Of a stretch of DNA of 64,000 nt, positions 1-64,000 are shown piece after piece. The first letter of the stretch is position 1, and each line of letters starts with the position of its first letter. The notes beneath the pieces were generated by a model. That model made no database searches, had not been told where the DNA came from, and worked only from the letters and a program-made list of their open reading frames with translations. Both the position numbers and the translations under genes were made by a program. This stretch comes from Actinoplanes sp. L3-i22 (GTDB lineage: Bacteria; Actinomycetota; Actinomycetes; Mycobacteriales; Micromonosporaceae): contig NZ_AP024745.1 in the NCBI RefSeq assembly GCF_019704555.1, forward strand, positions 4,100,501 to 4,164,500, written 5' to 3'.

Positions 1-1380
1 CAGCAGGTCGAGGCCGGCCGGGTCGCTCTGGACGCGCCGGTCGCCACCTACGTGCCGGAGTTCGCCGCGGGCGGCAAGGCTTCGGTGACGGTCCGGAACC
101 TGCTCACCCACACCTCCGGGCTGCCGGCGTTCCTGCCGCTGTACTCCACCTATCCGACCCCGCAGCAGCGGCTCGCGGCGGCCCTGAGCACGCCGGTCGT
201 CGCCGGGAGCACACCGGGCGGGCAGTACGTCTACTCCGACATCGGGCTGATCGCGCTCGGCGTGCTGATCCAGCGGGTCACCGGAAAGCCGCTCGCCGAC
301 GCCGTGCGCGACGCGGTGACCGGCCCGCTCGGCATGCGCGACACCGGCTACAACCCGGCGCCGTCACTGCGCAGCCGGACCGCCGCGACCGAGTACGAAC
401 CGTACGTGAACCGGGGGATGGTCTGGGGCTCGGTGCACGACGAGAACTCCTGGGCCCTGGGCGGCGCCGCCGGGCACGCGGGCGTCTTCTCCACCGCGGA
501 TGACCTGGCGATTCTCTGCCAGACGCTGCTCAACGGGGGCAGGTACCGCCACCACCGGATCCTGTCCGAAGACATGGTTCGCCAGGCGCTGGTCAACTAC
601 AACGCGGAGCTGCTGCCGGCGTTCCCGGACAGCGCCCGCGGACTCGGCTTCGAGCTGGCCAGGTACCGGTACATGGACGCGATGACCTCACCGGTCACCT
701 TCGGGCACACCGGCTTCACCGGTACGTCGGTTGTGATCGACCCACTGGGCCAGTCGTTCCTGATCCTGCTCAGCAACCGGGTCCACCCGGATCGCGCCTG
801 GGGCACCAACGACGTCGCTCGCAACGCTCTGGCCCGGACATTCGCGGCCGCCCACCCCATCGGCATCCCGCCGGGCAGCGGAGAAGTGTGGCGCACCGAG
901 CTGCGCGACAGCGCCGTGATGAGCCTGATCGCCCCGCTGGCTCGCCCGGTCGGCGAGAAGGCGAAAGGTTCCTTCCGCATCTGGTACGACACCGAGCCGC
1001 TGCACGACACGCTGCGCCTGGAGTCCTCCTCGGACGGCCAGACCTGGATCCCGGTGCCGATGACACTGCGCCCTGCCAAGGACACGTCCTCGAACGAGGC
1101 GCCGGGCGGCGCCGGGCCGGACCGCGGCGATCCGGGCGCGTATGTCGTGCAAGCGGGCGACGGCGTGCTCACCGGATTCGGTGGGCGTCGGTGGTGGTCG
1201 GCCGGTGTGAACCTGCCGACCGGTACGACGCGGCTGCGCTTCACCTATCGGACCGACGGCGCCGCGCAGGGGCGGGGTGTCCTGCTCGGCCGCCTGCGGG
1301 TGGCCGACGCCGGCGGGACTCTCGTCGACGGCAGCACGGCCTTGGCCACCGACGGCTGGAATCCCTACGAGAACACATAA
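1..1380 (+). CDS. Beta-lactamase-family serine hydrolase, 5' partial
   Basis: The frame is open from base 1, so the N-terminus, including the SxxK nucleophile motif of this family, lies outside the window. What remains shows the conserved NLLTHTSGLP block, a YSD triad in the position of the family Tyr-x-Asn motif (VYSDIGLIALG), and HTG in GHTGFTGTS where class C enzymes have KTG. After about residue 300 there is an extra beta-rich domain of about 140 residues that is not part of the penicillin-binding fold. The gene ends 14 bases before an N-acetylglucosamine transporter gene. In Bacillus subtilis the relative AmiE works in cell-wall muropeptide recovery beside NagZ, and actinobacterial NagZ proteins can carry such a domain at their C-terminus. 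A role in amino-sugar or muropeptide scavenging is therefore inferred; the upstream sequence would decide whether this is a fusion. Confidence 0.85.
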   Translation, partial: QQVEAGRVALDAPVATYVPEFAAGGKASVTVRNLLTHTSGLPAFLPLYSTYPTPQQRLAAALSTPVVAGSTPGGQYVYSDIGLIALGVLIQRVTGKPLADAVRDAVTGPLGMRDTGYNPAPSLRSRTAATEYEPYVNRGMVWGSVHDENSWALGGAAGHAGVFSTADDLAILCQTLLNGGRYRHHRILSEDMVRQALVNYNAELLPAFPDSARGLGFELARYRYMDAMTSPVTFGHTGFTGTSVVIDPLGQSFLILLSNRVHPDRAWGTNDVARNALARTFAAAHPIGIPPGSGEVWRTELRDSAVMSLIAPLARPVGEKAKGSFRIWYDTEPLHDTLRLESSSDGQTWIPVPMTLRPAKDTSSNEAPGGAGPDRGDPGAYVVQAGDGVLTGFGGRRWWSAGVNLPTGTTRLRFTYRTDGAAQGRGVLLGRLRVADAGGTLVDGSTALATDGWNPYENT

Positions 1381-1394
1381 AACGGGAGCGGATC

Positions 1395-2795
1395 ATGCAT
1401 AGATTGAGCCGGCGCGGATTACTCCAAGGCGCGGCGGGCGTCGCCGCCACGGGGGCGCTCGGCGGCTGCGCCATGGGTGGTGACGACGCCAAGGGCGACA
1501 GTGCCAAGGGCGCGACCAGCGCGAACAATCCGCTCGGCGTCAAGGAGGACGCGCCGCTCGAGGTGGTCATCTTCAACGGTGGCTTCGGCGAGGAGTACGC
1601 CAAGGCCCACGAGGCGCTGTACCAGCAGCGCTACCCGAAGGCCGAGATCAAGCACTCGGCGACCCAGCAGATCGCCGAGACCCTGCAGCCCCGGTTCGTC
1701 GCCGGCGACCCGCCGGACGTGATCGACAACTCGGGCGGCAGCCAGATCGACTTCAACGGCCTGGTCTCCCAGGGCGCGCTGACCGACCTCGGTGAGCTGC
1801 TCGACGCGCCCAGCCTCGACGACCCGAACAAGAAGGTCCGCGACACGCTGCTGCCGGGAATCGTCGACGTAGGCACGTACGACGGAAAGTTTCTGACCTT
1901 GAACTACGCCTACTCGGCGTACGGCATCTGGTACTCGAAGAAACTTTTCGACGCGAAGGGCTGGCAGTACCCGAAGACCTGGGACGAGATGATCGCCCTC
2001 TGCAAGACGATCAAAGCGGCCGGGATCTCGCCGTGGACCTACACCGGCGTGCACGCCCGCTACATGAGCTGGCCGATCCTGGCCGCGGCCGCCAAGCTCG
2101 GCGGCCTCGACGTGATCAAGGCGATCGACAATCTGGAGCCGAACGCCTGGAAGCACGACGCGGTCAAGGCCGCCGCCGAGGCCTACTACCAGCTCGCCGT
2201 CGACGGATATCTGCAACCGGGCGCCGAGGGCATGGACCACATCCAGGCGCAGACCGAATGGTGTCGCGGCCACGCCGCATTCGTCTCCTGCGGGTCGTGG
2301 CTGGAGAACGAGCAGAAGTCGGTCACCCCGCCCGGCTTCGACATGGCCGTGGCGCCCACGCCCAGCCTCACCACCAGCGACAAGATGCCGTTCGAGGCGT
2401 TTCGCGGCACCGGCAGTGAACCGTTCATCGTCCCGGCCAAAGGCCAGAATGTCCGGGGTGGAATGGAATACCTTCGGGTCATGCTCTCCACGAAGGCCGC
2501 CGCCGACTTCACCACGAAGGTCAGCAGCCTCACCGCCGTGACCGGCGCGGCCGCGGGGCTCGCACTCGGCCCCGGGCTGACCTCGGTGACCAAGCTGATC
2601 GACGCGTCCCAGGGCGCCGCGTTCACGTGGCTGTACTCGACCTACTACCGCAAGCTGGAACGCGAGCGGGTGAACGCGGCCTCGTTGGAGCTTTTCACCA
2701 AGCGGATCAACGCCGCACAGTGGTGCGACAAGGTGCAGAAGTCCGCCGACGAGTTCGCCAAGGATCCCGCGATCAAGAAGTACAAGCGGGCCTGA
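1395..2795 (+). CDS. ngcE: N-acetylglucosamine/chitobiose ABC transporter, solute-binding lipoprotein
   Basis: A 466-residue extracellular sugar-binding protein (family 1) of an ABC importer. I chose the ATG at 1395 because a GGGAG lies about 6 bases upstream and the protein then starts with a twin-arginine lipoprotein signal: SRRGLL at residues 5-10, a hydrophobic stretch, and lipobox LGGC with Cys25. The mature part has features I recognise from NgcE, such as the LNYAYSAYGIWYS segment and PDVIDNSGGSQ. NgcE binds GlcNAc and N,N'-diacetylchitobiose at the outer membrane face and delivers them to the NgcF/NgcG channel. The two permease genes follow directly. No operator for the amino-sugar regulator DasR is visible in the short gap upstream, so any such control would act from beyond the window. 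Confidence 0.88.
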   Translation: MHRLSRRGLLQGAAGVAATGALGGCAMGGDDAKGDSAKGATSANNPLGVKEDAPLEVVIFNGGFGEEYAKAHEALYQQRYPKAEIKHSATQQIAETLQPRFVAGDPPDVIDNSGGSQIDFNGLVSQGALTDLGELLDAPSLDDPNKKVRDTLLPGIVDVGTYDGKFLTLNYAYSAYGIWYSKKLFDAKGWQYPKTWDEMIALCKTIKAAGISPWTYTGVHARYMSWPILAAAAKLGGLDVIKAIDNLEPNAWKHDAVKAAAEAYYQLAVDGYLQPGAEGMDHIQAQTEWCRGHAAFVSCGSWLENEQKSVTPPGFDMAVAPTPSLTTSDKMPFEAFRGTGSEPFIVPAKGQNVRGGMEYLRVMLSTKAAADFTTKVSSLTAVTGAAAGLALGPGLTSVTKLIDASQGAAFTWLYSTYYRKLERERVNAASLELFTKRINAAQWCDKVQKSADEFAKDPAIKKYKRA

Positions 2796-2796
2796 C

Positions 2797-3702
2797 GTGT
2801 GGGGAAAACGGCTGTTCATCGCGGTCTTCCTGCTCCCACCGCTGCTGCTGTACGGGATCTTCGTCGTCTCGCCGTACGCGCAGGCGTTCCAGATCTCCGG
2901 CACCAACTGGAGCGGGTTGTCCCCGACGTTCGAGTTCGTCGGTTTGGACAACTTCCGCCGGCTGCTCGGCGACGGCTACTTCTGGACCGCGATCAGGCAC
3001 AACGGCCTGCTCCTGCTGCTGCTCCCGGTGGCGACGATCGGGTTGGGACTGTTCTTCGCCTCGATGATCAGTGTGGGCGGCCGCGCGGACCGGGCCGGTG
3101 TGCACGGCGTACGCGGAGCAGGTTTTTATCGGGTGGTTTATTTCTTTCCTCAGGTGTTGTCGGTGGCGATCATCGGCGTGCTGTGGAAGCAGATGTACGC
3201 CCCGCACACCGGCATGATCAACGGGTTCCTGCGGGGCATCGGGCTGGACGCGCTGGCGGTGGCCTGGCTCGGCGACCCGCGCTTCTCGTTCTGGTGCGTG
3301 CTGGCCGTGCTCATCTGGATGAACGTCGGCTTCTACGTCGTGCTCTTCGGCGCGGCCATGCAGTCGATCCCGCGTGACCTGTACGAGGCGGCGCTGCTCG
3401 ACGGCGCCAGCCGGGTCACCACGCTGGTCCGGATCACCGTGCCGCTGCTCTGGGACACCATCCAGGTGGCCTGGGTGTATCTGGCGATCGTCGCGATCGA
3501 CGGGTTCGCGATCGTGCAGATCATCACCGACGGCGGGCCGAGCTCGTCGTCGGACGTGGTCGGGCTACGGCTGTACAAGACCGCGTTCGCCGACGGGCAG
3601 TTCGGCTACGCGTCGGCGATCGGCGTGGCGATGTTCTTCCTGACGCTCACCGTGGCGGCCATGTTCCTGCGAGTGACCCGTCGCGACCGGGTGGAGCTGT
3701 GA
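2797..3702 (+). CDS. ngcF: Sugar ABC transporter permease, NgcF type
   Basis: A 301-residue MalF-type inner membrane permease with six predicted helices. The EAA loop that contacts the ATPase is present as YEAALLDGASRVTTLVRITV. The N-terminal helix LFIAVFLLPPLLLYGIFVV and the following periplasmic loop (SGTNWSG) are typical of carbohydrate uptake family 1 permeases. The GTG start lies one base after the ngcE stop, with no strong ribosome site, so translational coupling to ngcE is likely. It pairs with the next gene to form the channel. The substrate is taken from ngcE; permeases alone do not identify the sugar. Confidence 0.85.
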   Translation: MWGKRLFIAVFLLPPLLLYGIFVVSPYAQAFQISGTNWSGLSPTFEFVGLDNFRRLLGDGYFWTAIRHNGLLLLLLPVATIGLGLFFASMISVGGRADRAGVHGVRGAGFYRVVYFFPQVLSVAIIGVLWKQMYAPHTGMINGFLRGIGLDALAVAWLGDPRFSFWCVLAVLIWMNVGFYVVLFGAAMQSIPRDLYEAALLDGASRVTTLVRITVPLLWDTIQVAWVYLAIVAIDGFAIVQIITDGGPSSSSDVVGLRLYKTAFADGQFGYASAIGVAMFFLTLTVAAMFLRVTRRDRVEL

Positions 3703-4592
3703 TGGCGCTTCTCACCGAAACCCGCCCGGAGTCACCGCCGGAAACTTTCCCCCAAAAGGCCCAGCGCACGGTGCCGGTGATTTCCCACGTGTTCCTGGTC
3801 GGCTGGGCGCTGCTCACCACGCTCCCGCTGGTCTGGGCGGTGCTGAGCTCGTTCAAGAGCGACAACGAGATCCTCACCGACCCGTGGAGCCTGCCGTCGA
3901 GACTGCGCTGGGAGAACTGGGCCCGCGCCTGGGGCCAGGCGCACATCGGGCGCTACTTCCTCAACAGCGCGATCGTGGTCACCGGCGCGCTGGCCATCAC
4001 CATGCTGTTCGGGGCGATGGCCGCCTACGTCCTGGCCCGCTACAAGTTCCGCGGCAGCCGGATCATCTACTTCGCCTTCACCGGCGGCATGATGTTTCCG
4101 GTCTTCCTCGCGCTCGTGCCGCTTTTCTTCGTGGTCCGCAATCTCGGCCTGCTCGGCACACTGCCCGGCCTGACCCTGGTCTACGCGGCGTATTCGCTGC
4201 CGTTCACGGTGTTCTTCCTGACCGCGTTCTTCCGCACGCTGCCGACCTCGGTCGCCGAGGCCGCGATGGTCGACGGCTGCGGCCATTTCCGGCTGTTCTT
4301 CCGCGTCATGCTGCCGATGGCCCGCCCCGGTCTGGTCAGCGTCGCCATCTTCAATTTCCTGTTCCAGTGGAATCAGTACGTCCTGCCGATCGTGCTGATG
4401 CAGGGTGAGGGCGCCGAGCGCAGATGGGTGCTGGCCCAGGGGCTGACGGCGCTCGCGGTCAACGAGGGCTACCGCGGGGACTTCAGCGGCCTGTTCGCCG
4501 GCATGACCATCGCCATGCTGCCGGTGCTCGCCGCCTACCTGCTGTTCCACCGCCAATTCCAGAGTGGCCTGGCCGCCGGCCAACTCCGGTAG
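3702..4592 (+). CDS. ngcG: Sugar ABC transporter permease, NgcG type
   Basis: A 296-residue MalG-type permease, partner of NgcF. It has an N-terminal cytoplasmic tail, six helices and the EAA loop (VAEAAMVDGCGHFRLFFRVM). The ATG overlaps the ngcF stop by one base (TGATG), which shows tight coupling. A GTG three bases upstream is also in frame. No ATPase gene follows: in Streptomyces the Ngc system borrows the shared ATPase MsiK encoded elsewhere, and the same arrangement is inferred here. The operon appears to end here, since the next gene is 63 bases away and unrelated. Confidence 0.85.
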   Translation: MALLTETRPESPPETFPQKAQRTVPVISHVFLVGWALLTTLPLVWAVLSSFKSDNEILTDPWSLPSRLRWENWARAWGQAHIGRYFLNSAIVVTGALAITMLFGAMAAYVLARYKFRGSRIIYFAFTGGMMFPVFLALVPLFFVVRNLGLLGTLPGLTLVYAAYSLPFTVFFLTAFFRTLPTSVAEAAMVDGCGHFRLFFRVMLPMARPGLVSVAIFNFLFQWNQYVLPIVLMQGEGAERRWVLAQGLTALAVNEGYRGDFSGLFAGMTIAMLPVLAAYLLFHRQFQSGLAAGQLR

Positions 4593-4655
4593 CTCGCCGA
4601 TGATGCGGGATCGGATCGTGGCCGGGCTCGGTGCCGGAACCGCTATCGTCGCGAG

Positions 4656-4844
4656 ATGACCGCCGAGTGCCCGCTGTCGCGGGAATACGTGGGCATCATC
4701 TGGATCGGAGACCGGCCCGGCATCCGTTTCTGCATTCTTGCGGCCTCCTTCGGGGACGCGAAAGCCTTGCTGGCCGAGGAGTACGGCGAAGGGCACGTCA
4801 TCTCCATGTGGAACGAGAAAGCCGCCTCGCGGCCACGCGAATGA
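4656..4844 (+). CDS. Small hypothetical protein, 62 aa
   Basis: I do not recognise this protein. The 62 residues are compact and balanced (segments such as YVGIIWIGDRPGIRFCILAASFGDAKALLAEEYGEGHVISMWNE), with alternating beta- and helix-like stretches rather than the Arg/Ala-rich text of a shadow frame. Its stop overlaps the ATG of the following kinase-like gene in an ATGA arrangement, which supports real translation and coupling. The ribosome site is weak. A regulatory or partner role for the next gene is possible but is not shown by the sequence. Confidence 0.6.
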   Translation: MTAECPLSREYVGIIWIGDRPGIRFCILAASFGDAKALLAEEYGEGHVISMWNEKAASRPRE

Positions 4845-5284
4845 CACGCACCCTGATCACCGGAATGTCGGGGGCCGGCAAGAGCACGCTGCTCGCCGAG
4901 TTGGCGCGGCGCGGGCACGACGTCGTCGACACCGACTACGACGGCTGGACGCTGCCGGACGGGGATTGGGACGAGCCCCGCATGGCGGCACTGCTGGCGC
5001 AGATGAAGGAACTTTTTGTCTCGGGGACGGTGGCGAACCAGGGCCTCTTCTACGACCGGTTCGATCACGTCGTGCTGCTCAGCGCGCCCCTCGGCGTACT
5101 TCTCGAACGGGTGGCCAAGCGTTGCGGCAATCCGTACGGAAACAGCGAACGTGACCGAGCCGAGATCGAGCGGTACCTGCGCGAGGTCGAACCGCTGCTG
5201 CGGCGCGGCGCCACCCTCGAACTCGACGGGCGCCGGTCGCTGACCGACCTGGCCGACGTCGTCGAGCGGCTGCATCGCCGGTGA
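4841..5284 (+). CDS. P-loop small-molecule kinase-like protein
   Basis: A 147-residue nucleotide-binding protein of the shikimate/adenylate-kinase type. Residues 5-15 contain a Walker A motif, ITGMSGAGKST, followed by DVVDTDYDGWTLPDG, where the acidic pair matches the DxD substrate/Mg region of such kinases. The VVLLSAPLGVLLERV segment matches the strand and helix before the lid. The C-terminal half is short, with an Arg-rich lid (RCGNPYGNSERDRAEIERYL). The substrate is unknown; many actinobacterial genomes have such a stand-alone AAA/kinase-like ATPase. The start overlaps the stop of the 62-residue gene upstream. Confidence 0.75.
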   Translation: MTRTLITGMSGAGKSTLLAELARRGHDVVDTDYDGWTLPDGDWDEPRMAALLAQMKELFVSGTVANQGLFYDRFDHVVLLSAPLGVLLERVAKRCGNPYGNSERDRAEIERYLREVEPLLRRGATLELDGRRSLTDLADVVERLHRR

Positions 5285-5310
5285 CGGCAATGGCCGGCGC
5301 CGTGCCGGGC

Positions 5311-6441
5311 TCAGGAATGTGTGATCGGGGTCCGCGTCTGCGGTTCCAGGGGCAGGGTGGCCCGCACCTCGAACACCTCGCCGGAGCGCAGGCCGGCCGA
5401 GAACCGCCCGCCGGCCGACTCGGCCCGTTCCCGCATTCCGATCATGCCGTGGCCGGTGCCCGGACCGCGGTGCCCGGCTCGCGCGGCGTTGGTGACCACG
5501 ATCTCCAGGACGTCGCCGAGGTAGGAAAGTTCCAGGTCCGCGCGGCGCTCGACGCCGTGCTTTCCCGCGTTGGTGAGCGCCTCCTGCACGATCCGGTAGG
5601 CGGCCAGCCCGGCCGCCGCCACCAGCGGCCGGGCCGCACCTGCGCCGCTGACCTGGACGTCGAATCCGCTCTGGCGGAAAGTTTCCACCAACTCGTCGAG
5701 TTGCTCGAAGGCCGGCGTCGGTTGCCGGCTCTCCGGCTCGTCGTCGGAGCGCAGCAGCCCCACGGTGGCGCGTAGTTCGTCCAGGGCGGTGCGGCTGGTC
5801 TCCTGGATACCGGCGAGCGCCTGGTACGCCCGGTCCGGGTCGGTGCGCATCAGATGGTGCGCGACTCCGGCTTGGGCGTTGACCAGGGTGATGTGGTGGG
5901 CGACGACGTCGTGCAGGTCCCGGGCGATGCGGATGCGCTCCTCGCGCACCTGCCGGCGGGCCTCCGCCTCCCGGCTCTGCTCGGCCTCGACCGCGCGCTG
6001 CCGCTGCTCGTGCAGCATGGCCCGCTGATTGCGGATTGAGGAGCCGACGGCGACCGCCGCGGCGACATAGTTGATCGGCACGACCACGTGGATGTCACCG
6101 AAGTGGTCCGGCAGCCAGATCGCGGAACTGGCGGTGAGCAGCACCGCCGCGACGGTGGCGAGGATCGTCGCGGTGCGCCGGTCGGTGTGGCGGGCCACGG
6201 TATAGAGCGCGACCATGGTGGCGACGTCCGGGATGATCAGGTGCGGCGCGGCGGCGGGAAAGGCGGCTCCGCACACCATGGCGGCGACCGCGGACGTACG
6301 CGGAAATCGCCGCCGCCAGAACAACGCGCCCGCCCCGGCCACCAGGAAGATCAACTGCCAGGTGGTGGGGGCGTGCAGGCCCGTGCCCTGTCCCCAGGCC
6401 ACCTCGGCCATGAAGACAAGCACCACCAACAGCGGCACCAT
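5311..6441 (-). CDS. Sensor histidine kinase, NarL-partner type (HisKA_3)
   Basis: A 376-residue membrane kinase. The first about 140 residues hold several hydrophobic helices with almost no extracellular domain. A coiled linker rich in Glu/Arg/Gln follows, then the dimerisation box with the phospho-accepting histidine in ARDLHDVVAHHITL, and a C-terminal ATP-binding domain (EALTNAGKHG and a G box GTGHGMIGMRERAE). Such kinases phosphorylate NarL/LuxR-type regulators, and the partner gene lies one base upstream in the same operon. The signal is unknown; intramembrane-sensing kinases of this shape often respond to envelope stress or antimicrobials, but nothing here proves that. Confidence 0.9.
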   Translation of the reverse strand: MVPLLVVLVFMAEVAWGQGTGLHAPTTWQLIFLVAGAGALFWRRRFPRTSAVAAMVCGAAFPAAAPHLIIPDVATMVALYTVARHTDRRTATILATVAAVLLTASSAIWLPDHFGDIHVVVPINYVAAAVAVGSSIRNQRAMLHEQRQRAVEAEQSREAEARRQVREERIRIARDLHDVVAHHITLVNAQAGVAHHLMRTDPDRAYQALAGIQETSRTALDELRATVGLLRSDDEPESRQPTPAFEQLDELVETFRQSGFDVQVSGAGAARPLVAAAGLAAYRIVQEALTNAGKHGVERRADLELSYLGDVLEIVVTNAARAGHRGPGTGHGMIGMRERAESAGGRFSAGLRSGEVFEVRATLPLEPQTRTPITHS

Positions 6442-6442
6442 G

Positions 6443-7132
6443 TCAGGTGCCCGAGCGTGGCGCGACGAGACCGGTCTCGTAGGCGAAAACCACCAACTGC
6501 GCGCGGTCGCGGGAGCCGGTCTTCATCATCGCCCGGTTGATATGGGTCTTCGCGGTGGCGGTGCTGATCGTGAGCCGGTCCGCGATCTCCTGGTTGGACA
6601 GCCCGGCACCGGCCAGCACGGTGATCTCCCGTTCCCGCGTGGTGAGGTCGGCCAGCGCCCGGGCGTACTGCGGGGCGCCGACGAGGGGCCGGGCCGGCGC
6701 GGGCTGCGCGAGGAAGCGCCCGATCAGCGCGGTCGTCGCGGCGGGCGACAGAAGGGAATCTCCGGCGGCCACCGTCCGTACGGCGGAAATGAGCTCCTCG
6801 GGGTTGACGCCCTTGCCGAGGAAACCGCTGGCGCCGGCGCGCAGCGCGGAGACGACGAACTCGTCGGTCTCGAACGTGGTCAGAATCAGCACCCGGACCC
6901 CGGCCAGGGCCTCGTCGCCGCTGATCCGTCGGGTCGCCTCGATGCCGTCCATGTCCGGCATGCGGATGTCCATCAGGATCACGTCGGCGCGCAGCTCGCG
7001 GGCCAGGGTCACGGCCTCGGCGCCGGTGGCGGCCTCCCCGACGACCTCGATGCCGGGCTGGGCGTCGAGCAGCAGGCGGAAGGTCGCGCGCAGCAGCGCC
7101 TGGTCGTCGGCGAGCAGCAGTCGGATGGTCAC
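6443..7132 (-). CDS. Response regulator, NarL/LuxR family
   Basis: A 229-residue regulator with an N-terminal receiver domain (acidic pair in LLLADDQ, phospho-Asp in VILMDIRMPDMDG, then T/S and K in LILTTFETDEF and GFLGKGV) and a C-terminal LuxR helix-turn-helix (LTTREREITVLAGAGLSNQE and TAKTHINRAMMK). I place the start at the GTG at 7132 because the receiver begins there and a GGAG lies about 9 bases upstream. It is co-transcribed with, and one base from, the kinase gene. It likely controls its own operon or nearby genes; no target site is evident. Confidence 0.9.
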   Translation of the reverse strand: MTIRLLLADDQALLRATFRLLLDAQPGIEVVGEAATGAEAVTLARELRADVILMDIRMPDMDGIEATRRISGDEALAGVRVLILTTFETDEFVVSALRAGASGFLGKGVNPEELISAVRTVAAGDSLLSPAATTALIGRFLAQPAPARPLVGAPQYARALADLTTREREITVLAGAGLSNQEIADRLTISTATAKTHINRAMMKTGSRDRAQLVVFAYETGLVAPRSGT

Positions 7133-7606
7133 CGGATCATTCTCCGCATTCGAAAGTGGCCCGCGTGGCGACCGAACACTTTCGGTCACCGCAGGTTGTC
7201 GGGCGAGGGCCGCCGGCCCGGAGCAACGATGCGAAGGTGGCCACCGACGGAACTTTTCGGCGTGGTGGGATCCAGGGTGCCGTGACTGTGGGATCCACGT
7301 CGTCAACCCGGTGCCGCATCCATAGGTACCGCGGATGCGTTACGGCTGCGGCCGCGACGCCGGGCATACCGCGATCACGGTACGGCGGGTGTGCGCGGGC
7401 GGGGATGCGGTCTGCGCGGGCGGGGGTGCGGGTCTGCGTGGGCGCGTCGGTCGACTCCGCCCCGCGACGGGCGGTGGGCTCGTGGCCGGCCGATGTCGCC
7501 GGGACGGCTCTGCTGCCCGGGCGCCGGCTCGGCGCCAGCCGCTGTGGGCGCGACGGATCTGCTGTTCGGGCGTTGTGACGCTCGCGCTGTTTGCGCAGGT
7601 CCGGAC
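7133..7606. other. Non-coding stretch upstream of the two-component operon
   Basis: About 470 bases without a convincing gene. It must hold the promoter for the leftward two-component operon. It contains a GGAACTTTTC variant of the dispersed motif near 7239 and two imperfect copies of a GCGCGGGCGGGG-ATGCGG element around 7395-7440. I see no clear terminator after the leftward TetR gene. Confidence 0.5.
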
Positions 7607-8248
7607 TCACCAGCCGAAGCTCGTGGCGGCGTTGCCGACCAGCGGCACCGCCTCTCCCGGCCGGGTGATCGGTGCCACCAGCATCCCGGCCGCCGCGTCG
7701 CAAAGGAAATTTCCGACGGCGGCCCACTCCGGATCCCGCCCGTCGCGTTCCGCGCGAGCCTCCACCTCCGCGGCCGTGCTCACCGCCATCCTCGTGATCA
7801 GCGCGGCCCGCGCGGTCACCACGTCGTGGTCCAGGTGCGCGAGGCGCCCGGCCAGCGACCGCAGGATCCGCGTCGTGGTCGGCGCCAGGTCCGCGTTCAC
7901 CGACATCAGCGCCCGCGTGGCGGGATCGTGCAGCGCCTGCCCGAGGAACCGGGCCCGCCAGGTCGGCTGGGGGAGCGCTGCCAGCACCGTCGTCGTCGGC
8001 ACCACCAGGCTGCGGATGTCGTCGAGCACCGAGCCGGAACTTTCCGACATCGCCCGACGTGGCTCCTCGACCGCGGCCGCGTGCCGCGCGATCAGGGCCC
8101 GCAGCAGGCCTTCCCGGCCACCGAAGTAGTAGCGCACCGCGGAATGGTTGGTGTTGCCGGCGGCCTCGGCGACCCGGCGGTCGGAGACCTGGGCGATGCC
8201 GGCCTCGGCGAAGAGCCGCTCGGCCGCGTCGAGCAGGGCGTCGGTCAT
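7607..8248 (-). CDS. TetR-family transcriptional regulator
   Basis: A 213-residue repressor with the usual N-terminal three-helix DNA-binding domain (LLDAAERLFAEAGIAQVSDRRVAEAAGNTNHSAVRYYFGGREGLL) and an all-helical ligand-binding domain. The ATG at 8248 faces the divergent alcohol dehydrogenase gene across an 82-base gap that contains two copies of a perfect 16-base palindromic site, so control of itself and of the dehydrogenase is well supported. The ligand cannot be read from the sequence; it is probably a substrate or product of the dehydrogenase. Confidence 0.9.
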   Translation of the reverse strand: MTDALLDAAERLFAEAGIAQVSDRRVAEAAGNTNHSAVRYYFGGREGLLRALIARHAAAVEEPRRAMSESSGSVLDDIRSLVVPTTTVLAALPQPTWRARFLGQALHDPATRALMSVNADLAPTTTRILRSLAGRLAHLDHDVVTARAALITRMAVSTAAEVEARAERDGRDPEWAAVGNFLCDAAAGMLVAPITRPGEAVPLVGNAATSFGW

Positions 8249-8265
8249 CGGCGGGGTTCCCCTTC

Positions 8266-8303
8266 TAAGGCACGTGACTTACGATCCTAAGCCACGTGAC
8301 TTA
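8266..8303. promoter_or_regulatory. Double palindromic operator for the divergent TetR/dehydrogenase pair
   Basis: Two direct copies of a 16-base palindrome, TAAGGCACGTGACTTA (8266-8281) and TAAGCCACGTGACTTA (8288-8303), centre to centre 22 bases (two helical turns). Both share the core CACGTG. The arrangement would let two TetR dimers bind on one DNA face and block both divergent promoters. Confidence 0.8.
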
Positions 8304-8330
8304 CGTGAGTGCGGCAGGATCGAGGAACCG

Positions 8331-9347
8331 ATGAGATCAGTGATCGTGACCGGCCCGGGGCAGACCGCCGTCGTCGAGGTGGCGAAACCTTCCGCCGGCC
8401 CGGCCGACGTGCTCGTCCGGATGCGGGCCTGCGGCATCTGCGGCTCCGACGGCATGTACATCGCGGTCGGCGGCATTCCGCCGCGGCAGGGCGCGACGCC
8501 GCTCGGGCACGAGCCGGCCGGCGAGATCGTCGAGGTCGGCGCGGAGGTGACCGGGCTCGCCGTCGGTGACCACGTGGTGCTGAACCCGATGGCCTCCGCC
8601 GACGGCATCATCGGCAGCGGCGGCGCCCAGGGCGGGCTCTCCGAGTTCGTCGTCATCCGCGACGCGGTGGTCGGCGTCCACCTGGTCACCGTCCCGAAGC
8701 ACATCCCGTTCGAGGTGATGGCGCTTAACGAGCCGATGGCGGTCGCCACTCACGCCGTCAACCGGCTCGAGCCGAAACCCGGCCAGACGGCGGTAATTTT
8801 CGGCGCCGGCCCGATCGGGCTGGGCGCGGCGATCGGGCTGAAGCTGCGCGGTGCCGCGCACGTGGTCGTCGTCGACGTCGTTGCCAACCGGCTGGAGAAG
8901 GCCCTGCGGATCGGCGCCGACGCGGTGATCAACTCGGCGCAGGAGGATGTCGCCGCTCGGCTGCGCGAGCTGCACGGTGAGGCGCCGCGCTACTTCGGCC
9001 GCGCCGGCAAGCCCGCGACCGAGCTGTACCTCGACGCCGCCGGCGCTCCCGCGGTGATCGACACCGTCCTCGCCTCGGCCCGGCACGGCGCCCGTCTGAG
9101 CATCGTCGCCGTGCACAAGAAACCGGTCAGCGTCGACTTCGGCGCCCTGCTGACCAGCGAGATCACGATCGCGCTCGCGATGGGCTACCCGACGGAAATT
9201 TTCGACGTCACCAAGGATCTGGTCGAGCACTGGGAGAAGTACGCCCTGATCGTCAGTGACGTCGTCCCGTACGCCGAGGTCGACCGGGCACTCACTCTCG
9301 CGGCCACTCCGGGTGCGGCGGAGAAAGTTGTCGTCACCCTGCCCTGA
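8331..9347 (+). CDS. Zinc-type alcohol/polyol dehydrogenase (MDR family)
   Basis: A 338-residue medium-chain dehydrogenase. The catalytic zinc site is visible as CGICGSDG (Cys near residue 36) and GHEPAGEI (His-Glu), and the Rossmann nucleotide site as VIFGAGPIGLGAAIGL. The Cys-rich loop that binds structural zinc in classical alcohol dehydrogenases is missing and replaced by a Gly/Ala/Ser-rich loop (near 8590-8640), so the protein should carry only one zinc per subunit. The ATG at 8331 has GAGGAA about 5 bases upstream. The divergent TetR and double operator imply induction by an alcohol- or aldehyde-like ligand. Threonine, sorbitol and butanediol dehydrogenases belong to the same group, so the substrate is open. 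Confidence 0.88.
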   Translation: MRSVIVTGPGQTAVVEVAKPSAGPADVLVRMRACGICGSDGMYIAVGGIPPRQGATPLGHEPAGEIVEVGAEVTGLAVGDHVVLNPMASADGIIGSGGAQGGLSEFVVIRDAVVGVHLVTVPKHIPFEVMALNEPMAVATHAVNRLEPKPGQTAVIFGAGPIGLGAAIGLKLRGAAHVVVVDVVANRLEKALRIGADAVINSAQEDVAARLRELHGEAPRYFGRAGKPATELYLDAAGAPAVIDTVLASARHGARLSIVAVHKKPVSVDFGALLTSEITIALAMGYPTEIFDVTKDLVEHWEKYALIVSDVVPYAEVDRALTLAATPGAAEKVVVTLP

Positions 9348-9795
9348 GCCGCCGTCGGGTCATTTCCTACGGGAACACAAAACCGTTCGCCGTACGGCGG
9401 GAGTCACCTGCCTGCGGTAAGTCGTTGCGCGGTGCGTTGCGGGGTCGGCACGGATGTGGCCATGGTGGGTGCGCGGGTGAGGCTGCAGGCGCGCCATCGC
9501 TTCGAGGAGCAGGAGCAGCATGAACGAGACGGCCCAGCGACCCGGATTGTGAGGCCGTGCGGCGGATCGACGGCTGGGCGGCCGGCTTGCTGGGCTCGTT
9601 CGCCCGTCCGCCCGTCCGCCCGTCCGCCCGCCGGCCCGGTTCGCGAGGCCGTGTGGTGAATTGATGGCTCGGCGTTCGGCTACCTGGGCTCGTTCGCTCA
9701 CCGGTTCGATTCGCGAGGCTGTGCGGTGATACGACGGGCGGTCTTCTGCTTGCCGGGTCATTGCGAGGTGGGCCGGGCGCCGCGGCGCCCGGCGA
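9348..9795. other. Intergenic region between convergent genes
   Basis: About 450 bases with no credible gene. The first 60 bases hold a CCGCCGT...ACGGCGG inverted repeat (about 9350-9403) that could form a long-loop hairpin. The rest is largely the degenerate tandem repeat listed separately, including a run of CGCCCGTC units near 9599-9630. Confidence 0.5.
9541..9770. repeat. Degenerate tandem repeat, three copies
   Basis: Three imperfect copies of a roughly 60-70 base unit beginning near 9541, 9638 and 9703. Each contains a GAGGCYGTGYGGYG element, then a GACGGCT/GATGGCT-like block and CTGGGCTCGTTCGC or its decayed form. A run of CGCCCGTC octamers separates the first two copies. The spacing is irregular and there is no coding frame. 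Confidence 0.55.
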
Positions 9796-10284
9796 TCAGC
9801 CTGCGAACTCCGGGTGTGCCAGGAAGAAGTCGTTGATGGTGCGGCTGTCCTCGGGCGTGAATGCCGCCCGCGGAATCACGAAAGCCAATGCGCCGAATTC
9901 GCCTTTGACGGACCAGGCATGCCGGCCCCGGTGCACGCGCGCGACGTTCGCCCATTCGACCCGTTTGGTGCCGGTCGACGAGTGCACCGCCGCGCCCTCG
10001 TTCGTCACCTCGTAGCGGACCGGCTCGGCGTATTGGCGGCGCTGCAGGCGCCAGGTCAACGCGAGAAGTCCCTCCTGAAGGCCGATGATGCCGGCGCCGA
10101 AGAGGACCGCGTAGACCGAATTGATGGTGAATGCGCCGTTCAGCGCCCACCACACGCCGGATCCGGCGATGAACAGGGCGAAGAGGCGGCCGACGATGAG
10201 CCGGATGAGAGGCCGGGGCTCGTTGAGCTCCATGCGGCGGTATGTGGCGTAGTCGATGAGCAGTTCCCCGTGCATGCGCGGCAT
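9796..10284 (-). CDS. YcxB-like membrane protein
   Basis: A 162-residue protein with two closely spaced hydrophobic helices (LFALFIAGSGVWWAL and VYAVLFGAGIIGLQEGLLAL) and a C-terminal beta-rich domain (VRYEVTNEGAAVHSSTGTKRVEWANVARVHRG...FVIPRAAF). This layout matches the YcxB-like domain, a PH-like fold of unknown role found in many bacteria. The start may be the ATG at 10284 or the one at 10272. No operon partner: the next leftward gene upstream is about 90 bases away. Confidence 0.75.
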   Translation of the reverse strand: MPRMHGELLIDYATYRRMELNEPRPLIRLIVGRLFALFIAGSGVWWALNGAFTINSVYAVLFGAGIIGLQEGLLALTWRLQRRQYAEPVRYEVTNEGAAVHSSTGTKRVEWANVARVHRGRHAWSVKGEFGALAFVIPRAAFTPEDSRTINDFFLAHPEFAG

Positions 10285-10375
10285 TCTGCCACGGCGATCA
10301 ACGGCGGTCGATCTTGGTGGTACGGCATCGTGTGGGACGCGTTCCCGGCGTCGCGTCCTCCGTATCGGGGTGCGA

Positions 10376-11524
10376 TTACCAGTTGGTCTGCTCGTCGCTC
10401 TGGTGCGGGCGGGCGACGGTCGGCGGGTGCAGGACGTAGCAGATGCCGCGGCTGGTCGACAGCCAGGAGTGTTCGAAATCGGACCTCGGGACGGTGCGGC
10501 GAACGTCGGCGTCGGCGTTCGCGGCGGGGTCGTTGAGGACCGGATCGCCGCCGGTGGTGAAGCCGGCCAGGACGACCACGTGACCGTTGGAGGACAGGAT
10601 CAGGGGCACTCCGGCGGCGATGAACTTCTCCGCCTCGGTGAGCGAACCCAGTCGGGTGACGAAGGCGATCAGGCCGCGGCGGGCGGCGTGGGCGACGTTG
10701 AAGGACCAGTTCCCGAATCCGTACGCGGGGTCGTGCACGTGCGCGGCGGCGTGATCCACCTGTGGGTCGGGGTGGTCGGCCGGCAGGTCGAGCAGTTCCT
10801 CGGGGCCGGGGCCGACGCCCCAGAAGTCCAGCACCATCGCGATCGACGTCGGACTGCACCAGCCGCGGCCGCCGTGGTCGGCGTGCAGGTACTGGGCGTA
10901 GGCGGGGACGTCCAGCACGACGCCGTGCGCCCGTCCGGAGTCGTCGGCGGAAGATTCCTGCGCCACGGCTCCGGAATGCGGTGCCTCGGACAGCGTCCTG
11001 GAAAACGATGCTCCGGGAAGCGGCACCCTCGTCGGCGGGGACGCGGAGTTCGACGCTCGGGACATCAGCAGGCCCGCCCGATGCAGGACGGGAATTTCCT
11101 TCGAGCCGTGCGGCCGCAGCAGAGTGATTCGCATCTGCACGGACTGCCACCCGTCGCCGGCCGCGATCAGCGTGTCGGTGTCGACTCGTCCGTCCTGGTC
11201 ACCTTGGCCGGTGATCGAGGTTCGCTCGTGCTCGGACCAGTGCCCGAGGTTGTACCACCGGGTGAGCGTGCCGCCCGTGGCTACCCCGCGCGCCTCGACC
11301 CGGAGTCGGCTCGAGCCGGGCGTATGGGCCGCCCATGACGGCACCAGCTCGCCCACGGCGAACCCCGGGCTGATCAGCGCTGAGGTCCAGTGAAGAAAAT
11401 CTTCGCCGTCCTCAACGCCGTCCGGGGCGTCCAGGCGTACGCCGTAGCCGTCGCCGCTGCTCAGCTCTGCCGCGGTCCACTCCCGATAGGAGGCAGTGGG
11501 ACCGGTCCTGGTGGAAACTTTCAC
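10376..11524 (-). CDS. C39-like papain-fold cysteine peptidase family protein
   Basis: A 382-residue protein. The C-terminal half has a papain-type triad: Cys in GRGWCSPTSIAMVLDFW, His in SNGHVVVLAGF, and Asn/Asp in DPVLNDPAAN. The N-terminal about 180 residues are beta-rich with no signal peptide. Frames remain open further upstream, but I chose the GTG at 11524 because AAGGAG lies 5 bases before it and the upstream text is repeat DNA. Related actinobacterial proteins are annotated as peptidase C39 family proteins; the substrate is unknown, and the true C39 leader-peptidase context (an ABC exporter) is absent here. Confidence 0.82.
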   Translation of the reverse strand: MKVSTRTGPTASYREWTAAELSSGDGYGVRLDAPDGVEDGEDFLHWTSALISPGFAVGELVPSWAAHTPGSSRLRVEARGVATGGTLTRWYNLGHWSEHERTSITGQGDQDGRVDTDTLIAAGDGWQSVQMRITLLRPHGSKEIPVLHRAGLLMSRASNSASPPTRVPLPGASFSRTLSEAPHSGAVAQESSADDSGRAHGVVLDVPAYAQYLHADHGGRGWCSPTSIAMVLDFWGVGPGPEELLDLPADHPDPQVDHAAAHVHDPAYGFGNWSFNVAHAARRGLIAFVTRLGSLTEAEKFIAAGVPLILSSNGHVVVLAGFTTGGDPVLNDPAANADADVRRTVPRSDFEHSWLSTSRGICYVLHPPTVARPHQSDEQTNW

Positions 11525-12273
11525 CCGTGCTCCTTCGAGATTGCGAAGGAAAGTTTCGATCAGAGTGGCCCAACCGTGGAACATTTTCAATACCGACGCG
11601 CCGTCCACGCTGTCGCGCCGATGCCGGGCCGGCCCCGCCGCTCGTGCTGCCGGTTCCGCCTGCGGGCTGCGCGGGGCGGCCCCGCGGTCCGCTCGCTGTC
11701 TGTGCAGTGCGCGGCGCCACCCGCACCGTCCGCGCACTGCACGCGCCGTGCCCGCGATCCGTGTGTTGCCACCGCCGTCAAGGTGGCGCGCGGCCGGTGC
11801 GTTGTGTGGGCCGGTGGCCGGGCCGCTCGCGGCCGGCGCGCTGTGCGGGTCGCTGGGCGGGGTCGCCCGCGGCCGTGCCCTGTCGCGTCGGTGGGCTGTG
11901 CGGGTCGCTGGGCGGGGTCGCCCGCGGCCGTGCCCTGTCGCGTCGGTGGGCTGTGCGGGTCGCTGGGCGGGGTCGCCCGCGGCCGTGCCCTGTCGCGTCG
12001 GTGGGCTGTGCGGGTCGCTGGGCGGGGTCGCCCGCGGCCGTGCCCTGTTCGCGTCGCTGGGCCGGGTCGCTCGCGGCGGTGCGCTGTGTGGGTTGGTGGG
12101 CTGTGCGGGTCGGTGGGCGGGTTGCTCGTGGTCGGTGCGCTGCCGGTGCGCTCGCGGCATGCGAGCCGTTTGCCGAGTCGTCGGTCTTTGGAGCGGCCTG
12201 CCTGCCGGCCTGCCGGGCGCATGGTGGTCCTTAGGGTGCCGACGACAGTCGTTTGTGGATTATCGTTTCCTGC
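11525..12273. other. Long intergenic region with minisatellite
   Basis: About 750 bases between divergent genes. Frames are open on several strands only because of extreme GC skew and repeats. It holds a GGAAAGTTTC motif at 11548 in the leader of the peptidase gene, a 55-base tandem repeat (11841-12060, listed separately), and its decayed continuation to about 12150. I see no gene. Confidence 0.6.
11841..12060. repeat. 55-base tandem repeat, four near-identical copies
   Basis: Copies begin at 11841, 11896, 11951 and 12006, each starting CTGTGCGGGTCGCTGGGCGG and containing GTCGCCCGCGGCCGTGCCCT. Decayed copies continue to about 12150. A unit of 55 is not a multiple of three, so no protein frame is kept. 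The near identity of the four copies suggests recent expansion. Confidence 0.9.
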
Positions 12274-13068
12274 GTGGACGAGATCGACCCGACTGTCGCG
12301 CATCCCGCCCGGCGCTACAACTACTGGCTGGGCGGTACCGACAACTTCGCCGCGGACCGGGCCTCCGGGGACGAATTGGAGAAACTTTTTCCCAAGGTGC
12401 GTCTCGGGGCGCTTGCCAACCGGGCGCTCCTGGGCCGGGCCACGCGGTTCCTGGCCGCCGACGCCGGGATTCGGCAGTTTCTCGACATCGGGACCGGGCT
12501 GCCGACCGTGGACAACACGCACGAGGTGGCGCAGCGACACGCCCCGTCGAGCCGGGTGGTGTACGTCGACAACGACCCGCTGGTCGCGGTCCACGCGCAG
12601 TCCTTGCTGAACAGCAGTTCGGCGGGGCGAACGTCGTACATCGAATCGGATTTGAATGATCCTGAAGCGATCCTCGGTCACCCGGCGCTGCAGGCGACGC
12701 TCGATCTGACGCAGCCGGTCGGGCTGATGCTGATCGCGGTGCTGCACTTCATCCACGGCGACGGGGCCGCCAAGCCGATCGTCGAGCACCTGCTCGACGC
12801 GCTGCCCGCGGGCAGCTATCTGGTCGCCACGCACGCCACCTCGGACTTCGGCACGCCGCAGCAGCAGGCCCTCTACCGTCAGTTGGTCGAGCAGGGCCGC
12901 TCGGACGTGTGGACCCGGCCTCGGGACGAGTTCGCCGGCCTCTTCGACGGCCTGGAACTGGTCGATCCCGGTGTGGTTCCGGCGAGCGAGTGGCGCCCGG
13001 AGCCCGGCACGGACATTCCCGATCGTTCCGACATCAACGTGTGGACCGCCGTGGGCCGCAAGCCCTGA
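12274..13068 (+). CDS. SAM-dependent methyltransferase (DUF574 / Methyltransf_19 type)
   Basis: A 264-residue protein with the hallmark N-terminal block of the actinobacterial S-adenosylmethionine methyltransferase family: PARRYNYWLGGTDNFAADR. The SAM site is FLDIGTGLPT, with acidic strand VVYVDNDPLV and the SDLNDP segment. It ends with a Trp-x-x-x-Gly-type strand (NVWTAVGRKP). I chose the GTG at 12274; a TTG seven codons upstream is also in frame. Members are abundant in Actinobacteria and their substrates are mostly unknown. It contains a GAAACTTTTT variant of the dispersed motif. Confidence 0.88.
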   Translation: MDEIDPTVAHPARRYNYWLGGTDNFAADRASGDELEKLFPKVRLGALANRALLGRATRFLAADAGIRQFLDIGTGLPTVDNTHEVAQRHAPSSRVVYVDNDPLVAVHAQSLLNSSSAGRTSYIESDLNDPEAILGHPALQATLDLTQPVGLMLIAVLHFIHGDGAAKPIVEHLLDALPAGSYLVATHATSDFGTPQQQALYRQLVEQGRSDVWTRPRDEFAGLFDGLELVDPGVVPASEWRPEPGTDIPDRSDINVWTAVGRKP

Positions 13069-13195
13069 CAAGCGGTCGGGTTCGAGCCTTTTCGATCGTG
13101 CCGTGTGACATTCAATTGCAATTTCTGTGACCGACCTCCTCGTTACTTCCGGACAAGGCGGAGCGTGCTTTATCCAGCTATCGGCTGGGGGTACA

Positions 13196-13771
13196 ATGGG
13201 CGAGGTGAAGACGTTCCTGATTCTTTTACGCGGCATCAATGTCGGCGGCAAGAACAAGGTTCCGATGGCTGACCTGAGAAATTTCCTGGAAGGGCTCGGG
13301 TTTCTCGACGTCTCAACCTATATCGCCAGTGGCAACGTGGTCTTGACGTCGGACCTGAAGGCTGACCAGGTGGCGGACCGGATCGAAGCGACCCTGCCCG
13401 GGGCTTTCAAGCTTGACAGCGAACTGATCAAAGTCCTGGTCCTCACGCGTGATCAACTCCAGGCCGTCGTGGACGACAGGCCGAAGGGCTTCGGCGACCA
13501 GCCGGACAAGTACCACAGCGACGCGATTTTTCTGATGGGCATCAAGTCCGCCGAGGCGATGCCCATATTCAATCCACGCGAAGGCGTCGACAGGGTCTGG
13601 CCGGGTAATGGTGTCGTCTATTCGGAGCGTCTCAGCGCGCAGCGAACAAAGAGCCGGCTGAGCTCGATGATGGCGTCGCCGCTCTACAAGTCGATGACTG
13701 TTCGCAACTGGAACACCACGGTCAAATTGCTGGAGATGCTCAATGCCAGAGGTGCGCAGGAGGGGAATTAG
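13196..13771 (+). CDS. DUF1697 family protein
   Basis: A 191-residue protein with the family signature LLRGINVGGKNKVPMADLRNFLEGLGF, then TYIASGNVVLTSD and the C-terminal RLSSMMASPLYKSMTVRNWNT block. The length is typical for the family, whose function is unknown. I placed the start at the ATG at 13196, preceded by a run of five G. Base use is noticeably less GC-rich than its neighbours (TTCTTTTACGC, TATATCGCC codons), which fits a gene acquired more recently. It ends about 65 bases before a hairpin shared with the convergent transporter gene. Confidence 0.88.
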   Translation: MGEVKTFLILLRGINVGGKNKVPMADLRNFLEGLGFLDVSTYIASGNVVLTSDLKADQVADRIEATLPGAFKLDSELIKVLVLTRDQLQAVVDDRPKGFGDQPDKYHSDAIFLMGIKSAEAMPIFNPREGVDRVWPGNGVVYSERLSAQRTKSRLSSMMASPLYKSMTVRNWNTTVKLLEMLNARGAQEGN

Positions 13772-13837
13772 CGCAGCCCTTCACCCATTGCAGGATCCCG
13801 GATCTGCCGGAGACGAGTGCCCGAGCTCTGGGCCGGT

Positions 13838-13857
13838 CCGAAGGAGAATTCCTTCGG
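13838..13857. terminator. Hairpin between convergent genes
   Basis: Perfect 8-base stem with a 4-base loop (CCGAAGGA GAAT TCCTTCGG) between the rightward DUF1697 gene and the leftward MFS gene. It could stop transcription from both sides. There is no T-run, as is common in actinobacterial terminators. Confidence 0.65.
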
Positions 13858-13882
13858 CAGTCCCGGGCGCTGTTGGTGGACG

Positions 13883-15091
13883 TCAGCCGATGAGGCGGTT
13901 GCGGCCGGCGAGGTAGCCGAAGGCGATCAGGATCGCCTCCAGGGCGATGATGGTGATCAGGGCCGGAGTCCAGGAGCCGGTGGCGTCGTGGAGGGCGCCG
14001 ACGGCGATCGGGCCGGCGGCCGCGACCAGGTAGCCGATCGACTGGGCCATTCCGGACAGCGCCGCGGCCTGGGTGTGGTGGGCGGTGCGCAGGCCGAAGA
14101 ACGACAGGGCCAGCACGATGGCGGCGCCGCCGGCGATGCCCGCCAGGCTGGTCCAGATCGCCGCCTGGTGCGGTGCGGCGAGGATGCCGGCGGTCGCGAT
14201 CAGGAACATCGCCGGCGCGAGGATGCCCAGCAGGCGCTGGTCGCGGAACCGGGGGATCAGCCTGGAGCAGGCGAGGCTGCCGGCGATGCCGAAACCGTTG
14301 AGCAGTAGTTGATGCACGCCCGCGGCGGTCTCGCTGATGCCCGCCGAGTTCTCGATCGACGGCAGCCAGGTGATGAAGACGTAGTAGCCGGTGGACTGCA
14401 GGGCCATGAAGGCGGTGACCTGCCAGCCCAGCGCGGTGCGCCACGGGCTGCGCCCGGGCGCGACGACGGCCGGCTCCGGGGTGCGGTCGTCGTGGGTGGG
14501 TGGCAGCTCCGTGCGCCGCCGCAACTGCGGGGCGAGCACACCCAGCCCGATCAGGGCCAGGCCGGCCCACATGCCCATCGGCACCCGCCAACCGGCCGCG
14601 GTCAGCCCGGCGATCGGCACGGCCAGGCCGGCGGCGATCGCGGCGAAGACCGCCTGCACGGCCGAATACGTCCCGGTGACCTGGCCGATCCGGGTCGGGA
14701 AGTCCCGCTTGACCAGCGCCGGGAGCACCACGTTCACCACCGCGACGGCGACGCCGAGCAGCACGGTGCCGATCCACAGCAGCGGCTGCCCGGGCAGCGA
14801 CCGGACGACCAGCCCGATCGCGAGCACCGCGAGGCCCGAGCCCAGCGCGCGTTCCAGGCCGATGCGCCGGGCCAGGCCGGGCGCGATCGGGGAGACCACG
14901 GCGAACGCGATCAGCGGCAGGCTGATCAGGGCGGACGCGGTCAGTGCGGACAGGCCCAGGTCGTGGCGCAACTGTTCGAGGACCGGGCCGACGGTGGTGA
15001 TGCCGGCCCGCAGGTTCGCCGCGACCAGCAGCAGGCCGGTCAGGACCAGGGCGGGGCTCAGCGTGCGGGTCCGGTGCTCAGTGATGATCAT
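13883..15091 (-). CDS. MFS transporter, CynX/NimT type
   Basis: A 402-residue major facilitator with about 12 helices and a central cytoplasmic loop around residues 185-215 (RRRTELPPTHDDRTPEPA). The N-terminus, LVLTGLLLVAANLRAGITTVGPVL, is characteristic of the CynX/NimT group, whose members export or import cyanate, nitroimidazoles and other small anions. The ATG at 15091 lies within the 3' end of the GntR gene, so the two are co-transcribed and translationally linked. Substrate is inferred only to family level. Confidence 0.87.
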   Translation of the reverse strand: MIITEHRTRTLSPALVLTGLLLVAANLRAGITTVGPVLEQLRHDLGLSALTASALISLPLIAFAVVSPIAPGLARRIGLERALGSGLAVLAIGLVVRSLPGQPLLWIGTVLLGVAVAVVNVVLPALVKRDFPTRIGQVTGTYSAVQAVFAAIAAGLAVPIAGLTAAGWRVPMGMWAGLALIGLGVLAPQLRRRTELPPTHDDRTPEPAVVAPGRSPWRTALGWQVTAFMALQSTGYYVFITWLPSIENSAGISETAAGVHQLLLNGFGIAGSLACSRLIPRFRDQRLLGILAPAMFLIATAGILAAPHQAAIWTSLAGIAGGAAIVLALSFFGLRTAHHTQAAALSGMAQSIGYLVAAAGPIAVGALHDATGSWTPALITIIALEAILIAFGYLAGRNRLIG

Positions 15092-15770
15092 TTTCGTCTT
15101 CCTGTACGAGCTGGACCATGTGTTCGGCGGCGGAGGCGGCGGCGCCCGGATCGCGGGCCGCGATCGCCGCCACGATCGCGGCGTGCGCGGCGTCGACGTC
15201 GCGCAGCCCAGGCCGGGCGGCCGCGAAGTCGACGCCGGGCGCGTGGAAGTGCAGCAGCGCCTGCTCGTTGCCGCCGGAGCCCCGGTACAGCTCGGCGAGC
15301 AGGGCGTTGCCGGAGGCCTCGAGCAGCAGCCGGTGGAACGCGATGTCGGCACTGGCGTAACCCGGGCCGTCGGTCGCGGCCAGGCGCGCGGCCAGCGCCG
15401 CGCGCAGGTCCTCGATCTGCTGCTCGGTGGCGCGCGTGGCGGCCAGCCGGGCGCCCTCGCGCTCCAGCAGCAGGCGCACCTCCGCGACGTCGGCGCGGCG
15501 GTCCTGCTCCATCCGGCGGGCCAGGGTCGGGGCGAGATCGCTGGTGGCGGTCACGAACGTGCCGTAGCCGGCCTTCGCGCCCAGCAGGCCGGCGTGCACG
15601 AGCGCGCGCAGACCCTCCCGGACGCTGTTGCGGCTGACGCCGAGCTCCTGGGTCAGCTCCATCTCGGTGGGCAGCAGGGCGCCGACCGGGAACTCGCCGT
15701 CGGCGATGCGGCGGCGCAGTTGGTCGGCGACCTGCTGCGCCAGGGAGGTGCTGCGATTCAGGCTCGGCAT
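15078..15770 (-). CDS. GntR-family regulator, FadR subgroup
   Basis: A 230-residue regulator. The N-terminal winged helix is LAQQVADQLRRRIADGEFPVGALLPTE...LGVSRNSVREGLRAL. The C-terminal FCD-type helical domain holds Asp and His residues suited to metal or acid ligand binding (DIAFHRLLLEASGN, HAAIVAAI). I prefer the ATG at 15770; an in-frame ATG at 15794 would add 8 residues. It overlaps the MFS gene by 14 bases and very likely controls it. A candidate operator lies just upstream. Confidence 0.88.
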   Translation of the reverse strand: MPSLNRSTSLAQQVADQLRRRIADGEFPVGALLPTEMELTQELGVSRNSVREGLRALVHAGLLGAKAGYGTFVTATSDLAPTLARRMEQDRRADVAEVRLLLEREGARLAATRATEQQIEDLRAALAARLAATDGPGYASADIAFHRLLLEASGNALLAELYRGSGGNEQALLHFHAPGVDFAAARPGLRDVDAAHAAIVAAIAARDPGAAASAAEHMVQLVQEDENDHH

Positions 15771-15795
15771 GCCCTCACCCTGCCATTGAGCCAAA

Positions 15796-15804
15796 TGTAG
15801 GACA
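15796..15804. promoter_or_regulatory. Candidate GntR/FadR operator
   Basis: TGTAGGACA has the TGT-N3-ACA symmetry typical of FadR-subgroup sites and sits about 26 bases before the preferred GntR start. It is a single short site, so the call is tentative. If the longer protein start at 15794 is right, the site falls directly at the start codon. Confidence 0.35.
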
Positions 15805-15851
15805 AGCGGTTGTGGCCGGGCTCGCAGACGGTGGCGCGTTTGCCGGGCGGC

Positions 15852-16940
15852 CTATGCGGAGGCGGCGGGGAAGTCGACCTCCACGCGCAGGCCGTCGCGG
15901 CCGGTGGACGTCGCCGCGATCGTGCCGTCGTGTGCCCGGGTGATCGAGCGGGCGATCGCCAGCCCCAGGCCCGCTCCGCCGCTGTGGTCGATGCGGGCGG
16001 CCGAGCGCCGGCGGAACGGCTCGAAGAGGGCGGAAATTTCCTCCGGCGGGATGTCGTCGCCGGTGTTGACGATGGTCAGCGCGGGGGCCGCTCCGACCCG
16101 TACGTCGATGGTTCCTTCTGTTCTGTTGTATTTGACGGAATTTTGCACCAGGTTCGTGACCAGGCGTTCCAGCAGGACCTGCTCGCCGAGAACCACCCGG
16201 GGCAGCAACGTCGTGGTGATGGTGAGGCCCGCCTCGGCGGCGCGTTTCCGATGCGCGTCGACGACCGCCTCGGTGATCCGGTCGAGCCGCAGCGGCGTCC
16301 GCGACATCAGGCCGCGGTCGCTCTCGCTGAGCACGAGCAGGCCCTCGATCAGGCGTTCGTTGCGCTCGTTGGTCTCCAGCAGCTGCGCGGTCAGCAGCGC
16401 CATCTGCTCGGCGGTCAGGGTGTGCGCCATGCTGACCTCGATCAGCGTGCGCTGCACGGCCAGGGGCGTGCGCAGCTCGTGCGAGGCGTCCGCGGCGAAC
16501 CGGCGCTGCGCCTCGTAGCCGACCGCGATCCGGTCCATCATCTCGTCGATGGCGCGGCCGAGCCGGGCCACGTCGTCGCCGTCGGCGCCGGGCCGCAGGC
16601 GGTGCCCGAGATTCTGCGGGCCGACATCGGCGATCAGCGGCACCAGGTCGCGCACCGGCCGCAGGCACCAGCGGATCAGCGGGACGCAGCAGGCCACCAG
16701 CCCGGCGAGCAACAACAGGCGCACCAGCGTGGTCGGGATGCTCGGATGCCGGAAGAACTGCGTGCACAGGTACGACGAGTCGGCGCCGGGCGAGCCGTTC
16801 ACCGGCAGGGCACACGGCGACGGGATGAACGTCGACGCCAGCCTGAGCACCCGCTCCGCGACCCACGGCAGGATCTGCGCCGCCGTCAGAAGGAAAATTC
16901 CGACGAGCAGCATCCGCCGGGCCGGCGAGCCGATGTTCAC
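15852..16940 (-). CDS. Sensor histidine kinase, OmpR-partner type
   Basis: A 362-residue kinase with two membrane helices (residues about 9-30 and 75-95) framing a short extracellular loop that contains two Cys (FIPSPCALPVNG, YLCTQFF). Then follow a HAMP linker, the HisKA box FAADASHELRTPLAVQR, and an HATPase domain (N box LVTNLVQNSVKYN, G boxes VNTGDDIPPEE and GGAGLGLAIARS). The start overlaps the regulator stop by 4 bases. Paired Cys in the sensor loop could form a disulfide; the stimulus is unknown. Confidence 0.92.
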   Translation of the reverse strand: MNIGSPARRMLLVGIFLLTAAQILPWVAERVLRLASTFIPSPCALPVNGSPGADSSYLCTQFFRHPSIPTTLVRLLLLAGLVACCVPLIRWCLRPVRDLVPLIADVGPQNLGHRLRPGADGDDVARLGRAIDEMMDRIAVGYEAQRRFAADASHELRTPLAVQRTLIEVSMAHTLTAEQMALLTAQLLETNERNERLIEGLLVLSESDRGLMSRTPLRLDRITEAVVDAHRKRAAEAGLTITTTLLPRVVLGEQVLLERLVTNLVQNSVKYNRTEGTIDVRVGAAPALTIVNTGDDIPPEEISALFEPFRRRSAARIDHSGGAGLGLAIARSITRAHDGTIAATSTGRDGLRVEVDFPAASA

Positions 16941-17596
16941 GAGCCGAGCCGGTAGCCGACGCGGGGAACGGTGTGGATCAGCGGCGGGTCGCCGAGCTTG
17001 CGGCGCAACGTCATGATCGTTACCCGGACGGTGTTGGTGAACGGGTCGGCGTGTTCGTCCCAGGCCTGTTCGAGCAGGTCCTCGGCGCTGACGAGCCGGC
17101 CCTCGGCGCGCAGCAGCACGTGCAGGACGGCAAATTCCTTCGGGGACAGTGCCAGCACCAGCCCGTCGCGGGTGGCGGTGTGCCGGGTGACGTCGAGCAC
17201 CACGCCGTCCTGCTCCAGCACCGGCGGCAGCGCGGTGACCGAGCGTCGCGACAACGCCTGCAGGCGGGCGACCAGCTCGGCGAAGGCGAAAGGTTTCGTC
17301 AGGTAGTCGTCGGCGCCCAGCCCCAGGCCCTCGACGCGGTCGCGGATGCCGACGGCGGCGGTCAGCATCAGCACCCGGGTGCCGGTGCCCGAGCCGGCGA
17401 TCATCCGGCAGACGTCGTCGCCGCTGCGCCCGGGCAGGTCGCGGTCGAGGACGGCGACGTCATAACGGTTGACGCCGAGCCGTTCGGCGGCGCTGTCACC
17501 GTCGTAGACGACGTCGACGGCCATCGAGAACCGGCGCAGCCCTTCGGCGACCGTGTCGGCCAGAATCCGCTCGTCCTCGGCGACCAGTACCCGCAC
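16937..17596 (-). CDS. Response regulator, OmpR/PhoB family
   Basis: A 219-residue regulator with a receiver domain (AEDE near the start, phospho-Asp in YDVAVLDRDLPGRSG, Lys in DDYLTKPFAF) and a winged-helix DNA-binding domain (LVLALSPKEFAVLHVLL, VRVTIMTLRRKLGDPPLIHTV). It is first in an operon with its kinase. The PhoP/CutR-like wing is standard. Target genes cannot be assigned; the divergent trypsin-like gene next door is a possibility only. Confidence 0.92.
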   Translation of the reverse strand: MRVLVAEDERILADTVAEGLRRFSMAVDVVYDGDSAAERLGVNRYDVAVLDRDLPGRSGDDVCRMIAGSGTGTRVLMLTAAVGIRDRVEGLGLGADDYLTKPFAFAELVARLQALSRRSVTALPPVLEQDGVVLDVTRHTATRDGLVLALSPKEFAVLHVLLRAEGRLVSAEDLLEQAWDEHADPFTNTVRVTIMTLRRKLGDPPLIHTVPRVGYRLGS

Positions 17597-17832
17597 GCCG
17601 TGCCCCCTCTACGGTCAGTCTGCGTGCCGCAGAAGAAACCCGGCCGCTGGAGGTCTTCGCCGCTCGGCAGCCGACGAGCCCTCCCGACCGACAGCGTCTC
17701 AGATCAGCTCCACCGGACAGCCTCGCAGCGCACGAATAAAACTTTCATAAGCACGCCGATGACAGCCGTTGAACAGCCACTTTCGGAGCATGGGCAGGTC
17801 CCGTCCCTGCGCAAGCTTTCGGTGGTGCCGCT

Positions 17833-18717
17833 GTGCCCCGTCTTTTGGCGACCCTGCTCATAACCGCGCTGATCGTGCTGACCGGTGCCGAGCCGGCCTC
17901 GGCGATCGCCTACGGCGAGAACGTCAGCGACGGCGCCTACGCGTTCTCGGCCCGGCTGACCATGACCGGCATCCCGACCGACGACCACGGCAGCCGCGAC
18001 AGCTGGTGCTCGGGTGCGCTGATCGCCCCCACGTGGGTGATCACCGCCGGGCACTGTTTCCGGGACGCCGGTGGCAAGCGGGTGAGCCGCACCGTCGCGG
18101 TGCGCACGACCGTGACCGTCGGGCGGACGGTGCTCGGGAAATCCGGCGGCCACGAGGTCGGCGTCGTCGCGGTCCGCCAATCGGAGAGCGCCGACGTCGC
18201 GCTGGTAAAACTTTCCGCCGCCATCACCGACATCGAGCCGCTCCGGGTCGGCGACACGCCGCCGGCGCCGGGGGAGAAGGTCCGGCTGACCGGGTACGGC
18301 CTGGCGGACACCGGATCCACCACCCCTGATCGTCTGCAGACCGGGCGGTTCGCCGTCGACCGGGTCGGCGACGCCGTCCTGGAGATCTCCGGCCGGGCGC
18401 CGCAGCGAGCCACCAGCGCCTGCCCGCACGACTCCGGTGGCCCGTACTTCCGGGAGAACCCGCCGGTGCTGGTGGCCGTGGTGAGCAGCGGTCCCACCTG
18501 CCCGCACGAGGGGCCGGATCTGAGCGCGCGGACCGACAACCTGGCCGGCTGGATCACCGGGACGACCACCGCCGAACCGGGTTTCTTCGACAACATGGTG
18601 GTCCGCCTCGCCGGCGTCGCGCTGCTGATCGTCATCGCAGCCGTGCTGCTTGTCCGGTCACGGCGGGCGGGCGTGCGTGACGGGCGACGGCGGCACCGCG
18701 CTCCGGCCGGAGTCTGA
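17833..18717 (+). CDS. Membrane-anchored trypsin-like serine protease (S1)
   Basis: A 294-residue secreted protease tethered to the membrane. A signal peptide (LLATLLITALIVLTGAEPASA) is followed by the S1 domain: catalytic His in ITAGHCF, Asp in SADVALVKLS, Ser in HDSGGPYF, with paired Cys around them. Near residue 255 a C-terminal helix (LAGVALLIVIAAVLLV) ends in an Arg-rich tail, the pattern of a cell-surface anchor. Start GTG at 17833. The protein is convergent with a caspase-like protease operon. Substrate unknown. The 236 bases upstream hold two AAACTTTC-like motifs but no obvious promoter. Confidence 0.88.
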   Translation: MPRLLATLLITALIVLTGAEPASAIAYGENVSDGAYAFSARLTMTGIPTDDHGSRDSWCSGALIAPTWVITAGHCFRDAGGKRVSRTVAVRTTVTVGRTVLGKSGGHEVGVVAVRQSESADVALVKLSAAITDIEPLRVGDTPPAPGEKVRLTGYGLADTGSTTPDRLQTGRFAVDRVGDAVLEISGRAPQRATSACPHDSGGPYFRENPPVLVAVVSSGPTCPHEGPDLSARTDNLAGWITGTTTAEPGFFDNMVVRLAGVALLIVIAAVLLVRSRRAGVRDGRRRHRAPAGV

Positions 18718-18752
18718 TCCATCGGCAGCGGGCCTGCGGTCGTGCCGTCATA

Positions 18753-18769
18753 GAGATGCGCGGCATCTC
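18753..18769. terminator. Hairpin between two convergent protease genes
   Basis: GAGATGC GCG GCATCTC, a perfect 7-base stem with a 3-base loop, between the rightward trypsin-like gene and the leftward caspase-like gene. It could serve both. No T-run follows. Confidence 0.5.
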
Positions 18770-18857
18770 GCTACGCGCCGTGCTGCTGGTCGAACGCCCG
18801 GTCGCACGGCGCGCCCGTCGGGCCGCGGCCGAGCTGGGCCGCGACCCGTGCCCGGCG

Positions 18858-19967
18858 TCAACCCTCGTCGGTGCCGAAGATGTCGAGCTCCAGCGCGTCC
18901 GCGTGCAACGCCACCTGGTAACAATGTGCGGCCAGCTGCTGACTGGTGGCACCGGCCAGCGGCGTGAACGACTGGGTGACAATTTTCGGCACGCCGGTCT
19001 CCCCGGTGACCAGGGCGACCCGGCCGTACCCGGGCCGCGCGATGCCGGCCAGCAACTTCTCCGGGGTGATCAGCGCGGATGTCGGCCCGACCTCGGCCTC
19101 CATCCCGCACAGCGCGACCCCCTCGCTGAACGGGTCGGCGCCGTCGACGGTGAACACCCGCACCACGTGACTGCGCCCGCCGGGCAGCGGGACGGTGACG
19201 GCGTAGTGGTGATCATCCTTTGCGAACGCGGCGCCGAGGTGTGCCGCGAAAGTTTCCACCGGCCGCTTGAGCCGCCGGATCCGCCCACCCGTCACGGCGG
19301 CCGGCGCGAGGCCCCGCACGGTCGGCGGCGGTGGGATCGGCGTGTCGGTCAGCAGCCAGCGCTCGATCAGGTCGTCCAGGCCGACGTCGGGCCGCTCGCC
19401 GTCCTCGAGGAAGTCGACGGCCCGCTCCAGCGTGACCGGCCGTCCCCAGCCCGCCACCAGGGGATGTCCGCCGAGAGCCGCCCGCCAGGCCGGCGCCCAG
19501 GCACCGGTGTAACAGGCGCCGAGCACCGCCAGGCGCAGGCCGGGCGTCACGGTCGCCGGGTCCAGGTCGGCCGGCGAGACCAGATCGCCGTCGCAGCACT
19601 GGAGCCGGCCGTCCTCGGCGCCGTGCGAGCTCCAGTAGAAGCCCGCGGTGCCCTCGGCGGCCACCGCTTCCAGCAGGTCCTGCCGGGTGGCCTGCCGGTC
19701 GACGACGACCGTGTAACCGGCGCCGCGCAGCACCGCGACGTCGTCGTCGATGTGCGCGAGCTCCTGGGCCAGCATCGACCGGTCCTTCTCGCTGGCGGTC
19801 TTGTAGCCGAAGAGGAAGTGAAAGAACTTTCCTTCACCCGGGCCCGTGCCGGTCGGCTCGTGCACCTCCCGCGCGCCCGGGTCGTCGCCGCGCCCGTCCG
19901 CGGACCAGTGCTTCGGGCCGGGCGTGGCGTTCGCCCAGTCCGCGGGGAGGAACACCGCTTCGGTCAT
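18858..19967 (-). CDS. Caspase/CHAT-like cysteine protease candidate
   Basis: A 369-residue protein that reads as a clan CD cysteine peptidase. The putative catalytic His115 sits after a hydrophobic strand in TAGFYWSSHGAEDGRL, and the putative catalytic Cys152 after the next strand in LRLAVLGACYTGAWAPAW. The following ALGGHPLVAGWGRPVTLERAVDFL resembles the segment after the Cys in CHAT proteases. There is no signal peptide, so it should act in the cytoplasm. The C-terminal about 130 residues are an unassigned domain. Its ATG overlaps the stop of the small gene upstream (ATGA), so the two proteins are likely made together. Caspase and CHAT relatives in bacteria are known in cell-suicide and anti-phage modules; that role here is inference. 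I cannot exclude a non-peptidase member of the same fold. Confidence 0.7.
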   Translation of the reverse strand: MTEAVFLPADWANATPGPKHWSADGRGDDPGAREVHEPTGTGPGEGKFFHFLFGYKTASEKDRSMLAQELAHIDDDVAVLRGAGYTVVVDRQATRQDLLEAVAAEGTAGFYWSSHGAEDGRLQCCDGDLVSPADLDPATVTPGLRLAVLGACYTGAWAPAWRAALGGHPLVAGWGRPVTLERAVDFLEDGERPDVGLDDLIERWLLTDTPIPPPPTVRGLAPAAVTGGRIRRLKRPVETFAAHLGAAFAKDDHHYAVTVPLPGGRSHVVRVFTVDGADPFSEGVALCGMEAEVGPTSALITPEKLLAGIARPGYGRVALVTGETGVPKIVTQSFTPLAGATSQQLAAHCYQVALHADALELDIFGTDEG

Positions 19968-20359
19968 CAGTACGCGTCCTTGGCGGTGTGCTCGTCCTCG
20001 AAACGGTCCGCGATCAGCGCGATCGCCTGCAGCGGCAGCGCGAATTCCTGCTGGTCCAGAGTGGCGATCGCCGCACGATGGATCAGCGAATAGTCCCCGT
20101 CCTTGTCGAGGGCGAGCGCACCGATGTTGAGCGAGTCGTTCTTGCGCAACGCCACCCGAGGGCTCATCTCGCTCTCGGCACAGAGATAACTGCGAAATTC
20201 AACCCATTCTTGCTCGTACGCCTCGTAGCGGCTGACCACGATGCGCTGCGTGCGGCCCTCGGCGTTCAGCGACCACAGCACGCTGAACCAGTCGTCCTCC
20301 ATCTTGTCCACCTGGTACTGCGTGCGCGCGTGCTCACGAAGCTCGTGCCAACTCGGCAT
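19967..20359 (-). CDS. Small CesT/YbjN-like protein, partner of the caspase-like protease
   Basis: A 130-residue acidic protein. Its C-terminal half (SLNIGALALDKDGDYSLIHRAAIATLDQQEFALPLQAIALIADRFE) has the strand-turn-helix rhythm of the YbjN/CesT secretion-chaperone fold; this is a visual resemblance, not a database match. It is first in a two-gene leftward operon and its stop overlaps the protease start, which suggests a one-to-one partner such as a chaperone, inhibitor or sensor of the protease. No other domain is recognised. Confidence 0.65.
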   Translation of the reverse strand: MPSWHELREHARTQYQVDKMEDDWFSVLWSLNAEGRTQRIVVSRYEAYEQEWVEFRSYLCAESEMSPRVALRKNDSLNIGALALDKDGDYSLIHRAAIATLDQQEFALPLQAIALIADRFEDEHTAKDAY

Positions 20360-20469
20360 GGGCGGTTCCGTTCTGCTGTCGGTGCGGTGTCCTCATTCAT
20401 GACGGTCACGGGGTCCCCGGGGTTCGATCCGATGCGGGACCTCTGACGTCGTACCGGAGAATAGGTTTT

Positions 20470-21702
20470 GTGGATAAACGCTGGATCGTCGGGAGGATGC
20501 GGGGCGGCGTCGATGCGCTCAAGCACCTCGGCGGCGGTCTGGGCACCTCGTTGCTGGCGCTCGCGACGCTGATCGGGCTGGTCCCGGTGGCGCTCGGCTG
20601 CCTGCTCGGACTGGGGCGGCTGCTGGTGCCGCGCGCGCTGCCGGCGGTGCGCTTCGTGGCTGATCGGGAACGGACACGACTGACCCGCTGGGGACCGGCG
20701 ATCATCGGGGCGCCGCCACTGCCGGCGACCGCCCGTGAGGCGTTGCGCGACAGCACTGTGCGGCGCGAGGTCGCGTGGCTGGCCGTCCACGGCACGCTGG
20801 GGTTTCTGCTCGGCGTGGCGGGGATCTCGCTGCCGGTCTACGTGATCGAGGACGTGACGTTTCCGTTGTGGTACCGGGCGATCGATGCGTCGGTGGGCGG
20901 GCCCGGGATGATCTGGTGGCGGATCGGCGGGCTTGCCGACGCGCTCGGGGTGCTGCTGGTCGGCGTGGTGTGCGCGGTGCTCGCCGTGACGCTGGGGCCG
21001 AGCCTCGCGCGGCTGCAGGCGGCACCGGGCCGGCGACTGCTCCCGCCGACCGGGGACGTCGACCTGGCGCTGCGGGTCGCCGAGCTCACTGCCACCCGCG
21101 CCGGGGCCCTCGACGCGCACGCCGCCGAGCTGCGCCGCATCGAGCGGTCCCTGCACGACGGTACGCAGAATCGCCTGGTCGCGCTGAATGTGCTGGTCGG
21201 CGCGGCCCGCCGGGCGCTGGACCGCAACCCGGACGCGGCCGCGGACATTCTCGACCGGGCGCAGGACGCCGCCGAGCTCGCGCTGTCCGAACTGCGGGCG
21301 GTGGTGCGGGCGATCCTGCCGCCGGTGCTCGACGACCGGGGCCTGGCCGGCGCGCTCGACGGCCTCGCCGGGACGTGCGCGGTGCCGTGCCGGCTCGAGG
21401 TCGACGTGCCCGGCCGATGTGCGGTTTCGGTCGAGGCGACGGCGTACTTCGTGGTTGCCGAGGCGCTGACCAACGTGGTCAAACACAGCGGCGCGGCGGA
21501 AGTTTCCGTCACCGTGCGGCGCGACGGCGATCGGCTGCGCGTGCGGATCGTCGACGACGGGCGCGGCGGCGCGGCCGAGGCCGACGGCACCGGGCTCGCC
21601 GGGATCCGGCGGCGCGTCGAGGCCTACGATGGCGACTTCCGGCTGATCAGCCCGGCGGGCGGGCCGACGACGATGGACGTGGAGCTGCCGTGCGGATCGT
21701 GA
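20470..21702 (+). CDS. Sensor histidine kinase, NarL-partner type
   Basis: A 410-residue kinase. Long hydrophobic stretches near residues 25-45, 97-115 and 155-180 form the membrane part. The dimerisation box is ELRRIERSLHDGTQNRLVALNVLV with the phospho-His in LHDG, and the HATPase domain has EALTNVVKHSGA, VDDGRGG and TGLAGIRRRVEAYDG. The GTG start at 20470 has a GGAG about 12 bases upstream. The 3' end overlaps the next gene by 13 bases. This kinase group is common in Actinobacteria beside MacB-type exporters, as here. Confidence 0.9.
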   Translation: MDKRWIVGRMRGGVDALKHLGGGLGTSLLALATLIGLVPVALGCLLGLGRLLVPRALPAVRFVADRERTRLTRWGPAIIGAPPLPATAREALRDSTVRREVAWLAVHGTLGFLLGVAGISLPVYVIEDVTFPLWYRAIDASVGGPGMIWWRIGGLADALGVLLVGVVCAVLAVTLGPSLARLQAAPGRRLLPPTGDVDLALRVAELTATRAGALDAHAAELRRIERSLHDGTQNRLVALNVLVGAARRALDRNPDAAADILDRAQDAAELALSELRAVVRAILPPVLDDRGLAGALDGLAGTCAVPCRLEVDVPGRCAVSVEATAYFVVAEALTNVVKHSGAAEVSVTVRRDGDRLRVRIVDDGRGGAAEADGTGLAGIRRRVEAYDGDFRLISPAGGPTTMDVELPCGS

Positions 21703-22340
21703 TCGCCGAGGACGACGCCCTGCTGCGCGAGGGTTTGGCGCTGCTGCTGCGGGCCGAGGGCCTCACGGTCGTCGCGACCGCGGAGAACCCGGGTGCGTTT
21801 CTTTCCGCCATCGACGAGCATCGCCCGGATGTCGCCATCGTCGACGTGCGGATGCCGCCGACCCATACCGACGAGGGGATCGTCGCGGCGGTCGAGGCCC
21901 GCCGCCGGCTTCCGGAGCTGGCGGTGCTGGTGCTTTCCGCGTACGTCGAGCCGGCGTTCGCCACGGATCTGCTGGCGCAGGGCTCGGCGAAGGTCGGCTA
22001 CCTGCTGAAGGAACGGGTCGGGCGGGTCGGGGAGTTCCTGGACGCGCTGCACCGGGTGGTGTCCGGTGGGACGGCGGTCGATCCGGAGGTGATCGGGCAG
22101 TTGCTGGCGCGGTCCCGGCCGGACGGATCGCTGGCGCGGCTCAGTCCGCGGGAGCGGGACGTGCTCGCGTTGATGGCCGAAGGGCTGGGGAATACTGCGA
22201 TCGCGGAGAAGCTCGTGATTACCGAGGGTGCGGTTCACAAACACATTCGCAGTATTTTCTCGAAGTTGGGGCTGGCTCCGGACGATCGCGCTGATCGGCG
22301 GGTGACCGCGGTTCTGCGGTTTTTGGACGCTGCACGCTGA
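21690..22340 (+). CDS. Response regulator, NarL/LuxR family
   Basis: A 216-residue regulator with receiver (IAEDDALLREG, phospho-Asp in VAIVDVRMPPTHTDEG, Lys in VGYLLKERVG) and LuxR helix-turn-helix (LSPRERDVLALMAEGLGNTAIAEKL, AVHKHIRSIFSKLGL). The GTG start at 21690 lies inside the kinase 3' end, so translation is coupled. The MPPTHTDEG variant of the receiver loop is typical of this actinobacterial subgroup. A likely target is the exporter operon that begins 325 bases downstream, where an 18-base palindrome sits in the promoter region. Confidence 0.92.
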   Translation: MRIVIAEDDALLREGLALLLRAEGLTVVATAENPGAFLSAIDEHRPDVAIVDVRMPPTHTDEGIVAAVEARRRLPELAVLVLSAYVEPAFATDLLAQGSAKVGYLLKERVGRVGEFLDALHRVVSGGTAVDPEVIGQLLARSRPDGSLARLSPRERDVLALMAEGLGNTAIAEKLVITEGAVHKHIRSIFSKLGLAPDDRADRRVTAVLRFLDAAR

Positions 22341-22413
22341 ATGGGGGGCGCGGTTTCCGGCGGTGCGCTGATTCTCCGGATGTGGCCTGCCGGCCGTGTT
22401 CACTCGGTCTGCT

Positions 22414-22513
22414 GAACGCTGCTGCTGGACGTGCTCGTTCCGGTCTGCTGAACGCTGCCGCTTCGTTCGGTTTTTTCGAACGCTGCCGCCGCGCTCGGTT
22501 TTCTGAACGCTGC
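22414..22513. repeat. Short tandem-like repeat with GAACGCTGC core
   Basis: Four cores spaced 36, 28 and 27 bases, separated by related CTCGGTTTT or TTCGTTCC blocks. The spacing is not a multiple of three and no frame is kept. It lies between a two-component system and an exporter operon. Confidence 0.5.
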
Positions 22514-22548
22514 CGGCCTCTCTCTGGGCGGCGTTTCCTCTCGGGTGC

Positions 22549-22566
22549 GGTACAGCCTGCTGTACC
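22549..22566. promoter_or_regulatory. Perfect 18-base palindrome upstream of the ABC exporter
   Basis: GGTACAGC CT GCTGTACC: 8-base arms with a 2-base centre, about 100 bases before the ATPase start. The length and symmetry suit a dimeric regulator site (TetR, PadR or NarL type). It could also form a small hairpin in the leader RNA. Confidence 0.55.
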
Positions 22567-22664
22567 TGGGTTGGGCAGGTGGCTTCATTTTCCCCGGCGG
22601 TCGAAACCAGAAGACTTCTCAGTGCGCGCAAATGACCACAGCTTGCACATGGAGAGGCAACGGC

Positions 22665-23504
22665 ATGTCCGCGGTTCGCGTTCAGGGGCTCACTCGTATC
22701 TATCCGTCCGACGGTGAACCGGTGACGGCGCTCGCCGGTGTCGACGCGGCATTCGAGCGCGGGACGTTCACCGCGGTGATGGGGCCGTCCGGGTCCGGCA
22801 AGAGCACGTTGTTGCAGGCCGCGGCCGGGCTCGACCGGCCCTCGTCGGGCAGCGTGTGGATCGGGGGCACCGAGCTGTCGAAACTTTCCGAGACGAAGCT
22901 GACCGAGCTTCGGCGGGGGCGGATCGGGTTCATCTTTCAGGCGTTCAACCTGATCGGGGCGCTCACTGTTGAAGAAAATATTCTTCTGCCGCTCAAGCTT
23001 TCCGGCACGCGGCCCGATCGTGCCTGGATCAGCCAGGTCGTCGACCGGGTCGGTCTCGGGGCGCGTCTCAAGCACCGGCCGTCGGCGCTTTCCGGCGGTC
23101 AGCAGCAGCGGGTGGCGATTGCTCGGGCGCTTGCCTCGCAGCCGGAGGTAATTTTCTGCGACGAGCCGACCGGGGCGCTCGACACCAACACGGCCGCGGA
23201 GGTCCTGGATCTCTTGCGCGGGGTCGTCGACGAGCACGGCCAGACCGTCATCATGGTCACCCACGATCCGGTGGCCGCGTCCTATGCCGACCGGGTGATC
23301 GTGCTCGCCGACGGCCGGATCGTCCATGACATGCCGCAGCCGGGAGCCGAGCGCATCGCGGAACATCTGGCCGCCCTGGGTCGTCGCCCCACCGGCCGGT
23401 CCGCGAGCCGAGGTCAGGGCGTGGCCAGTTCGGCAACGAGCTGGGCTGACACGACTGACGGCGTTGCGAGCCACGGCCCGCTGAACGAGGGAGTCGTCCG
23501 ATGA
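22665..23504 (+). CDS. ABC exporter ATP-binding protein, MacB/LolD type
   Basis: A 279-residue ATPase. Walker A is GPSGSGKSTLL, the Q-loop FIFQAFNLI, the signature LSGGQQQRVAIARAL and Walker B VIFCDEPTGALD, followed by the switch His in VTHDP. The ALSGGQQQR signature with the VxGLTRxYPS start is typical of the LolD/MacB group that powers FtsX-type permeases. ATG at 22665 with GGAGAGG 7 bases upstream. After the ATPase core there is a 50-residue Ser/Gly-rich tail (TGRSASRGQGVASSATSWADTT) of unknown role. The stop overlaps the permease start in an ATGA. Confidence 0.93.
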   Translation: MSAVRVQGLTRIYPSDGEPVTALAGVDAAFERGTFTAVMGPSGSGKSTLLQAAAGLDRPSSGSVWIGGTELSKLSETKLTELRRGRIGFIFQAFNLIGALTVEENILLPLKLSGTRPDRAWISQVVDRVGLGARLKHRPSALSGGQQQRVAIARALASQPEVIFCDEPTGALDTNTAAEVLDLLRGVVDEHGQTVIMVTHDPVAASYADRVIVLADGRIVHDMPQPGAERIAEHLAALGRRPTGRSASRGQGVASSATSWADTTDGVASHGPLNEGVVR

Positions 23505-26008
23505 CCTCGCTGGCCGCCCGCATGCTCCGGCACCGCCCCGGGGCCTCGTTCGCCACGCTGCTGGCCCTGGCGCTCGGCGCCCTGATCCTCACGGCGATGG
23601 GCATCCTGGTCGAATCCGGTCTGGTGTATCACCCCGCGCCGGGCCGCTATGCCGCCGCTGACCTGGTCGTCGCTCGCCCGGACACCACGTTCGTGACCAA
23701 GGACTTCACCGGCGAGGTCATCCGGAGCACGGTCGCCCTTCCCGAGGGCGGCACCGTCTCCGCCGATCTGGCCGCGAAGATCCGGGGCTTGCCCGGTGTT
23801 GCCGCCGTCGCGACGGACGAGAACATCGCCGTGGCTGTGACCGGCGAGAACGTCCCGGCCGGGCCGCAGCTGAGTGGCCGGGGCTGGTCGAGCGCCGTGC
23901 TGACGCCGTATCACCTGACCGCGGGCAAGGCTCCGGCCGCCGACGACCAGGTCGTGCTCGACGAGTCGGTGGCTGGCGGGGCCAAGCCGGGCGACACGGT
24001 GCGGCTGCTCGTCGGTGGCGCGCTCCGCCCGTACCAGATCAGCGGTCTTGCGAAGGGAAGCGCAACGGCGGCAATTTTCTTCACCGATGCCCACGCCGCG
24101 GCCCGTGCCCCGCATCCCGGCGCGGTGAGCGCCGTCGGCGTCCTGGCGGCGCCGGGCACCGACCTGGCCCAGCTTCAGACCCGGATCGCCGAGCTCGCCG
24201 GCGGGGCGAAAGTTTTCACCCATGCCGACAGCGGTCTGGCGGAAGGTTCCGCCGACAAGGGCGCCGCCACCCTGTTGATCCAGGTGGGGGCATCTTTCGG
24301 CGGCTACGTCGTGCTGTTGATTGTCTTCGTCGTTGCCGCCACCATCGGCCTCTCGGTGCGGCACCGCCGCCGCGACCTCGCTCTGATCCGTGCCGTGGCC
24401 GCCACCCCGGGCCAGGTCCGCCGCATGATCATGGCCGAATCGGGCCTGCTCGGCCTGGTCGCCGCGGCGATCGGCGTGCCGTCCGGCCTGGCCGCCGCCC
24501 ACTGGCTGACCGCCGAACTCACCCACCGCGGCTTCCTGCCGGAGGGCTTCCCGATGGCGCCCGGCGCGCTCGCCGGCCCGGCTGCCGCAGGAATTGTCCT
24601 GCTGTCCGCGGTACTCGCCGGTCTCGTTGCCGCCCGGCGCGTCACCGGCATCAAACCCGCCGAGGCGCTCGGTGAGGCCGCCGCCGAACCCACCACCGCA
24701 GGAAAGTTCCGCCGCATCAGTGGCCTGATCGCGCTGGCCTCGGCGTTCGCGTCGGCCTTCGCCGCGGTCGCGGCCAGCGGGCAGACCGCGCTCGGCGCGG
24801 CACTCGGCATGCTCTACCTGTTCGTCCTCGCGGTCGCCCTGCTGGCGCCGTGGATCAACAACGCGGCGGCTCGTCTGCTCGCGCCGGCGCTGCGCACGAT
24901 CTTCGGCACCAGCGGCTACCTCGCCGCCGCCAACCTGCGCGCCAATGCCCGCGGCACCGCGACCGTGCTGACCTCGCTGGTGCTCGCGGTCGGTTTCGGC
25001 GGTTCGGTGTGGTTCCTGCAGAACAACCTGGAGCGCCAGGCGGTCGCCCAGAGCCGCGCCGGCCTGACGGCCGAGCGGGCGCTGGTCGCTCCGGCGGGCC
25101 TGTCCAAGTCCGCGGTGGCCGAGGTCAGAGCGATTTCCGGGGTACGGGCGGTGACGCCCGTGCGGCACACCACGGTGGTGGCAGCGCTGATGGGTGACGG
25201 CGAGTCGATCGGCGCCCGCGCCGTCGACCCGGCCAGCCTGACCGACACTATCGACCTCGGCGTGCGCGACGGCAGCCTGGCCGATCTGACCGACGGCACG
25301 GTCGCCGTCTCCGGCACGCAGGCGTCCACGTTCAGCTGGAAACTCGGCGCGACCGTGGACCTGCGCCTCGGCGACGGCACCGCGGTGAAACCCAAGGTCG
25401 TTGCCATCTACCAGCGCGGACTCGGTTTCGGCGACATTATCCTTCCGCTGTCGACGGTCGCCGGGCACACCACGACGAACCTCGACGACGAGCTGCTGAT
25501 CAGTGCCCCGGCCTCGGCCGATGCCGCACTGCGCGGCGTCGCGGCCGCGCACCCGGGCAGCGCCCTGGTCGACACCGCCACGCTGACCGGCGGCCTCGCG
25601 AAGGATCTCGCGCTCAGTGCCTGGCTGAACCGTCTGCTGATCGCCGTGATGGTCGGCTACACCGTGGTCGCGGCCGCCAACACGATGGTGATGGCCGCGC
25701 TTGCCCGCCGTCGTGAGCTGGCCCTGCTGCGGCTGACCGGGGTGACCCGGCGGCAGGTCAGGCGGATGGTCAACGCGGAGCAACTCGGTCTGCTCGGCAC
25801 CGCGGTGATCCTCGGCGGGGCGATCGCGGCGCTGACGTTGAGCAGTGTGGTCCGGGCGCTGACCGGCAGCCTGGTGCCCTACGTGCCGCCGCTGGGCGGG
25901 GCGATCGTCCTCGGGGGCACGGCGGTGCTGGCCCTGGCCACGACGGTGCTGCCGATCGCCCGGCTGCTGCGGGTGCCGCCGGTCGAGCACATCGGCATCA
26001 AGGAGTGA
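23501..26008 (+). CDS. ABC exporter permease, FtsX/MacB type
   Basis: An 835-residue permease. An N-terminal helix (ATLLALALGALILTAMGILV) is followed by an extracellular domain, then two FtsX units with three helices each (around residues 265-380 and 710-825) separated by a second extracellular domain. Motifs such as RRRDLALIRAVAATPGQVRRMI and RRRELALLRLTGVTRRQVRRMV are the repeated FtsX signature before each helix set. Proteins of this duplicated form export peptides or lipids, or confer resistance to envelope-active antibiotics. With the two-component system upstream this forms the classical detoxification module; the ligand is unknown. Confidence 0.92.
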   Translation: MTSLAARMLRHRPGASFATLLALALGALILTAMGILVESGLVYHPAPGRYAAADLVVARPDTTFVTKDFTGEVIRSTVALPEGGTVSADLAAKIRGLPGVAAVATDENIAVAVTGENVPAGPQLSGRGWSSAVLTPYHLTAGKAPAADDQVVLDESVAGGAKPGDTVRLLVGGALRPYQISGLAKGSATAAIFFTDAHAAARAPHPGAVSAVGVLAAPGTDLAQLQTRIAELAGGAKVFTHADSGLAEGSADKGAATLLIQVGASFGGYVVLLIVFVVAATIGLSVRHRRRDLALIRAVAATPGQVRRMIMAESGLLGLVAAAIGVPSGLAAAHWLTAELTHRGFLPEGFPMAPGALAGPAAAGIVLLSAVLAGLVAARRVTGIKPAEALGEAAAEPTTAGKFRRISGLIALASAFASAFAAVAASGQTALGAALGMLYLFVLAVALLAPWINNAAARLLAPALRTIFGTSGYLAAANLRANARGTATVLTSLVLAVGFGGSVWFLQNNLERQAVAQSRAGLTAERALVAPAGLSKSAVAEVRAISGVRAVTPVRHTTVVAALMGDGESIGARAVDPASLTDTIDLGVRDGSLADLTDGTVAVSGTQASTFSWKLGATVDLRLGDGTAVKPKVVAIYQRGLGFGDIILPLSTVAGHTTTNLDDELLISAPASADAALRGVAAAHPGSALVDTATLTGGLAKDLALSAWLNRLLIAVMVGYTVVAAANTMVMAALARRRELALLRLTGVTRRQVRRMVNAEQLGLLGTAVILGGAIAALTLSSVVRALTGSLVPYVPPLGGAIVLGGTAVLALATTVLPIARLLRVPPVEHIGIKE

Positions 26009-26137
26009 TCCGCGAGTCGGTGCGCGCCTCTGCATCGGCGCGCATCGACTGCCGGCGGTGGGCTCGTCGGAAAGTTTCGTGTTTCGCCGCGGATGACCCA
26101 CCGGCGGTCATGGCGAGCGCGTGGCAGTGTTGGGGAA

Positions 26138-26944
26138 ATGATCAAAGATGTCGGTGCGGAGCTGACCGAGGCGGCGTTCATGTACGACTACGTGACCGGC
26201 ACGCCGGAGCCCGCCCGCACACACCTCGGCGCGGCGTCAGCACGGATCGGTGGGGCTGTGGTGCTGGCCTTGCCGGGCAGCGCCTCGATGTACTGGAACA
26301 AGGCGCTCGGATTCGGTGTCGCCGAACCGTTCACCCTGGGCATGCTGGACGAGGTCGTCGATTTCTACCGTGCGCAGGGCGTCGAGCAGGCGGTGCTGCA
26401 GATCGTTCCGGAGGTGCTGCCGGAAGGTTTTACCGGGGCGGCTGCTCGGTTGGGTCTCGAGCGTGGCAATCCGTGGGTCAAGCTGAGCGGTGACCCCGAC
26501 GAGATGGCTGCGGGGAAGACCGAACTTCGGGTCGGGCCGGTGGCCGCCGAGCAGGCTGGGGCATGGGCCGATCTGGTGTTGGAGACTTTCGGCATGCCGC
26601 GCGGGGATTTGACCGCGATGCTCGCCTCCACCGTGGGGCGTCCCGGTTGGCATCCGTTCGCCGCGTGGGACGGGGCCGAGATCGTGGCCGGTGGCAATGT
26701 GTATGTGAGTGGTGAGAACGCTGCGCTGAACGCCGCTGCCACTCGGCCTACGCACCGTGGTCGTGGGGCGCAGTCGGCTTTGATCGCGGCCCGGGCCGCT
26801 GCGGCTGCCGAGGCCGGGGCGCGGCGGGTGTACGCGGAGACCGGGAAGCCGGCCGTCGGCGCACACAATCCGTCGCTGGCCAACATGGTTCGTGCGGGCC
26901 TTACCCCTCGATACGAGCGTGACAACTGGGTGTGGCGGCCCTGA
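26138..26944 (+). CDS. GNAT-family acetyltransferase
   Basis: A 268-residue protein with a GNAT core in the C-terminal half: beta-bulge and acetyl-CoA loop in THRGRGAQSALIAARAAAAAEAG (the Q/RxxGxG/A motif) and the strand-helix YAETGKPAVGAHNPSLANMVRAGL at the end. The N-terminal half (MYWNKALGFGV, VDFYRAQGVEQAVLQIVPEVLP) looks like a degenerate second GNAT unit. The ATG at 26138 lies after GGGG. Monocistronic by layout. Substrate unknown. Confidence 0.85.
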   Translation: MIKDVGAELTEAAFMYDYVTGTPEPARTHLGAASARIGGAVVLALPGSASMYWNKALGFGVAEPFTLGMLDEVVDFYRAQGVEQAVLQIVPEVLPEGFTGAAARLGLERGNPWVKLSGDPDEMAAGKTELRVGPVAAEQAGAWADLVLETFGMPRGDLTAMLASTVGRPGWHPFAAWDGAEIVAGGNVYVSGENAALNAAATRPTHRGRGAQSALIAARAAAAAEAGARRVYAETGKPAVGAHNPSLANMVRAGLTPRYERDNWVWRP

Positions 26945-26962
26945 TCGGTCGGTTGTCTCCCC

Positions 26963-26995
26963 GACGGGTCCGCCTGGCCTGTCGCCGGATCCGTC
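26963..26995. terminator. Hairpin between convergent genes
   Basis: GACGGGTCCG and CGGATCCGTC form a 10-base stem with one G-T wobble and a 13-base loop, placed between the rightward acetyltransferase and the leftward acyl-CoA synthetase. A bidirectional terminator is likely. Confidence 0.55.
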
Positions 26996-27050
26996 GGGCG
27001 CGCCACAGGAGGTGTCACTACTGACGGCCTGCGTGCAGGGAGGCACGATC

Positions 27051-28655
27051 CTACGAGAGTTCCCGGATCGAGATTTCGCGCATCTCCACCTTGCGGACCT
27101 TTCCGGTGATCGTCATCGGGAAGTCGTCGACGATGCGGACGTAGCGCGGAATCTTGTAGTGCGCGAGCTTGCCGGCGCAGAACGCGCGCAGGCTTTCCGC
27201 GTCCAGCGGGATCGTGGCCGGCTTCATCCGGATCCAGGCCATGACCTCCTCGCCGTACTTCTCGTCCGGTACGCCGATCACCTGGACGTCGAGCACGTCG
27301 CCGTGGGTGAGAAGGAATTCTTCGACCTCGCGTGGCGAGATGTTTTCGCCACCACGGATGACCAGGTCCTTGATCCGGCCGGTGATCTTCAGATACCCGT
27401 CGCTGTCCATCACCGCGAGGTCGCCGGTGTGCATCCATCCTTCGGCATCGACGGCTTCGGCGGTTTTTTCCGCCTGCTCCCAGTACCCGAGCATCACCGA
27501 GTACCCGCGGGTGCACAGTTCGCCGGTGGACCCGATCGGGGTGGTCGCGCCCTCGGCGTCGACAATTTTCACTTCCAGGTGCGGCCCGACCCGGCCGACC
27601 GTGGACACCCGCCGCTCCAGACTGTCGTCGGTGCGGGTCTGGCAGGAGACCGGCGACGTCTCGGTCATGCCGTAGCAGATCGACACCTCGGTCATCCCCA
27701 TCCGATCGATGACCTGCTTCATCGTCTCCACCGGACACGGCGAGCCGGCCATGATCCCGGTGCGCAGCGAGGACAGGTCGAAGGAGGTGAACTGGGGATG
27801 GTTGAGCATGGCGATGAACATCGTCGGCACGCCGTACAGCGAGGTGCAACTTTCCTTCGCCACTGCCTGCAGCGTCAGCCCGGGGTCGAACCCGGGCGCC
27901 GGGATCACCATCGTGGCGCCGTGGCTGGTGGCCGCGAGATTGCCCAGCACCATGCCGAAGCAGTGGTAGAACGGCACGGGGATGCAGATCCGGTCCGCCT
28001 CGGTGTAGTCGATCAACTCACCGACGAAGTAGCCGTTGTTCAGGATGTTGCGGTGCGAGAGCGTCGCGCCCTTGGGGAAACCGGTGGTCCCGGACGTGTA
28101 CTGGATGTTGATCGGATCCGCCGGCCGCAGCGTGGACTCGATCTCGTCGAGAACAGCCGGGTCGTCGGAGGTTTCCGTCAGCGAGTTCCAGGACGGCTCG
28201 CCGATCAGGACCACATCGCGCAGGTCCGGGCACTCCGGGCGAACCTCGGCGATCATTGCCGCGTAGTCCGAGGTCTTGAAGGAAGAAACCGCCACCAGGG
28301 TGCGCACGCCGGATTGCCGCAGCACATACCGCAACTCGTGGCTGCGATATGCCGGGTTGACCGTGACCAGGATCGCGCCGAGGCGGGCCGTCGCGTACTG
28401 CACCAGCACCCACTCCGCGCAGTTCGGCGCCCAGATTCCGACCCGGTCGCCCTTGGCGATGCCGAGTCGTCGCAGGCCCAGCGCCACCCGATCCACTGAG
28501 GCCTTGAGCTGCGAGTACGTCCAGCGTAGGCCGGAGGCGCAGTCGACCAGGGCTTCCCGATCCCCGTGCCGGGCGACGGTGGCCAGCAGGTCGGCGCTGA
28601 TGGTGCTTTCCAACAACGGCGGCTTGCTCGGCCCGGCGCTGATGCTGAGTTCCAC
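27051..28655 (-). CDS. Acyl-CoA synthetase (AMP-forming, ANL superfamily)
   Basis: A 534-residue enzyme that would activate a carboxylic acid as acyl-AMP and load it on CoA. The core P-loop-like motif is [18 protein letters not shown], followed by [11 protein letters not shown] (A5), [12 protein letters not shown] (A7), [21 protein letters not shown] (A8) and catalytic Lys in the C-terminal [11 protein letters not shown] (A10). The length is standard. I chose the GTG at 28655, which has GGGGAGG 5 bases upstream; an identical site-plus-GTG lies 21 bases further out. The fatty or aryl acid is not defined. It is not in an operon with beta-oxidation genes. Confidence 0.88.
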
Positions 28656-28688
28656 GGTGACCTCCCCAGGTTCCACGGTGACCTCCCC
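28653..28688 (-). promoter_or_regulatory. Duplicated ribosome-binding site and start codon
   Basis: The block TTCCACGGTGACCTCCCC occurs twice, 21 bases apart. On the minus strand each copy is GGGGAGGTCACCGTGGAA, a perfect ribosome site plus GTG start. Because 21 is a multiple of three both starts are in frame with the synthetase (28676 and 28655). This may raise initiation or is a simple duplication. Confidence 0.7.
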
Positions 28689-28784
28689 GTCATGCGTATA
28701 TGACCCGGAGCGCATCTTCACCCGGATTGCCGACACTGCCAGGCCGATGTGGACCGGCGGTTGGATTTGGGAGGATCAATCCTC

Positions 28785-29600
28785 GTGACGTATCTCGTGC
28801 GCCGGATCGATCCTGAAGAGTGGCGTGAGCTGCGGGCGATCAGGCTCGAGGCGTTGCGCGACACGCCGACCGCGTTCAGCTCGTCATACGCCGAGGTCGC
28901 CGCGCGGTCCGACGCGTTCTGGCAGGAAATGGCGACCGTCGAGGCGACCTCAGACAGTTCCGCGACCTTTGTCGCGTGCGACGGCGGTGACGGCGGTAGC
29001 GGCCACGGTGAGAGTGGCGGTCGCGGCGGTGACGGCTGTAGCAGCCAGGGTGAGAGCGGTTGTCACAGTGGCGATTGCGGTGGCGGTTGCTGTGGGCGTG
29101 GCGGCTATGGCGGCGGTCGCGGGCACGGCGGCGATGGCGGTCACGGTCACGGAGGCGATGGCGGTCATGGTGGCGGCGATGGCGGTCGCGATGGCGGTCG
29201 TGGTGACGGCGATTGGGTGGGGGTGGCGAGTGCTGGGCCATTGGTGGAGGTTTTCGACCATGCGCACGTCCATGCGGTCTACGTCAGCCCGGCGCACCGT
29301 GGGTCGGGTGGGCCGGCCGTCCACCTGATGGAGGCGGCGATCCGTTTCGCGAAGGAAAATATCGACGTCTCGCGGCTGACGCTCGGTGTCCATGAGGACA
29401 ACGGGCGAGCGCTCGCGTTCTACCGGCGAATCGGTTTCGAGATGACCAGCAAGGTGATCCCATACCGCCCGAACCCGTCGGAGCGTTGCTTGATCATGGA
29501 GTACGTCGGCCGGTCGCCGACCTGGTCGCGTCCAGAGCCGTCAGCAACGGCGGCACCCGCGCCGCCATCCACGGAAGGATCCGCTGGAGACCAGCGATGA
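28785..29600 (+). CDS. GNAT acetyltransferase interrupted by a Gly/His/Asp-rich insert
   Basis: A 271-residue protein. Residues 1-62 and 144-250 together make a normal GNAT fold: N-terminal VRRIDPEEWRELRAIRLEALRDTPTAF, then HVHAVYVSPAHRGSGGPAVHLMEAAI and LTLGVHEDNGRALAFYRRIGFEM. Between two core strands, residues about 65-143 are almost only Gly, Asp, His, Arg, Ser and Cys (for example GDGGHGHGGDGGHGGGDGG). The underlying DNA is a GGCGATGGCGGTCACGG-like in-frame repeat. The insert could bind metal ions or be a neutral expansion in a surface loop. The GTG at 28785 has GGGAGG about 10 bases upstream. The tail after residue 250 is Pro/Ser-rich. Confidence 0.78.
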   Translation: MTYLVRRIDPEEWRELRAIRLEALRDTPTAFSSSYAEVAARSDAFWQEMATVEATSDSSATFVACDGGDGGSGHGESGGRGGDGCSSQGESGCHSGDCGGGCCGRGGYGGGRGHGGDGGHGHGGDGGHGGGDGGRDGGRGDGDWVGVASAGPLVEVFDHAHVHAVYVSPAHRGSGGPAVHLMEAAIRFAKENIDVSRLTLGVHEDNGRALAFYRRIGFEMTSKVIPYRPNPSERCLIMEYVGRSPTWSRPEPSATAAPAPPSTEGSAGDQR

Positions 29601-29683
29601 CCGGGGCTCCGCTGCCAGGGCCAGAACCTGAACCCGGCCGGCCCGAGGCGGCCGCTGAGCTGCTTGAAGGAGAACGGTCCCGG

Positions 29684-29868
29684 CCGCGTGGGGCGAGTCT
29701 TCGGGCGTAGGGCCGATTCCGGGCGTGGGGCGGGTCTTCGGGCGTAGGGCCGATTCCGGGCGTGGGGCGGGTCTTCGGGCGTAGGGCCGATTCCGGGCGT
29801 GGGGCGGGTCTCCGGGTGCGGGCCCGATCGCGGGCGTGGGGTGGCCTTCGGGTGCGGGTCCGATCGCG
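29684..29868. repeat. 37-base tandem repeat, five copies
   Basis: Units begin near 29684, then at 29721, 29758, 29795 and 29832. Two central copies are identical, starting GGGCGTGGGGCGGGTCTTCG and ending GGGCCGATTCC; the last two have drifted to GGGTGCGGGCCCGATCGC. 37 is not a multiple of three. Confidence 0.88.
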
Positions 29869-30099
29869 GGCGTTCGTGCGATTTCGAACAGGAACGGGCA
29901 GATTTCCCGGAATCGCGCCGCGCCGGTCCGGGGAGTCGTGCCGCTCCGGGCTGGCGAGCAGCAGTGCGCCGGCGGCGCTGAGCGCGACCAGCAGAGCGAC
30001 TCCGGCCCGAAGCGCGGCCATTTGCAGAAAGGTACCCGCAGTCGAACTCCTCGGTTAATGCTCATATTTCGACTTGCGCATGGAAGGAAAGCATTGTCA

Positions 30100-30150
30100 G
30101 TTCGCTATTAGACGATAATTTTCGAATACGAATACCGTTTCACTCCTCAG
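30100..30150. promoter_or_regulatory. AT-rich promoter/operator region of the metal transporter
   Basis: This 50-base stretch (ATTAGACGATAATTTTCGAA then TACGAATACC) is the most AT-rich point for several kb and directly precedes the solute-binding gene. It includes TTCG-AATA-CGAA symmetry and GATAATTTTC, reminiscent of Fur/Zur-type sites, but it matches no consensus closely. Metal-dependent repression is inferred from gene content. Confidence 0.4.
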
Positions 30151-30163
30151 CGACAGGAGCGAA

Positions 30164-31099
30164 ATGATGAAGCACGCACAGCGCATGCTCTGGGCCGCGA
30201 CCGCCCTTGCCGTCCTTGCCGGATGTAGCTCGACGGCGTCGGGCGGCGAGAAGACCACGACCGGAACGGCGAAACTTTCCGTCGTGGCGACCACCCCGGA
30301 AGTGGCCGATTTCGTCCGCAACATCGGCGGCTCCGACGTCGACGTAACGCAGATCATCAAGCCGAACGTCGACCCTCACGAGTACGAGCCGACCCCCGCC
30401 GACCTGCAGGCCATCGCGGTGGCGAAAGTTGTCGTCAAGAACGGGGTCGATCTGGAGAAGTGGCTCGACGGCACGATCGAGTCGGCCGGCTTCAAGGGCG
30501 CGGTCGTCGACTCCAGCCAGGGTGTCACCCTGCGCAAGGGTGCGGAGGAGGGCGAGGAGAGCGACCCGCACATCTGGCACGACCCCCGCAACGCCAAGAT
30601 CATGGTGACCAACATCGAGAAGGGGCTGGCCGCCGCGGATCCGGCCCGGGCCAGCACGTTCGAGGCCAACCTCACCAGCTACGCCGCGTCGATCGACAAG
30701 CTCGACGCGGACAACGAGGCCGCGTTCGGCAAGCTGCCGCAGGCTGACCGCGAACTGGTCACCAACCATGACGCGTTCGGGTACTACGTCCAGCGCTACG
30801 GCCTGCAGTTCGTCGGCTCGGTGATCCCCAGTATGGACACCTCGGCGGAACTTTCCGCCAAGCAGCTCACCGACCTGGTGGCGAAGATCAAGGCGACCGG
30901 TACGAAGGCAATTTTCACCGAGAGCTCGCTGCCGCCGAAGACTGCCGAGGCCATCGCCCAGCAGGCCGGGGTCAAAGTCGTCGCCGGTGAGGACGCGCTG
31001 TTCGGCGACAGCCTCGGTGCGGCGGGCACGCCGGAGGGCACCTATCTCGGCGCCGAGCAGCACAACACCAAGGTCATCGTCGAAGCCCTGGCCGGCTGA
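30164..31099 (+). CDS. Metal-ion ABC transporter, solute-binding lipoprotein (ZnuA/TroA type)
   Basis: A 311-residue cluster 9 binding protein. The lipoprotein signal ends in LAGCSS with Cys21. Metal ligands are the expected His residues in VDPHEYEPTP, DPHIWHDPRNA and VTNHDAFGYYVQRYG plus an Asp near FGDSLG. The His-rich loop typical of Zn-specific ZnuA is absent or reduced to a short acidic loop (GAEEGEESDPH), so zinc and manganese are both possible. AGGAG lies 4 bases before the first ATG and 7 before an adjacent second ATG. First gene of a four-gene operon. Confidence 0.92.
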   Translation: MMKHAQRMLWAATALAVLAGCSSTASGGEKTTTGTAKLSVVATTPEVADFVRNIGGSDVDVTQIIKPNVDPHEYEPTPADLQAIAVAKVVVKNGVDLEKWLDGTIESAGFKGAVVDSSQGVTLRKGAEEGEESDPHIWHDPRNAKIMVTNIEKGLAAADPARASTFEANLTSYAASIDKLDADNEAAFGKLPQADRELVTNHDAFGYYVQRYGLQFVGSVIPSMDTSAELSAKQLTDLVAKIKATGTKAIFTESSLPPKTAEAIAQQAGVKVVAGEDALFGDSLGAAGTPEGTYLGAEQHNTKVIVEALAG

Positions 31100-31100
31100 C

Positions 31101-32156
31101 ATGGAGCACCGTTCGCCGGCCGTGCCGGACCGGCGGGTACCAGGCGTGCCGGATCAGCGGTCGCCGGCCCCGCCGGATCAGCGGGTGCCGGCCGTGCCGG
31201 ACCAGCGGCCGCCGGCCGAAGCCGGCCCGCGGCCTGCCGTGGACAACGACCGGCCACCGCCGGCCGAGCCAGGCTCCGTTGCCTCCCGCCCGGACTCGCG
31301 TTCCGCGACCGGTGATCCCCAGCAGCCGTCGGCGGAGATCAGATCCACCGGCCTCGGCGCGGGCCCGAGCCCCGGCCCGGAAAACGGCCGGCGGTTGGTG
31401 GCCGAGTCCATTGCCCTGCGCTACGACCAGGTCAGCGTCGGCTACCAGGGCACTCCGGTGCTCACCGACATCGAACTGGAGCTGCGGGCCGGCGAACGCC
31501 TGGCGCTGGTCGGCCCGAACGGCGCCGGCAAGTCCACACTGATCAAGTCGATGCTCGGACTCACCCAGATCCTCGGCGGGACGGCGACCGTGCTCGGCCG
31601 CCACCCGGCGCGGGCCCGCGGCTCGGCCGGCTACGTGCCGCAGACCGACCGCCTCGACGCCGACTTCCCGGTCACCGTCCGCCAGGTCGTGATGATGGGC
31701 CGCTACCGCCAACTCGGCTGGTGGCGGCCTGCCCGGGCCACCGACCGCCAGGCTGTCACCGACGCGCTCGAACGGGTCGGGCTGGCCGGCCGCGCGAAGG
31801 AACGTTTCGGCACGCTCTCCGGCGGCCAGCGCCAGCGCGTGCTGCTGGCCCGCGCGATCGCGTCCGCACCCCGGCTGCTGCTGCTCGACGAGCCGTTCAA
31901 CGGCGTCGACGCGATCAGCCAGGACGCCATCGTCCGGGTACTGCAGGAACTTTCCTTCGAAGGCACCGCGCTGGTGATCAGCACCCACGACCTGGCCGTT
32001 GCCTGGGACCTCGCCGATCAGGTCTGCCTGATCAACCGGCGGCAGTGGGCGGTGGGCCCGGCAGGCGAGACCCTCACGGCAAAAACCTTGAGGCTTGCGT
32101 ACGGCAGTGCCGCCATCGAGGTGGCCGAGGGCCGGATGGTCGTGGTCGAGCCGTGA
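31101..32156 (+). CDS. Metal-ion ABC transporter ATPase with Pro-rich N-terminal extension
   Basis: A 351-residue ATPase if started at the ATG at 31101, one base after the lipoprotein stop. The ATPase core begins near residue 101: Walker A LVGPNGAGKSTLI, Q-loop GYVPQTD, signature LSGGQRQRVLLARAI, Walker B LLLLDEPFNGVD, His switch STHDLAVAWD. The first 100 residues are a disordered extension with four 8-residue repeats of VPDQR type (DNA unit 24 bases, 31122-31217), then more Pro/Ala/Gly. A GTG near residue 100 would give a normal-length ATPase but has a poor ribosome site. Ends in a GTGA overlap with the first permease. Confidence 0.9.
   Translation: MEHRSPAVPDRRVPGVPDQRSPAPPDQRVPAVPDQRPPAEAGPRPAVDNDRPPPAEPGSVASRPDSRSATGDPQQPSAEIRSTGLGAGPSPGPENGRRLVAESIALRYDQVSVGYQGTPVLTDIELELRAGERLALVGPNGAGKSTLIKSMLGLTQILGGTATVLGRHPARARGSAGYVPQTDRLDADFPVTVRQVVMMGRYRQLGWWRPARATDRQAVTDALERVGLAGRAKERFGTLSGGQRQRVLLARAIASAPRLLLLDEPFNGVDAISQDAIVRVLQELSFEGTALVISTHDLAVAWDLADQVCLINRRQWAVGPAGETLTAKTLRLAYGSAAIEVAEGRMVVVEP
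31122..31217. repeat. 24-base in-frame repeat in the ATPase N-terminus
   Basis: Four copies at 31122, 31146, 31170 and 31194 encode the octapeptide VPDQRxPx with minor changes. The unit is a multiple of three and keeps the frame, unlike most intergenic repeats in this window. Confidence 0.75.
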
Positions 32157-33037
32157 TCGAGCCGTTCGCCGTGCCGTTCATGGGCCGCGCCCTCGCCGAG
32201 ATCGCCCTGCTGGCGCTGATCTGTGGCCCGATCAGCGTGTTCGTCTTCGTGCGCGGCCTGTCGTTCGTCTCCGACGCGCTCACCCACACGGTCTTCCCCG
32301 GCGTGGTCATCGGTTTCGTCGCCGGGGGAGTGGAGGGACTTTTCGCCGGCGCCCTGATCGCCGGCGTGGTCACGGCGGTGGTGCTGACGGTGCTGACCCG
32401 CGGCGCCCGGCTCTCCGACGACGCGGCCACCGCGGTGGTGCTCACCGCCATGTTCTCCGTCGGGGTGGTGCTCGTGTCGCGGCGCTCGTCGTACACCGCG
32501 GATCTGACGTCGTTCCTGTTCGGGCGCCTGCTGACGGTGACGCCGCGGCAGCTCGCCGAGACCGCGGTGCTCGCCGTGATCATCCTGGTGGCGCTGCTGT
32601 TCGCCGCCCGCCCACTGCTGTTCCGCGCGTTCGACCCGGCCGGCGCCGCGGCCGCGGGACTACGGCTCGGCTGGCTCGACCTGTGGCTGAACGTGCTGCT
32701 CGCGCTGGTCGTGGTCGCCGCGGTCCGGGCGGTCGGCACGATCCTGGTGGTCGCGCTGCTGATCGTCCCGGCCGCGGCCGCCCGCATGGTCACCGAGCGT
32801 CTGGCCGCGATGGCGGTGCTCGGCACGGCGCTGGTCGTCGCGGCGGGGTACGGCGGCCTGCTGCTGAGCTGGACCGCCTCCGTCCACTACGGCGTGGCCC
32901 TGACGTCGGCGTCGGCTGTCGTGCTGCTGCTCGTGCTGGCCTATCTGGTACTGCTGCCGATCCGGTGGCTGCGCCGCGTACCTCGGAAGGGTTTTCAAAG
33001 CTTGGAAAGGACGTCACCACATGAGCTGGTGGGATGA
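32153..33037 (+). CDS. Metal-ion ABC transporter permease 1
   Basis: A 294-residue ABC-3 family permease with about eight or nine helices; hallmark segments are FVFVRGLSFVSDALTHTVFPGVVIGF and LVVVAAVRAVGTILVVALLIVPAAAARM. The GTG start at 32153 overlaps the ATPase stop. A C-terminal tail (RRVPRKGFQSLERTSPHELVG) overlaps the start of the second permease by 17 bases. Forms the channel, probably as a heterodimer with permease 2. Confidence 0.92.
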   Translation: MIEPFAVPFMGRALAEIALLALICGPISVFVFVRGLSFVSDALTHTVFPGVVIGFVAGGVEGLFAGALIAGVVTAVVLTVLTRGARLSDDAATAVVLTAMFSVGVVLVSRRSSYTADLTSFLFGRLLTVTPRQLAETAVLAVIILVALLFAARPLLFRAFDPAGAAAAGLRLGWLDLWLNVLLALVVVAAVRAVGTILVVALLIVPAAAARMVTERLAAMAVLGTALVVAAGYGGLLLSWTASVHYGVALTSASAVVLLLVLAYLVLLPIRWLRRVPRKGFQSLERTSPHELVG

Positions 33038-33848
33038 CGTGATGCACCGCGCCGTCGCCGAGGTGATCCTGGTCGGGGCGCTCGCCGGGCTGATCGGGGT
33101 GCAGGTGGTGCTGCGGCGGCTGTCGTTCTTCACGATGGCGCTGACCCATGCGAGCTTCCCGGGGGTCGTCGCCGCGTCGATCATCGGGGTGAATATTTTC
33201 TTCGGCGGCGTGCTGGCCGGCGGCGTGGTGGCGCTCGGGGTGGCCGCGCTGAGCCGCCGTCGCGGGCAGGACGCGGCCGCGGCGACCGGAGTGCTGCTCT
33301 CCGGCGGGTTCGCGCTCGGTGCCGCGCTGGTGGCCACGCAGAACGGGTTCAGCCGGGAACTTTCCGCCTTCCTGGTCGGGTCGATTCTTACCGTCAGCGT
33401 TTCCGATCTGACGACAACCGCTGTCGTGCTGGTCGTGGTGACTCTGCTGCTGACGGTGTGCGCCCGGCCGTTGCTGTTCACCGGCTTCGACCGGTCCGGT
33501 GCCGAGGCGGCGGGAGTTTCCACCGGTGTCTGGGACGTGGTCCTGCTGCTCACCGTCGAGGTGGTCGTGGTGACCGTGGTCCCGGCGGCCGGCACGATCC
33601 TCGCGTTGTCGCTGATCGTCGCCCCGGCGGCCGCGGCACGCATGTGGTCCGACCGGATGACGGTAATTTCCGCCGTCGCGGTGCTGCTGGCGGTGACCAG
33701 TGGGCTGCTCGGGCTGTATGCGTCGACCAGGTGGAACGTCGCCGCCGGCGCGGCCATCTCGTTGACCGCGACCGGCGTCCTGCTGGTCTCGTGGGCTCTG
33801 GCCAAGGCCGTCCGCACCATGACCCCTGCCGGTGCCGTCCCGGCATGA
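33021..33848 (+). CDS. Metal-ion ABC transporter permease 2
   Basis: A 275-residue ABC-3 permease, related to but distinct from permease 1 (LRRLSFFTMALTHASFPGVVAASII; VPAAGTILALSLIVAPAAAARMW). The ATG at 33021 has GGAAAGGA about 9 bases upstream, inside permease 1. Two different permeases beside one binding protein resemble the TroCD/SitCD layout of manganese/iron/zinc importers, whereas Zn-specific Znu systems usually have one. This weakens a zinc-only reading. Confidence 0.92.
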   Translation: MSWWDDVMHRAVAEVILVGALAGLIGVQVVLRRLSFFTMALTHASFPGVVAASIIGVNIFFGGVLAGGVVALGVAALSRRRGQDAAAATGVLLSGGFALGAALVATQNGFSRELSAFLVGSILTVSVSDLTTTAVVLVVVTLLLTVCARPLLFTGFDRSGAEAAGVSTGVWDVVLLLTVEVVVVTVVPAAGTILALSLIVAPAAAARMWSDRMTVISAVAVLLAVTSGLLGLYASTRWNVAAGAAISLTATGVLLVSWALAKAVRTMTPAGAVPA

Positions 33849-34335
33849 CCTCGAACACGGGCAGCGGGGCGCCCCAGCAGCGCGGAGGGCCCACGTGGCC
33901 AGGAGCGCACCCAACCGGTGGCCAAGCGGGCTGTTCCCAGCGGTCAGGTGGGCGCTCACGGCGCTCACGGCGGTCAGGTGGGCGCTCACGGCGCTCACGG
34001 CGGTCAGGTGGGCGCTCACGGCGCTCACGGCGGTCAGGTGGGCGCTCACGGCGGCCAAACCGGGGTGCTCCCAGCGCGGTCAGGTGGGCACCCACGGCGC
34101 TCAGGAGGGTGCCCATGGGCGGTCAGAAGGGCGCATCCGGTGCTCAGGTGGGCGTTCGCAGCGCGGTCAGGAGCGGTGCCCGTAGGCGGTCAGGAGAGCG
34201 CCCGCGGCGGGCGGGAAGGCGCTCACCATGGTTCAGCAGGGCGGCAACGGCCGGAGATGTCTCTACGAGGTGAACTGCCCGACGTAGACAACGCCTCCCG
34301 GCAAACGACTTGATGATCTTGGTTAAGGTGGCGCG
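33849..34335. other. Intergenic region with 30-base minisatellite
   Basis: About 490 bases. Between 33941 and 34056 there is an exact 30-base repeat; decayed copies of its GCGGTCAGGTGGGC core continue to about 34215. Open frames here (for example a Gly-Ala-His repeat on the plus strand) come from the repeat. An AT-rich patch (ACTTGATGATCTTGGTTAAGG, near 34308-34328) is probably the promoter of the next gene. Confidence 0.55.
33941..34056. repeat. 30-base exact tandem repeat, 3.8 copies
   Basis: Units begin at 33941, 33971, 34001 and 34031. Each reads CGGTCAGGTGGGCGCTCACG then GCGCTCACGG; three are identical. The exact identity implies recent copying. Confidence 0.92.
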
Positions 34336-35280
34336 ATGAGTGTTGCCGCCCCGGTCGCCGAGCCCGCCCGCACCCGGCGCCGCCCGCGCCTGGCGGTTCT
34401 GGTGCCGGTCGTCGTGGCGGCGGCGCTCACCGCCCTGCTGGCGGGCCATCGATGGGCGCCCGGCTCGGTCGGCTCCGGCCTGGACAGCGGGCTGCCGTGG
34501 CTGGCCGTGCCGATCCTGGCCCTGCTCGGCGCCACGATCCTGGTGCGCCGGATCGTGGCGGTCGGGGTTGCCCTCGTACCGTTGCTGATCTGGACCTTGA
34601 TGTTCGGCCCGGCCCTCGGTGACCGAGCTGTTGACGGTCGTCGTGATCTGCGGGTCGCCTCGCTGAATCTGGGTCCGGCCACCGCGGGCAGCGCGCTGGA
34701 CTCGTTGCTGGCCGCCGCGCCCGATCTGATCGTGCTGCAGGAAATTACCGCCGCCAACCGGCCGGCGGTGACCGCCGAGCTCGGTGCGCGGTATCCGTTT
34801 CAGGCGAACGCCGGAACGGTGGCGCTGTTCAGCCGCTTGCCGCTGTCCGGCACCGAGCCGGTCGACATCCAGATCGGCTGGACCCGGGCGTTGCGCACCA
34901 CCGTGACCACGCCCTCCGGCCAGGTCCGGGTCTACGCCGCGCACCTGGCCTCGGCGCGGGCGGGCCGGACCGCCGGGCGCAACCGCACGCTGTCGGCCCT
35001 GGCCGGTCTGATCCGCGCCGATCCGGCCCCGCGCCTGCTGCTGGCCGGTGATCTGAACACCGCCACCAGCGACCGGCACTTCGACGTGCTGGCGCCGCTG
35101 ACCGACACCCAGCAGGAGGCCGGCGCCGGGTTCGGGTTCACCTGGCCGGCCCGGTTTCCGCTGGTCCGCCCAGACCACCTGCTGCAACGTGGCATGACCA
35201 CCCGGCACGCGTGGGTGCTTTCGGTGCCCGGCAGCGACCACCGCGCCGTGCTGGCGGATCTGGACAGCACGGCCGGATAG
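34336..35280 (+). CDS. Membrane-anchored endonuclease/exonuclease/phosphatase-fold protein
   Basis: A 314-residue protein with three N-terminal helices (residues about 20-105) and a C-terminal EEP domain. Catalytic marks are Glu in DLIVLQEITAANR, the LLLAGDLNTATSD motif (Asp and Asn) and VPGSDHRAVLADL (Asp-His). The fold includes DNase I, sphingomyelinases and inositol phosphatases; with the active site probably outside the membrane a phosphodiesterase on lipids or extracellular DNA is plausible. Start ATG at 34336 with AAGG about 10 bases upstream. Monocistronic. Confidence 0.87.
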   Translation: MSVAAPVAEPARTRRRPRLAVLVPVVVAAALTALLAGHRWAPGSVGSGLDSGLPWLAVPILALLGATILVRRIVAVGVALVPLLIWTLMFGPALGDRAVDGRRDLRVASLNLGPATAGSALDSLLAAAPDLIVLQEITAANRPAVTAELGARYPFQANAGTVALFSRLPLSGTEPVDIQIGWTRALRTTVTTPSGQVRVYAAHLASARAGRTAGRNRTLSALAGLIRADPAPRLLLAGDLNTATSDRHFDVLAPLTDTQQEAGAGFGFTWPARFPLVRPDHLLQRGMTTRHAWVLSVPGSDHRAVLADLDSTAG

Positions 35281-35344
35281 CCTCGATTCGGACGGCACCA
35301 GCGGATAGCGGCGATTCCGGCGGCACCGGCGGAAACGCCCGCTG

Positions 35345-36940
35345 TCAGAGCTGGTAGGTCGCCACCGTCGCCTGCAGCTCGGCGGCGGTCCCGGCCAGCT
35401 GTGCCGCGGTCTGCTGCGTCTCGGTCGCGCCCTCGGTGACCTGCCGGGACGCCTCGGCCACCATCGCGATCGTCTCCGCGATGCTCTCCGAGCCCTCGGC
35501 GGCGTGGCCCACGCTGCGGGAGATCTCCGCGGTCGTCGCGGTCTGCTCCTCCACGGCCGCCGCGATCGTCGTGGTGTAGTCGTTGATCGTGGCGATGACC
35601 TGGCCGATCTCCCGGATCGCGGTCACCGCCGCGCCGCTCTCCGACTGGATCGCCGACACCTGGGCGGTGATCGCCTGGGTGGCCCGGGCGGTCTCCTCGG
35701 CCAGGTCCTTGACCTCGGAGGCGACGATCGCGAAGCCGCGCCCCGCCTCGCCGGCGCGGGCCGCCTCGATGGTGGCGTTGAGCGCGAGCAGGTTGGTCTG
35801 CTCGGCGATCGAGGTGATCAGGGCGACGACCGTGCCGATCTGGGTGGAGGCCTCGCCGAGGCGCGCCACGCTGGCGTTGGTGGTTTCCGCCGCCCGCGCC
35901 GCCTCGGCGGCCACGCCGGCGGCCTCGTTCGCGTTGCTGGCGATCTCCCGGATCGAGGCGCCCAGTTCGTCGGCGCCGGCCGAGACCGTACGCACGCCGT
36001 GCGAGACCTGCCCGGCGGCCTCGGACACCGAACCGACCTGGGCGGAAGTTTCCTCCGCGGACAGTGACAGCTGCGCCGACACCGCCGACAGCTCCTCGGC
36101 CGCCGAGGTCAGCAGCTCCGAGCTGGTGTTGATCCGGCCGACCATGCCGCCCATCGCCTCCGCGGTCTCGTTGAGCGCTCCGGACATCCGCCCCACCTCG
36201 TCGGCGCTGTCGACGCTCACGCGGGCGGTCAGGTCGCCCTTGGCAATGCGGTGCAGCGCGTCCACGCACCGCGACAGCGGCTTGACGATCAGCCGGGAGA
36301 TGGCGGCGGCCAGCACCAGCCCGAGTACGGTGCTCAGTGCCAGCAGGGTGATCACCAGGCGCTTGGTCGAGCGGTAGCGGTCCTCGGCGACCTTCGCGTC
36401 GGCCGCGCCGGCCTGCACGGTCAGCTCGGCGAGGGTGGTCAGGTCGGCCCGGACCGCCGTCATCGCGGTGGCCAGGTCACCGGCGCGCATCTTGTTCAGC
36501 GCGGCCCGGTCGCCGTCGGCGGCCAGCGGCAGCACGCGGCTGCCGACCAGGTCGCCGAAGCTCTGCCAGTGCGCTTGGAACGAGGCGACCGAGGTACGGG
36601 CCTCGGCGTCGAGCGGGTAGGTCTGATATGCCTTCACGTACTCGGTGACCTGCGCCTGCGCGGTGCTCAGCGAGGTGCCCGCGGAACTCCGCTCGGCCGA
36701 GCCGGCCGCCAGCAGGTAGTCGTCCATCGCCAGCCAGGACCGGTTGACGGCCGAGCGCAGGTTGCCGATGGTGTTGAGTTCGCCGTTCATCCGGTAGCCG
36801 ATCTTGACCTGCTGGTTCGTGGCGCCCAGCTGGTCCAGCGAGTACAGGCCGTCGACCATCCCGAAGAGCGTGACGACCCCGACCGCCGCCATGATCTTCG
36901 TACCGACACGCCGGTCGGTAAGCAGCTGTCGTGCACCCAC
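35345..36940 (-). CDS. Methyl-accepting chemotaxis protein
   Basis: A 531-residue chemoreceptor. Helix 1 (IMAAVGVVTLFGMVDGLYSL) and helix 2 (LVITLLALSTVLGLVLAAAI) flank a four-helix-bundle sensor of about 150 residues. A HAMP domain (LSRCVDALHRIAKGDLTARV) and the signalling hairpin with the conserved tip AEQTNLLALNATIEAARAGE follow, without a clear C-terminal pentapeptide tether. An ATG at 37021 is in frame, but I chose the GTG at 36940 because GGGGAG lies 5 bases before it. The upstream leftward gene ends 67 bases away and is probably co-transcribed. Motile cells are implied, as in Actinoplanes zoospores. Confidence 0.92.
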   Translation of the reverse strand: MGARQLLTDRRVGTKIMAAVGVVTLFGMVDGLYSLDQLGATNQQVKIGYRMNGELNTIGNLRSAVNRSWLAMDDYLLAAGSAERSSAGTSLSTAQAQVTEYVKAYQTYPLDAEARTSVASFQAHWQSFGDLVGSRVLPLAADGDRAALNKMRAGDLATAMTAVRADLTTLAELTVQAGAADAKVAEDRYRSTKRLVITLLALSTVLGLVLAAAISRLIVKPLSRCVDALHRIAKGDLTARVSVDSADEVGRMSGALNETAEAMGGMVGRINTSSELLTSAAEELSAVSAQLSLSAEETSAQVGSVSEAAGQVSHGVRTVSAGADELGASIREIASNANEAAGVAAEAARAAETTNASVARLGEASTQIGTVVALITSIAEQTNLLALNATIEAARAGEAGRGFAIVASEVKDLAEETARATQAITAQVSAIQSESGAAVTAIREIGQVIATINDYTTTIAAAVEEQTATTAEISRSVGHAAEGSESIAETIAMVAEASRQVTEGATETQQTAAQLAGTAAELQATVATYQL

Positions 36941-37007
36941 TGGTTCTCCCCACCGTCGACCGTCCCTGCCGGGGTGCCGTTCGGCAGCGGGCCCGGCCGG
37001 CGGATGG

Positions 37008-37793
37008 TCAGACGGTTGCATCCGCGGCAGGAACCGGGTGCGACCGCATCAGCGCCCAGACGATCTTGCCGCCGGGCGTCATCGTGACGCCCCAGTGCGC
37101 GCTGGCCGCGGTGATCATCCGCAGGCCGCGGCCGGAGCCCGGCGCCATGATCGCGCCGGTGACCGGTGGTCCGCCGGTCACCCGGGGGATCACCCGGCTG
37201 CCGTCCTTCACCGCGATCCGCAGATACTGCCCGGTGTACGCGGTGATCACGTGGAAGTCCGTGCCGGCGTGCTGGATCGCGTTGTTGGCCAGCTCGGAGG
37301 CGACCAGGCGGGCCGGGTCGTGCAGGTGCGGCAGTTGCCAGCTCGCGCACGCGGCGCCGACCAGCGCCCGGGCGTGGTGCGGGCTCTCCGGTTCCGGAGG
37401 AAACTTTTGCCGGATCCAGCGCGGCACGTGGGCCCGGATCGCCAGCATCGCGAGCTGCTCGTCCTCGTAGAGCGCCACGTGTGAGCGGAACCCGGCGAGG
37501 CCGTCGGTAACCTCCTGCGTGGCCCGGCACAGCATGACCGGAACACCCCAGTGGGCCTGTGCCTCGTAGGTCGCGGTGGCGAAAATTCCCAACTGGGCCG
37601 GGTCGGTGTGGCTGAACCAGGCGAGATCGACGATCACCGCCGCCGGGCACTCGGCGGCGGCCTTGCTCACGGCATGGTGCACCTCCCGGATGCCGGACAA
37701 GGTCAGCTCGCCGATGAGCCGCACGGTGGTGACACCGCTGTCCAGGCTCCGGTCGGTGCTTGATCGCAGCTTGGCGTGAAGGGTTCGTCGCAC
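37008..37793 (-). CDS. STAS-HATPase fusion, anti-sigma-regulator type
   Basis: A 261-residue protein joining two partner-switching modules. The N-terminal half is STAS-like (TTVRLIGELTLSGIREVHHAV, AAVIVDLAWFSHTDPAQLGI) but lacks the usual Ser of a SpoIIAA phosphorylation site (FSHTD at that point). The C-terminal half is a SpoIIAB/RsbW-like ATPase (LVASELANNAIQHAGTDF N box, APGSGRGLRMITAAS G box). The start is uncertain: the frame runs back to 37958. I take the GTG at 37793; GGGTAT just before it could be a SigB-like -10 for a leaderless message. It is upstream of the chemoreceptor in the same direction. Confidence 0.75.
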   Translation of the reverse strand: MRRTLHAKLRSSTDRSLDSGVTTVRLIGELTLSGIREVHHAVSKAAAECPAAVIVDLAWFSHTDPAQLGIFATATYEAQAHWGVPVMLCRATQEVTDGLAGFRSHVALYEDEQLAMLAIRAHVPRWIRQKFPPEPESPHHARALVGAACASWQLPHLHDPARLVASELANNAIQHAGTDFHVITAYTGQYLRIAVKDGSRVIPRVTGGPPVTGAIMAPGSGRGLRMITAASAHWGVTMTPGGKIVWALMRSHPVPAADATV

Positions 37794-38043
37794 ACCGCTA
37801 TACCCAACGCTGCCGGGGGTGACGACCGCAATCCTCCGGGCCGTTCTATCACCCGTACCGGGGAATGCTTTGGCGTAGGTCGATGCGTTGACAGCCCCGT
37901 AACGGCAGTGTTTCAATCGGCGAGGCACCTCCTGTGAGCGGTAACACACCAAGGTCATCGCTGTAGCGCGGCCCTCGATCCCGTGCTGGAGCCGCCTTAT
38001 CCATGTGCGTCAAAACCCATCCACCCGGGCTTTGTCGTGCATT

Positions 38044-38057
38044 TGTTAACGCTCACA
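38044..38057. promoter_or_regulatory. LacI-family-type operator before the arabinofuranosidase
   Basis: TGTTAACGCTCACA has outer TGT/ACA arms and a central CG, the form of LacI-family operators (TGTTAGCGCTAACA). It lies 33 bases before the GTG start, so it could block the promoter. Sugar-controlled repression is inferred. Confidence 0.6.
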
Positions 38058-38089
38058 ACATCCCCGCTCCCTGCAGAAAGAGTCCTGCC

Positions 38090-39619
38090 GTGAAAGTCAG
38101 AAGCCTCGCCGTCGTGAGCGTCGTCGCCGCGGGTGTCCTGCTCAACGCCGGTCCGTCGCAGGCGGCCGTCACCGGGCCCTGTGACATCTACGCCTCCGGC
38201 GGCACCCCCTGCGTCGCCGCGCACAGCACCACCCGCGCCCTCTACGGCGCCTTCACCGGCTCGCTCTACCAGGTGAAGCGCAACTCCGACGGCGCCACCA
38301 CGAACATCGCCCCGCTCAGTGCCGGCGGTGTCGCCAACGCCGCCGCGCAGGATAGTTTCTGCGCCGGCACCACCTGTCTGATCACCGTGATCTACGACCA
38401 GTCCGGGCGCGGCAACCACCTGACCCAGGCGCCGCCCGGCGGCTTCCAGGGCCCGGACGTCAATGGTTACGACAACCTGGCCAGCGCCACCGGCGCGCCG
38501 GTCACCGTCGGCGGGAAGAAGGCCTACGGCGTCTGGATCTCGCCCGGCACCGGTTACCGCAACAACAACACCAACGGGATCGCCACCGGCGACGCCGCCG
38601 AGGGGATGTACGCGATCTTCGACGGCACCCACTACAACGGCGGCTGCTGCTTCGACTACGGCAACGCCGAGACCAACAGCCTGGACACCGGCAACGGCCA
38701 CATGGAAGCGCTGTACTTCGGCAACAGCACCGGCTGGGGCAGCGGCGCCGGCAGCGGCCCGTGGATCATGGCGGACCTGGAGAACGGGCTGTTCAGCGGC
38801 TACAACGCCGGCAACAACTCGGGCGACCCGACGATCACCCACCGGTTCCTCACCGCGACGCTCAAGGGCGGCCCGAACCAGTGGTCGATCCGCGGCGGAA
38901 ACGCGCAGTCCGGCGGCTTGTCGACGTTCTACAGCGGCGTGCGGCCGAACAAGTCCGGCTACAACCCGATGCACAAGGAGGGCGCGATCATCCTCGGCAT
39001 CGGCGGCGACAACAGCGTCAGCGCGCAGGGAAGTTTCTACGAGGGCGTGATGACCTCCGGCTACCCGTCGGACGCGACGGAAAATTCCGTCCAGGCCAAC
39101 ATCGCCGCCGCCGGCTACGCCACCACGTCGCTGACCAGCGGCCCGGCGGTCACCGTCGGCTCCTCGGTGTCGCTGCGCGCCACCACCGCGTGCTGCACCA
39201 CCCGGTACCTCGCGCACTCCGGCACCAGCGTCGCCACGCAGGTCGTCACGTCGTCGAGCACCGCGGCGCTCAAGGCGCAGGCATCTTTCACCGTTCGCGC
39301 CGGGCTGGCGAACAGTTCCTGCGTCTCCTTCGAGTCGAAGGACACCGCAGGAAGTTTCCTTCGGCACAACGGCTTCCAGCTCTACCTGAACGCCAATGAC
39401 AACAGCACATTGTTCAAGCAGGACGCCACGTTCTGCCCGCAGTCCGGGCTCAACGGGCAGGGCAACGCGCTGCGCTCGTTCAACTATCCGACCCGGTACG
39501 TGCGGCACTACAACAACACCGGCTACATCGCCAGCCAGGGCGGCGTGCACACCTTCGACGCCGCGAGCGCCTTCGCCGACGACGTGAGCTGGGTCGTCGG
39601 CGCCGGCTGGACCTCCTGA
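38090..39619 (+). CDS. abfB: Secreted alpha-L-arabinofuranosidase, GH54 with CBM42
   Basis: A 509-residue exoenzyme that would release arabinose from arabinoxylan and arabinan. A signal peptide (LAVVSVVAAGVLLNAGPSQAA) is followed by the GH54 catalytic domain, with CDIYASGGTPCVAAHSTTRALYG, VIYDQSGRGNHLT and the Cys pair GGCCFDYGNAE. The C-terminal about 150 residues are a CBM42 arabinose-binding domain (SFESKDTAGSFLRHNGFQL, RSFNYPTRYVRHYNNTGYI). The GTG at 38090 is the only start that gives the signal peptide in phase. A strong hairpin terminator follows. GH54 is best known from fungi and some Actinobacteria. Confidence 0.93.
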   Translation: MKVRSLAVVSVVAAGVLLNAGPSQAAVTGPCDIYASGGTPCVAAHSTTRALYGAFTGSLYQVKRNSDGATTNIAPLSAGGVANAAAQDSFCAGTTCLITVIYDQSGRGNHLTQAPPGGFQGPDVNGYDNLASATGAPVTVGGKKAYGVWISPGTGYRNNNTNGIATGDAAEGMYAIFDGTHYNGGCCFDYGNAETNSLDTGNGHMEALYFGNSTGWGSGAGSGPWIMADLENGLFSGYNAGNNSGDPTITHRFLTATLKGGPNQWSIRGGNAQSGGLSTFYSGVRPNKSGYNPMHKEGAIILGIGGDNSVSAQGSFYEGVMTSGYPSDATENSVQANIAAAGYATTSLTSGPAVTVGSSVSLRATTACCTTRYLAHSGTSVATQVVTSSSTAALKAQASFTVRAGLANSSCVSFESKDTAGSFLRHNGFQLYLNANDNSTLFKQDATFCPQSGLNGQGNALRSFNYPTRYVRHYNNTGYIASQGGVHTFDAASAFADDVSWVVGAGWTS

Positions 39620-39660
39620 TCCGGCAAGACCGACCCTGGAAAACCGATCCTTGAAACCGT

Positions 39661-39692
39661 GCGCCGGGCGGGCTTGCCATTCCGCCCGGCGC
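39661..39692 (+). terminator. Strong hairpin terminator after the arabinofuranosidase
   Basis: GCGCCGGGCGG and CCGCCCGGCGC form a perfect 11-base stem with a 10-base loop, followed by AGCTTTCTTTC, 41 bases after the stop codon. Confidence 0.85.
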
Positions 39693-40229
39693 AGCTTTCT
39701 TTCAAGATCAAAACCATTTCCCGGTACGGTCGGTGGAGCGCTGTTCGCGGGCCTCGCGGCCGGTTTCTCGCGCTGGTCCGCCGCGCTGGCTTCTCGCGCC
39801 CGGCTTCTCGCGCTGGTCCGCCGGGCTGGTCCGCCGTGTTGGCTTCTCGCGCCCGGCTTGTCGCGCTGGTCCGCCGGGCTGGTCCGCCGTGTTGGCTTCT
39901 CGCGCCCGGCTTGTCGCGCTGGTCCGCCGGGCTGGTCCGCCGTGTTGGCTTCTCGCGCCCGGCTCCTCGTTTCCAGGCTTCGAGCTCTGGGTTCGGGCCC
40001 AAGTCCCGTGCGGCTCCGGCGACGCAGAGCCGAGTCCGACGCGCCGCCGAGCCCGGACCGAATCGCGCCCGGAAGCGGTCGCTGGCGGTGTGTCACAGGA
40101 TCCAGATCTGAATCTGGCCCGCGGAAAGTCGCCACCGGCGGTGCGTCATGGAGCCCGGACCTGAATCGCGCTCGAAAGCGGCCACCGGCGGTGCGCCCCG
40201 GCTTCAGCCAGAGCGCGCTCCCGGCCGGT
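39693..40229. other. Intergenic region with 53-base minisatellite
   Basis: About 540 bases without a gene. It contains the 53-base repeat (39788-39999) and, near 40120-40200, two copies of GCCACCGGCGGTGCG in a longer repeated context (about 55 bases apart). All frames here are open from composition alone. Confidence 0.55.
39788..39999. repeat. 53-base tandem repeat, about four copies
   Basis: Units begin at 39788, 39841, 39894 and 39947, each starting GGCTTCTCGCGCCCGGCTTG (first copy CTTC) and including two GCTGGTCCGCCG blocks. The second and third copies are identical. 53 is not a multiple of three. Confidence 0.9.
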
Positions 40230-40568
40230 TCACGCCGTGGGAGTCACCCGCTCCTCGACCACATATGACCTGGTCAGCGCCCGCTGAAGGAACTTTTCTT
40301 CATCCTCGGCGACACCCGACCCCGGCGCATACATCGCCGCCACCCAGCTCTGGTAAGCCGCCCGATCGGCGAACACGAGCTCGGTGATCACATCCACGTC
40401 ATCCCGCTGACCGCCATTCGCGCTCTGTGCGATGAAGTTCCGCTTGTAACTCACCGGCCCGGGCGCGAGCCCGAGAATCAACGGAACATGACGATTCTCG
40501 TAGTAATCGGCGAAATCAGAAAAATCGAGCTCCGGCCTTTTGACCAGAAAAGCCATCACCTTGAGCAC
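40230..40568 (-). CDS. EthD-domain protein
   Basis: A 112-residue ferredoxin-like-fold protein. MLKVMAFLVKRPELDFSDFADYYENRHVPLILGL is the EthD signature (the strand, then FxxYYExxHxP). EthD-like proteins include small decarboxylases, lyases and polyketide-modifying factors; there is no biosynthetic partner here, so the role is open. The ATG at 40568 is preceded by an AAGG-poor leader. It contains GGAACTTTTC, a variant of the dispersed motif. Confidence 0.8.
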   Translation of the reverse strand: MLKVMAFLVKRPELDFSDFADYYENRHVPLILGLAPGPVSYKRNFIAQSANGGQRDDVDVITELVFADRAAYQSWVAAMYAPGSGVAEDEEKFLQRALTRSYVVEERVTPTA

Positions 40569-40649
40569 GACCGCCCCCCACTCCCAGCAAATGCGTCCAC
40601 CTTCACCTACGCACCCACGTGCCCGGAGTTCACCGCGACGGCCGCGAAC

Positions 40650-40901
40650 TCAAGGGCGGTGGCCCGCCTCCCGGCGAATCCGGCGAACGACAAGGACGAC
40701 CCGGACCGCGTAAAACGGGGCCAGAACGGCGCTGAGCACGACCATGAGCAGGTTCCGCTGAACAATGCCGGACACCACCAGGATCGCAAACCCCACAGAG
40801 GTCACCACGAACCCGCCGGTCCGCAGCGCCACCTCAGCCGCGAACGGCAGCCCGCCCGATTCCCGCCCCGGCGCAGACCCCAGCTCTTCCACGTCACTCA
40901 T
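40650..40901 (-). CDS. Small membrane protein, 83 aa
   Basis: Not recognised. The protein has an acidic N-terminus (MSDVEELGSAPGRES), two hydrophobic helices (GGFVVTSVGFAILVVSGIV and LLMVVLSAVLAPFYAVRVVLVV) and an Arg-rich C-terminus (RRIRREAGHRP), which fits a two-helix protein with both ends inside. The hydrophobic pattern argues for a real gene. It is in the same direction as the EthD gene, about 80 bases upstream. Confidence 0.6.
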   Translation of the reverse strand: MSDVEELGSAPGRESGGLPFAAEVALRTGGFVVTSVGFAILVVSGIVQRNLLMVVLSAVLAPFYAVRVVLVVRRIRREAGHRP

Positions 40902-41605
40902 TCCGATCCGGCCGATATGGTGATGCCGATCCGGCCACGACAGGGCCGATCAACAAAATGCTCCCACCGAACCCGCCGTCCGGCCAGGCCCGACATCGGC
41001 GCGAATCGCATACCGGATCCGCAATCCCGATCGATCCACGCCGGAGCCGCACATCCGCCGCCCGGCATAGCACCCAACTCGACGACCCGGACGATGGCCG
41101 CCTCACTCCCGCATCAGCGCCAGCTCATCTCCCCCAGGACTCGATGACGGGGTGAGAACCGGCGAGACTTGCCACCGTCAACCCCGCACAGCTGCTCGAC
41201 CCGCCGAAACGTCTCCCGGAGCGCCGCCGGATCCCCATCCAGAGCGGCGGTCGTCAATACCAGCAACTCATCCGCTGACCATTCAAGTGTCGGATGCTCG
41301 TGAAGTTCCTACGGAAGATATTTATCGTACGGACGCACCCACCCGGCCAGCGAGACGATCACGGCCAGCAGCCAGGGCGCCACCGGAACCACCATCTACC
41401 GCTCCCGAACGGCGGCACCCGCTCCAACTACGCAGCGTGCCGTCCGAGCCGGAGCCGCCCGTCGCGCCGGGGACGTCCGGCCGGCTCGTGGGCGCTTGGG
41501 GCGGCGGCTGTCGCGGTGGTCCTGGCGGGACCTTTCTTCGGTTGCGCGATTGTCGATGGTGACCCGCATACGTACCGATTTGCTGGAATCTCTAAGATCG
41601 CCCGA
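40902..41605. other. Mostly non-coding region with a decayed gene
   Basis: About 700 bases. The only protein-like text is on the minus strand at 41114-41395 (listed as a pseudogene). The rest carries no gene I can support. An AT-rich patch (GGAAGATATTTATCGTACGG, near 41313) interrupts the decayed gene. Confidence 0.5.
41114..41395 (-). pseudogene. Small membrane-protein gene interrupted by an in-frame TAG
   Basis: Reading leftward from the ATG at 41395 gives MVVPVAPWLLAVIVSLAGWV, then RPYDKYLP, then TAG (41311-41309), and in the same frame ELHEHPTLEWSADELLVLTT, AALDGDPAALRETFRRVEQL and CGVDGG to a TGA at 41114. Both parts look like protein: one hydrophobic helix, then an acidic amphipathic helical domain. 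The total would be 93 residues. Explanations are a nonsense mutation, a sequence error, or two short reading frames. Frame continuity across the TAG makes a broken gene most likely. The protein is not recognised. Confidence 0.45.
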
Positions 41606-43219
41606 ATGACTACGGCGGTGACCGGTCCGGCGGTGCGTTCCAGCGTGCCCGACATCGTCCGGCGGCGGCTGGCGACGCTCGAGAACTGGCTTGATCCGTA
41701 CTCCTGGCTGGTTACCGCGGTCATCACGGTGACCGCCGGAATCATGCGGCTCGCCGGGGTCAGCGATCCCAAGGGGTACGTCTTCGACGAGGTCTACTAT
41801 CCGACCGACGCCTGGGACATGCTGCAGCACGGCGTGGAGTGGGACGAGAAGTCGGACTCCGCCGGCTACGTGGTCCATCCGCCGCTGGGCAAGTGGCTGA
41901 TCGCGGCCGGGGAGAAGATTTTCGGCAACACCGAGCTCGGGTGGCGCTTCACCGCGGCGCTCGCCGGCACGCTGATGATCCTCATCCTGATCCGGGTCGC
42001 GTATCGGATGTTCCACTCGATCGTGCTCGCCGGGCTGGCCGGTCTACTGATGACCCTCGACGGCTTCCAACTGGTGCTATCGCGGACGTCGCTGTTGGAT
42101 ATTTTCCTCGGCTTGTTCGTGTTGGCATCTTTCGCCGCCATGCTGCTCGACCGGGACCATTACCGGCGGCGCCTGCTGCGGGCGCTGGAGAACAGCGCGC
42201 TGGAGCGCGGCGGGACGGAGAACGGCAGGCTGGAGCGCGGCGGGCTGGGCGGCCTGGAGAACGGCGGGCTGGCGAGCGGCGGGCTGGCGAGCGGCGGGCT
42301 GGCGGGCGGCGGGCTGGAGAGGGCGCCGCGGGTTGTGCCGTGGTGGCTGTTGGGTGCCGGGGTGCTGTTCGGCCTGGCCTGCGGGGTGAAGTGGAGCGGG
42401 CTGTTCTTCCTGCCGTTCTTCGCCGCGCTGATCGTGGTCTGGCGGGTTCAGGCCCGCCGGTCGGCCGGGATCCCCGCCCCGTTCGCCGGGTTGCTCGGGG
42501 ACCTGGGCTGGGGGCTGCTCAGCTTCGTCCTGAGCTTCATCTTCTACCTGGCGACGTGGACCGGGTGGTTTCTTACCGACACCGGCTGGGACCGGCACTA
42601 CCGCGCGCAGCAGGGCATGAGCGAGCCGCCGATCCTGGGTGCGCTGCTCAACCTGCTGCACTACCACCAGGGCGCGTACGGCTTCCACAGCGGCCTGACC
42701 AAGACACACAACTACCAGTCCTGGCCGTGGCAGTGGCTGCTGCTGGGCCGCCCGGTCGCCTTCTACTGGCCGCCGAACCCCGGCACCGGCTGCGGCGCCA
42801 CGAGCTGCATCCGCGAGATTCTGCTGCTCGGCACACCTGTGCTGTGGTGGTCGTTCCTGCCCGCGCTGCTGGCTCTGCTCTGGTTGGGAATTTCCCGCCG
42901 GGACTGGCGTGCGTACGCGATCCTGACCGGCGCCGTCGCGGGCCTGGCCCCGTGGTTCTATTTTGCGTGGGCCGACAGCCGCACGATGTTTTCCTTCTAC
43001 GTGCTGCCGGCGCTGCCGTTCCTGATCCTCGCGGTGGTCTACGTCCTCGGCGCCCTGATGACGTCGCCGCGGGGCCAGGTGACCGGCACGGTGATCGCCG
43101 GGATCTACGTGGCCCTGGTGGCGATCTGTTTCGCCTACTTCTACCCGATCTTCGTGGGGCAATTGATTCCGTACGATTCCTGGATGTCCCGGATGTGGCT
43201 GGGCAATCGCTGGATCTGA
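41606..43219 (+). CDS. Protein O-mannosyltransferase (GT39, Pmt)
   Basis: A 537-residue polytopic enzyme that moves mannose from polyprenyl-phosphate-mannose to secreted proteins as they cross the membrane. The catalytic Asp-Glu pair is at residues 61-62 in KGYVFDEVYYPTDAW. The family blocks HPPLGKW, DGFQLVLSRTSLLDIFLG, NYQSWPWQWLLLGRP and the final YDSWMSRMWLGNRWI are all present. Between two helices, residues about 194-240 hold an insert of repeated GLASG/LERGG units (15-base DNA repeat), probably on the cytoplasmic side. I chose the ATG at 41606 from the usual N-terminal length. Convergent with a GtrA gene. Confidence 0.92.
   Translation: MTTAVTGPAVRSSVPDIVRRRLATLENWLDPYSWLVTAVITVTAGIMRLAGVSDPKGYVFDEVYYPTDAWDMLQHGVEWDEKSDSAGYVVHPPLGKWLIAAGEKIFGNTELGWRFTAALAGTLMILILIRVAYRMFHSIVLAGLAGLLMTLDGFQLVLSRTSLLDIFLGLFVLASFAAMLLDRDHYRRRLLRALENSALERGGTENGRLERGGLGGLENGGLASGGLASGGLAGGGLERAPRVVPWWLLGAGVLFGLACGVKWSGLFFLPFFAALIVVWRVQARRSAGIPAPFAGLLGDLGWGLLSFVLSFIFYLATWTGWFLTDTGWDRHYRAQQGMSEPPILGALLNLLHYHQGAYGFHSGLTKTHNYQSWPWQWLLLGRPVAFYWPPNPGTGCGATSCIREILLLGTPVLWWSFLPALLALLWLGISRRDWRAYAILTGAVAGLAPWFYFAWADSRTMFSFYVLPALPFLILAVVYVLGALMTSPRGQVTGTVIAGIYVALVAICFAYFYPIFVGQLIPYDSWMSRMWLGNRWI
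42190..42320. repeat. 15-base in-frame repeat within the mannosyltransferase gene
   Basis: Copies of GCGAGCGGCGGGCTG and GCGGGCGGCGGGCTG follow decayed GGAGCGCGGCGGGCTG forms. They encode LASGG/LERGG repeats in a loop between membrane helices. Unit length keeps the frame. Confidence 0.75.
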
Positions 43220-43245
43220 CGGCGCCCCGGGGTGCCGGTGGCTCT

Positions 43246-43274
43246 ACCGCCCGATCACCTGCACGTCGGGCGGT
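43246..43274. terminator. Bidirectional hairpin between mannosyltransferase and GtrA genes
   Basis: ACCGCCCGA and TCGGGCGGT form a perfect 9-base stem around an 11-base loop, between convergent genes whose stops are 26 bases before and 12 bases after. Confidence 0.7.
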
Positions 43275-43285
43275 GCTTGGCCGTA

Positions 43286-43819
43286 TTACGGCTCTACGGC
43301 CGGGCTGACCAGGATGCCCACGTCGCGGGGCGTCTCGTCGCCTTCCGCGGTCGGCTCCGGCCGTTCGCGGAAGACCCACCAGCGCGACGCCGAATACGTG
43401 AACGCGGCCACGAACATCGACGCGATCACGCGGGCGACCGGGAACGGGAGACCCAGCATGGTCAATCCGGTGGAGGCTCCGACGGTGATGGCGTAGTCGC
43501 CGACGAGCACGACCGCGTAGCGCAGGGCCTGGGGACCGGCCGGCGCGTGGGAGCGGAAGTTGACCGTGCGATTGAGCACGAAGTTCAGGGCGAAAGCGGT
43601 CAGGTACGCGATCGACACCGCGACCGGCAAGGGCAGCGAAGTTCCGTACCGCAGAGCCGTGAGCAGTCCGAGGTCCACGGTGAACGTGAACGCGCCCAGG
43701 ATGGCGAAACCGGCCAGTTCTCGCGACACGATCCGGCGCAGACCCGGTGGCAACCGGTCCACCCAGGCGGTCAGCAAGTTTCCGGCCCGGTCCGGCCATC
43801 GGACGTTCTTTTCCTGCAC
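43286..43819 (-). CDS. GtrA-family membrane protein
   Basis: About 177 residues with four helices typical of GtrA (FAILGAFTFTVDLGLLTALRYG, IAYLTAFALNFVLNRTVNFRS, YAVVLVGDYAITVGAST, FTYSASRWWVFRE). GtrA proteins are thought to flip polyprenyl-phosphate-linked sugars or assist cell-wall polysaccharide and arabinan synthesis. It is convergent with the mannosyltransferase, a polyprenyl-linked enzyme, so a common pathway is plausible. The start is uncertain; I take the GTG at 43819, while the frame extends to an ATG at 43924. Confidence 0.8.
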   Translation of the reverse strand: MQEKNVRWPDRAGNLLTAWVDRLPPGLRRIVSRELAGFAILGAFTFTVDLGLLTALRYGTSLPLPVAVSIAYLTAFALNFVLNRTVNFRSHAPAGPQALRYAVVLVGDYAITVGASTGLTMLGLPFPVARVIASMFVAAFTYSASRWWVFRERPEPTAEGDETPRDVGILVSPAVEP

Positions 43820-44218
43820 CGCCGGCCCCGCATCGTTGACGTCGTGCGACGCTCGGAGACGCGTCTGCCCGGCCGCAACAGTACTGGCCGGTTTTCGCTG
43901 CGCGTACCCCGCCGACCGCCGCACCCCTCGGCGATCCGAATGCGATATCTGCTCGCATGGTGGCTGATGCGCAGGTCACCCGCCAGATCCGGGCGTTCTC
44001 GCCACCGCGGGTAAACAGCCGGTTGTCCCGCTGGTTGATCGGCATTCGCCCACCATTCCGATCCACGTTCAAACCCGATCGAGGCACAGCGGGCGGCGGG
44101 GCAGAGAGGGCGAGGCGGTGGGGCTTAGAGGGCGGTTGGGGCTTAGCGGGCGGTGGGGCACAGCCGGGCGTGGGGCAGAGAGGGCGGTGGGGCAGAGAGG
44201 GCGAGGCGGTGGGGCTTA
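43820..44218. other. Intergenic region ending in the repeat split by the IS
   Basis: If the longer GtrA start is used, about 300 bases. It contains no gene I can support. From 44101 it is tandem repeat DNA that continues on the far side of the insertion sequence. Confidence 0.5.
44101..44218. repeat. Tandem repeat interrupted by the IS630-type element
   Basis: A 27-base block (starting GCAGAGAGGGCGAGGCGGTG, ending GGGCTTA) occurs at 44101 and 44192, 91 bases apart. The sequence after the first copy (TTAGCGGGCGGTGGGGCACA) reappears right after the IS at 45917 (TTAGCGGGCGGTGGGACACA), so the element split a second 91-base unit and the empty site can be reconstructed. Confidence 0.8.
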
Positions 44219-44223
44219 GTGCT

Positions 44224-44586
44224 TCAGTTCGTAAGTCCTTCGGGGGTTGACGGTTCGGTGCTGGGATGCGGCCAGTCGGTGATCGGATTGATGAGGACCT
44301 CGCAGACGAAGTCGAGGGCGTCTTCGGTGGTGCCGCTGAACCAGTACTGGGCTTCGTAGGTGTTGTTGCTGGCCCGGTAGGTGGCCAGGCTCCAGCGGTG
44401 GGCGGAGCCGCTGTAACGCAGTCTCATCACCGGTAGCTGCTGCCCGCCGGTCAACTCGACGCTGACGTAGGCGAAATGGCCGTGGTAGCGCACGTGCACT
44501 GCGGCCAGCTGTGGCCATCTCTGCTTGGCCTGTGCCCGCAGCCGCTGGGGCAGGGACGTCTTGGTGGAGGCAGGAATGACCGGCAT
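44224..44586 (-). CDS. Passenger/accessory protein of the IS630-type element
   Basis: A 120-residue protein transcribed away from the transposase. It has a central beta-rich region (LAAVHVRYHGHFAYVSVELTGGQQLPVMRLRYSGSAHRWSLATYRASNNTYE) and a C-terminal helix (TEDALDFVCEVLINP). I recall similar small proteins annotated as hypothetical in actinobacterial elements of this type; I cannot name a domain. Its stop lies in the left terminal repeat and its promoter must share the 105-base gap with the transposase, so it is a fixed part of the element. Possible roles are regulation or assistance of transposition. Confidence 0.8.
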   Translation of the reverse strand: MPVIPASTKTSLPQRLRAQAKQRWPQLAAVHVRYHGHFAYVSVELTGGQQLPVMRLRYSGSAHRWSLATYRASNNTYEAQYWFSGTTEDALDFVCEVLINPITDWPHPSTEPSTPEGLTN

Positions 44587-44691
44587 AGGGTCACATCCTG
44601 CCTCTGCGGCGTGTCCTGCCGGGCCGCGGCACGCCCGTCCGGCATTCTCGACCGGCCCTCAAGCGAGATCATCTTCGATGGAAGCTGGCCG

Positions 44692-45888
44692 GTGCCCGTC
44701 CCTCACGCACGCCCGATCACCCTGACTGCCGCGGAACGACGCACGCTCACCGCTCTGGCCTACTCGCACACCGCCGCATATCAGCAGGTCATCCGAGCCC
44801 GGATCGTTCGCGATGCGGCCCGCGGACACTCCAATGACGCGATCGCTCGCCGGCACGATCTCTCGGTCGACACGGTACGGCGCTGGCGCGGCCGGTTCGC
44901 CGACGAAGGCTTCGCCGGCCTCGCGGACCGGTCCCGCCCGGGACGGCCGCCGCGGCTCACTCCGGTCCAGGTCGCCGAGGTCACGGCCCTGGCCTGCCAG
45001 CTTCCGGCCGAAACCGGCATACCCCTGTCGAAATGGAGCTGCCCGGAACTGGCCGGCGAAGCCGTCGACCGCAACATCGTCACAGCGATCTCCGCGTCGA
45101 CCATCCGGCGGATCCTCGCCCGGGACACGATCAAACCCTGGCAGCATCAGTCCTGGATTTTCATCCGCGACCCGCAGTTCGCCGTCAAAGCGAACCGGGT
45201 GCTCGGCCTCTACGCCCGCGAATACGACGGCGTCGCGCTCGGTTCCGACGAGTACGTGATCTCCAGCGACGAGAAGACCAGCATCCAAGCCCGCTGCCGT
45301 TGCCACCCCACCCTGGCACCCGGCGTCGCCCGCATCATGCGGGTCAACCACGAGTACCAGCGCAAAGGCGCGCTGGCTTACCTGGCCGCCTACGACGTCC
45401 ACCAGGCCCAGGTGTTCTCCCACCGCAACGCGAAAACCGGCATCCTGCCGTTCATGACCTTGGCCGAGCAGGTCATGACCCGCGAGCCTTACGCCTCGGC
45501 GAAACGGGTGTTCTGGGTCGTCGACAACGGCTCATCGCATCGTGGTCAGGCCGCGTCCGACCGCCTCACGAAACGGTTCCCGAACGCGGTCATGATTCAT
45601 ACCCCGATCCACGCGTCATGGCTGAATCAGGTCGAGATCTACTTCTCGATCATCCAGCGCAAAGTCCTGACCCCCAACGACTTCACCAGCCTTGAACAGG
45701 TCGAAAACCGGCTCACCGCCTTCGAGCAGCGCTACAACGCGACTGCCCGGCCCTTCAGATGGAAGTTCACCCCGGTCGACCTCGAGAGCCTGATGGCCCG
45801 GATCGAGCGACACAAACAGAAAGAGCAGAACCTCCAGCAACCCGCCGGCTGCGATCACCAGCCTGCCGCACTGGCCCTGGCCGCATAA
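44692..45888 (+). CDS. IS630-family transposase (DDE)
   Basis: A 398-residue transposase. The N-terminal helix-turn-helix domains are AIARRHDLSVDTVRRWRGRFADEGFAGLADRSRPGRPPRL; the catalytic triad is Asp in VISSDEKTSIQARCR, Asp in VFWVVDNGSSHRG and Glu in ASWLNQVEIYFSIIQRK, with 36 residues between the last two. No frameshift or early stop is seen. I chose the GTG at 44692 (GGAAG 7 bases upstream); the frame is open further left but inside the passenger gene. The stop codon overlaps the right terminal repeat. Confidence 0.93.
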   Translation: MPVPHARPITLTAAERRTLTALAYSHTAAYQQVIRARIVRDAARGHSNDAIARRHDLSVDTVRRWRGRFADEGFAGLADRSRPGRPPRLTPVQVAEVTALACQLPAETGIPLSKWSCPELAGEAVDRNIVTAISASTIRRILARDTIKPWQHQSWIFIRDPQFAVKANRVLGLYAREYDGVALGSDEYVISSDEKTSIQARCRCHPTLAPGVARIMRVNHEYQRKGALAYLAAYDVHQAQVFSHRNAKTGILPFMTLAEQVMTREPYASAKRVFWVVDNGSSHRGQAASDRLTKRFPNAVMIHTPIHASWLNQVEIYFSIIQRKVLTPNDFTSLEQVENRLTAFEQRYNATARPFRWKFTPVDLESLMARIERHKQKEQNLQQPAGCDHQPAALALAA

Positions 45889-45951
45889 CCCCCGAAGGAC
45901 TTACGAACTCAAGCACTTAGCGGGCGGTGGGACACAGCCGGGCGGTGGGGC

Positions 45952-46392
45952 TCAGAGGGCGGCCGCTACGGCGGCGCCGACGAAAACCACCTGCATGGCG
46001 GTTCGTAGGGGGAGCGGGGTTACCGGGCGGCCGCCGAGGGTGAGGTGGCGGCGGGCGGCGGAGATGTTCGCCGGGAACATGGCGAGCATCAGCAGCGCGA
46101 GGCAGATCGCCGCGGCCGGCGCCAGCGGTGGGATCAGCAGGCCGGCGGCGGCGGCCAACTCCAGGATCCCGGTGGCGGTGACCAGCAGATCCGGGCGGGG
46201 GAAGCGCGGCGGGACCATCGCGATCAGGTCCTGGCGCCAGCCCGGGCGGAAGTGCGGCATGGCGGTGAACAGCAGCATCAGGGCCAAGCCGCCGCGCAGC
46301 GCGGGCTGCCAGGCGTCGAGGGCGTCCACGCCGGCCAGACCCAGCAGGCGCAGGACGGCGGAGCCGGCGATCAGGGCGATGAACGGAACCAT
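45952..46392 (-). CDS. DoxX-family membrane protein
   Basis: A 146-residue protein with four helices (VPFIALIAGSAVLRLLGLAG, LRGGLALMLLFTAMPHF, LLVTATGILELAAAAGLLIP, ALLMLAMFPANISAAR). DoxX relatives are small quinone- or thiosulfate-linked membrane proteins, mostly of unknown role. The ATG at 46392 has GGAAAGG 8 bases upstream; the GTG three codons earlier lies on top of that site. It is divergent from a TetR gene with shared palindromic operators, so it is very likely repressed by that TetR. Confidence 0.85.
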   Translation of the reverse strand: MVPFIALIAGSAVLRLLGLAGVDALDAWQPALRGGLALMLLFTAMPHFRPGWRQDLIAMVPPRFPRPDLLVTATGILELAAAAGLLIPPLAPAAAICLALLMLAMFPANISAARRHLTLGGRPVTPLPLRTAMQVVFVGAAVAAAL

Positions 46393-46402
46393 GAGCGTCA
46401 CC

Positions 46403-46464
46403 TTTCCAGTGGAAACTTTCCAACGGAAAGATAGCTCCTCCGGCGCGATATTGCCAGTGGAAAG
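46403..46464. promoter_or_regulatory. Tandem palindromic operators of the DoxX/TetR divergon
   Basis: TTTCCAGTGGAAA (46403-46415) and TTTCCAACGGAAA (46417-46429) are adjacent 13-base palindromes; a third, one-sided copy, GCCAGTGGAAAGATAG, lies at 46453-46468 next to the TetR start. The abutting arms create GGAAACTTTCC, identical to the window-wide motif. Confidence 0.75.
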
Positions 46465-46477
46465 ATAGGGTGGGTGG

Positions 46478-47065
46478 ATGGAGCAGCACGGGTATCACCA
46501 CGGAAACCTGCGCCGGGTCATGCTCGACGCCGCGCTGCAGGCGATCGGCGAGTCCGGGCCGACCGGCTGGAGCCTGCGCGAGCTGGCCCGACGCGCGGGG
46601 GTGTCGCACACCGCGCCCGCGCACCACTTCGGCGACAAGACCGGGCTGTTGACCGCGGTCGCCGCCGAGGGGTTCGAGCTGTTCGCGGCGGCGTTGGAAG
46701 ATGTCGGCGGCGCAGCGGAGTCGGAAAATGCCGGTGGAGATTTCCTTCAGGTGGGGGTGGCCTATGTGCGGTTTGCCGTCACGCACCGGGCGCACTTCCA
46801 GGTGATGTTCCGGCCCGAGCTGTATCGGCCCGATGACCCCGCGGTCGCGCCGGCTCGCGGCCGGGCCGCCGCCATTCTCGCGGCGGGCGGGCGTGAATTG
46901 TCCCCGGATCCGGCCCGGGCCCGGCTGACCACGATCGCGGCCTGGTCGATGGCGCACGGGTTCGCCGAGCTGTGGCTCAGCGGCGCGCTCGCGGACGCCG
47001 CGGAGATCGACCCGGAGGCCTACACCCGCGACCTCATCGAGCTGACCTTCGGCCACCTCCGCTGA
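46478..47065 (+). CDS. TetR-family regulator (WHG-type C-terminal domain)
   Basis: A 195-residue regulator. The N-terminal segment YHHGNLRRVMLDAALQAIGESGPTGWSLRELARRAGVSHTAPAHHFGDKTGLL is the YHHGNLR variant of the TetR DNA-binding domain. The C-terminal half resembles the WHG-type ligand domain (VAYVRFAVTHRAHFQVMFRPELY, AWSMAHGFAELWLSGAL). Divergent from the DoxX gene, with palindromes between them. The ATG at 46478 follows GGTGGGTGG. Confidence 0.9.
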   Translation: MEQHGYHHGNLRRVMLDAALQAIGESGPTGWSLRELARRAGVSHTAPAHHFGDKTGLLTAVAAEGFELFAAALEDVGGAAESENAGGDFLQVGVAYVRFAVTHRAHFQVMFRPELYRPDDPAVAPARGRAAAILAAGGRELSPDPARARLTTIAAWSMAHGFAELWLSGALADAAEIDPEAYTRDLIELTFGHLR

Positions 47066-47416
47066 CCGCCCCCGAGCTGAGCAGCGGACTCGCCGTCGGC
47101 CCTGGTCGCGGCAGTATTTGCCGACCGCTTCGCCGGCTGGTCGGTGGTTCTGGTTGTGGCGGTGTTTGCTGACCGCTTCACCGGCTGGGCGGTGGGCTGG
47201 TTTGTTGGTTCTGGTCGTAGTGGTGTTCGCTCGCCGGTCTCGCCGGGCTGTCGACGTGGGCTCAGATGCCGCCGCCGGGCTGCCGGGCTGCTGGGTTACA
47301 GGGCTGCTGGGTTACAGGGCTGCCGGGCTGCCGGGCTGCCGGGCTGCGGGGCTGCTGGGTTGCCGGGCTGCCGGGCTGGTCACCGTGGCGTCGTCGGAAA
47401 CCGCTGGGGAGCGCGC
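47066..47416. other. Intergenic repeat region
   Basis: About 350 bases. Near 47120-47215 a GCTGACCGCTTCACCGGCTG-like unit occurs about twice. From 47272 to 47379 it turns into a dense CCGGGCTG array. No gene seen. Confidence 0.55.
47272..47379. repeat. Simple tandem repeat of CCGGGCTG and GGGCTGCTGGGTTACA
   Basis: At least eight copies of an 8-9 base GCCGGGCTG unit, interrupted by two exact copies of the 16-base unit GGGCTGCTGGGTTACA (from about 47285). It lies between convergent genes. Confidence 0.8.
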
Positions 47417-48613
47417 CTATCGCAGCTGCGCGGCCCGCGACTCCAAATAGCGCTGCTCGGGGCGGCTGAGCGTCAGCCGCGCCGCCAGCCGGTACTGCTC
47501 CTGCGCGCCGGCCCGGTCGCCGGTCAGCTCCAGCAGGTGGGCGCGGACCGCCGCGGTCCGGTGGTGCCGGGCCAGCACCGGATCCCCGACGACCCGGTCC
47601 AGGGCAGCCAGCCCGGCCACCGGGCCGTCGACCATGGCCTGTGCCACGATTCGGTTCAGGGTGACCATCGGGCTCGGGGCGAGCGTGTGCAACAACCCGT
47701 ACAGCGAAAGAATTTGTCGCCAATCGGTCTCCTCGGGCCGCGCAGCCTCGTCGTGCACCGCGGCGATCGCGGCCTGCAGCTGAAACGGGCCGATCGGGGC
47801 GGTGGCCAGGCTGTCGGTGATGATCGCGACGCCTTCGGCGATCGCGGCCGCGTCCCAGCGTTTGCGGTCCTGTTCGGCGAGCGGGATCAAGGTGCCGTCC
47901 GGGCCGGTGCGTGCGGGCCGGCGCGCGTCGGTGAGCAGCATCAGCGCGAGCAGGCCGGCGACCTCGCCGTCGCCGGGCAGGCGCCGGCGCAGCTGCCGGG
48001 TCAGGCGGATCGCCTCCCGGGTCAGCTCCACCCGGTTGACGGTGTCGCCGGAGCTGGCCGTGTAGCCCTCGTTGAAAATCAGGTACAGCACGTGGCGGAC
48101 CGCGGTGAGCCGCTCGCCCGGCGCGGGCATGTCGAATCGGGTGCCGGTGTCGCGGATGCGCTGCTTGGCCCGGCTGATCCGCTGGCCCACGGTCGCCTCC
48201 GGCAACAGCAGCGCCCGGGCGATCTCCGCGGTGGTCAGGCCGCCGACCGCCCGCAGGGTGAGCGTGATCTGCGCCGGCACGCTGAGCGCGGGATGGCAGC
48301 AGAGCAGCAGCAACGCCAGCTCGTCGTCGCCGCGGACCTGTGGTTCCGGCTGGTGCTGGACGGTCTCCTCGCGGCGCCGGCGGGCCGTCTCGTTGCGCAG
48401 CAGCTCCACCCGCCGGCGGCTCGCCACGGTGATCAGCCAGTTGCGCGGCTGGTCGGGGATGCCGGTTTCCGGCCACTGCTGGGCGGCCGCGATCAGCGCC
48501 TCCTGGACCGCGTCCTCGGATGCCTCGAAGTCGCCGTAGCGGCGCACCACGGCCGCCAGGACCTGCGGCGCGCAGTCGCGCAGCAGGTCCGGCAGCCCGG
48601 TCAGATCTCCCAC
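47417..48613 (-). CDS. ECF sigma factor, ECF42 type
   Basis: A 398-residue sigma factor. Region 2 includes VVRRYGDFEASEDAVQEALIAAAQQWP and PRNWLITVASRRRVELLRNE; region 4 includes TTAEIARALLLPEATVGQRISRAKQRI. The long C-terminal domain (about residues 190-398, with ERLTAVRHVLYLIFNEGYTAS and QLQAAIAAVHDEA) is the TPR-like extension that marks ECF42. ECF42 factors lack a classical anti-sigma and are encoded with YCII/DGPF proteins, as here: the GTG start at 48613 lies inside the YCII 3' end. Regulation probably works through the C-terminal domain. Confidence 0.92.
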   Translation of the reverse strand: MGDLTGLPDLLRDCAPQVLAAVVRRYGDFEASEDAVQEALIAAAQQWPETGIPDQPRNWLITVASRRRVELLRNETARRRREETVQHQPEPQVRGDDELALLLLCCHPALSVPAQITLTLRAVGGLTTAEIARALLLPEATVGQRISRAKQRIRDTGTRFDMPAPGERLTAVRHVLYLIFNEGYTASSGDTVNRVELTREAIRLTRQLRRRLPGDGEVAGLLALMLLTDARRPARTGPDGTLIPLAEQDRKRWDAAAIAEGVAIITDSLATAPIGPFQLQAAIAAVHDEAARPEETDWRQILSLYGLLHTLAPSPMVTLNRIVAQAMVDGPVAGLAALDRVVGDPVLARHHRTAAVRAHLLELTGDRAGAQEQYRLAARLTLSRPEQRYLESRAAQLR

Positions 48614-48972
48614 GCGCTCATGTCCAGCACCGGGCGGACCTCGACCCGGGTGTACGCGGCGTCCGGCGCCTTCGCGGCCCAGGCGACCGCTTCGCCGAGG
48701 TCCTCGACGTCGATCAGGTAGAAGCCGGCCAGGTGCTCCTTGACCTCGGCATACGGGCCGTCGGAGGTGATCGTCTCGCCGTCGCGGACGGAGACCTGGG
48801 TGGCCACGGCCGGATCGCCCAGCCCCTCGCTGACCACCAGCACGCCGGCCTCGCGCATCTGCTCGGTCAGCCGGAAATGGCCGACGCCGAAGTCCTTCCG
48901 CTGCTGCTCGTCCAGCGTCTCCCAGACGGCGAGGGACTGGGGGTTGGACTGGATCAGGATCAGGTACTTCAC
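48601..48972 (-). CDS. YCII/DGPF-domain protein, ECF42 partner
   Basis: A 123-residue protein with the signature SDGPYAEVKEHLAGFYLIDV (the DGPFAETKE motif) on a ferredoxin-like fold. The GTG start at 48972 has AAGGAG 5 bases upstream. Its 3' end overlaps the sigma gene by 13 bases, showing strict co-expression. DGPF proteins are the usual neighbours and probable targets or modulators of ECF42 factors. An NTF2-like gene is divergent across a 77-base gap with a long inverted repeat. Confidence 0.9.
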   Translation of the reverse strand: MKYLILIQSNPQSLAVWETLDEQQRKDFGVGHFRLTEQMREAGVLVVSEGLGDPAVATQVSVRDGETITSDGPYAEVKEHLAGFYLIDVEDLGEAVAWAAKAPDAAYTRVEVRPVLDMSAWEI

Positions 48973-49006
48973 GGCTTCTCCTTCGTGGCTGGCGGAAACT
49001 TTCTCG

Positions 49007-49047
49007 CCGGGATGTCGAAACCGGCCGCCCCGGCTTCGACATCCCGG
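49007..49047. promoter_or_regulatory. 13-base perfect inverted repeat in the ECF42/NTF2-like divergent promoter
   Basis: CCGGGATGTCGAA (49007-49019) and TTCGACATCCCGG (49035-49047) are exact complements separated by 15 bases. The right arm ends three bases before the NTF2-like ATG. This could be a regulator site or an RNA hairpin covering the start of that gene. Confidence 0.65.
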
Positions 49048-49049
49048 GC

Positions 49050-49478
49050 ATGAACGAGATCCAGGAAGTTGTCGAACGCAAAGCAGCACTGCTGGAGACC
49101 GGTGACGCCAGGGCCATCCTGTCGCACTACGCGCCCGGTTTCGTCGAGTACAGCCTCGCCCCGCCGCTGCGCCAGCCCGGGGACGTCCGGGACCCGGCCG
49201 CGCTCCAGGCCTGGCTGGACACCTTCGCGGCGCCACCGCGGCGCGAGGTGACCCGGCTGGAGATCACCACGGACGGGGACGTGGCGTTCACGACCAGCCT
49301 CGACCGCATGACCGCGGTTCCGCGCGGCTCGACGGAAAGTTTCTGCCTGTGGTTCCGGGTGACGCTGGGGCTGCGCCGCATTGACGGACGCTGGCTGGTG
49401 ACGCATGAGCACGAGTCGGTGCCGTTCGAGATGGACGGCTCGTTCCGGGCCTCGACCGGGCTGACCCCTACCGACTGA
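49050..49478 (+). CDS. NTF2-like/SnoaL-type protein
   Basis: A 142-residue protein with the cone-shaped NTF2-like fold: long N-terminal helices (NEIQEVVERKAALLETGDARAILSHYAPGFVEYSLAPPL), then strands VTRLEITTDGDVAFTTSLDR, FCLWFRVTLGLRRIDGRWLVTHEHESVPF. Related proteins (SnoaL_3, YybH, DUF4440) accompany ECF42/YCII clusters and may bind or modify a small compound. The ribosome site is weak and one arm of the long inverted repeat lies where it should be. A GGAAAGTTTC motif sits in the coding region. Confidence 0.82.
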   Translation: MNEIQEVVERKAALLETGDARAILSHYAPGFVEYSLAPPLRQPGDVRDPAALQAWLDTFAAPPRREVTRLEITTDGDVAFTTSLDRMTAVPRGSTESFCLWFRVTLGLRRIDGRWLVTHEHESVPFEMDGSFRASTGLTPTD

Positions 49479-49480
49479 GG

Positions 49481-49508
49481 TGATCGGGCGCCCGGCGGCG
49501 CCCGATCA
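49481..49508. terminator. Bidirectional hairpin terminator
   Basis: TGATCGGGCGCC and GGCGCCCGATCA form a perfect 12-base stem with a CGGC loop between convergent genes, starting 2 bases after the NTF2-like stop and including the stop codon of the TRIC gene. Confidence 0.88.
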
Positions 49509-50141
49509 GGGCCTTCGCCAGGCGATGGCGGTGGGGGCGGTCCAGTGCCGGACCATGGCGAGGATGCGGAACAGGAAGACGGCGACCGCGGCAGCGGTCG
49601 CGACCACCGGCATCGGCAGTAGGTCGACGCGGTGGGCCAGGGCGACGACGGCCGCGCCGGCGGCGGCGGGGATGGCGTAGAGGTCGGTTTCGACGCGGAC
49701 CAGCGCCGGGGTCTCGCGGGCGGTGATGTCGCGCAGCACGCCGCCGCCGACCGCGGTGACCACGCCCAGCAGCACCGCCTGGACCGGGCCGAGGCCGTGG
49801 TCGAGCGCCTTGAGGGTGCCGGTCACGCAGAACAGGCCCAGTCCGGCGGCGTCGAAAACCAGCACCGGGAACGTCAGCCGGTGCACCAGTGGGTGGGCGA
49901 AGAAAGTTACCGCCGCGGCGGCGAGCGGGATGATCAGGTAGATGACGTTGCTGAAGGCGGCCGGCGGGGTGCTGCCGATGATCACGTCGCGGACGATGCC
50001 GCCGCCCAGTGCGGTCAGCAGGGCGAGGATGACGATGCCGACGACGTCGAACTTCTTCTGGATCGCCATCAGGGCGCCGGACGTGGCGAAAACGTAGAGG
50101 CCGATCAGCTCGAGGACGCTGACCACGGTGCTTGCGGACAT
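49506..50141 (-). CDS. TRIC-type cation channel (UPF0126/YicG family)
   Basis: A 211-residue protein of about seven helices built of two similar halves, each with a Gly-rich kinked helix: LTALGGGIVRDVIIGSTPPAAF and VTAVGGGVLRDITARETPALV. This is the signature of trimeric intracellular cation (TRIC) channel homologues in prokaryotes, which conduct K+ and other cations. Its stop codon is part of a bidirectional terminator. Monocistronic. Confidence 0.9.
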   Translation of the reverse strand: MSASTVVSVLELIGLYVFATSGALMAIQKKFDVVGIVILALLTALGGGIVRDVIIGSTPPAAFSNVIYLIIPLAAAAVTFFAHPLVHRLTFPVLVFDAAGLGLFCVTGTLKALDHGLGPVQAVLLGVVTAVGGGVLRDITARETPALVRVETDLYAIPAAAGAAVVALAHRVDLLPMPVVATAAAVAVFLFRILAMVRHWTAPTAIAWRRP

Positions 50142-50283
50142 TCCGGAAGCTTGTCAGGGCGCTGCCGAGGTTCTTGCGGGACTAGAGCTTTCCCCGATGC
50201 GAGGGCGGCCGGATCGGGACCACCCTGTTCTGGCCGGTATCGATGGCCTGGGGAGGCCGGGCGGCAGGGGGAGGGAGGATCCG

Positions 50284-50727
50284 GTGTTCACGCGGAATTC
50301 GGGAACGTCGGCGGAGGTGGGTAGCGAATGGCCGGCCGTCGTGGTGGCCGTGGGGATCCTGGTGCTGCTCGGAAGTGTGCTGGTCACGGCCACGGCCCGG
50401 TGGACGGCCGCGGATCTGAAGGACATCATCGGCTCGCTGTCACCGGTTCTCGGGGTGATCACGGGCGCGTTCGTCACCTACTTCTTCACCCGCCAGGCCG
50501 CGGCCTCGGCCAACGGCGCCGCCCGGGACGCCGCGGACAACGCGGCGAAGGCGGCCGAGACGACTCGTACGCAGCTGGAGTCGCGGACCGAGGAGTTGCA
50601 GACGCAGTTGCAGCGGACCCAAGCGCTGCACAACGCGCTGAGTGTGGCGCTCGGGCTGGCCGACGAGACGGCCGGTCAGAAGATGCGCGAGGATCCGGCG
50701 ATTTCGGCGGTGCTGGAGCAGCGCTGA
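50284..50727 (+). CDS. Membrane protein with C-terminal coiled coil
   Basis: A 147-residue protein, not assigned to a family. Two hydrophobic helices (AVVVAVGILVLLGSVLVTATA and LSPVLGVITGAFVTYFFTRQ) are followed by a long Ala/Glu/Gln helix (ASANGAARDAADNAAKAAETTRTQLESRTEELQTQLQRTQALHNAL), a probable coiled coil in the cytoplasm. The GTG at 50284 has a strong GGGGGAGGGAGG just upstream. It points in the same direction as the FIST/GGDEF-EAL pair about 110 bases later and might serve as a membrane scaffold; that link is only positional. Confidence 0.7.
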   Translation: MFTRNSGTSAEVGSEWPAVVVAVGILVLLGSVLVTATARWTAADLKDIIGSLSPVLGVITGAFVTYFFTRQAAASANGAARDAADNAAKAAETTRTQLESRTEELQTQLQRTQALHNALSVALGLADETAGQKMREDPAISAVLEQR

Positions 50728-50834
50728 CCGACGGGTTGATGACCCTGCTCGCTCAGTGGTGAGCATGCCCGGTCAACGCCGGTCACCGGCGGCGGAATCG
50801 TCAGAAGGCCGTGGCGGCGGCCGATGAGACATAC

Positions 50835-52064
50835 ATGTCGCACGTCACGCTTCCCACGCGCCCGGCCGACCCGCTGGCGACCATCTCCGCGGACGGCCGA
50901 TGGTTCGGCGCCGGCCGCAGCGGCGCCGAGGACGGATTCACGGCCGGAGCCGAGGCGACCGTCGCGGCCATCGCCGGCCGGCCGGAGCCGGGACTTCTGC
51001 TGGTCTTCGCCCGGGACTGTGTCGACATGCCGTCGCTGCTCGACGGGGTCAGGTCGCAGTGCGGGCCGAACGTCAAGATCGCCGGGTGTTCGACCATCGA
51101 GCCGATGGCGGCCTCGGCAGATCCGGCGACGTTCTCGGTGTCCGTCGTGGCGTTCGGTGGCGGCTTCGGCTACGAGATCGACGTGGCACGCGAGGTCGAG
51201 GGCACGGAACGGGCCGCCGGCAAGCTGGCCGCCGCGGGACTGGCCCGGCTGAGCCAGCCCAACAAGGTTCTCGTGCTGTTGATCGACCCCGCCCTCGACG
51301 ACAACGTGGAGATCGTGCGCGGCGCCTACAGCACCGCCGGCGCTGCCGTGCCGCTGGTCGGCGGCCTGGCCAGCGACGACTGGAAGTTCGACCGGACCTG
51401 CCAGTTCGCCGGTGACAGCAACGGCGTGCAGGTGCTCCACAACGCTGTCGTCGGCATCGCCATCGGGTCGCCGCAGCCGGTCGGTCTGGGCATCGCCCAC
51501 GGCTGGCGCCGGGCGGGCGATCCGATGGTCGTCACCGACAGCAGCGGCCTGAAGGTGTACGAGTTCGACAACGAGCCGGCCCTCGACGTCTTCCTCGCGC
51601 GGGTGGGCCTGGACGAGTCGGCGCTCACCGGCTCGGACTCGTTCCGGCTGGCGGCGCTGGAGTATCCGCTGGGCGTGGCGACCCGCTCCGGCGAGGAGAT
51701 CCGTGTCATCCAGGGGGTGGACCTCGCGGACCGTTCGGTGTGGTGTTCGGCCGACATCCCGCAGGGCGGACTGGCCTGGCTGATGGAAGGCGACCCCGAC
51801 TCCCTGGTGGCCGGCGGCGCCGAGTCGTGCCAGCAGGCGGTACGCACCCTCGGCGGCGCCACGCCGATCGGCTTGCTGACCTTCGACTGCGCGGTGCGCC
51901 GGCGCGAACTCGGCCCGGCCGGGGTGCGCCGCGAGTTCGCCGAGATCGAGCGCATCTTCCCGGGCGTACCCTTCGGTGGCTTCTATTCTTACGGCGAGAT
52001 CGCCCGATACCGTGGCGCCACCGGCATGCATCACCTGACGATGGTCTGTCTTGCTCTCGCCTGA
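50835..52064 (+). CDS. FIST-domain sensory protein
   Basis: A 409-residue soluble protein with FIST N and FIST C domains: GLLLVFARDCVDMPSLLDGVR, KIAGCSTIEPMA and VPLVGGLASDDWKFDRTCQFAGD in the N half, and VQVLHNAVVGIAIGSPQPVGLGIAHGWRR, GGATPIGLLTFDCAVRRRELG and GVPFGGFYSYGEIAR in the C half. FIST is a proposed small-ligand (perhaps amino-acid) sensor linked to signalling enzymes. The start is the ATG at 50835 or the GTG at 50811. The 3' end overlaps the GGDEF-EAL gene by 14 bases, so this protein probably senses for it. Confidence 0.9.
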   Translation: MSHVTLPTRPADPLATISADGRWFGAGRSGAEDGFTAGAEATVAAIAGRPEPGLLLVFARDCVDMPSLLDGVRSQCGPNVKIAGCSTIEPMAASADPATFSVSVVAFGGGFGYEIDVAREVEGTERAAGKLAAAGLARLSQPNKVLVLLIDPALDDNVEIVRGAYSTAGAAVPLVGGLASDDWKFDRTCQFAGDSNGVQVLHNAVVGIAIGSPQPVGLGIAHGWRRAGDPMVVTDSSGLKVYEFDNEPALDVFLARVGLDESALTGSDSFRLAALEYPLGVATRSGEEIRVIQGVDLADRSVWCSADIPQGGLAWLMEGDPDSLVAGGAESCQQAVRTLGGATPIGLLTFDCAVRRRELGPAGVRREFAEIERIFPGVPFGGFYSYGEIARYRGATGMHHLTMVCLALA

Positions 52065-54372
52065 GCCGAGCCCGGCACCGCACCAGTGGTCGACGCTGCA
52101 GCTCACCGAGTTCTGCGCCGTTCTGACCGGCAGCGCGCACGAGGACGACGTGCTGCAACTGGCCGTCGAACGCGCGTGCGAGGCCCTGGAGGCGGAGATC
52201 GCCGCGGTGGTCATCGACGGCCGGGTGCGTGCCCATTGGGGCCTGGCCGAGGCCGCGGCCGGAAGCGAGGCGCTGCGCACGGTCGGTTCGGCTCGGTCGC
52301 TGCAGCTGCCGGAGCTGGGAACGGTGCACACGTTCGCGGCCCGGCTCGGCCGGGGCACCCGGGATTTCCTGGTCGTCGGCCGGCTCGACCTGGCCCTGGC
52401 CGGACCGGAACGCCAGACCGTGCAGGCCATGGCCCAGCTGCTGAGCCTGGTGTTGCGGAATCTGCGCGCGCTGACCGCCGAACGGGGGCTGCGCGAGCAG
52501 GAACAGGTTCTGCTGCGGGAGAAGGAACGCGAGGCCGCGGAGCGGCTGCGGCTGCTGGAGGAGGTACGCAACCAGCAGCGCCTGCTCGAGCAACTGCTGA
52601 CCATCCAGCAGGCGGTGTCCGCCCGGCACCCGCTCGCCGAGGTTCTCGACGCGGTCACCGCCGGCGCGGCCGAACTGCTCAATCACCGTCCCGTCCTGCT
52701 GGTCCTCGCCGACTCCTCGGACGGCGGGTCGCTGAGCGTGGTCTCCGGCGACGACTCGGCCGCGGCGGCCGATCCCGAAGCTGTTCTGAAGGTCGCCGGC
52801 AAGTCGATAGCCAGCCGGTCGCACGTGTCCGCCGATGCGGTCGTGCAGACCCGGGCCGGACGAATCCGGCTGACCGCCGCGCCCGTGTCGGTCGGCGGCG
52901 AGATCACCGGAAGCCTGGTCGCCGTGCTCGACGAGGACACCGGCGCCGCTGGGCTGGCCGAGCAGCAGGACCTGTTGGTGGCGTTCGCCCAGCAGGCCAG
53001 TCTGGCGCTCACCGACGCCCGGACCGTCGAGGCGGTCACGCAGGCGCACCACGATCCGGTGACCGGCCTGCCGAACCGGACGGTGTTCCTGGAGCGGCTC
53101 CGCGAGGCCCTGGCCGAGCGCCGCGACGACATGGTGCTGTTCATCGACCTGGACCGGTTCAAAGCGGTGAACGACAGTCTCGGTCATCGCGCCGGCGACG
53201 CCCTGCTGGCCGCCGTGTCGCGCCGCATCAGCCAGCGGCTCAGGCCGGTGGACCTGGCCGCACGCATCGGCGGCGACGAGTTCGCCGTGCTGCTACGCGA
53301 CATCACCATGACCGGCGCCGTCACGGTGGCCGAGAGTCTCATCGACGCGCTGCGCCAGCCGTTCCGCATCGGTTCCCACGACGCCCTGATCGGGGCCAGC
53401 GTGGGTGTGGCCGATCACGCGTCCGCCGGCGGCTCGGCCGAGGACCTGCTCAGCAACGCCGATGTGGCCATGTACATCGCCAAGAAACGCGGCACCTCGC
53501 AGGTGGTGGTCTTCGAACCACAGATGCTCGCGGAGACCGTCGCGCGACTCGACCTGGTCGCCGACCTGCGGCGCGCGCTGCACCACGGCGATCTGCGCCT
53601 GCACTACCAGCCGCTGATCGACCTCCGCACCCTGCAGCCGGTCGGCGTCGAGGCGCTCATGCGGTGGACCTGCCCGAAACGCGGAGCCGTGCCGCCGGTC
53701 GAGTTCATCGCCATCGCCCAGGAGAGTGACCTCATCGTCGACATGGGGCTCTGGGCCCTGCGCGAGGGCATCCGCCAGCTGGCCCGGTGGCGACGAGACT
53801 TCCCCGAACTCCGGCTCAACCTCAACATCGCGCCACGACAACTGCTCGACCGGGACTTCGTCTCCCACGTGGCCGAGACGCTGCTCATCGAGGAGGTCCC
53901 GGCCACCGCCCTGACCCTGGAGCTGACCGAGACCGCCATGATCAGAGACCCGGAGACCTCCGGGCACCAGATGCGCCGGCTCAAGGAGCTCGGGATCAGG
54001 GTCGCGGTGGACGATTTCGGAACGGGCTACTCATCGCTGGCCTACCTGCGTAACTTCCCGGTCGACGAACTCAAGATCGACCGGTCGTTCATCGGCTCCA
54101 TGAACAGCAGCGCCGAGGATCTGGCCGTGGTGCGGGCGGTCATCGATCTCGCCGAGGCCCTGAAGCTGCAGATCGTCGCCGAAGGGATCGAGGACGCCGG
54201 GCAGCTGGCCACGCTACGCCGGCTCGGCTGCCGTTTCGGGCAGGGCTTTCACCTGAGCCGGCCGCTGGATCCCGATGCGGCCTGGCAGCACCTGGCCGCC
54301 GCCCGGCACGGCCGGCTCCCGGAGACCGTGCCGGCCGCCGCGGGCATCTCGCACGCCGAGCACCCGACCTGA
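52051..54372 (+). CDS. GAF-GGDEF-EAL cyclic-di-GMP enzyme
   Basis: A 773-residue protein. Residues about 15-140 and 195-330 are two GAF-like domains, joined by a Glu/Arg/Leu coiled coil (LREQEQVLLREKEREAAERLRLLEEVRNQQR). The GGDEF domain is intact (HDPVTGLPNR, FIDLDRFKAVNDSLGH, ARIGGDEFAVLL), with an RPVD inhibitory site five residues before GGDEF. The EAL domain keeps VGVEALMRW, LTLELTETAM, VDDFGTGYSSLAYL and IVAEGIED. Both synthesis and breakdown of c-di-GMP appear possible. The start is a TTG at 52051 within the FIST gene and is uncertain, though coupling to FIST is clear. It lacks the dispersed GAAASTTTC motif throughout. Confidence 0.92.
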   Translation: MLSPEPSPAPHQWSTLQLTEFCAVLTGSAHEDDVLQLAVERACEALEAEIAAVVIDGRVRAHWGLAEAAAGSEALRTVGSARSLQLPELGTVHTFAARLGRGTRDFLVVGRLDLALAGPERQTVQAMAQLLSLVLRNLRALTAERGLREQEQVLLREKEREAAERLRLLEEVRNQQRLLEQLLTIQQAVSARHPLAEVLDAVTAGAAELLNHRPVLLVLADSSDGGSLSVVSGDDSAAAADPEAVLKVAGKSIASRSHVSADAVVQTRAGRIRLTAAPVSVGGEITGSLVAVLDEDTGAAGLAEQQDLLVAFAQQASLALTDARTVEAVTQAHHDPVTGLPNRTVFLERLREALAERRDDMVLFIDLDRFKAVNDSLGHRAGDALLAAVSRRISQRLRPVDLAARIGGDEFAVLLRDITMTGAVTVAESLIDALRQPFRIGSHDALIGASVGVADHASAGGSAEDLLSNADVAMYIAKKRGTSQVVVFEPQMLAETVARLDLVADLRRALHHGDLRLHYQPLIDLRTLQPVGVEALMRWTCPKRGAVPPVEFIAIAQESDLIVDMGLWALREGIRQLARWRRDFPELRLNLNIAPRQLLDRDFVSHVAETLLIEEVPATALTLELTETAMIRDPETSGHQMRRLKELGIRVAVDDFGTGYSSLAYLRNFPVDELKIDRSFIGSMNSSAEDLAVVRAVIDLAEALKLQIVAEGIEDAGQLATLRRLGCRFGQGFHLSRPLDPDAAWQHLAAARHGRLPETVPAAAGISHAEHPT

Positions 54373-54393
54373 TCGACGTTTCGCCGGCCCGGG

Positions 54394-55404
54394 TCACGTC
54401 GGCGCGATGCCCGAGCCTGCCGTGCGGCCGTCGGCGGGCTGCGGCGTCACCCGGACCGGATCGAGAGCATCGGCGGGCTTCGCGGTCACGGGCGTGCCGG
54501 CGGCGTACCGTCGCAATTGTCTTGTGGGTTTGATCTGGAGAACGGCGACGCAGGTCAGCACCAGGGCGCCGCCCAGCAACTGGGTCGGCGTCAGGGACTC
54601 GTGCAGGGTCAGGGCTGCCAGCGCGGTGGTGACCAGCGGCTCGAACGTGGACAGGATGGCGGCGGTCGACGGGCCGGTCCGTTTCAGGCCGGCGAAAAAT
54701 GCCAACATCGCGGCGACGGTGGAAATTACTGCTATGCAGGCCAGCCACAGCCAGGCCGCGGGTGGGAAACGCAGGTCGACGCCGCCGGTGAGGGCCGCCC
54801 GCAGCGCCAGGGTCGCGGCGGCGCCGGTCATCACCAGGGTGGACAGCACCAGCGGGGCCATCCGGTGCACGACGGTGTCGGCGACCAGGATGTAGACGGT
54901 GTAGGTGAGCGCGGCGCCGAATCCGAGCAGCGCGCCGATCGGGTGGATATTTCCGCCGCCGGCGCCGAGCAGGACCAGCAAGGTTCCGGCGGATGCGGCC
55001 AGCAGCGCGGCGATTCTTGCCGGCGTCAGCCGGTCGCGGCCGAGCAGCACGGCGGCGACGGTGACCGTTACCGGATAGGTGTAGAGGATCAGGGACAGCA
55101 GTGAGGCGTCCATCCTCCGCAGCGCCGAGAAATACAGGCTCGCCTGGGTGGCGTAGCCGATCGCGCCCAGTGCGAGGGCGGTGGCCGGCACCCGGAATCG
55201 GCCGGGCCGCACGTCGCTGACCGGGGCACCGCTGCGGCGCAGGTTCGGGCGGACCAGCAGGACCGCTGCCAGCAGCAACGCGGCCAGGGTGAATCGCACC
55301 AGCAACAGTGCGGCGGGCGTGACGCCGGCGTCGTAGGCGAATTTGCCGAAGATCGCCATGGCGCCGAAACAGGCGGCGGAGAGCAGACACAGAATCGGGC
55401 CCAT
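54394..55404 (-). CDS. EamA/DMT-superfamily exporter
   Basis: A 336-residue transporter with ten helices in two EamA halves (ILCLLSAACFGAMAIFGKFAYDAG and PIGALLGFGAALTYTVYILVAD as the two first helices). EamA proteins export amino acids, nucleosides and other metabolites. A 40-residue Pro/Ala/Thr-rich C-terminal tail follows the last helix. Divergent from a LysR regulator across a 73-base gap, the standard arrangement for a LysR-controlled exporter. Confidence 0.9.
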   Translation of the reverse strand: MGPILCLLSAACFGAMAIFGKFAYDAGVTPAALLLVRFTLAALLLAAVLLVRPNLRRSGAPVSDVRPGRFRVPATALALGAIGYATQASLYFSALRRMDASLLSLILYTYPVTVTVAAVLLGRDRLTPARIAALLAASAGTLLVLLGAGGGNIHPIGALLGFGAALTYTVYILVADTVVHRMAPLVLSTLVMTGAAATLALRAALTGGVDLRFPPAAWLWLACIAVISTVAAMLAFFAGLKRTGPSTAAILSTFEPLVTTALAALTLHESLTPTQLLGGALVLTCVAVLQIKPTRQLRRYAAGTPVTAKPADALDPVRVTPQPADGRTAGSGIAPT

Positions 55405-55477
55405 GCCGTTCAGGCTCCGGCACCCGATCGAACAGGTCCAGCGATGATTTCCGCAGGTGATTCGTTAGGATTTTCGC

Positions 55478-56392
55478 ATGGTCGCGTTGGATCTACGGCG
55501 GCTCGGCTTCCTGCGCGAGTTCGAGGAGCGCGGCACGCTCGGCGCGGTCGCCGCCGCCCTCGGCTACAGCCCGTCGACAATTTCCCAGCAACTCGCGCTG
55601 TTGGAGAAAGATGCCGGCACCCGGCTGTTCGAGAAGGCCGGGCGGGGTCTGCGGCTCAACGACGCCGGGCGGTTGCTCGCCCAGCACGCGCGGATCCTGC
55701 TGTCGGCGGCCGAAGCGGCCGAGGCGGATCTGGCCGCGCTCAGCGGAGACGTTCGCGGGACGGTGCGCGCCGGCGGGTTGCAGTCGGCGGCGCGACGGCT
55801 GCTGGTGCCGGCGGTGGCGCGGATGATGGTCGAGCATCCACGGGTGCGGGTGGAAATTTTCGAACTCGAACTCGAACAGTCACTGCCGGGGCTGCGGCTC
55901 GGGGCGGTCGATCTGGTGATCGGCGACGAGTACGACGGGCATCCGCGGCCCCGGCCCGACGGGCTGCGGTACACGATCGCCCTCGAGGAGGCGATCAAGG
56001 TGATCCTGCCCGCGGCGCATCCGCTCGCGCGGGACGGGCGTCCGGTTCCGATCACCGGTTTGCGCTCCGACATCTGGACCGCCTCGGCGGAAGGTACCGG
56101 GCATCACGCGATGGTGGTGGGAACTTGCCGCACGTTCGGCGGCTACGAGCCGGACCTGCGGCATCGCTCCAACGACGCGGATGTTCAGCTGGAGCTCGTC
56201 CGGGCCGGGGCGGCGGTGGCGCTGATGCCGCCGCTCGCGCTGCCTGCCGAGGATCAATTCATTGCGGTACGGGACATCGCGGAGACCAACCTCAAGCGGC
56301 GTCTGGTCGTGGTGACCCGGGAGACGCCGGCCGCGCCCGCGTTGACCGCCCTGCTCAGCGCGGTGCGGCGGGGTGCGGCGGAAGCGCGGTGA
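55478..56392 (+). CDS. LysR-family transcriptional regulator
   Basis: A 304-residue regulator. The winged helix is LDLRRLGFLREFEERGTLGAVAAALGYSPSTISQQLALLEKDAG; the effector domain follows with two alpha/beta lobes (VRAGGLQSAARRLLVPAVARMMVEHPRV). The gap to the divergent EamA gene has ATGATT and GTGATT half-sites around 55443-55465, loosely T-N11-A-like. It probably senses the exported metabolite. Confidence 0.92.
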   Translation: MVALDLRRLGFLREFEERGTLGAVAAALGYSPSTISQQLALLEKDAGTRLFEKAGRGLRLNDAGRLLAQHARILLSAAEAAEADLAALSGDVRGTVRAGGLQSAARRLLVPAVARMMVEHPRVRVEIFELELEQSLPGLRLGAVDLVIGDEYDGHPRPRPDGLRYTIALEEAIKVILPAAHPLARDGRPVPITGLRSDIWTASAEGTGHHAMVVGTCRTFGGYEPDLRHRSNDADVQLELVRAGAAVALMPPLALPAEDQFIAVRDIAETNLKRRLVVVTRETPAAPALTALLSAVRRGAAEAR

Positions 56393-56533
56393 GGTCGTGC
56401 GCTGCGCGGTGGAGGTGAGGCGGGGCGCGCCGCGCTGCGCCGGCGCGGTCGGTGCTGACCAGAGGCTCACGGCGGCGGCTGCTGCTGGACGCCTACCCGG
56501 GTGGGGTTCGGCTGACCTGACCATAATGGGCGC

Positions 56534-57550
56534 GTGATCGAGAAGGCGGCCGATGACGGGAATCTCGACCTGCTGCGCGACCTGATCGACGCCGATCCGC
56601 CGCCACCCGACGTGCTGCTGCGGGCCATGGCGACGGCCCGTGCCTGGTTCGGCCGCGACCCGGCGACCGAACTGCGCGAACGGCTCGGCGCGCCGGACGC
56701 GACGGTCGAGACCGGGGTGCTGACTTTCGAGGATTACCTGCCGACCGTGCGGTGGGTCCGAGTCGTCGCGCCGGACGGCCGCCGGGTCGAGGTGCGGCTC
56801 GCGCACCGGGCGATCGTCACGTTCCTCGAGCGGGCCATCGGCCTCCGGGTGCCTCCGGATGAGCTGCTCGAACGTGCGCTCTGGTCGGGTGACCCGGAGT
56901 CGCAGGACTGGTCGCAGGCGGATCTCACGATCCGCCGCCGGGTGCCGATCGAGGAGAGCGCTCAGTGGGCGATCGGCCGGCTCGGCGATCCGGAGCCGCT
57001 GGTGCGACGGTTCGCCGCCGGGCTGTTGCATTTGATGAGTTTCGACATCGAGGGGGAGGAGTATGTCGGCGCGCTGCGCGACCGTCTCGGGGTGGAGTCC
57101 GACGGTGCGACGCTCTCCTCGGTGATCGGCGCGTACTCCGGCTTCCTCGACGACCGGGTGCTGCCCGAGCTGATCCCGTTCGCCCGCGATCCCCGCGTTG
57201 ACGTGCGGTGCCGGGTCGCCGGCGAGCTCATGACCGATTCTGACGGGCAGCCGGCCGAGATGCTCGCGGCGCAGTTCGACCTGACCCGGGACGAGGATCC
57301 GACCGTGCGACGGGTGGCGCTGGCTGCGCTGATCCACGGCCCGGTCGACGTGCCCGTGATCCGCGAGCTGCTCGCCGTCCACCTGGCCGGCGACGATCGG
57401 CAGCTGCGGATCGAAGCGGCGTTCGGCCTCGCGCGGCGCGGGGACGGTCCGGCGTTGGCGGAGTTGCGGCGGCTGGCTCAGGAAGATGGCGACGAGTCGT
57501 CGACATGGCACTCCTATTGGGGCGTACTCAATATTCTCGGCCAGCGCTGA
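56534..57550 (+). CDS. HEAT-repeat-like protein
   Basis: A 338-residue helical-repeat protein, not assigned to a named family. The second half shows repeated helix pairs with the HEAT pattern: GRLGDPEPLVRRFAAGLLHLM, ARDPRVDVRCRVAGELM, RDEDPTVRRVALAALIHG, DDRQLRIEAAFGLARRGDGPALAELRRLA. Such proteins act as binding scaffolds. GTG start at 56534. No operon partner. The gene has no dispersed motif copies apart from GACTTTCGAG near 56722. Confidence 0.78.
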   Translation: MIEKAADDGNLDLLRDLIDADPPPPDVLLRAMATARAWFGRDPATELRERLGAPDATVETGVLTFEDYLPTVRWVRVVAPDGRRVEVRLAHRAIVTFLERAIGLRVPPDELLERALWSGDPESQDWSQADLTIRRRVPIEESAQWAIGRLGDPEPLVRRFAAGLLHLMSFDIEGEEYVGALRDRLGVESDGATLSSVIGAYSGFLDDRVLPELIPFARDPRVDVRCRVAGELMTDSDGQPAEMLAAQFDLTRDEDPTVRRVALAALIHGPVDVPVIRELLAVHLAGDDRQLRIEAAFGLARRGDGPALAELRRLAQEDGDESSTWHSYWGVLNILGQR

Positions 57551-57655
57551 GCAGCGGATCGCCGCTGGTCAGAGCCCGCTCGTGGGCACCGCCCGCGAAA
57601 TTGGCCGGAGAGAGCAGCGAGACCGCTTGTTCCGTGCTGCGCCGGGCCGAGGTGG

Positions 57656-57967
57656 TCAGTCGAGGCGGGGCGGGTCGGGGCGCGGGGAGTCGAAGAGCGC
57701 CCGCAGCGCCGCCACATGCCGGTGATACGCCGCCCGGCCGCCGGGCGTCAGGCTGACCCACGTCCGCACCCGGCCGCGCCCGGTCGGCTTCGACACCTCG
57801 ATGTGGCCGGCGTCCTGCAGCACCTTCAGATGCTTGCTCAGCACCGAGTCGGCCACCCCGAGCAGGTCGCGCAGGACGCCGAACTCGGTGCTGCTCGTAG
57901 CGTCGAGGAACGCGCAGATCCGCAGCCGGTTCGGCGCGTGGATCGTCTCGTCGAACTCCTCGCTCAT
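57656..57967 (-). CDS. Winged-helix regulator (ArsR/MarR-like, HTH_27 type)
   Basis: A 103-residue DNA-binding protein. PNRLRICAFLDATSSTEFGVLRDLLGVADSVLSKHLKVLQDAGHIEVSKPTGRGRVRTWVSLTPGGRAAYHRHVAALR is a full winged helix with the wing in KPTGRGRVRTWVSLT. This compact class usually regulates the membrane protein encoded with it. Its ATG overlaps the stop of the preceding membrane protein gene (ATGA), so the pair is co-translated. Confidence 0.88.
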   Translation of the reverse strand: MSEEFDETIHAPNRLRICAFLDATSSTEFGVLRDLLGVADSVLSKHLKVLQDAGHIEVSKPTGRGRVRTWVSLTPGGRAAYHRHVAALRALFDSPRPDPPRLD

Positions 57968-58407
57968 CCCGCCGTCCGCAGCTGAGCGCGCAATGCGCTG
58001 TCGAACCGGCGACCGAGAACGATCGTGCCCACCAGGCCGGCCGCGGCGAGCGGCCACACCGGCCACCGCAGCTCCGTGTACGACCCGAGCAGCCAGGCGG
58101 CGACCGCGATGACCCCGATCAGCGCACCCAGCGCGTTCGCCCAGCGACCGGCGCGGCCCGCGTCGAAACCGGACACCCAGACGCCGGTGAGGCTCTTGTA
58201 CGCCCGGGCGAGCGCGGCCGCACCGGCGACGAAAAGCACCACCGTGACCAGCCGGAGTGCGGTGTTGCCCAGGCCCATGCCGACCACATAGCCGGCGATC
58301 AGCAGGCCGAGGATCGGGTGATACCACCACGGAGTCACGAGCCGGTCGGCGACGGCGGCACGGGTGTTGGCGATGGCGTCGAGCTGCTCAGCCGCATTAC
58401 TTTCCAT
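57964..58407 (-). CDS. Membrane protein, four helices, partner of the winged-helix regulator
   Basis: A 147-residue protein with a short charged N-terminus (MESNAAEQLDAIANTRAAVADRL), then PWWYHPILGLLIAGYVVGMGL, LVTVVLFVAGAAALARAYK, ALGALIGVIAVAAWLLGSY and VWPLAAAGLVGTIVLGRRF as membrane helices. Proteins of this form commonly pair with small winged-helix regulators in Actinobacteria; the function is unknown. First gene of the two-gene operon. Confidence 0.82.
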   Translation of the reverse strand: MESNAAEQLDAIANTRAAVADRLVTPWWYHPILGLLIAGYVVGMGLGNTALRLVTVVLFVAGAAALARAYKSLTGVWVSGFDAGRAGRWANALGALIGVIAVAAWLLGSYTELRWPVWPLAAAGLVGTIVLGRRFDSALRAQLRTAG

Positions 58408-58502
58408 GCCGGAAAGTCAATCACATTCCAAGACGGAAAACAATTGAGGGTACGGCGTGAGCACCGTCCCCAAGGGATCCGGCGGCGCAGCGCCCCCCGT
58501 GT

Positions 58503-58632
58503 CGCTGCGTGGTCAGGGACCGGGTGGCGCTGCGTGGCCAGAGACCAGGTGGGCGCTGCGTGGCCGGAGGCAGGGTGGCGCTGCGTGGCCAGGGATCAAA
58601 CGGTGTTGCGTCGCCGGGGATCAGGCGGTGCT
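58503..58632. repeat. 25-26 base tandem repeat, five to six copies
   Basis: CGCTGCGTGG recurs at 58503, 58528, 58554 and 58579, followed by CCAGGGACC-like text and a decayed TGTTGCGTCG copy. It lies just beyond the stop of the leftward hydrolase gene and upstream of the operon at 58407. Confidence 0.75.
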
Positions 58633-58646
58633 GCGCCCCATGGGGA

Positions 58647-59561
58647 TCAGCCGGCCAGGTTCGTCGCGTAGAAGCCGGCGATCTCCTTGACGGCCGGGTC
58701 GACGTACTCCGGCTTGTCGTACAGGTCGACGTGGCTGGCGCCCTCGATCCAGACCAGCCGCTTCGGGCCGGTCGCCCGCTGGAACGCCTCGATGGCCATC
58801 CACGCGGTGACGGCGCGCCGGCCGACGATGGACAGCAGCGGGCGGTCGCCGAGCAGCGGAACCGCGGCCCACGCGTCGAACAGGGCCAGGTGGTCGATGC
58901 TCTGCCAGGGCATCGCCTTGGTCGAGCGGGGATGTTCGCCGCGCGGCGTGCAGTAGTACTCGACGCCTTCGAAGCCGTGCTCGCCGCCCAGCTCACGGCC
59001 CTGCTCGGGAGTGGGCGGGAACAGCGGGAAGCTCTGCGGACCGGCGCCGCGGGCCTCGGCGGTGCGGGCCGCCGCAGCCGCGTCCAGCATGCCCTGGAAG
59101 ACGGCCGGGTCCTGGTCACCATCGGCGCCGAAGCGGAACTGGCGGGCGATGTCGACACCGCTGACCGTGGCGACCGCCTTGATGCGGTGATCGGTAGCGG
59201 TCGCGTTCAGGACGTAGCCGCCGGAGGCGCAGATGCCCAGCGCGCCGATCCGGTCGGCGTCGACCTCGGCGCGGGTGGTCAGGTGGCTCACGGCCGCTTT
59301 GAGGTCCTCGATGCGGTGCGCCGGGTCCTCCAGGCCGCGCGGCAGGCCCTCGGACTCGCCCTGGTACGCGGCGTCGAAGGCGAGCGCCGCGTAGCCGTGC
59401 TCGGCGAGCTTGCCGGCGTAGAGACCGGCAGCCTGCTCCTTCACACCGCTGCCGGGGTGCCCGACCACGACCGCAGGAAACTTCCCGCCGCCGTCGGGCA
59501 GGTAAAGATTTCCGGCGATCTGCAGGCCCTGACTGTCGAACGTCACGTCGATTTTGTGCAT
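58647..59561 (-). CDS. Alpha/beta hydrolase, dienelactone-hydrolase-like
   Basis: A 304-residue cytoplasmic hydrolase. The nucleophile elbow is IGALGICASGGYVLNA (Ser in CASGG), the acid is probably in the strand before VGRRAVTAWMAI, and the His is in WIEGASHVDLYDKPEYV. LPDGGGKFPAVVVGHPGSGVKEQ and AFDAAYQGESEG are typical of this X-Pro/dienelactone-like family. The ATG at 59561 has GAGAGG 10 bases upstream. Substrate unknown. The leader carries a GGAAACTTTC copy. Confidence 0.87.
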   Translation of the reverse strand: MHKIDVTFDSQGLQIAGNLYLPDGGGKFPAVVVGHPGSGVKEQAAGLYAGKLAEHGYAALAFDAAYQGESEGLPRGLEDPAHRIEDLKAAVSHLTTRAEVDADRIGALGICASGGYVLNATATDHRIKAVATVSGVDIARQFRFGADGDQDPAVFQGMLDAAAAARTAEARGAGPQSFPLFPPTPEQGRELGGEHGFEGVEYYCTPRGEHPRSTKAMPWQSIDHLALFDAWAAVPLLGDRPLLSIVGRRAVTAWMAIEAFQRATGPKRLVWIEGASHVDLYDKPEYVDPAVKEIAGFYATNLAG

Positions 59562-60181
59562 GGCAAAGCCACCTCTCGTGCGGGTTGGTTTCTTTCCTGC
59601 GGTCGGAAACTTTCTTACGGCCGGTTTCTTTCCTTCATCCAGATTCGCTGAAGCCGCGGCCGCGCGCCCCAGGGACGATCCCTGGGCGAGACACCGGGCA
59701 TGCCCCGGGCGCGGCAACGGCGGGCCGGTGCACCTGGGCGGAACGACGGTCAACAGCCCGGGTGAAGGCGGCGGTCGTAGCCCGGACGGAAATGGCGAGC
59801 GGGGGGCACACCGGATGGGCGCGTGGCGCTGGATGGGCGTGGCCCTAGATGGGCGCGTGGTGCTGGATGGGCGTGGCGCCGGAAGGGCGGGGTGACTTGG
59901 TGGCTCGGGCGGAGATGGTGGGCGGGGTGCGCTGGATGGGCGGGGCGCCGGAAGGGCGGGGTGATTTGGTGGCTCGGGCGGAAACGGTGGGTGAGAACGC
60001 TGGGTGGGCGCGGTGGGTGGGAACGGTGGGTGGGTGCGGTCGTTGGTGGGTCTGGCTGGAGGTGGTGGGTGGTGGGTGATGCGCGGGGCGCGGGGGAGCC
60101 GGCTGGGCTGTTGGGTGGTTTTCGGGCCGGCAGGTTTGGATGCGGTCGGGAACTGGCCGCAATGGGGGTGAGCATGGGGGT
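59562..60181. other. Divergent intergenic region with 69-base repeat
   Basis: About 620 bases between the leftward hydrolase and the rightward VOC gene. The first 70 bases hold GGAAACTTTC and GGTTTCTTTCC elements close to the hydrolase start. From 59820 onward the DNA is G-rich tandem repeat (69-base unit, listed separately) and shorter GGTGGGTG runs to about 60080. No gene supported. Confidence 0.55.
59862..59999. repeat. 69-base tandem repeat, two copies
   Basis: Copies begin at 59862 and 59931 with GCTGGATGGGCG, then GCGCCGGAAGGGCGGGGTGA and TTGGTGGCTCGGGCGG. Shorter partial GATGGGCG units precede them from about 59813. 69 is a multiple of three, though no gene uses it. Confidence 0.8.
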
Positions 60182-60559
60182 ATGACAGCTACGTGGAAGA
60201 TCGAGCTCATTCCGGTGCCGGTCACTGACGTGGACCGGGCGAAGGCGTTCTACGAGCGGATCGGGTTCAGCGCCGACATTGACAGTCAGGTGCATGAGGG
60301 GCTGCGGTTTGTGCAGTTCACCCCGCCGGGGTCGGCGTGTTCGATTGCGCTGGGGGTGGGCATCACCGACAAGACTCCCGGTACTCAGGAGATTCAGGTC
60401 GTGGTGCCGGATGCTCACGACGCGCGCAAGCATCTGCTGGCGGCTGGAGTGGAGGCCAGCGAGGTCGACGCTCAGCCGTGGGGAAATTTCGTGCACTTCC
60501 GGGATCCGGATGGCAACAAGTGGTCGCTGCAGGCCATCGCGTCACGACCGAACGGCTGA
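60182..60559 (+). CDS. VOC-superfamily (glyoxalase-like) protein
   Basis: A 125-residue protein with one VOC module pair: IPVPVTDVDRAKAFYERIGFSADID at the N-terminus and VHFRDPDGNKWSLQAI at the C-terminus. His, Glu and Asp positions could bind a metal. Relatives act as lyases, dioxygenases or antibiotic-binding proteins, so function is open. The ATG at 60182 follows GGGGG. The stop lies in the first copy of a 43-base direct repeat. Confidence 0.87.
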   Translation: MTATWKIELIPVPVTDVDRAKAFYERIGFSADIDSQVHEGLRFVQFTPPGSACSIALGVGITDKTPGTQEIQVVVPDAHDARKHLLAAGVEASEVDAQPWGNFVHFRDPDGNKWSLQAIASRPNG

Positions 60560-60639
60560 CGGTGTGACTGCGGCGGAGCCGGGGTCAGCGGCGGGCGGCT
60601 GACGGTGTGACTGCGGCGGAGCTGGGGTCAGCGGCGGGC
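60554..60639. repeat. 43-base direct repeat holding the stops of two convergent genes
   Basis: Copies at 60554-60596 and 60597-60639 differ by one base (GAGCCGG against GAGCTGG) in what I compared. The first contains the VOC stop, the second the stop of the leftward membrane protein. Confidence 0.85.
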
Positions 60640-61605
60640 GACTGAGCGCGTTTCGGTGGTGCGGCGGGCGATCATCCAGACGGCCTGGGTGAGCAGTACG
60701 CCGGCGGCCGCTGTGCCGAATGCGGCGGCGATGCCGAGTGGGGTGAGCAGGACCGCGATCAGGAAGCAGAAGACGGCGAAGCCGGTCAGGCCTCTCATCA
60801 CGCCGGCCATGGTGCGGATCGCGGCCGGTGAGCCCTGCTGAGCGAGGGCGAACGTGGCGACCACCGTCGTGGCGATCGGGAACGGTGCCAGGATGCCGGT
60901 GACCACCGGACCCGCGGCGGCGGCGATCCCGGTGACGAACAGGACCAGGACGGCGGTGGCCGCAGCCCGGCTGGGCAGGTCCCACCACGGCGGCGCCACC
61001 GCGCCGGGTTGCGCGACTGCGCCGCGTTGCGCGACTGCGCCCGGTTCCGCGAGCGAGCCCGGTTCCGCGACTGTGCTTGGTTCGGCGACCGCGCCGGGTT
61101 GCGCGACTGCGCCGGGTTGCGCGACTGCGCCGGGCTTCGGGAATGCGCCGAGTTCCGCCATCGCGCCGGGTTCCGACGTCGCGCCGGGTGCGGCGGCCGG
61201 GTTGTCGACGGCCGCGATCAGTCGGCGGCCGGCCCAGATCGCGGCCAGTACCAGGGCGAGCGCCAAGCCGACCGGTACCGTCCGGCCGGCGGCCAGGACA
61301 TCGGCCAGGCCGGTCGCCAGCCACGAGAGAGCGAGCGCCGCGGGCCAGCGCCGGCGGCGGCTCGCGTAGGCGAAGACCACGGCGAACACCGCCAGCGACA
61401 CCAGCCCGAGCAGCGACGCCGATGCTGCCCGGGCGCCGAAGCGCACGCCCTGCTCCAGGCAGGTGATCAGCAGGATCGGCCCGGCCACGATCGGGAACGC
61501 CACCAGCATCCCGGCGACCTGACCACCCCAGCGGCGGCCGGCCAGGGACGAGACGACGACCAGCAGCGGTGCGAGCGCGACCTTGAGCAGCAGCGTCACC
61601 GTCAT
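60628..61605 (-). CDS. Membrane protein with AVAQPG-repeat loop
   Basis: A 325-residue protein not assigned to a named family. Four or five helices at the N-terminus (residues 1-130) and four at the C-terminus (205-310) form two similar halves (LVAFPIVAGPILLI and LAPFPIATTVVATFAL match each other). Between them, residues about 138-205 are repeats of AVAQPG/AVAEPG (18-base DNA unit). The repeat loop is probably a recent expansion. Start ATG at 61605. Convergent with the VOC gene. Confidence 0.72.
   Translation of the reverse strand: MTVTLLLKVALAPLLVVVSSLAGRRWGGQVAGMLVAFPIVAGPILLITCLEQGVRFGARAASASLLGLVSLAVFAVVFAYASRRRRWPAALALSWLATGLADVLAAGRTVPVGLALALVLAAIWAGRRLIAAVDNPAAAPGATSEPGAMAELGAFPKPGAVAQPGAVAQPGAVAEPSTVAEPGSLAEPGAVAQRGAVAQPGAVAPPWWDLPSRAAATAVLVLFVTGIAAAAGPVVTGILAPFPIATTVVATFALAQQGSPAAIRTMAGVMRGLTGFAVFCFLIAVLLTPLGIAAAFGTAAAGVLLTQAVWMIARRTTETRSVARR
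61010..61200. repeat. 18-base in-frame repeat within the membrane-protein gene
   Basis: Units of GCGCCGGGTTGCGCGACT type (plus strand), about eight with drift, encode AVAQPG hexapeptides on the minus strand. The unit keeps the frame. Confidence 0.8.
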
Positions 61606-61669
61606 GCCGAGACGCCGACGGCCAGAAACCTGAAGATCACCCGGGGAGTCTAGTGGCCCGGGCCAATGG

Positions 61670-62212
61670 TCAACCTGGACGGGAGCAGGTGCCCAGCAGG
61701 CGGGTCAGGTGGGTGCGGACGGCGTCGGCGGGGGAGCCGTCGGCGATCATCCCCCAGGTGATCAGGGCGCCGTTGTAGGCCGCGTGCACCGCCCGGGGCA
61801 GCTCCGGGTCCGACGATCGCAGCACGCCGGCGATCGCCCGCTCGACGGCCCGCGCGTACCCCCGGGTGACCTCCCGGAACTCCGGATCCGACACATCCAG
61901 CAGCAGGAACTGCAGGTGGTTGGCGAACTCGGCGGGACTGGTGATCGTCGCGGCCAGCCCGGCGAACAACTCGATCAGGGCGGGCGTGTCCGGCACCGCG
62001 GCGATCCGGGCGGGCAGCTCGGCGGCGCTGCGCCGGGCCAGGGCCAGCAGCAGCCCGCGTTTGGAGCCGAACCGTTGGGACAGCGCGGCGGCGGTCACCC
62101 CGGCGCGGGCGCCGATCCGGGCGAGGGTGACCGCGGCCGGGCCGGATTCGGCGACGGCGGCCGCGGCGGCGTCGAGGAGGGCGTCGTCGGTGACGGTGCG
62201 GGGGCGAACCAT
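61670..62212 (-). CDS. TetR-family regulator
   Basis: A 180-residue regulator. The DNA-binding domain is ALLDAAAAAVAESGPAAVTLARIGARAGVTAAALSQRFGSKRGLLLALA, with an SQRFGS recognition turn in place of the common YYHF. The ATG at 62212 faces the SDR gene over a 36-base AT-rich gap; an in-frame ATG lies further out. It very likely represses the SDR gene and itself. Confidence 0.9.
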   Translation of the reverse strand: MVRPRTVTDDALLDAAAAAVAESGPAAVTLARIGARAGVTAAALSQRFGSKRGLLLALARRSAAELPARIAAVPDTPALIELFAGLAATITSPAEFANHLQFLLLDVSDPEFREVTRGYARAVERAIAGVLRSSDPELPRAVHAAYNGALITWGMIADGSPADAVRTHLTRLLGTCSRPG

Positions 62213-62248
62213 GTTCCGCATATTACTAAATGGTGGTTCACTAACTCC
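62213..62248. promoter_or_regulatory. Short AT-rich divergent promoter, TetR/SDR
   Basis: Only 36 bases separate the two starts. They contain ATTACTAAATGG and GGTTCACTAAC, which share ACTAA as a direct repeat. AACCAT in the TetR start and ATGGTGGTT form an inverted pair. One TetR dimer here would block both genes. Confidence 0.45.
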
Positions 62249-63115
62249 ATGACTACAGCAAAACTTCAGGGGCGCGTGGCGCTCGTGGCCGGTGCGACCC
62301 GGGGCGCCGGCCGGGGGATCGCGGTCGAACTGGGTACGGCCGGAGCCGTCGTCTACGTGAGCGGGCGCAGCACCCGGGCGTCGCGTTCGGACCTGGACCG
62401 GCCGGAGACCATCGAGGAGACCGCCGAGCTGGTCACCGCGGCCGGCGGGCAGGGCATCCCGGTGCGCTGCGACCACGAGGACGAGGAGCAGGTGCAGGCG
62501 CTGGTCGGACGGGTCGAGGCCGGGCACGGGCGGCTCGACGTCCTGGTCAACGACGTGTGGGGCGGGGATCCGCTGAGCGAGTGGGGCACACCGTTCTGGG
62601 AGATGGACCTGGGCAAGGCCCGGGCCATGTGGGTACGGGCGGTGTTCACGCACATGGTGACCAGCCGATACACGGTGCCGCTGATGCTGCGGACCCGGGG
62701 TGGCCTGCTCGTCGAGATCACCGACGGGGTCGGCCGCGAATATCGGGGCAATCTTGCGTACGACCTGGCCAAGACCGCCGTGAACCGGCTCGCCCTGGCG
62801 CAGGCCGAGGAGTTGCGCGAGCACGGGATCACCGCGCTCGCGGTGACCCCCGGCTTCCTGCGCAGCGAGGCGATGCTCGACATCTTCGGCGTCACCGAGC
62901 AGAACTGGCGCGACGGCGGCCGGCGGGATCCGCACTTCCTGGCCTCGGAGACGCCGCGGTACGTGGGCCGGGCGGTCGCCGCGCTGGCCGGCGATCCCGC
63001 GGTGGCGAAACGGGCCGGCCAGGTCCTCACGTCATGGGACCTGGCCGAGGAGTACGGCTTCACCGACCTCGACGGCCGCCAGCCCCACTGGGACCGCCAC
63101 ATGCGCGGCGAATAA
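62249..63115 (+). CDS. Short-chain dehydrogenase/reductase
   Basis: A 288-residue SDR. The nucleotide site is VALVAGATRGAGRGIAVELG, the structural motif is LDVLVNDVWGG (in place of NNAG) and the catalytic Tyr-Lys is in NLAYDLAKTAVNRLA. SGRSTRASRSDLDRPETIEE after the second strand, with Arg in place of Asp, suggests NADPH. The C-terminus (VTPGFLRSEAMLDIFGVTEQNW) is longer than usual. The divergent TetR suggests induction by its substrate. Confidence 0.9.
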   Translation: MTTAKLQGRVALVAGATRGAGRGIAVELGTAGAVVYVSGRSTRASRSDLDRPETIEETAELVTAAGGQGIPVRCDHEDEEQVQALVGRVEAGHGRLDVLVNDVWGGDPLSEWGTPFWEMDLGKARAMWVRAVFTHMVTSRYTVPLMLRTRGGLLVEITDGVGREYRGNLAYDLAKTAVNRLALAQAEELREHGITALAVTPGFLRSEAMLDIFGVTEQNWRDGGRRDPHFLASETPRYVGRAVAALAGDPAVAKRAGQVLTSWDLAEEYGFTDLDGRQPHWDRHMRGE

Positions 63116-63136
63116 CCGAGCCGGTAACCGAGCCGG

Positions 63137-63568
63137 TCAGGCGCTGGCGGCGGCCTGCTGAGCCTGCCAGATCGCGATCTGGACGCCGACCACGAAGACC
63201 TGCAACGGCAGCGACAGCCCGGGCAACTCGGCCTCGACACCACCGGACCAGGCGCTCGTGCGATGCATCGACCCGGTCGGCACCCCGTCGGTCAGCAACT
63301 CCTGACGATTGCCGAAAAAAGAGGCACGGCGGAATTCATACGTACGGCCGTCGGCCCGCATCGTCCAGTGTTTCCGGCCGGCCCGCTCGACCAGGGCGAC
63401 CTCGGTGCCGGTCTGATCGAACATCCGGTACTTGGTGCCCCAGCCGTTCGCCCGCACCTGGAAACGGCGGCCGTCGATCTCGAAGTCGCCACCGTTGCGC
63501 CACCACGACGGATCCCAGACGGTGACCGGGCGGCCGTCCGACTCGATCTCGTAGCGGCCGCGCCACAT
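63137..63568 (-). CDS. LURP-one/tubby-like fold protein candidate
   Basis: A 143-residue protein starting MWRGRYEIESDGRPVTVWDPSW, with repeated strand pairs (FEIDGRRFQVRANGWGTKYRMFDQTGTEVALVERAGRKHWTMRADGRTYEFRR) and a C-terminal hydrophobic helix (LPLQVFVVGVQIAIWQAQQAA). The strand pattern resembles LURP-one-related proteins (a beta-barrel around one helix); this is a fold guess. The ATG at 63568 has AGGAG 7 bases upstream. Confidence 0.68.
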   Translation of the reverse strand: MWRGRYEIESDGRPVTVWDPSWWRNGGDFEIDGRRFQVRANGWGTKYRMFDQTGTEVALVERAGRKHWTMRADGRTYEFRRASFFGNRQELLTDGVPTGSMHRTSAWSGGVEAELPGLSLPLQVFVVGVQIAIWQAQQAAASA

Positions 63569-63689
63569 GCTTGCTCTCCTGGCGGTCAACATAGCCCGAG
63601 CGTAAACCGGGTCTGCCAGCCCAGCGGGCGGCGCGGATGCGGTTGGGGCGGGGCTCCGGCCGTACCCAAGCAAGGGTAATCGGCTGTGG

Positions 63690-64000
63690 AGGGTTTCGCT
63701 AAGCGATCTTGTGTTTTATTGTGCTGGTGTGTCTCGACTTCGTATTGGTCCTGCTGCCGCGTATCTGGGTGTGCATCCGGTGACATTGCGCCGGTGGGCG
63801 AACGAGGACCGGATTGGGTTCGTGTGGGTGGGTCGGGAACGACGGTTCGACACCGAGGTCCTGGATGCGTTCAGCGGGGTTCGTCCTGAGGATGGTGTCC
63901 GGCGGGAGGTGTTGTATCTGCGGGTGTCGGGGTCTTCGGGTCAGGAGACGTCGCTGGTGTCGCAGGAGACCGAGTTGCGGGCGTCGTCGAGGGGCGAGGT
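63690..64000 (+). mobile_element. Left part of an IS607-type element
   Basis: Base composition drops near 63705 (GATCTTGTGTTTTATTGTGC) and an IS607-type transposase begins, continuing past the window edge. The exact left end and any TnpB-type gene cannot be seen. Confidence 0.65.
63729..64000 (+). CDS. IS607-family serine transposase, 3' partial
   Basis: The frame from the GTG at 63729 is open to the edge (about 90 codons). It starts with a MerR-like helix-turn-helix (SRLRIGPAAAYLGVHPVTLR, then RWANEDRIGF and VGRERRF), then a serine-recombinase start LYLRVSGSSGQETSLVSQET, where the Ser in RVSG is the expected nucleophile. This order, a MerR-type HTH before a small serine recombinase, defines IS607 TnpA. 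The rest is outside the window, so intactness is unknown. Confidence 0.8.
   Translation, partial: MSRLRIGPAAAYLGVHPVTLRRWANEDRIGFVWVGRERRFDTEVLDAFSGVRPEDGVRREVLYLRVSGSSGQETSLVSQETELRASSRGE

What the first reader, a model, noticed from the sequence alone, without database searches (positions are those of the whole stretch)
1..64000. A dispersed palindromic motif, GAAASTTTC, recurs across the window in all reading frames
Exact GAAA(C/G)TTTC occurs at least 13 times: cores within 1884-1893, 3740-3750, 5676-5686, 11513-11522, 11548-11557, 19248-19256, 22880-22889, 26069-26078, 30271-30280, 46411-46421, 48994-49003, 49332-49341 and 59605-59614. Perfect GGAAATTTCC palindromes are at 7706 and 16032, and dozens of close variants (GAAATTTTC, GGAACTTTCC, GGTAATTTTC) fill the AT-rich points of most genes. 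In genes it encodes K-F, E-T-F, K-L-S, K-V-S or E-S-F, so it is read in different frames, which points to DNA-level selection. With independent bases at about 72% G+C (my estimate) well under one exact copy would be expected. It may be a site for a nucleoid protein, a recombination or repair signal, or a HIP1-like highly iterated palindrome.
Basis: partly seen in the sequence, partly recalled or inferred. Interest (0 to 1): 0.72.

Follow-up and report, generated by a model that had tools for sequence, protein, structure and literature searches.

The report
Palindrome tiling one Actinoplanes clade's operons
In a soil bacterium and its two nearest relatives examined, a 16-letter palindrome recurs about every 500 letters through whole blocks of genes, placed there by point mutations; it is probably the landing site of an unknown DNA-coating protein.

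Summary
The motif is real and far beyond chance: 13 exact GAAASTTTC in the window against 0.13 expected. It is part of a longer signal, the even-centred palindrome GNNGRAANNTTYCNNC: 113 matrix sites in the window, the last ending at 59,617. It is not genome-wide, so not HIP1-like: it fills a block of about 100 kb (202 sites, 4.0595-4.1611 Mb) and patches mostly within 3.5-7.3 Mb of a 12.0 Mb chromosome. Codon-preserving shuffles give 33 sites against 166 observed in genes. Density is equal in coding and non-coding DNA. Among 67 Actinoplanes genomes this one has 184 exact 16-mers, A. liguriensis 112, A. cyaneus 30 and the others 4-24. Alignments show sites gained by point substitution. The chromosome length equals that of Actinoplanes sp. 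L3-i22. Best explanation: recognition sites of a cooperative, chromatin-like DNA-binding protein that coats whole, often catabolic, operons. The binder is unknown; an Lrp/AsnC-type protein is only one candidate.

The parts
1..59617 (.). window part of the motif-dense block (genome 4.0595-4.1611 Mb); 113 matrix sites, none from 59618 to 64000
960..975 (.). exact 16-mer site GNNGRAANNTTYCNNC
1881..1896 (.). site with GAAAGTTTC (1885)
1937..1952 (.). exact 16-mer site, score 23.4
3737..3752 (.). exact 16-mer site with GAAACTTTC (3741)
5673..5689 (.). two overlapping exact 16-mer registers with GAAAGTTTC (5677)
7246..7261 (.). exact 16-mer site
7702..7717 (.). site with perfect GGAAATTTCC (7705)
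8033..8048 (.). exact 16-mer site
8381..8396 (.). exact 16-mer site
8789..8804 (.). strong site, score 20.1
9191..9206 (.). exact 16-mer site, score 25.4 (highest in the window)
10946..10961 (.). exact 16-mer site
11392..11407 (.). strong site, score 21.9
11510..11525 (.). exact 16-mer site with GAAACTTTC (11514)
11545..11560 (.). site with GAAAGTTTC (11549), outside called genes
16029..16044 (.). exact 16-mer site with GGAAATTTCC (16032), score 23.1
16889..16904 (.). exact 16-mer site
17285..17300 (.). exact 16-mer site
19245..19260 (.). site with GAAAGTTTC (19248)
21495..21510 (.). exact 16-mer site
22877..22892 (.). site with GAAACTTTC (22880)
22971..22986 (.). strong site, score 23.4
23144..23159 (.). 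strong site, score 21.2
23501..26008 (+). FtsX-type permease gene used for the cross-species alignment; sites arose here by substitution
24067..24082 (.). site, score 20.6; the same position is a weaker site in A. liguriensis and A. cyaneus and no site in 8 other Actinoplanes
24205..24220 (.). exact 16-mer site inside the FtsX gene
24238..24253 (.). exact 16-mer site inside the FtsX gene
24698..24713 (.). exact 16-mer site inside the FtsX gene
26066..26081 (.). site with GAAAGTTTC (26070), outside called genes
29351..29366 (.). strong site, score 20.4
30268..30283 (.). exact 16-mer site with GAAACTTTC (30271), in the ZnuA-like gene
30844..30859 (.). exact 16-mer site
31796..31811 (.). exact 16-mer site
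31943..31958 (.). exact 16-mer site
33188..33203 (.). strong site, score 21.0
33659..33674 (.). strong site, score 21.9
34737..34752 (.). strong site, score 20.9
36041..36056 (.). exact 16-mer site
39076..39091 (.). exact 16-mer site, score 20.4, in the alpha-L-arabinofuranosidase gene
39347..39362 (.). exact 16-mer site, in the alpha-L-arabinofuranosidase gene
40286..40301 (.). exact 16-mer site, score 24.7
46409..46424 (.). exact 16-mer site with GAAACTTTC (46412), between divergent called genes
46733..46748 (.). strong site, score 21.3
48991..49006 (.). site with GAAACTTTC (48995), outside called genes
49331..49346 (.). exact 16-mer site with GAAAGTTTC (49335)
59473..59488 (.). exact 16-mer site
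59602..59617 (.). last matrix site of the block, with GAAACTTTC (59606)

Best explanation
The sites are recognition sequences of a dimeric, sequence-specific DNA-binding protein. They have been multiplied by selection on the DNA itself in the clade of Actinoplanes sp. L3-i22 and A. liguriensis and, more weakly, A. cyaneus. Each site is a 16-bp palindrome, GNNGRAANNTTYCNNC, with two outer G/C contacts per half-site and an A/T-leaning centre. Because sites tile coding and non-coding DNA alike (about one per 500 bp) and pair more often than average at 25-34 bp, the protein most likely binds cooperatively and coats whole operons as a chromatin-like layer, silencing or structuring accessory and catabolic genes in the part of the chromosome away from the origin. 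Shown: the motif, its blocks, DNA-level selection, clade restriction, gain by point substitution. Inferred: that a protein binds it, that binding is cooperative, the coating, and any effect on transcription. The binder is not identified; an Lrp/AsnC-type protein is one candidate type.
For: Half-site spacing: GNNGRAA with its complement is commonest at gap 2, 56 against 0.4 per 100 kb in controls (gap 1: 14 against 0.6; gap 3: 5 against 0.1), and gap 2 is again the optimum in 180 kb of dense stretches at 6.95-7.25 Mb, 30.0 per 100 kb, and in A. liguriensis (16 at gap 2, at most 5 elsewhere) and A. cyaneus (11, at most 4). Codon-preserving null: 166 against 33 +/- 4.4, largest of 60 shuffles 47; exact 16-mer in genes 44 against 0.89, largest of 300 shuffles 4. 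Density 1.96/kb coding and 2.14/kb elsewhere, against 0.16/kb in 21 sampled stretches outside 3.5-7.3 Mb. At own-site codons A. liguriensis and A. cyaneus carry A/T at the central wobble positions in 52 of 132 and 64 of 150 cases, against 9-10% elsewhere; wobble identity between those two species is 198/235 at own sites and 5016/6497 elsewhere, p = 0.011. In four aligned genes 2.13, 2.11 and 1.76 sites/kb in the three clade genomes against 0.10/kb in 8 other loci. Pairs 25-34 bp apart: 57 where about 25 is average, 51 against about 24 when one 27-bp array gene is left out; an array with about 30-bp steps at 5.9083-5.9089 Mb.
Against: No binding protein, occupancy or expression data. The matrix and the exact word were derived from the block itself, so counts in the block are in-sample. 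For the shorter half-site GRAA, gap 1 is nearly as common as gap 2 (57 and 78), mostly because GAAASTTTC-type words fit both registers. Helical phasing over all spacings is weak (0.09 at 10.5 bp; 0.44 at 3 bp, from codons). The excess of amino-acid changes at site codons is not significant (17 of 66 against 262 of 1607, p = 0.061) and is biased by choosing sites in this genome. The 8 comparison loci are not in the same gene neighbourhood (seen for 5 of them), so lack of sites there may reflect location as well as lineage. The catabolic theme was not tested against a background.
Confidence: 0.5

Rival explanations
1. Ordinary operators: the sites belong to a conventional global transcription factor acting at promoters, for example a nutrient-responsive regulator.
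For: Isolated patches track catabolic loci: acyl-CoA dehydrogenase with an Lrp/AsnC-type gene, 2-oxoacid dehydrogenase genes beside another Lrp/AsnC-type gene, urea-carboxylase-like gene, class-III aminotransferase and aldehyde dehydrogenase beside a LysR gene.
Against: Density is the same inside and outside called genes. The gap between the Lrp/AsnC-type gene and the 2-oxoacid dehydrogenase genes holds no site above threshold although the genes hold several. The block has 202 sites for 81 called genes.
Confidence: 0.15
2. Molecular drive: the palindrome is an uptake, conjugation or recombination signal that spreads because DNA carrying it is preferentially exchanged.
For: Density of about one per 500 bp, equal in coding and non-coding DNA, resembles uptake sequences (resemblance recalled).
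Against: Confined to blocks and one clade, where the simple form of the idea predicts genome-wide spread. No exchange machinery was examined.
Confidence: 0.13
3. Chromosome-domain or segregation system of the matS/MatP or Noc kind.
For: 94 of 100 listed places of one half-consensus lie in 3.5-7.3 Mb of a chromosome with dnaA at 1.7 kb, that is, away from the origin.
Against: Far tighter spacing than matS (23 copies in 800 kb, PMC3330122, start of abstract in listing); sites are clumped on particular genes. The terminus was not located: GC skew of the sampled stretches was too noisy.
Confidence: 0.1
4. Horizontal import: the blocks are DNA from a donor whose whole genome carries the motif.
For: Block structure; in A. 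liguriensis the sites stop where collinearity with the window's genome stops.
Against: No genome with such abundance among 397 of the order (GGAAAGTTTC: own 32, highest other 21) or 300 of the family (exact 16-mer: highest outside the clade 43 and 31). The left edge falls inside a transporter operon collinear with A. cyaneus. Sites arose by substitution in shared genes and differ between species.
Confidence: 0.06
5. Chance, codon use or preferred amino-acid pairs.
For: One codon phase dominates (140 of 168), as protein constraint on placement would give.
Against: Codon-preserving and order-4 Markov nulls fall far short; DNA outside called genes shows the same density; 64 of 67 Actinoplanes genomes lack the expansion.
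Confidence: 0.01

Closest known systems
matS sites of MatP (E. coli Ter macrodomain)
   Same: short protein-bound word repeated within one part of a circular chromosome
   Different: matS is 13 bp, 23 copies in 800 kb (PMC3330122, start of abstract in listing); here 202 sites in about 100 kb, clumped on genes, clade-specific
HIP1 of cyanobacteria (recalled)
   Same: highly iterated palindrome in coding and non-coding DNA
   Different: HIP1 is another, shorter word and genome-wide; this motif is longer, degenerate and confined to blocks
Lrp/AsnC-type global regulators
   Same: degenerate sites; neighbouring sites two or three helical turns apart; amino-acid metabolism (PMC2995911, passages)
   Different: no binder identified; sites fill gene bodies over about 100 kb; one expected promoter gap lacks a site
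MalT-regulated large genomic region of Actinoplanes sp. SE50/110
   Same: block of 51 genes sharing one palindrome in the same genus (PMC7567727, abstract and passages)
   Different: motif TCATCC-N5-GGATGA overlaps the -35 region of 17 start sites; other sequence, promoter-bound
Gbn, GATC-binding nucleoid protein of Streptomyces
   Same: sequence-specific actinobacterial nucleoid protein with over 2,800 bound regions (PMC9239103, passages)
   Different: recognises GATCWT and is widely distributed over the genome
Stoperators of cluster A mycobacteriophages
   Same: as many as 30 dispersed repressor sites in a genome (PMC6550527, passages)
   Different: phage; sites mostly in one orientation relative to transcription; here bacterial and palindromic, and no phage family appeared among the proteins scanned with Pfam

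Membership tests
HIP1-type highly iterated palindrome | genome-wide spread (recalled) | tested here: not met
   94 of 100 listed places of one half-consensus lie in 3.5-7.3 Mb
HIP1-type highly iterated palindrome | HIP1 octamer sequence (recalled) | tested here: not met
   consensus is GNNGRAANNTTYCNNC
DNA uptake sequences (features recalled) | genome-wide, non-palindromic word tied to transformation | tested here: not met
   palindromic and block-confined; transformation itself not testable here
matS/MatP-type domain sites | sites confined to the terminus region | tested here: inconclusive
   zone lies away from dnaA, but the terminus was not located
matS/MatP-type domain sites | MatP homologue present | not tested
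   no search made
Lrp/AsnC regulator sites | neighbouring sites two to three helical turns apart | tested here: inconclusive
   excess at 25-34 bp but weak overall phasing
Lrp/AsnC regulator sites | sites at the regulator's own gene | tested here: inconclusive
   five sites at the acyl-CoA dehydrogenase and Lrp/AsnC-type genes near 3.56 Mb; weaker ones at the same locus in relatives in and out of the clade; the gene is present in all 67 genomes
Lrp/AsnC regulator sites | site in the gap between Lrp/AsnC-type gene and 2-oxoacid dehydrogenase genes | tested here: not met
   no site above threshold between 5190696 and 5190828 (families)
Lrp/AsnC regulator sites | demonstrated binding | not testable with these tools
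   needs EMSA, DAP-seq or ChIP
MalT-type regional regulon | TCATCC-N5-GGATGA at -35 regions | tested here: not met
   different consensus; no preference for DNA outside genes
Lsr2/H-NS xenogeneic silencing (feature recalled) | binding to generally A+T-rich foreign DNA | tested here: inconclusive
   G+C of the dense stretches (0.70-0.71) is like the neighbours; no such protein was searched for

The most novel reading that the evidence does not exclude
A bacterial 'heterochromatin code': a sequence-specific chromatin protein whose sites have been written by selection into the bodies of whole operons over several hundred kilobases, in one clade of one genus, recently enough that gains and losses can be read site by site between three species, perhaps even at the cost of amino-acid changes.
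Probability: 0.35. Interest if true: 0.87.

Novelty: new variant of a known kind. Interest (0 to 1): 0.72.

Why it matters
The dispersed protein-binding words of bacterial chromosomes that I know of are old and sparse, or spread over the whole genome (recalled). Here a word is caught while spreading, block by block and through substitutions in genes, with most congeners lacking it. That makes a question directly testable: how a genome acquires a new chromosome-scale protein-binding landscape, and what this costs the proteins encoded there. A bound protein would be a new kind of operon-coating regulator in an actinomycete genus known for antibiotics.

Tried and rejected
Odd-centred GAAASTTTC as the motif: at a score cut-off of 14 an odd-centred matrix gave 93 sites against 1.9 expected, the even-centred one 138 against 3.2; the even one was kept because the longer half-site has a clear optimum at gap 2. 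Genome-wide or donor origin. The Lrp/AsnC-type gene near 3.56 Mb (I call it bkdR by recall) as binder: present in all 67 Actinoplanes, best matches 90-96% identical outside this genome (95% over residues 26-153 in A. liguriensis); in the 12 sequences aligned the stretch SVSAVHQRVRRLEQRG is the same, with a few changes elsewhere in the HTH domain, so it does not explain the clade restriction. MalT-type region: different motif. GC skew to place the terminus: too noisy. RNA-level function: not tested. Other DNA-binding proteins of the window (TetR, GntR, LysR, ArsR/MarR-like, response regulators) were not tested as binders; 8 poorly classified proteins gave no binder of a known kind beyond the ArsR/MarR-like one. 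Literature: 'GAAASTTTC' anywhere, 0 papers; iterated palindrome with genomic island or actinobacteria, 10 rows listed of 874; Actinoplanes with nucleoid protein or binding motif, 10 of 361; BkdR with Lrp and Streptomyces, 0; A. liguriensis, 3. No description among what I saw; the claim goes no further. One search compared some loci in the wrong orientation and is superseded. One search stopped with an error after its first rows, which I report below. One search's matrix of the second region was built from sites picked with the first matrix, so it is not an independent derivation; one search is used instead.

Full report
Observation. GAAASTTTC occurs 13 times in the window against a mean of 0.13 in 100 dinucleotide-preserving shuffles. 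In the whole chromosome it occurs at 69 places, the word read backwards at 5. The places cluster: 22 lie between 4.066 and 4.161 Mb and 21 between 6.887 and 7.249 Mb (counted in the list). The window is G000:C1:4100501-4164500 of a 12,014,766-base contig with dnaA at 1.7 kb. That length equals the published chromosome of Actinoplanes sp. L3-i22, reported as closest to A. liguriensis with ANI 87.6% (PMC8530027, whole text read); the identification rests on this equality and on the genus seen.

The motif. A scan of half-site spacings gave gap 2 as the optimum for GNNGRAA and its complement: 56 in the 100-kb block against 0.4 per 100 kb in 35 control stretches (684 kb); gap 1 gave 14 against 0.6 and gap 3 gave 5 against 0.1. 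With the shorter half-site GRAA, gap 1 (57) is not far behind gap 2 (78), since words such as GGAAASTTTC fit both. A matrix trained on the gap-2 register has G at -8 (0.93) and -5 (0.95), G or A at -4, A at -3 (0.79) and -2 (0.80), A-leaning at -1 (0.56), and the complement on the other side; 200 sites above threshold in 100 kb, 14.9 expected from the controls. Block counts with this matrix are in-sample. Outside the training block, gap 2 is again the optimum in 180 kb of dense stretches at 6.95-7.25 Mb (30.0 per 100 kb) and in A. liguriensis and A. cyaneus. Five rearranged control words gave 0 in the block and 0 in its flanks, the motif 56 and 3; being 0 on both sides, the control words bound the background only loosely.

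Where it is. In 4.0005-4.2645 Mb there are 234 sites, 202 of them between 4.0595 and 4.1611 Mb. The window has 113, the last ending at 59,617. The 400 kb from 6.87 Mb hold 303. Smaller patches lie near 3.56, 3.83, 3.97-4.01, 4.33, 5.19, 5.22, 5.90, 6.55 and 6.89 Mb. Twenty-one sampled stretches outside 3.5-7.3 Mb (420 kb) hold 67, or 16 per 100 kb, the background. Of 100 listed places of one half-consensus (101 counted; four pairs are overlapping registers), 94 lie between 3.5 and 7.3 Mb. G+C of the dense stretches is like that of the neighbours. Density is 1.96/kb in called genes (168 sites) and 2.14/kb elsewhere (34 sites). The gene caller is a simple one of my own, so part of 'elsewhere' may be coding. 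Spacing of successive sites looks random (coefficient of variation 1.08), with an excess of pairs 25-34 bp apart (57 against about 25; 51 against about 24 without one repeat-bearing gene). Regular runs: 17 sites scoring above 9 (15 above threshold) in mostly 30-bp steps at 5.9083-5.9089 Mb between convergent LysR and ATP-grasp genes, 27-bp steps near 7.0697 Mb, 42-bp steps near 5.1937 Mb and 57-bp steps near 6.5469 Mb.

Selection on DNA. With each gene's amino-acid sequence and codon numbers kept, 81 block genes hold 166 sites against 33 +/- 4.4 (60 shuffles, largest 47), the exact 16-mer 44 against 0.89 (300 shuffles, largest 4) and GAAASTTTC 13 against 0.23 (largest 2). The 118 flanking genes hold 24 against 20 at the same threshold, but 9 against 3.8 (largest 8) at the stricter one, so a trace remains there. 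Of 168 coding sites 140 are in the phase in which positions -8, -5, -2, +2, +5 and +8 are all third codon positions.

Evolution. The exact 16-mer occurs 184 times in this genome, 112 in A. liguriensis (G031), 30 in A. cyaneus (G061) and 4-24 in the other 64 of 67 Actinoplanes genomes; read backwards it occurs 2-11 times. In 300 genomes of the family the highest outside the clade are 43 and 31; in 12 genomes chosen mostly for high counts (ten from other families of the order, two from this family) the highest is 56. The 4.0005-4.16 Mb stretch is largely collinear with A. cyaneus contig 24 from 108 to 5 kb, with genes missing on either side. Dense sites in A. cyaneus run from the contig end to about 60 kb, which matches the left edge here, in a transporter operon; further, sparser patches lie at 70-75 and 105-138 kb. 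In genes aligned at 68% identity or more over at least half their length, 42 of 81 own sites coincide with one of 59 A. liguriensis sites and 47 of 98 with one of 89 A. cyaneus sites: retention and turnover. In the FtsX gene one position is a site in all three genomes with different letters, none of eight other Actinoplanes has a site in that gene, and the differences are substitutions (odd-centred matrix, cut-off 9). Over four neighbouring genes the densities are 2.13, 2.11 and 1.76 per kb in the clade and 0.10 in eight outgroup loci (4 sites in 39.9 kb). The outgroups compared share this gene unit but not its neighbourhood, so location and lineage are confounded there. At own-site codons 28 of 66 differ synonymously from the outgroup majority, 17 differ in amino acid and 21 are unchanged; 17 of 66 against 262 of 1607 other codons is not significant (p = 0.061). 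Against A. liguriensis, amino-acid identity at own-site codons is lower than elsewhere (259 of 327, 0.79, against 0.86), and synonymous codons are kept somewhat more often than expected (187 of 259 against 165, first rows before its error; sites chosen in this genome). A comparison of A. liguriensis with A. cyaneus, which does not use the genome that defined the sites, gives wobble identity 198/235 at 51 own sites and 5016/6497 elsewhere (p = 0.011, not corrected for codon type), and A/T at the central wobble positions in 39-43% against 9-10%. Block genes with a counterpart in either relative carry 2.15 sites/kb, those without 1.55.

What the blocks encode. Proteins scanned include sugar-binding ABC transporters, arabinofuranosidases, GH127 and GH43, NamZ, GH3, zinc uptake, two-component systems, a TPP enzyme, aldehyde dehydrogenases, a xylose-isomerase-like protein, and in patches an acyl-CoA dehydrogenase with an Lrp/AsnC-type gene, 2-oxoacid dehydrogenase genes, a urea-carboxylase-like protein, DUF1989, class-III aminotransferase, class-II aldolase and an MTHFR-like protein. 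This looks catabolic, but it was not tested against a background, and not every gene was scanned. Stretches without sites occur inside the block, for example 49.9-54.7 kb of the window, with FIST and GGDEF-EAL genes that have no counterpart passing the filter in the two relatives' contigs.

Interpretation. A palindrome under selection in DNA whether or not it is coding, with retained positions and turnover, is best read as the site of a dimeric protein. Even coverage of genes and close pairing argue for coating rather than promoter operators. The Lrp/AsnC family fits in kind: degenerate sites and neighbours two or three turns apart are described for it (PMC2995911, passages), and two patches lie at Lrp/AsnC-type genes out of 20 such matches in the genome. 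Against it, the gene near 3.56 Mb is nearly the same in species without the expansion, and the gap beside the other one has no site. The binder remains unknown.

Limits. 

Noticed in passing
L013 8351-8895 (genome 5,908,351-5,908,895): Degenerate array of 17 sites scoring above 9, mostly in 30-bp steps, between convergent LysR and ATP-grasp genes; possible nucleation site.
   Followed up: partly
L139 13658-13916, L142 11848-12076, L031 19668-19803: Other regular runs of the site in 42-bp, 57-bp and 27-bp steps, the latter two inside called genes.
   Followed up: partly
window 59618-64000: No site above the even-centred matrix threshold (an odd-centred matrix gave one weaker match near 60486): a sharp right edge.
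   Followed up: partly
window, whole: TGATCA palindrome 38 against 16 expected under the order-2 model, a second, unexamined enriched palindrome.
   Followed up: no
window 18858-20359: Two adjacent minus-strand genes (369 and 130 aa) without a Pfam or NCBIfam match; both have counterparts in A. liguriensis.
   Followed up: partly
genome G502 C1 3,885,789-3,933,868: Identical site GGTGGAACGTTTCCAC listed four times about 16 kb apart, suggesting a large tandem duplication in another genus of the family.
   Followed up: no
G087 and G474: Two genomes outside the genus have 56 and 43 exact 16-mers against 7 and 11 read backwards; not examined for clustering.
   Followed up: no
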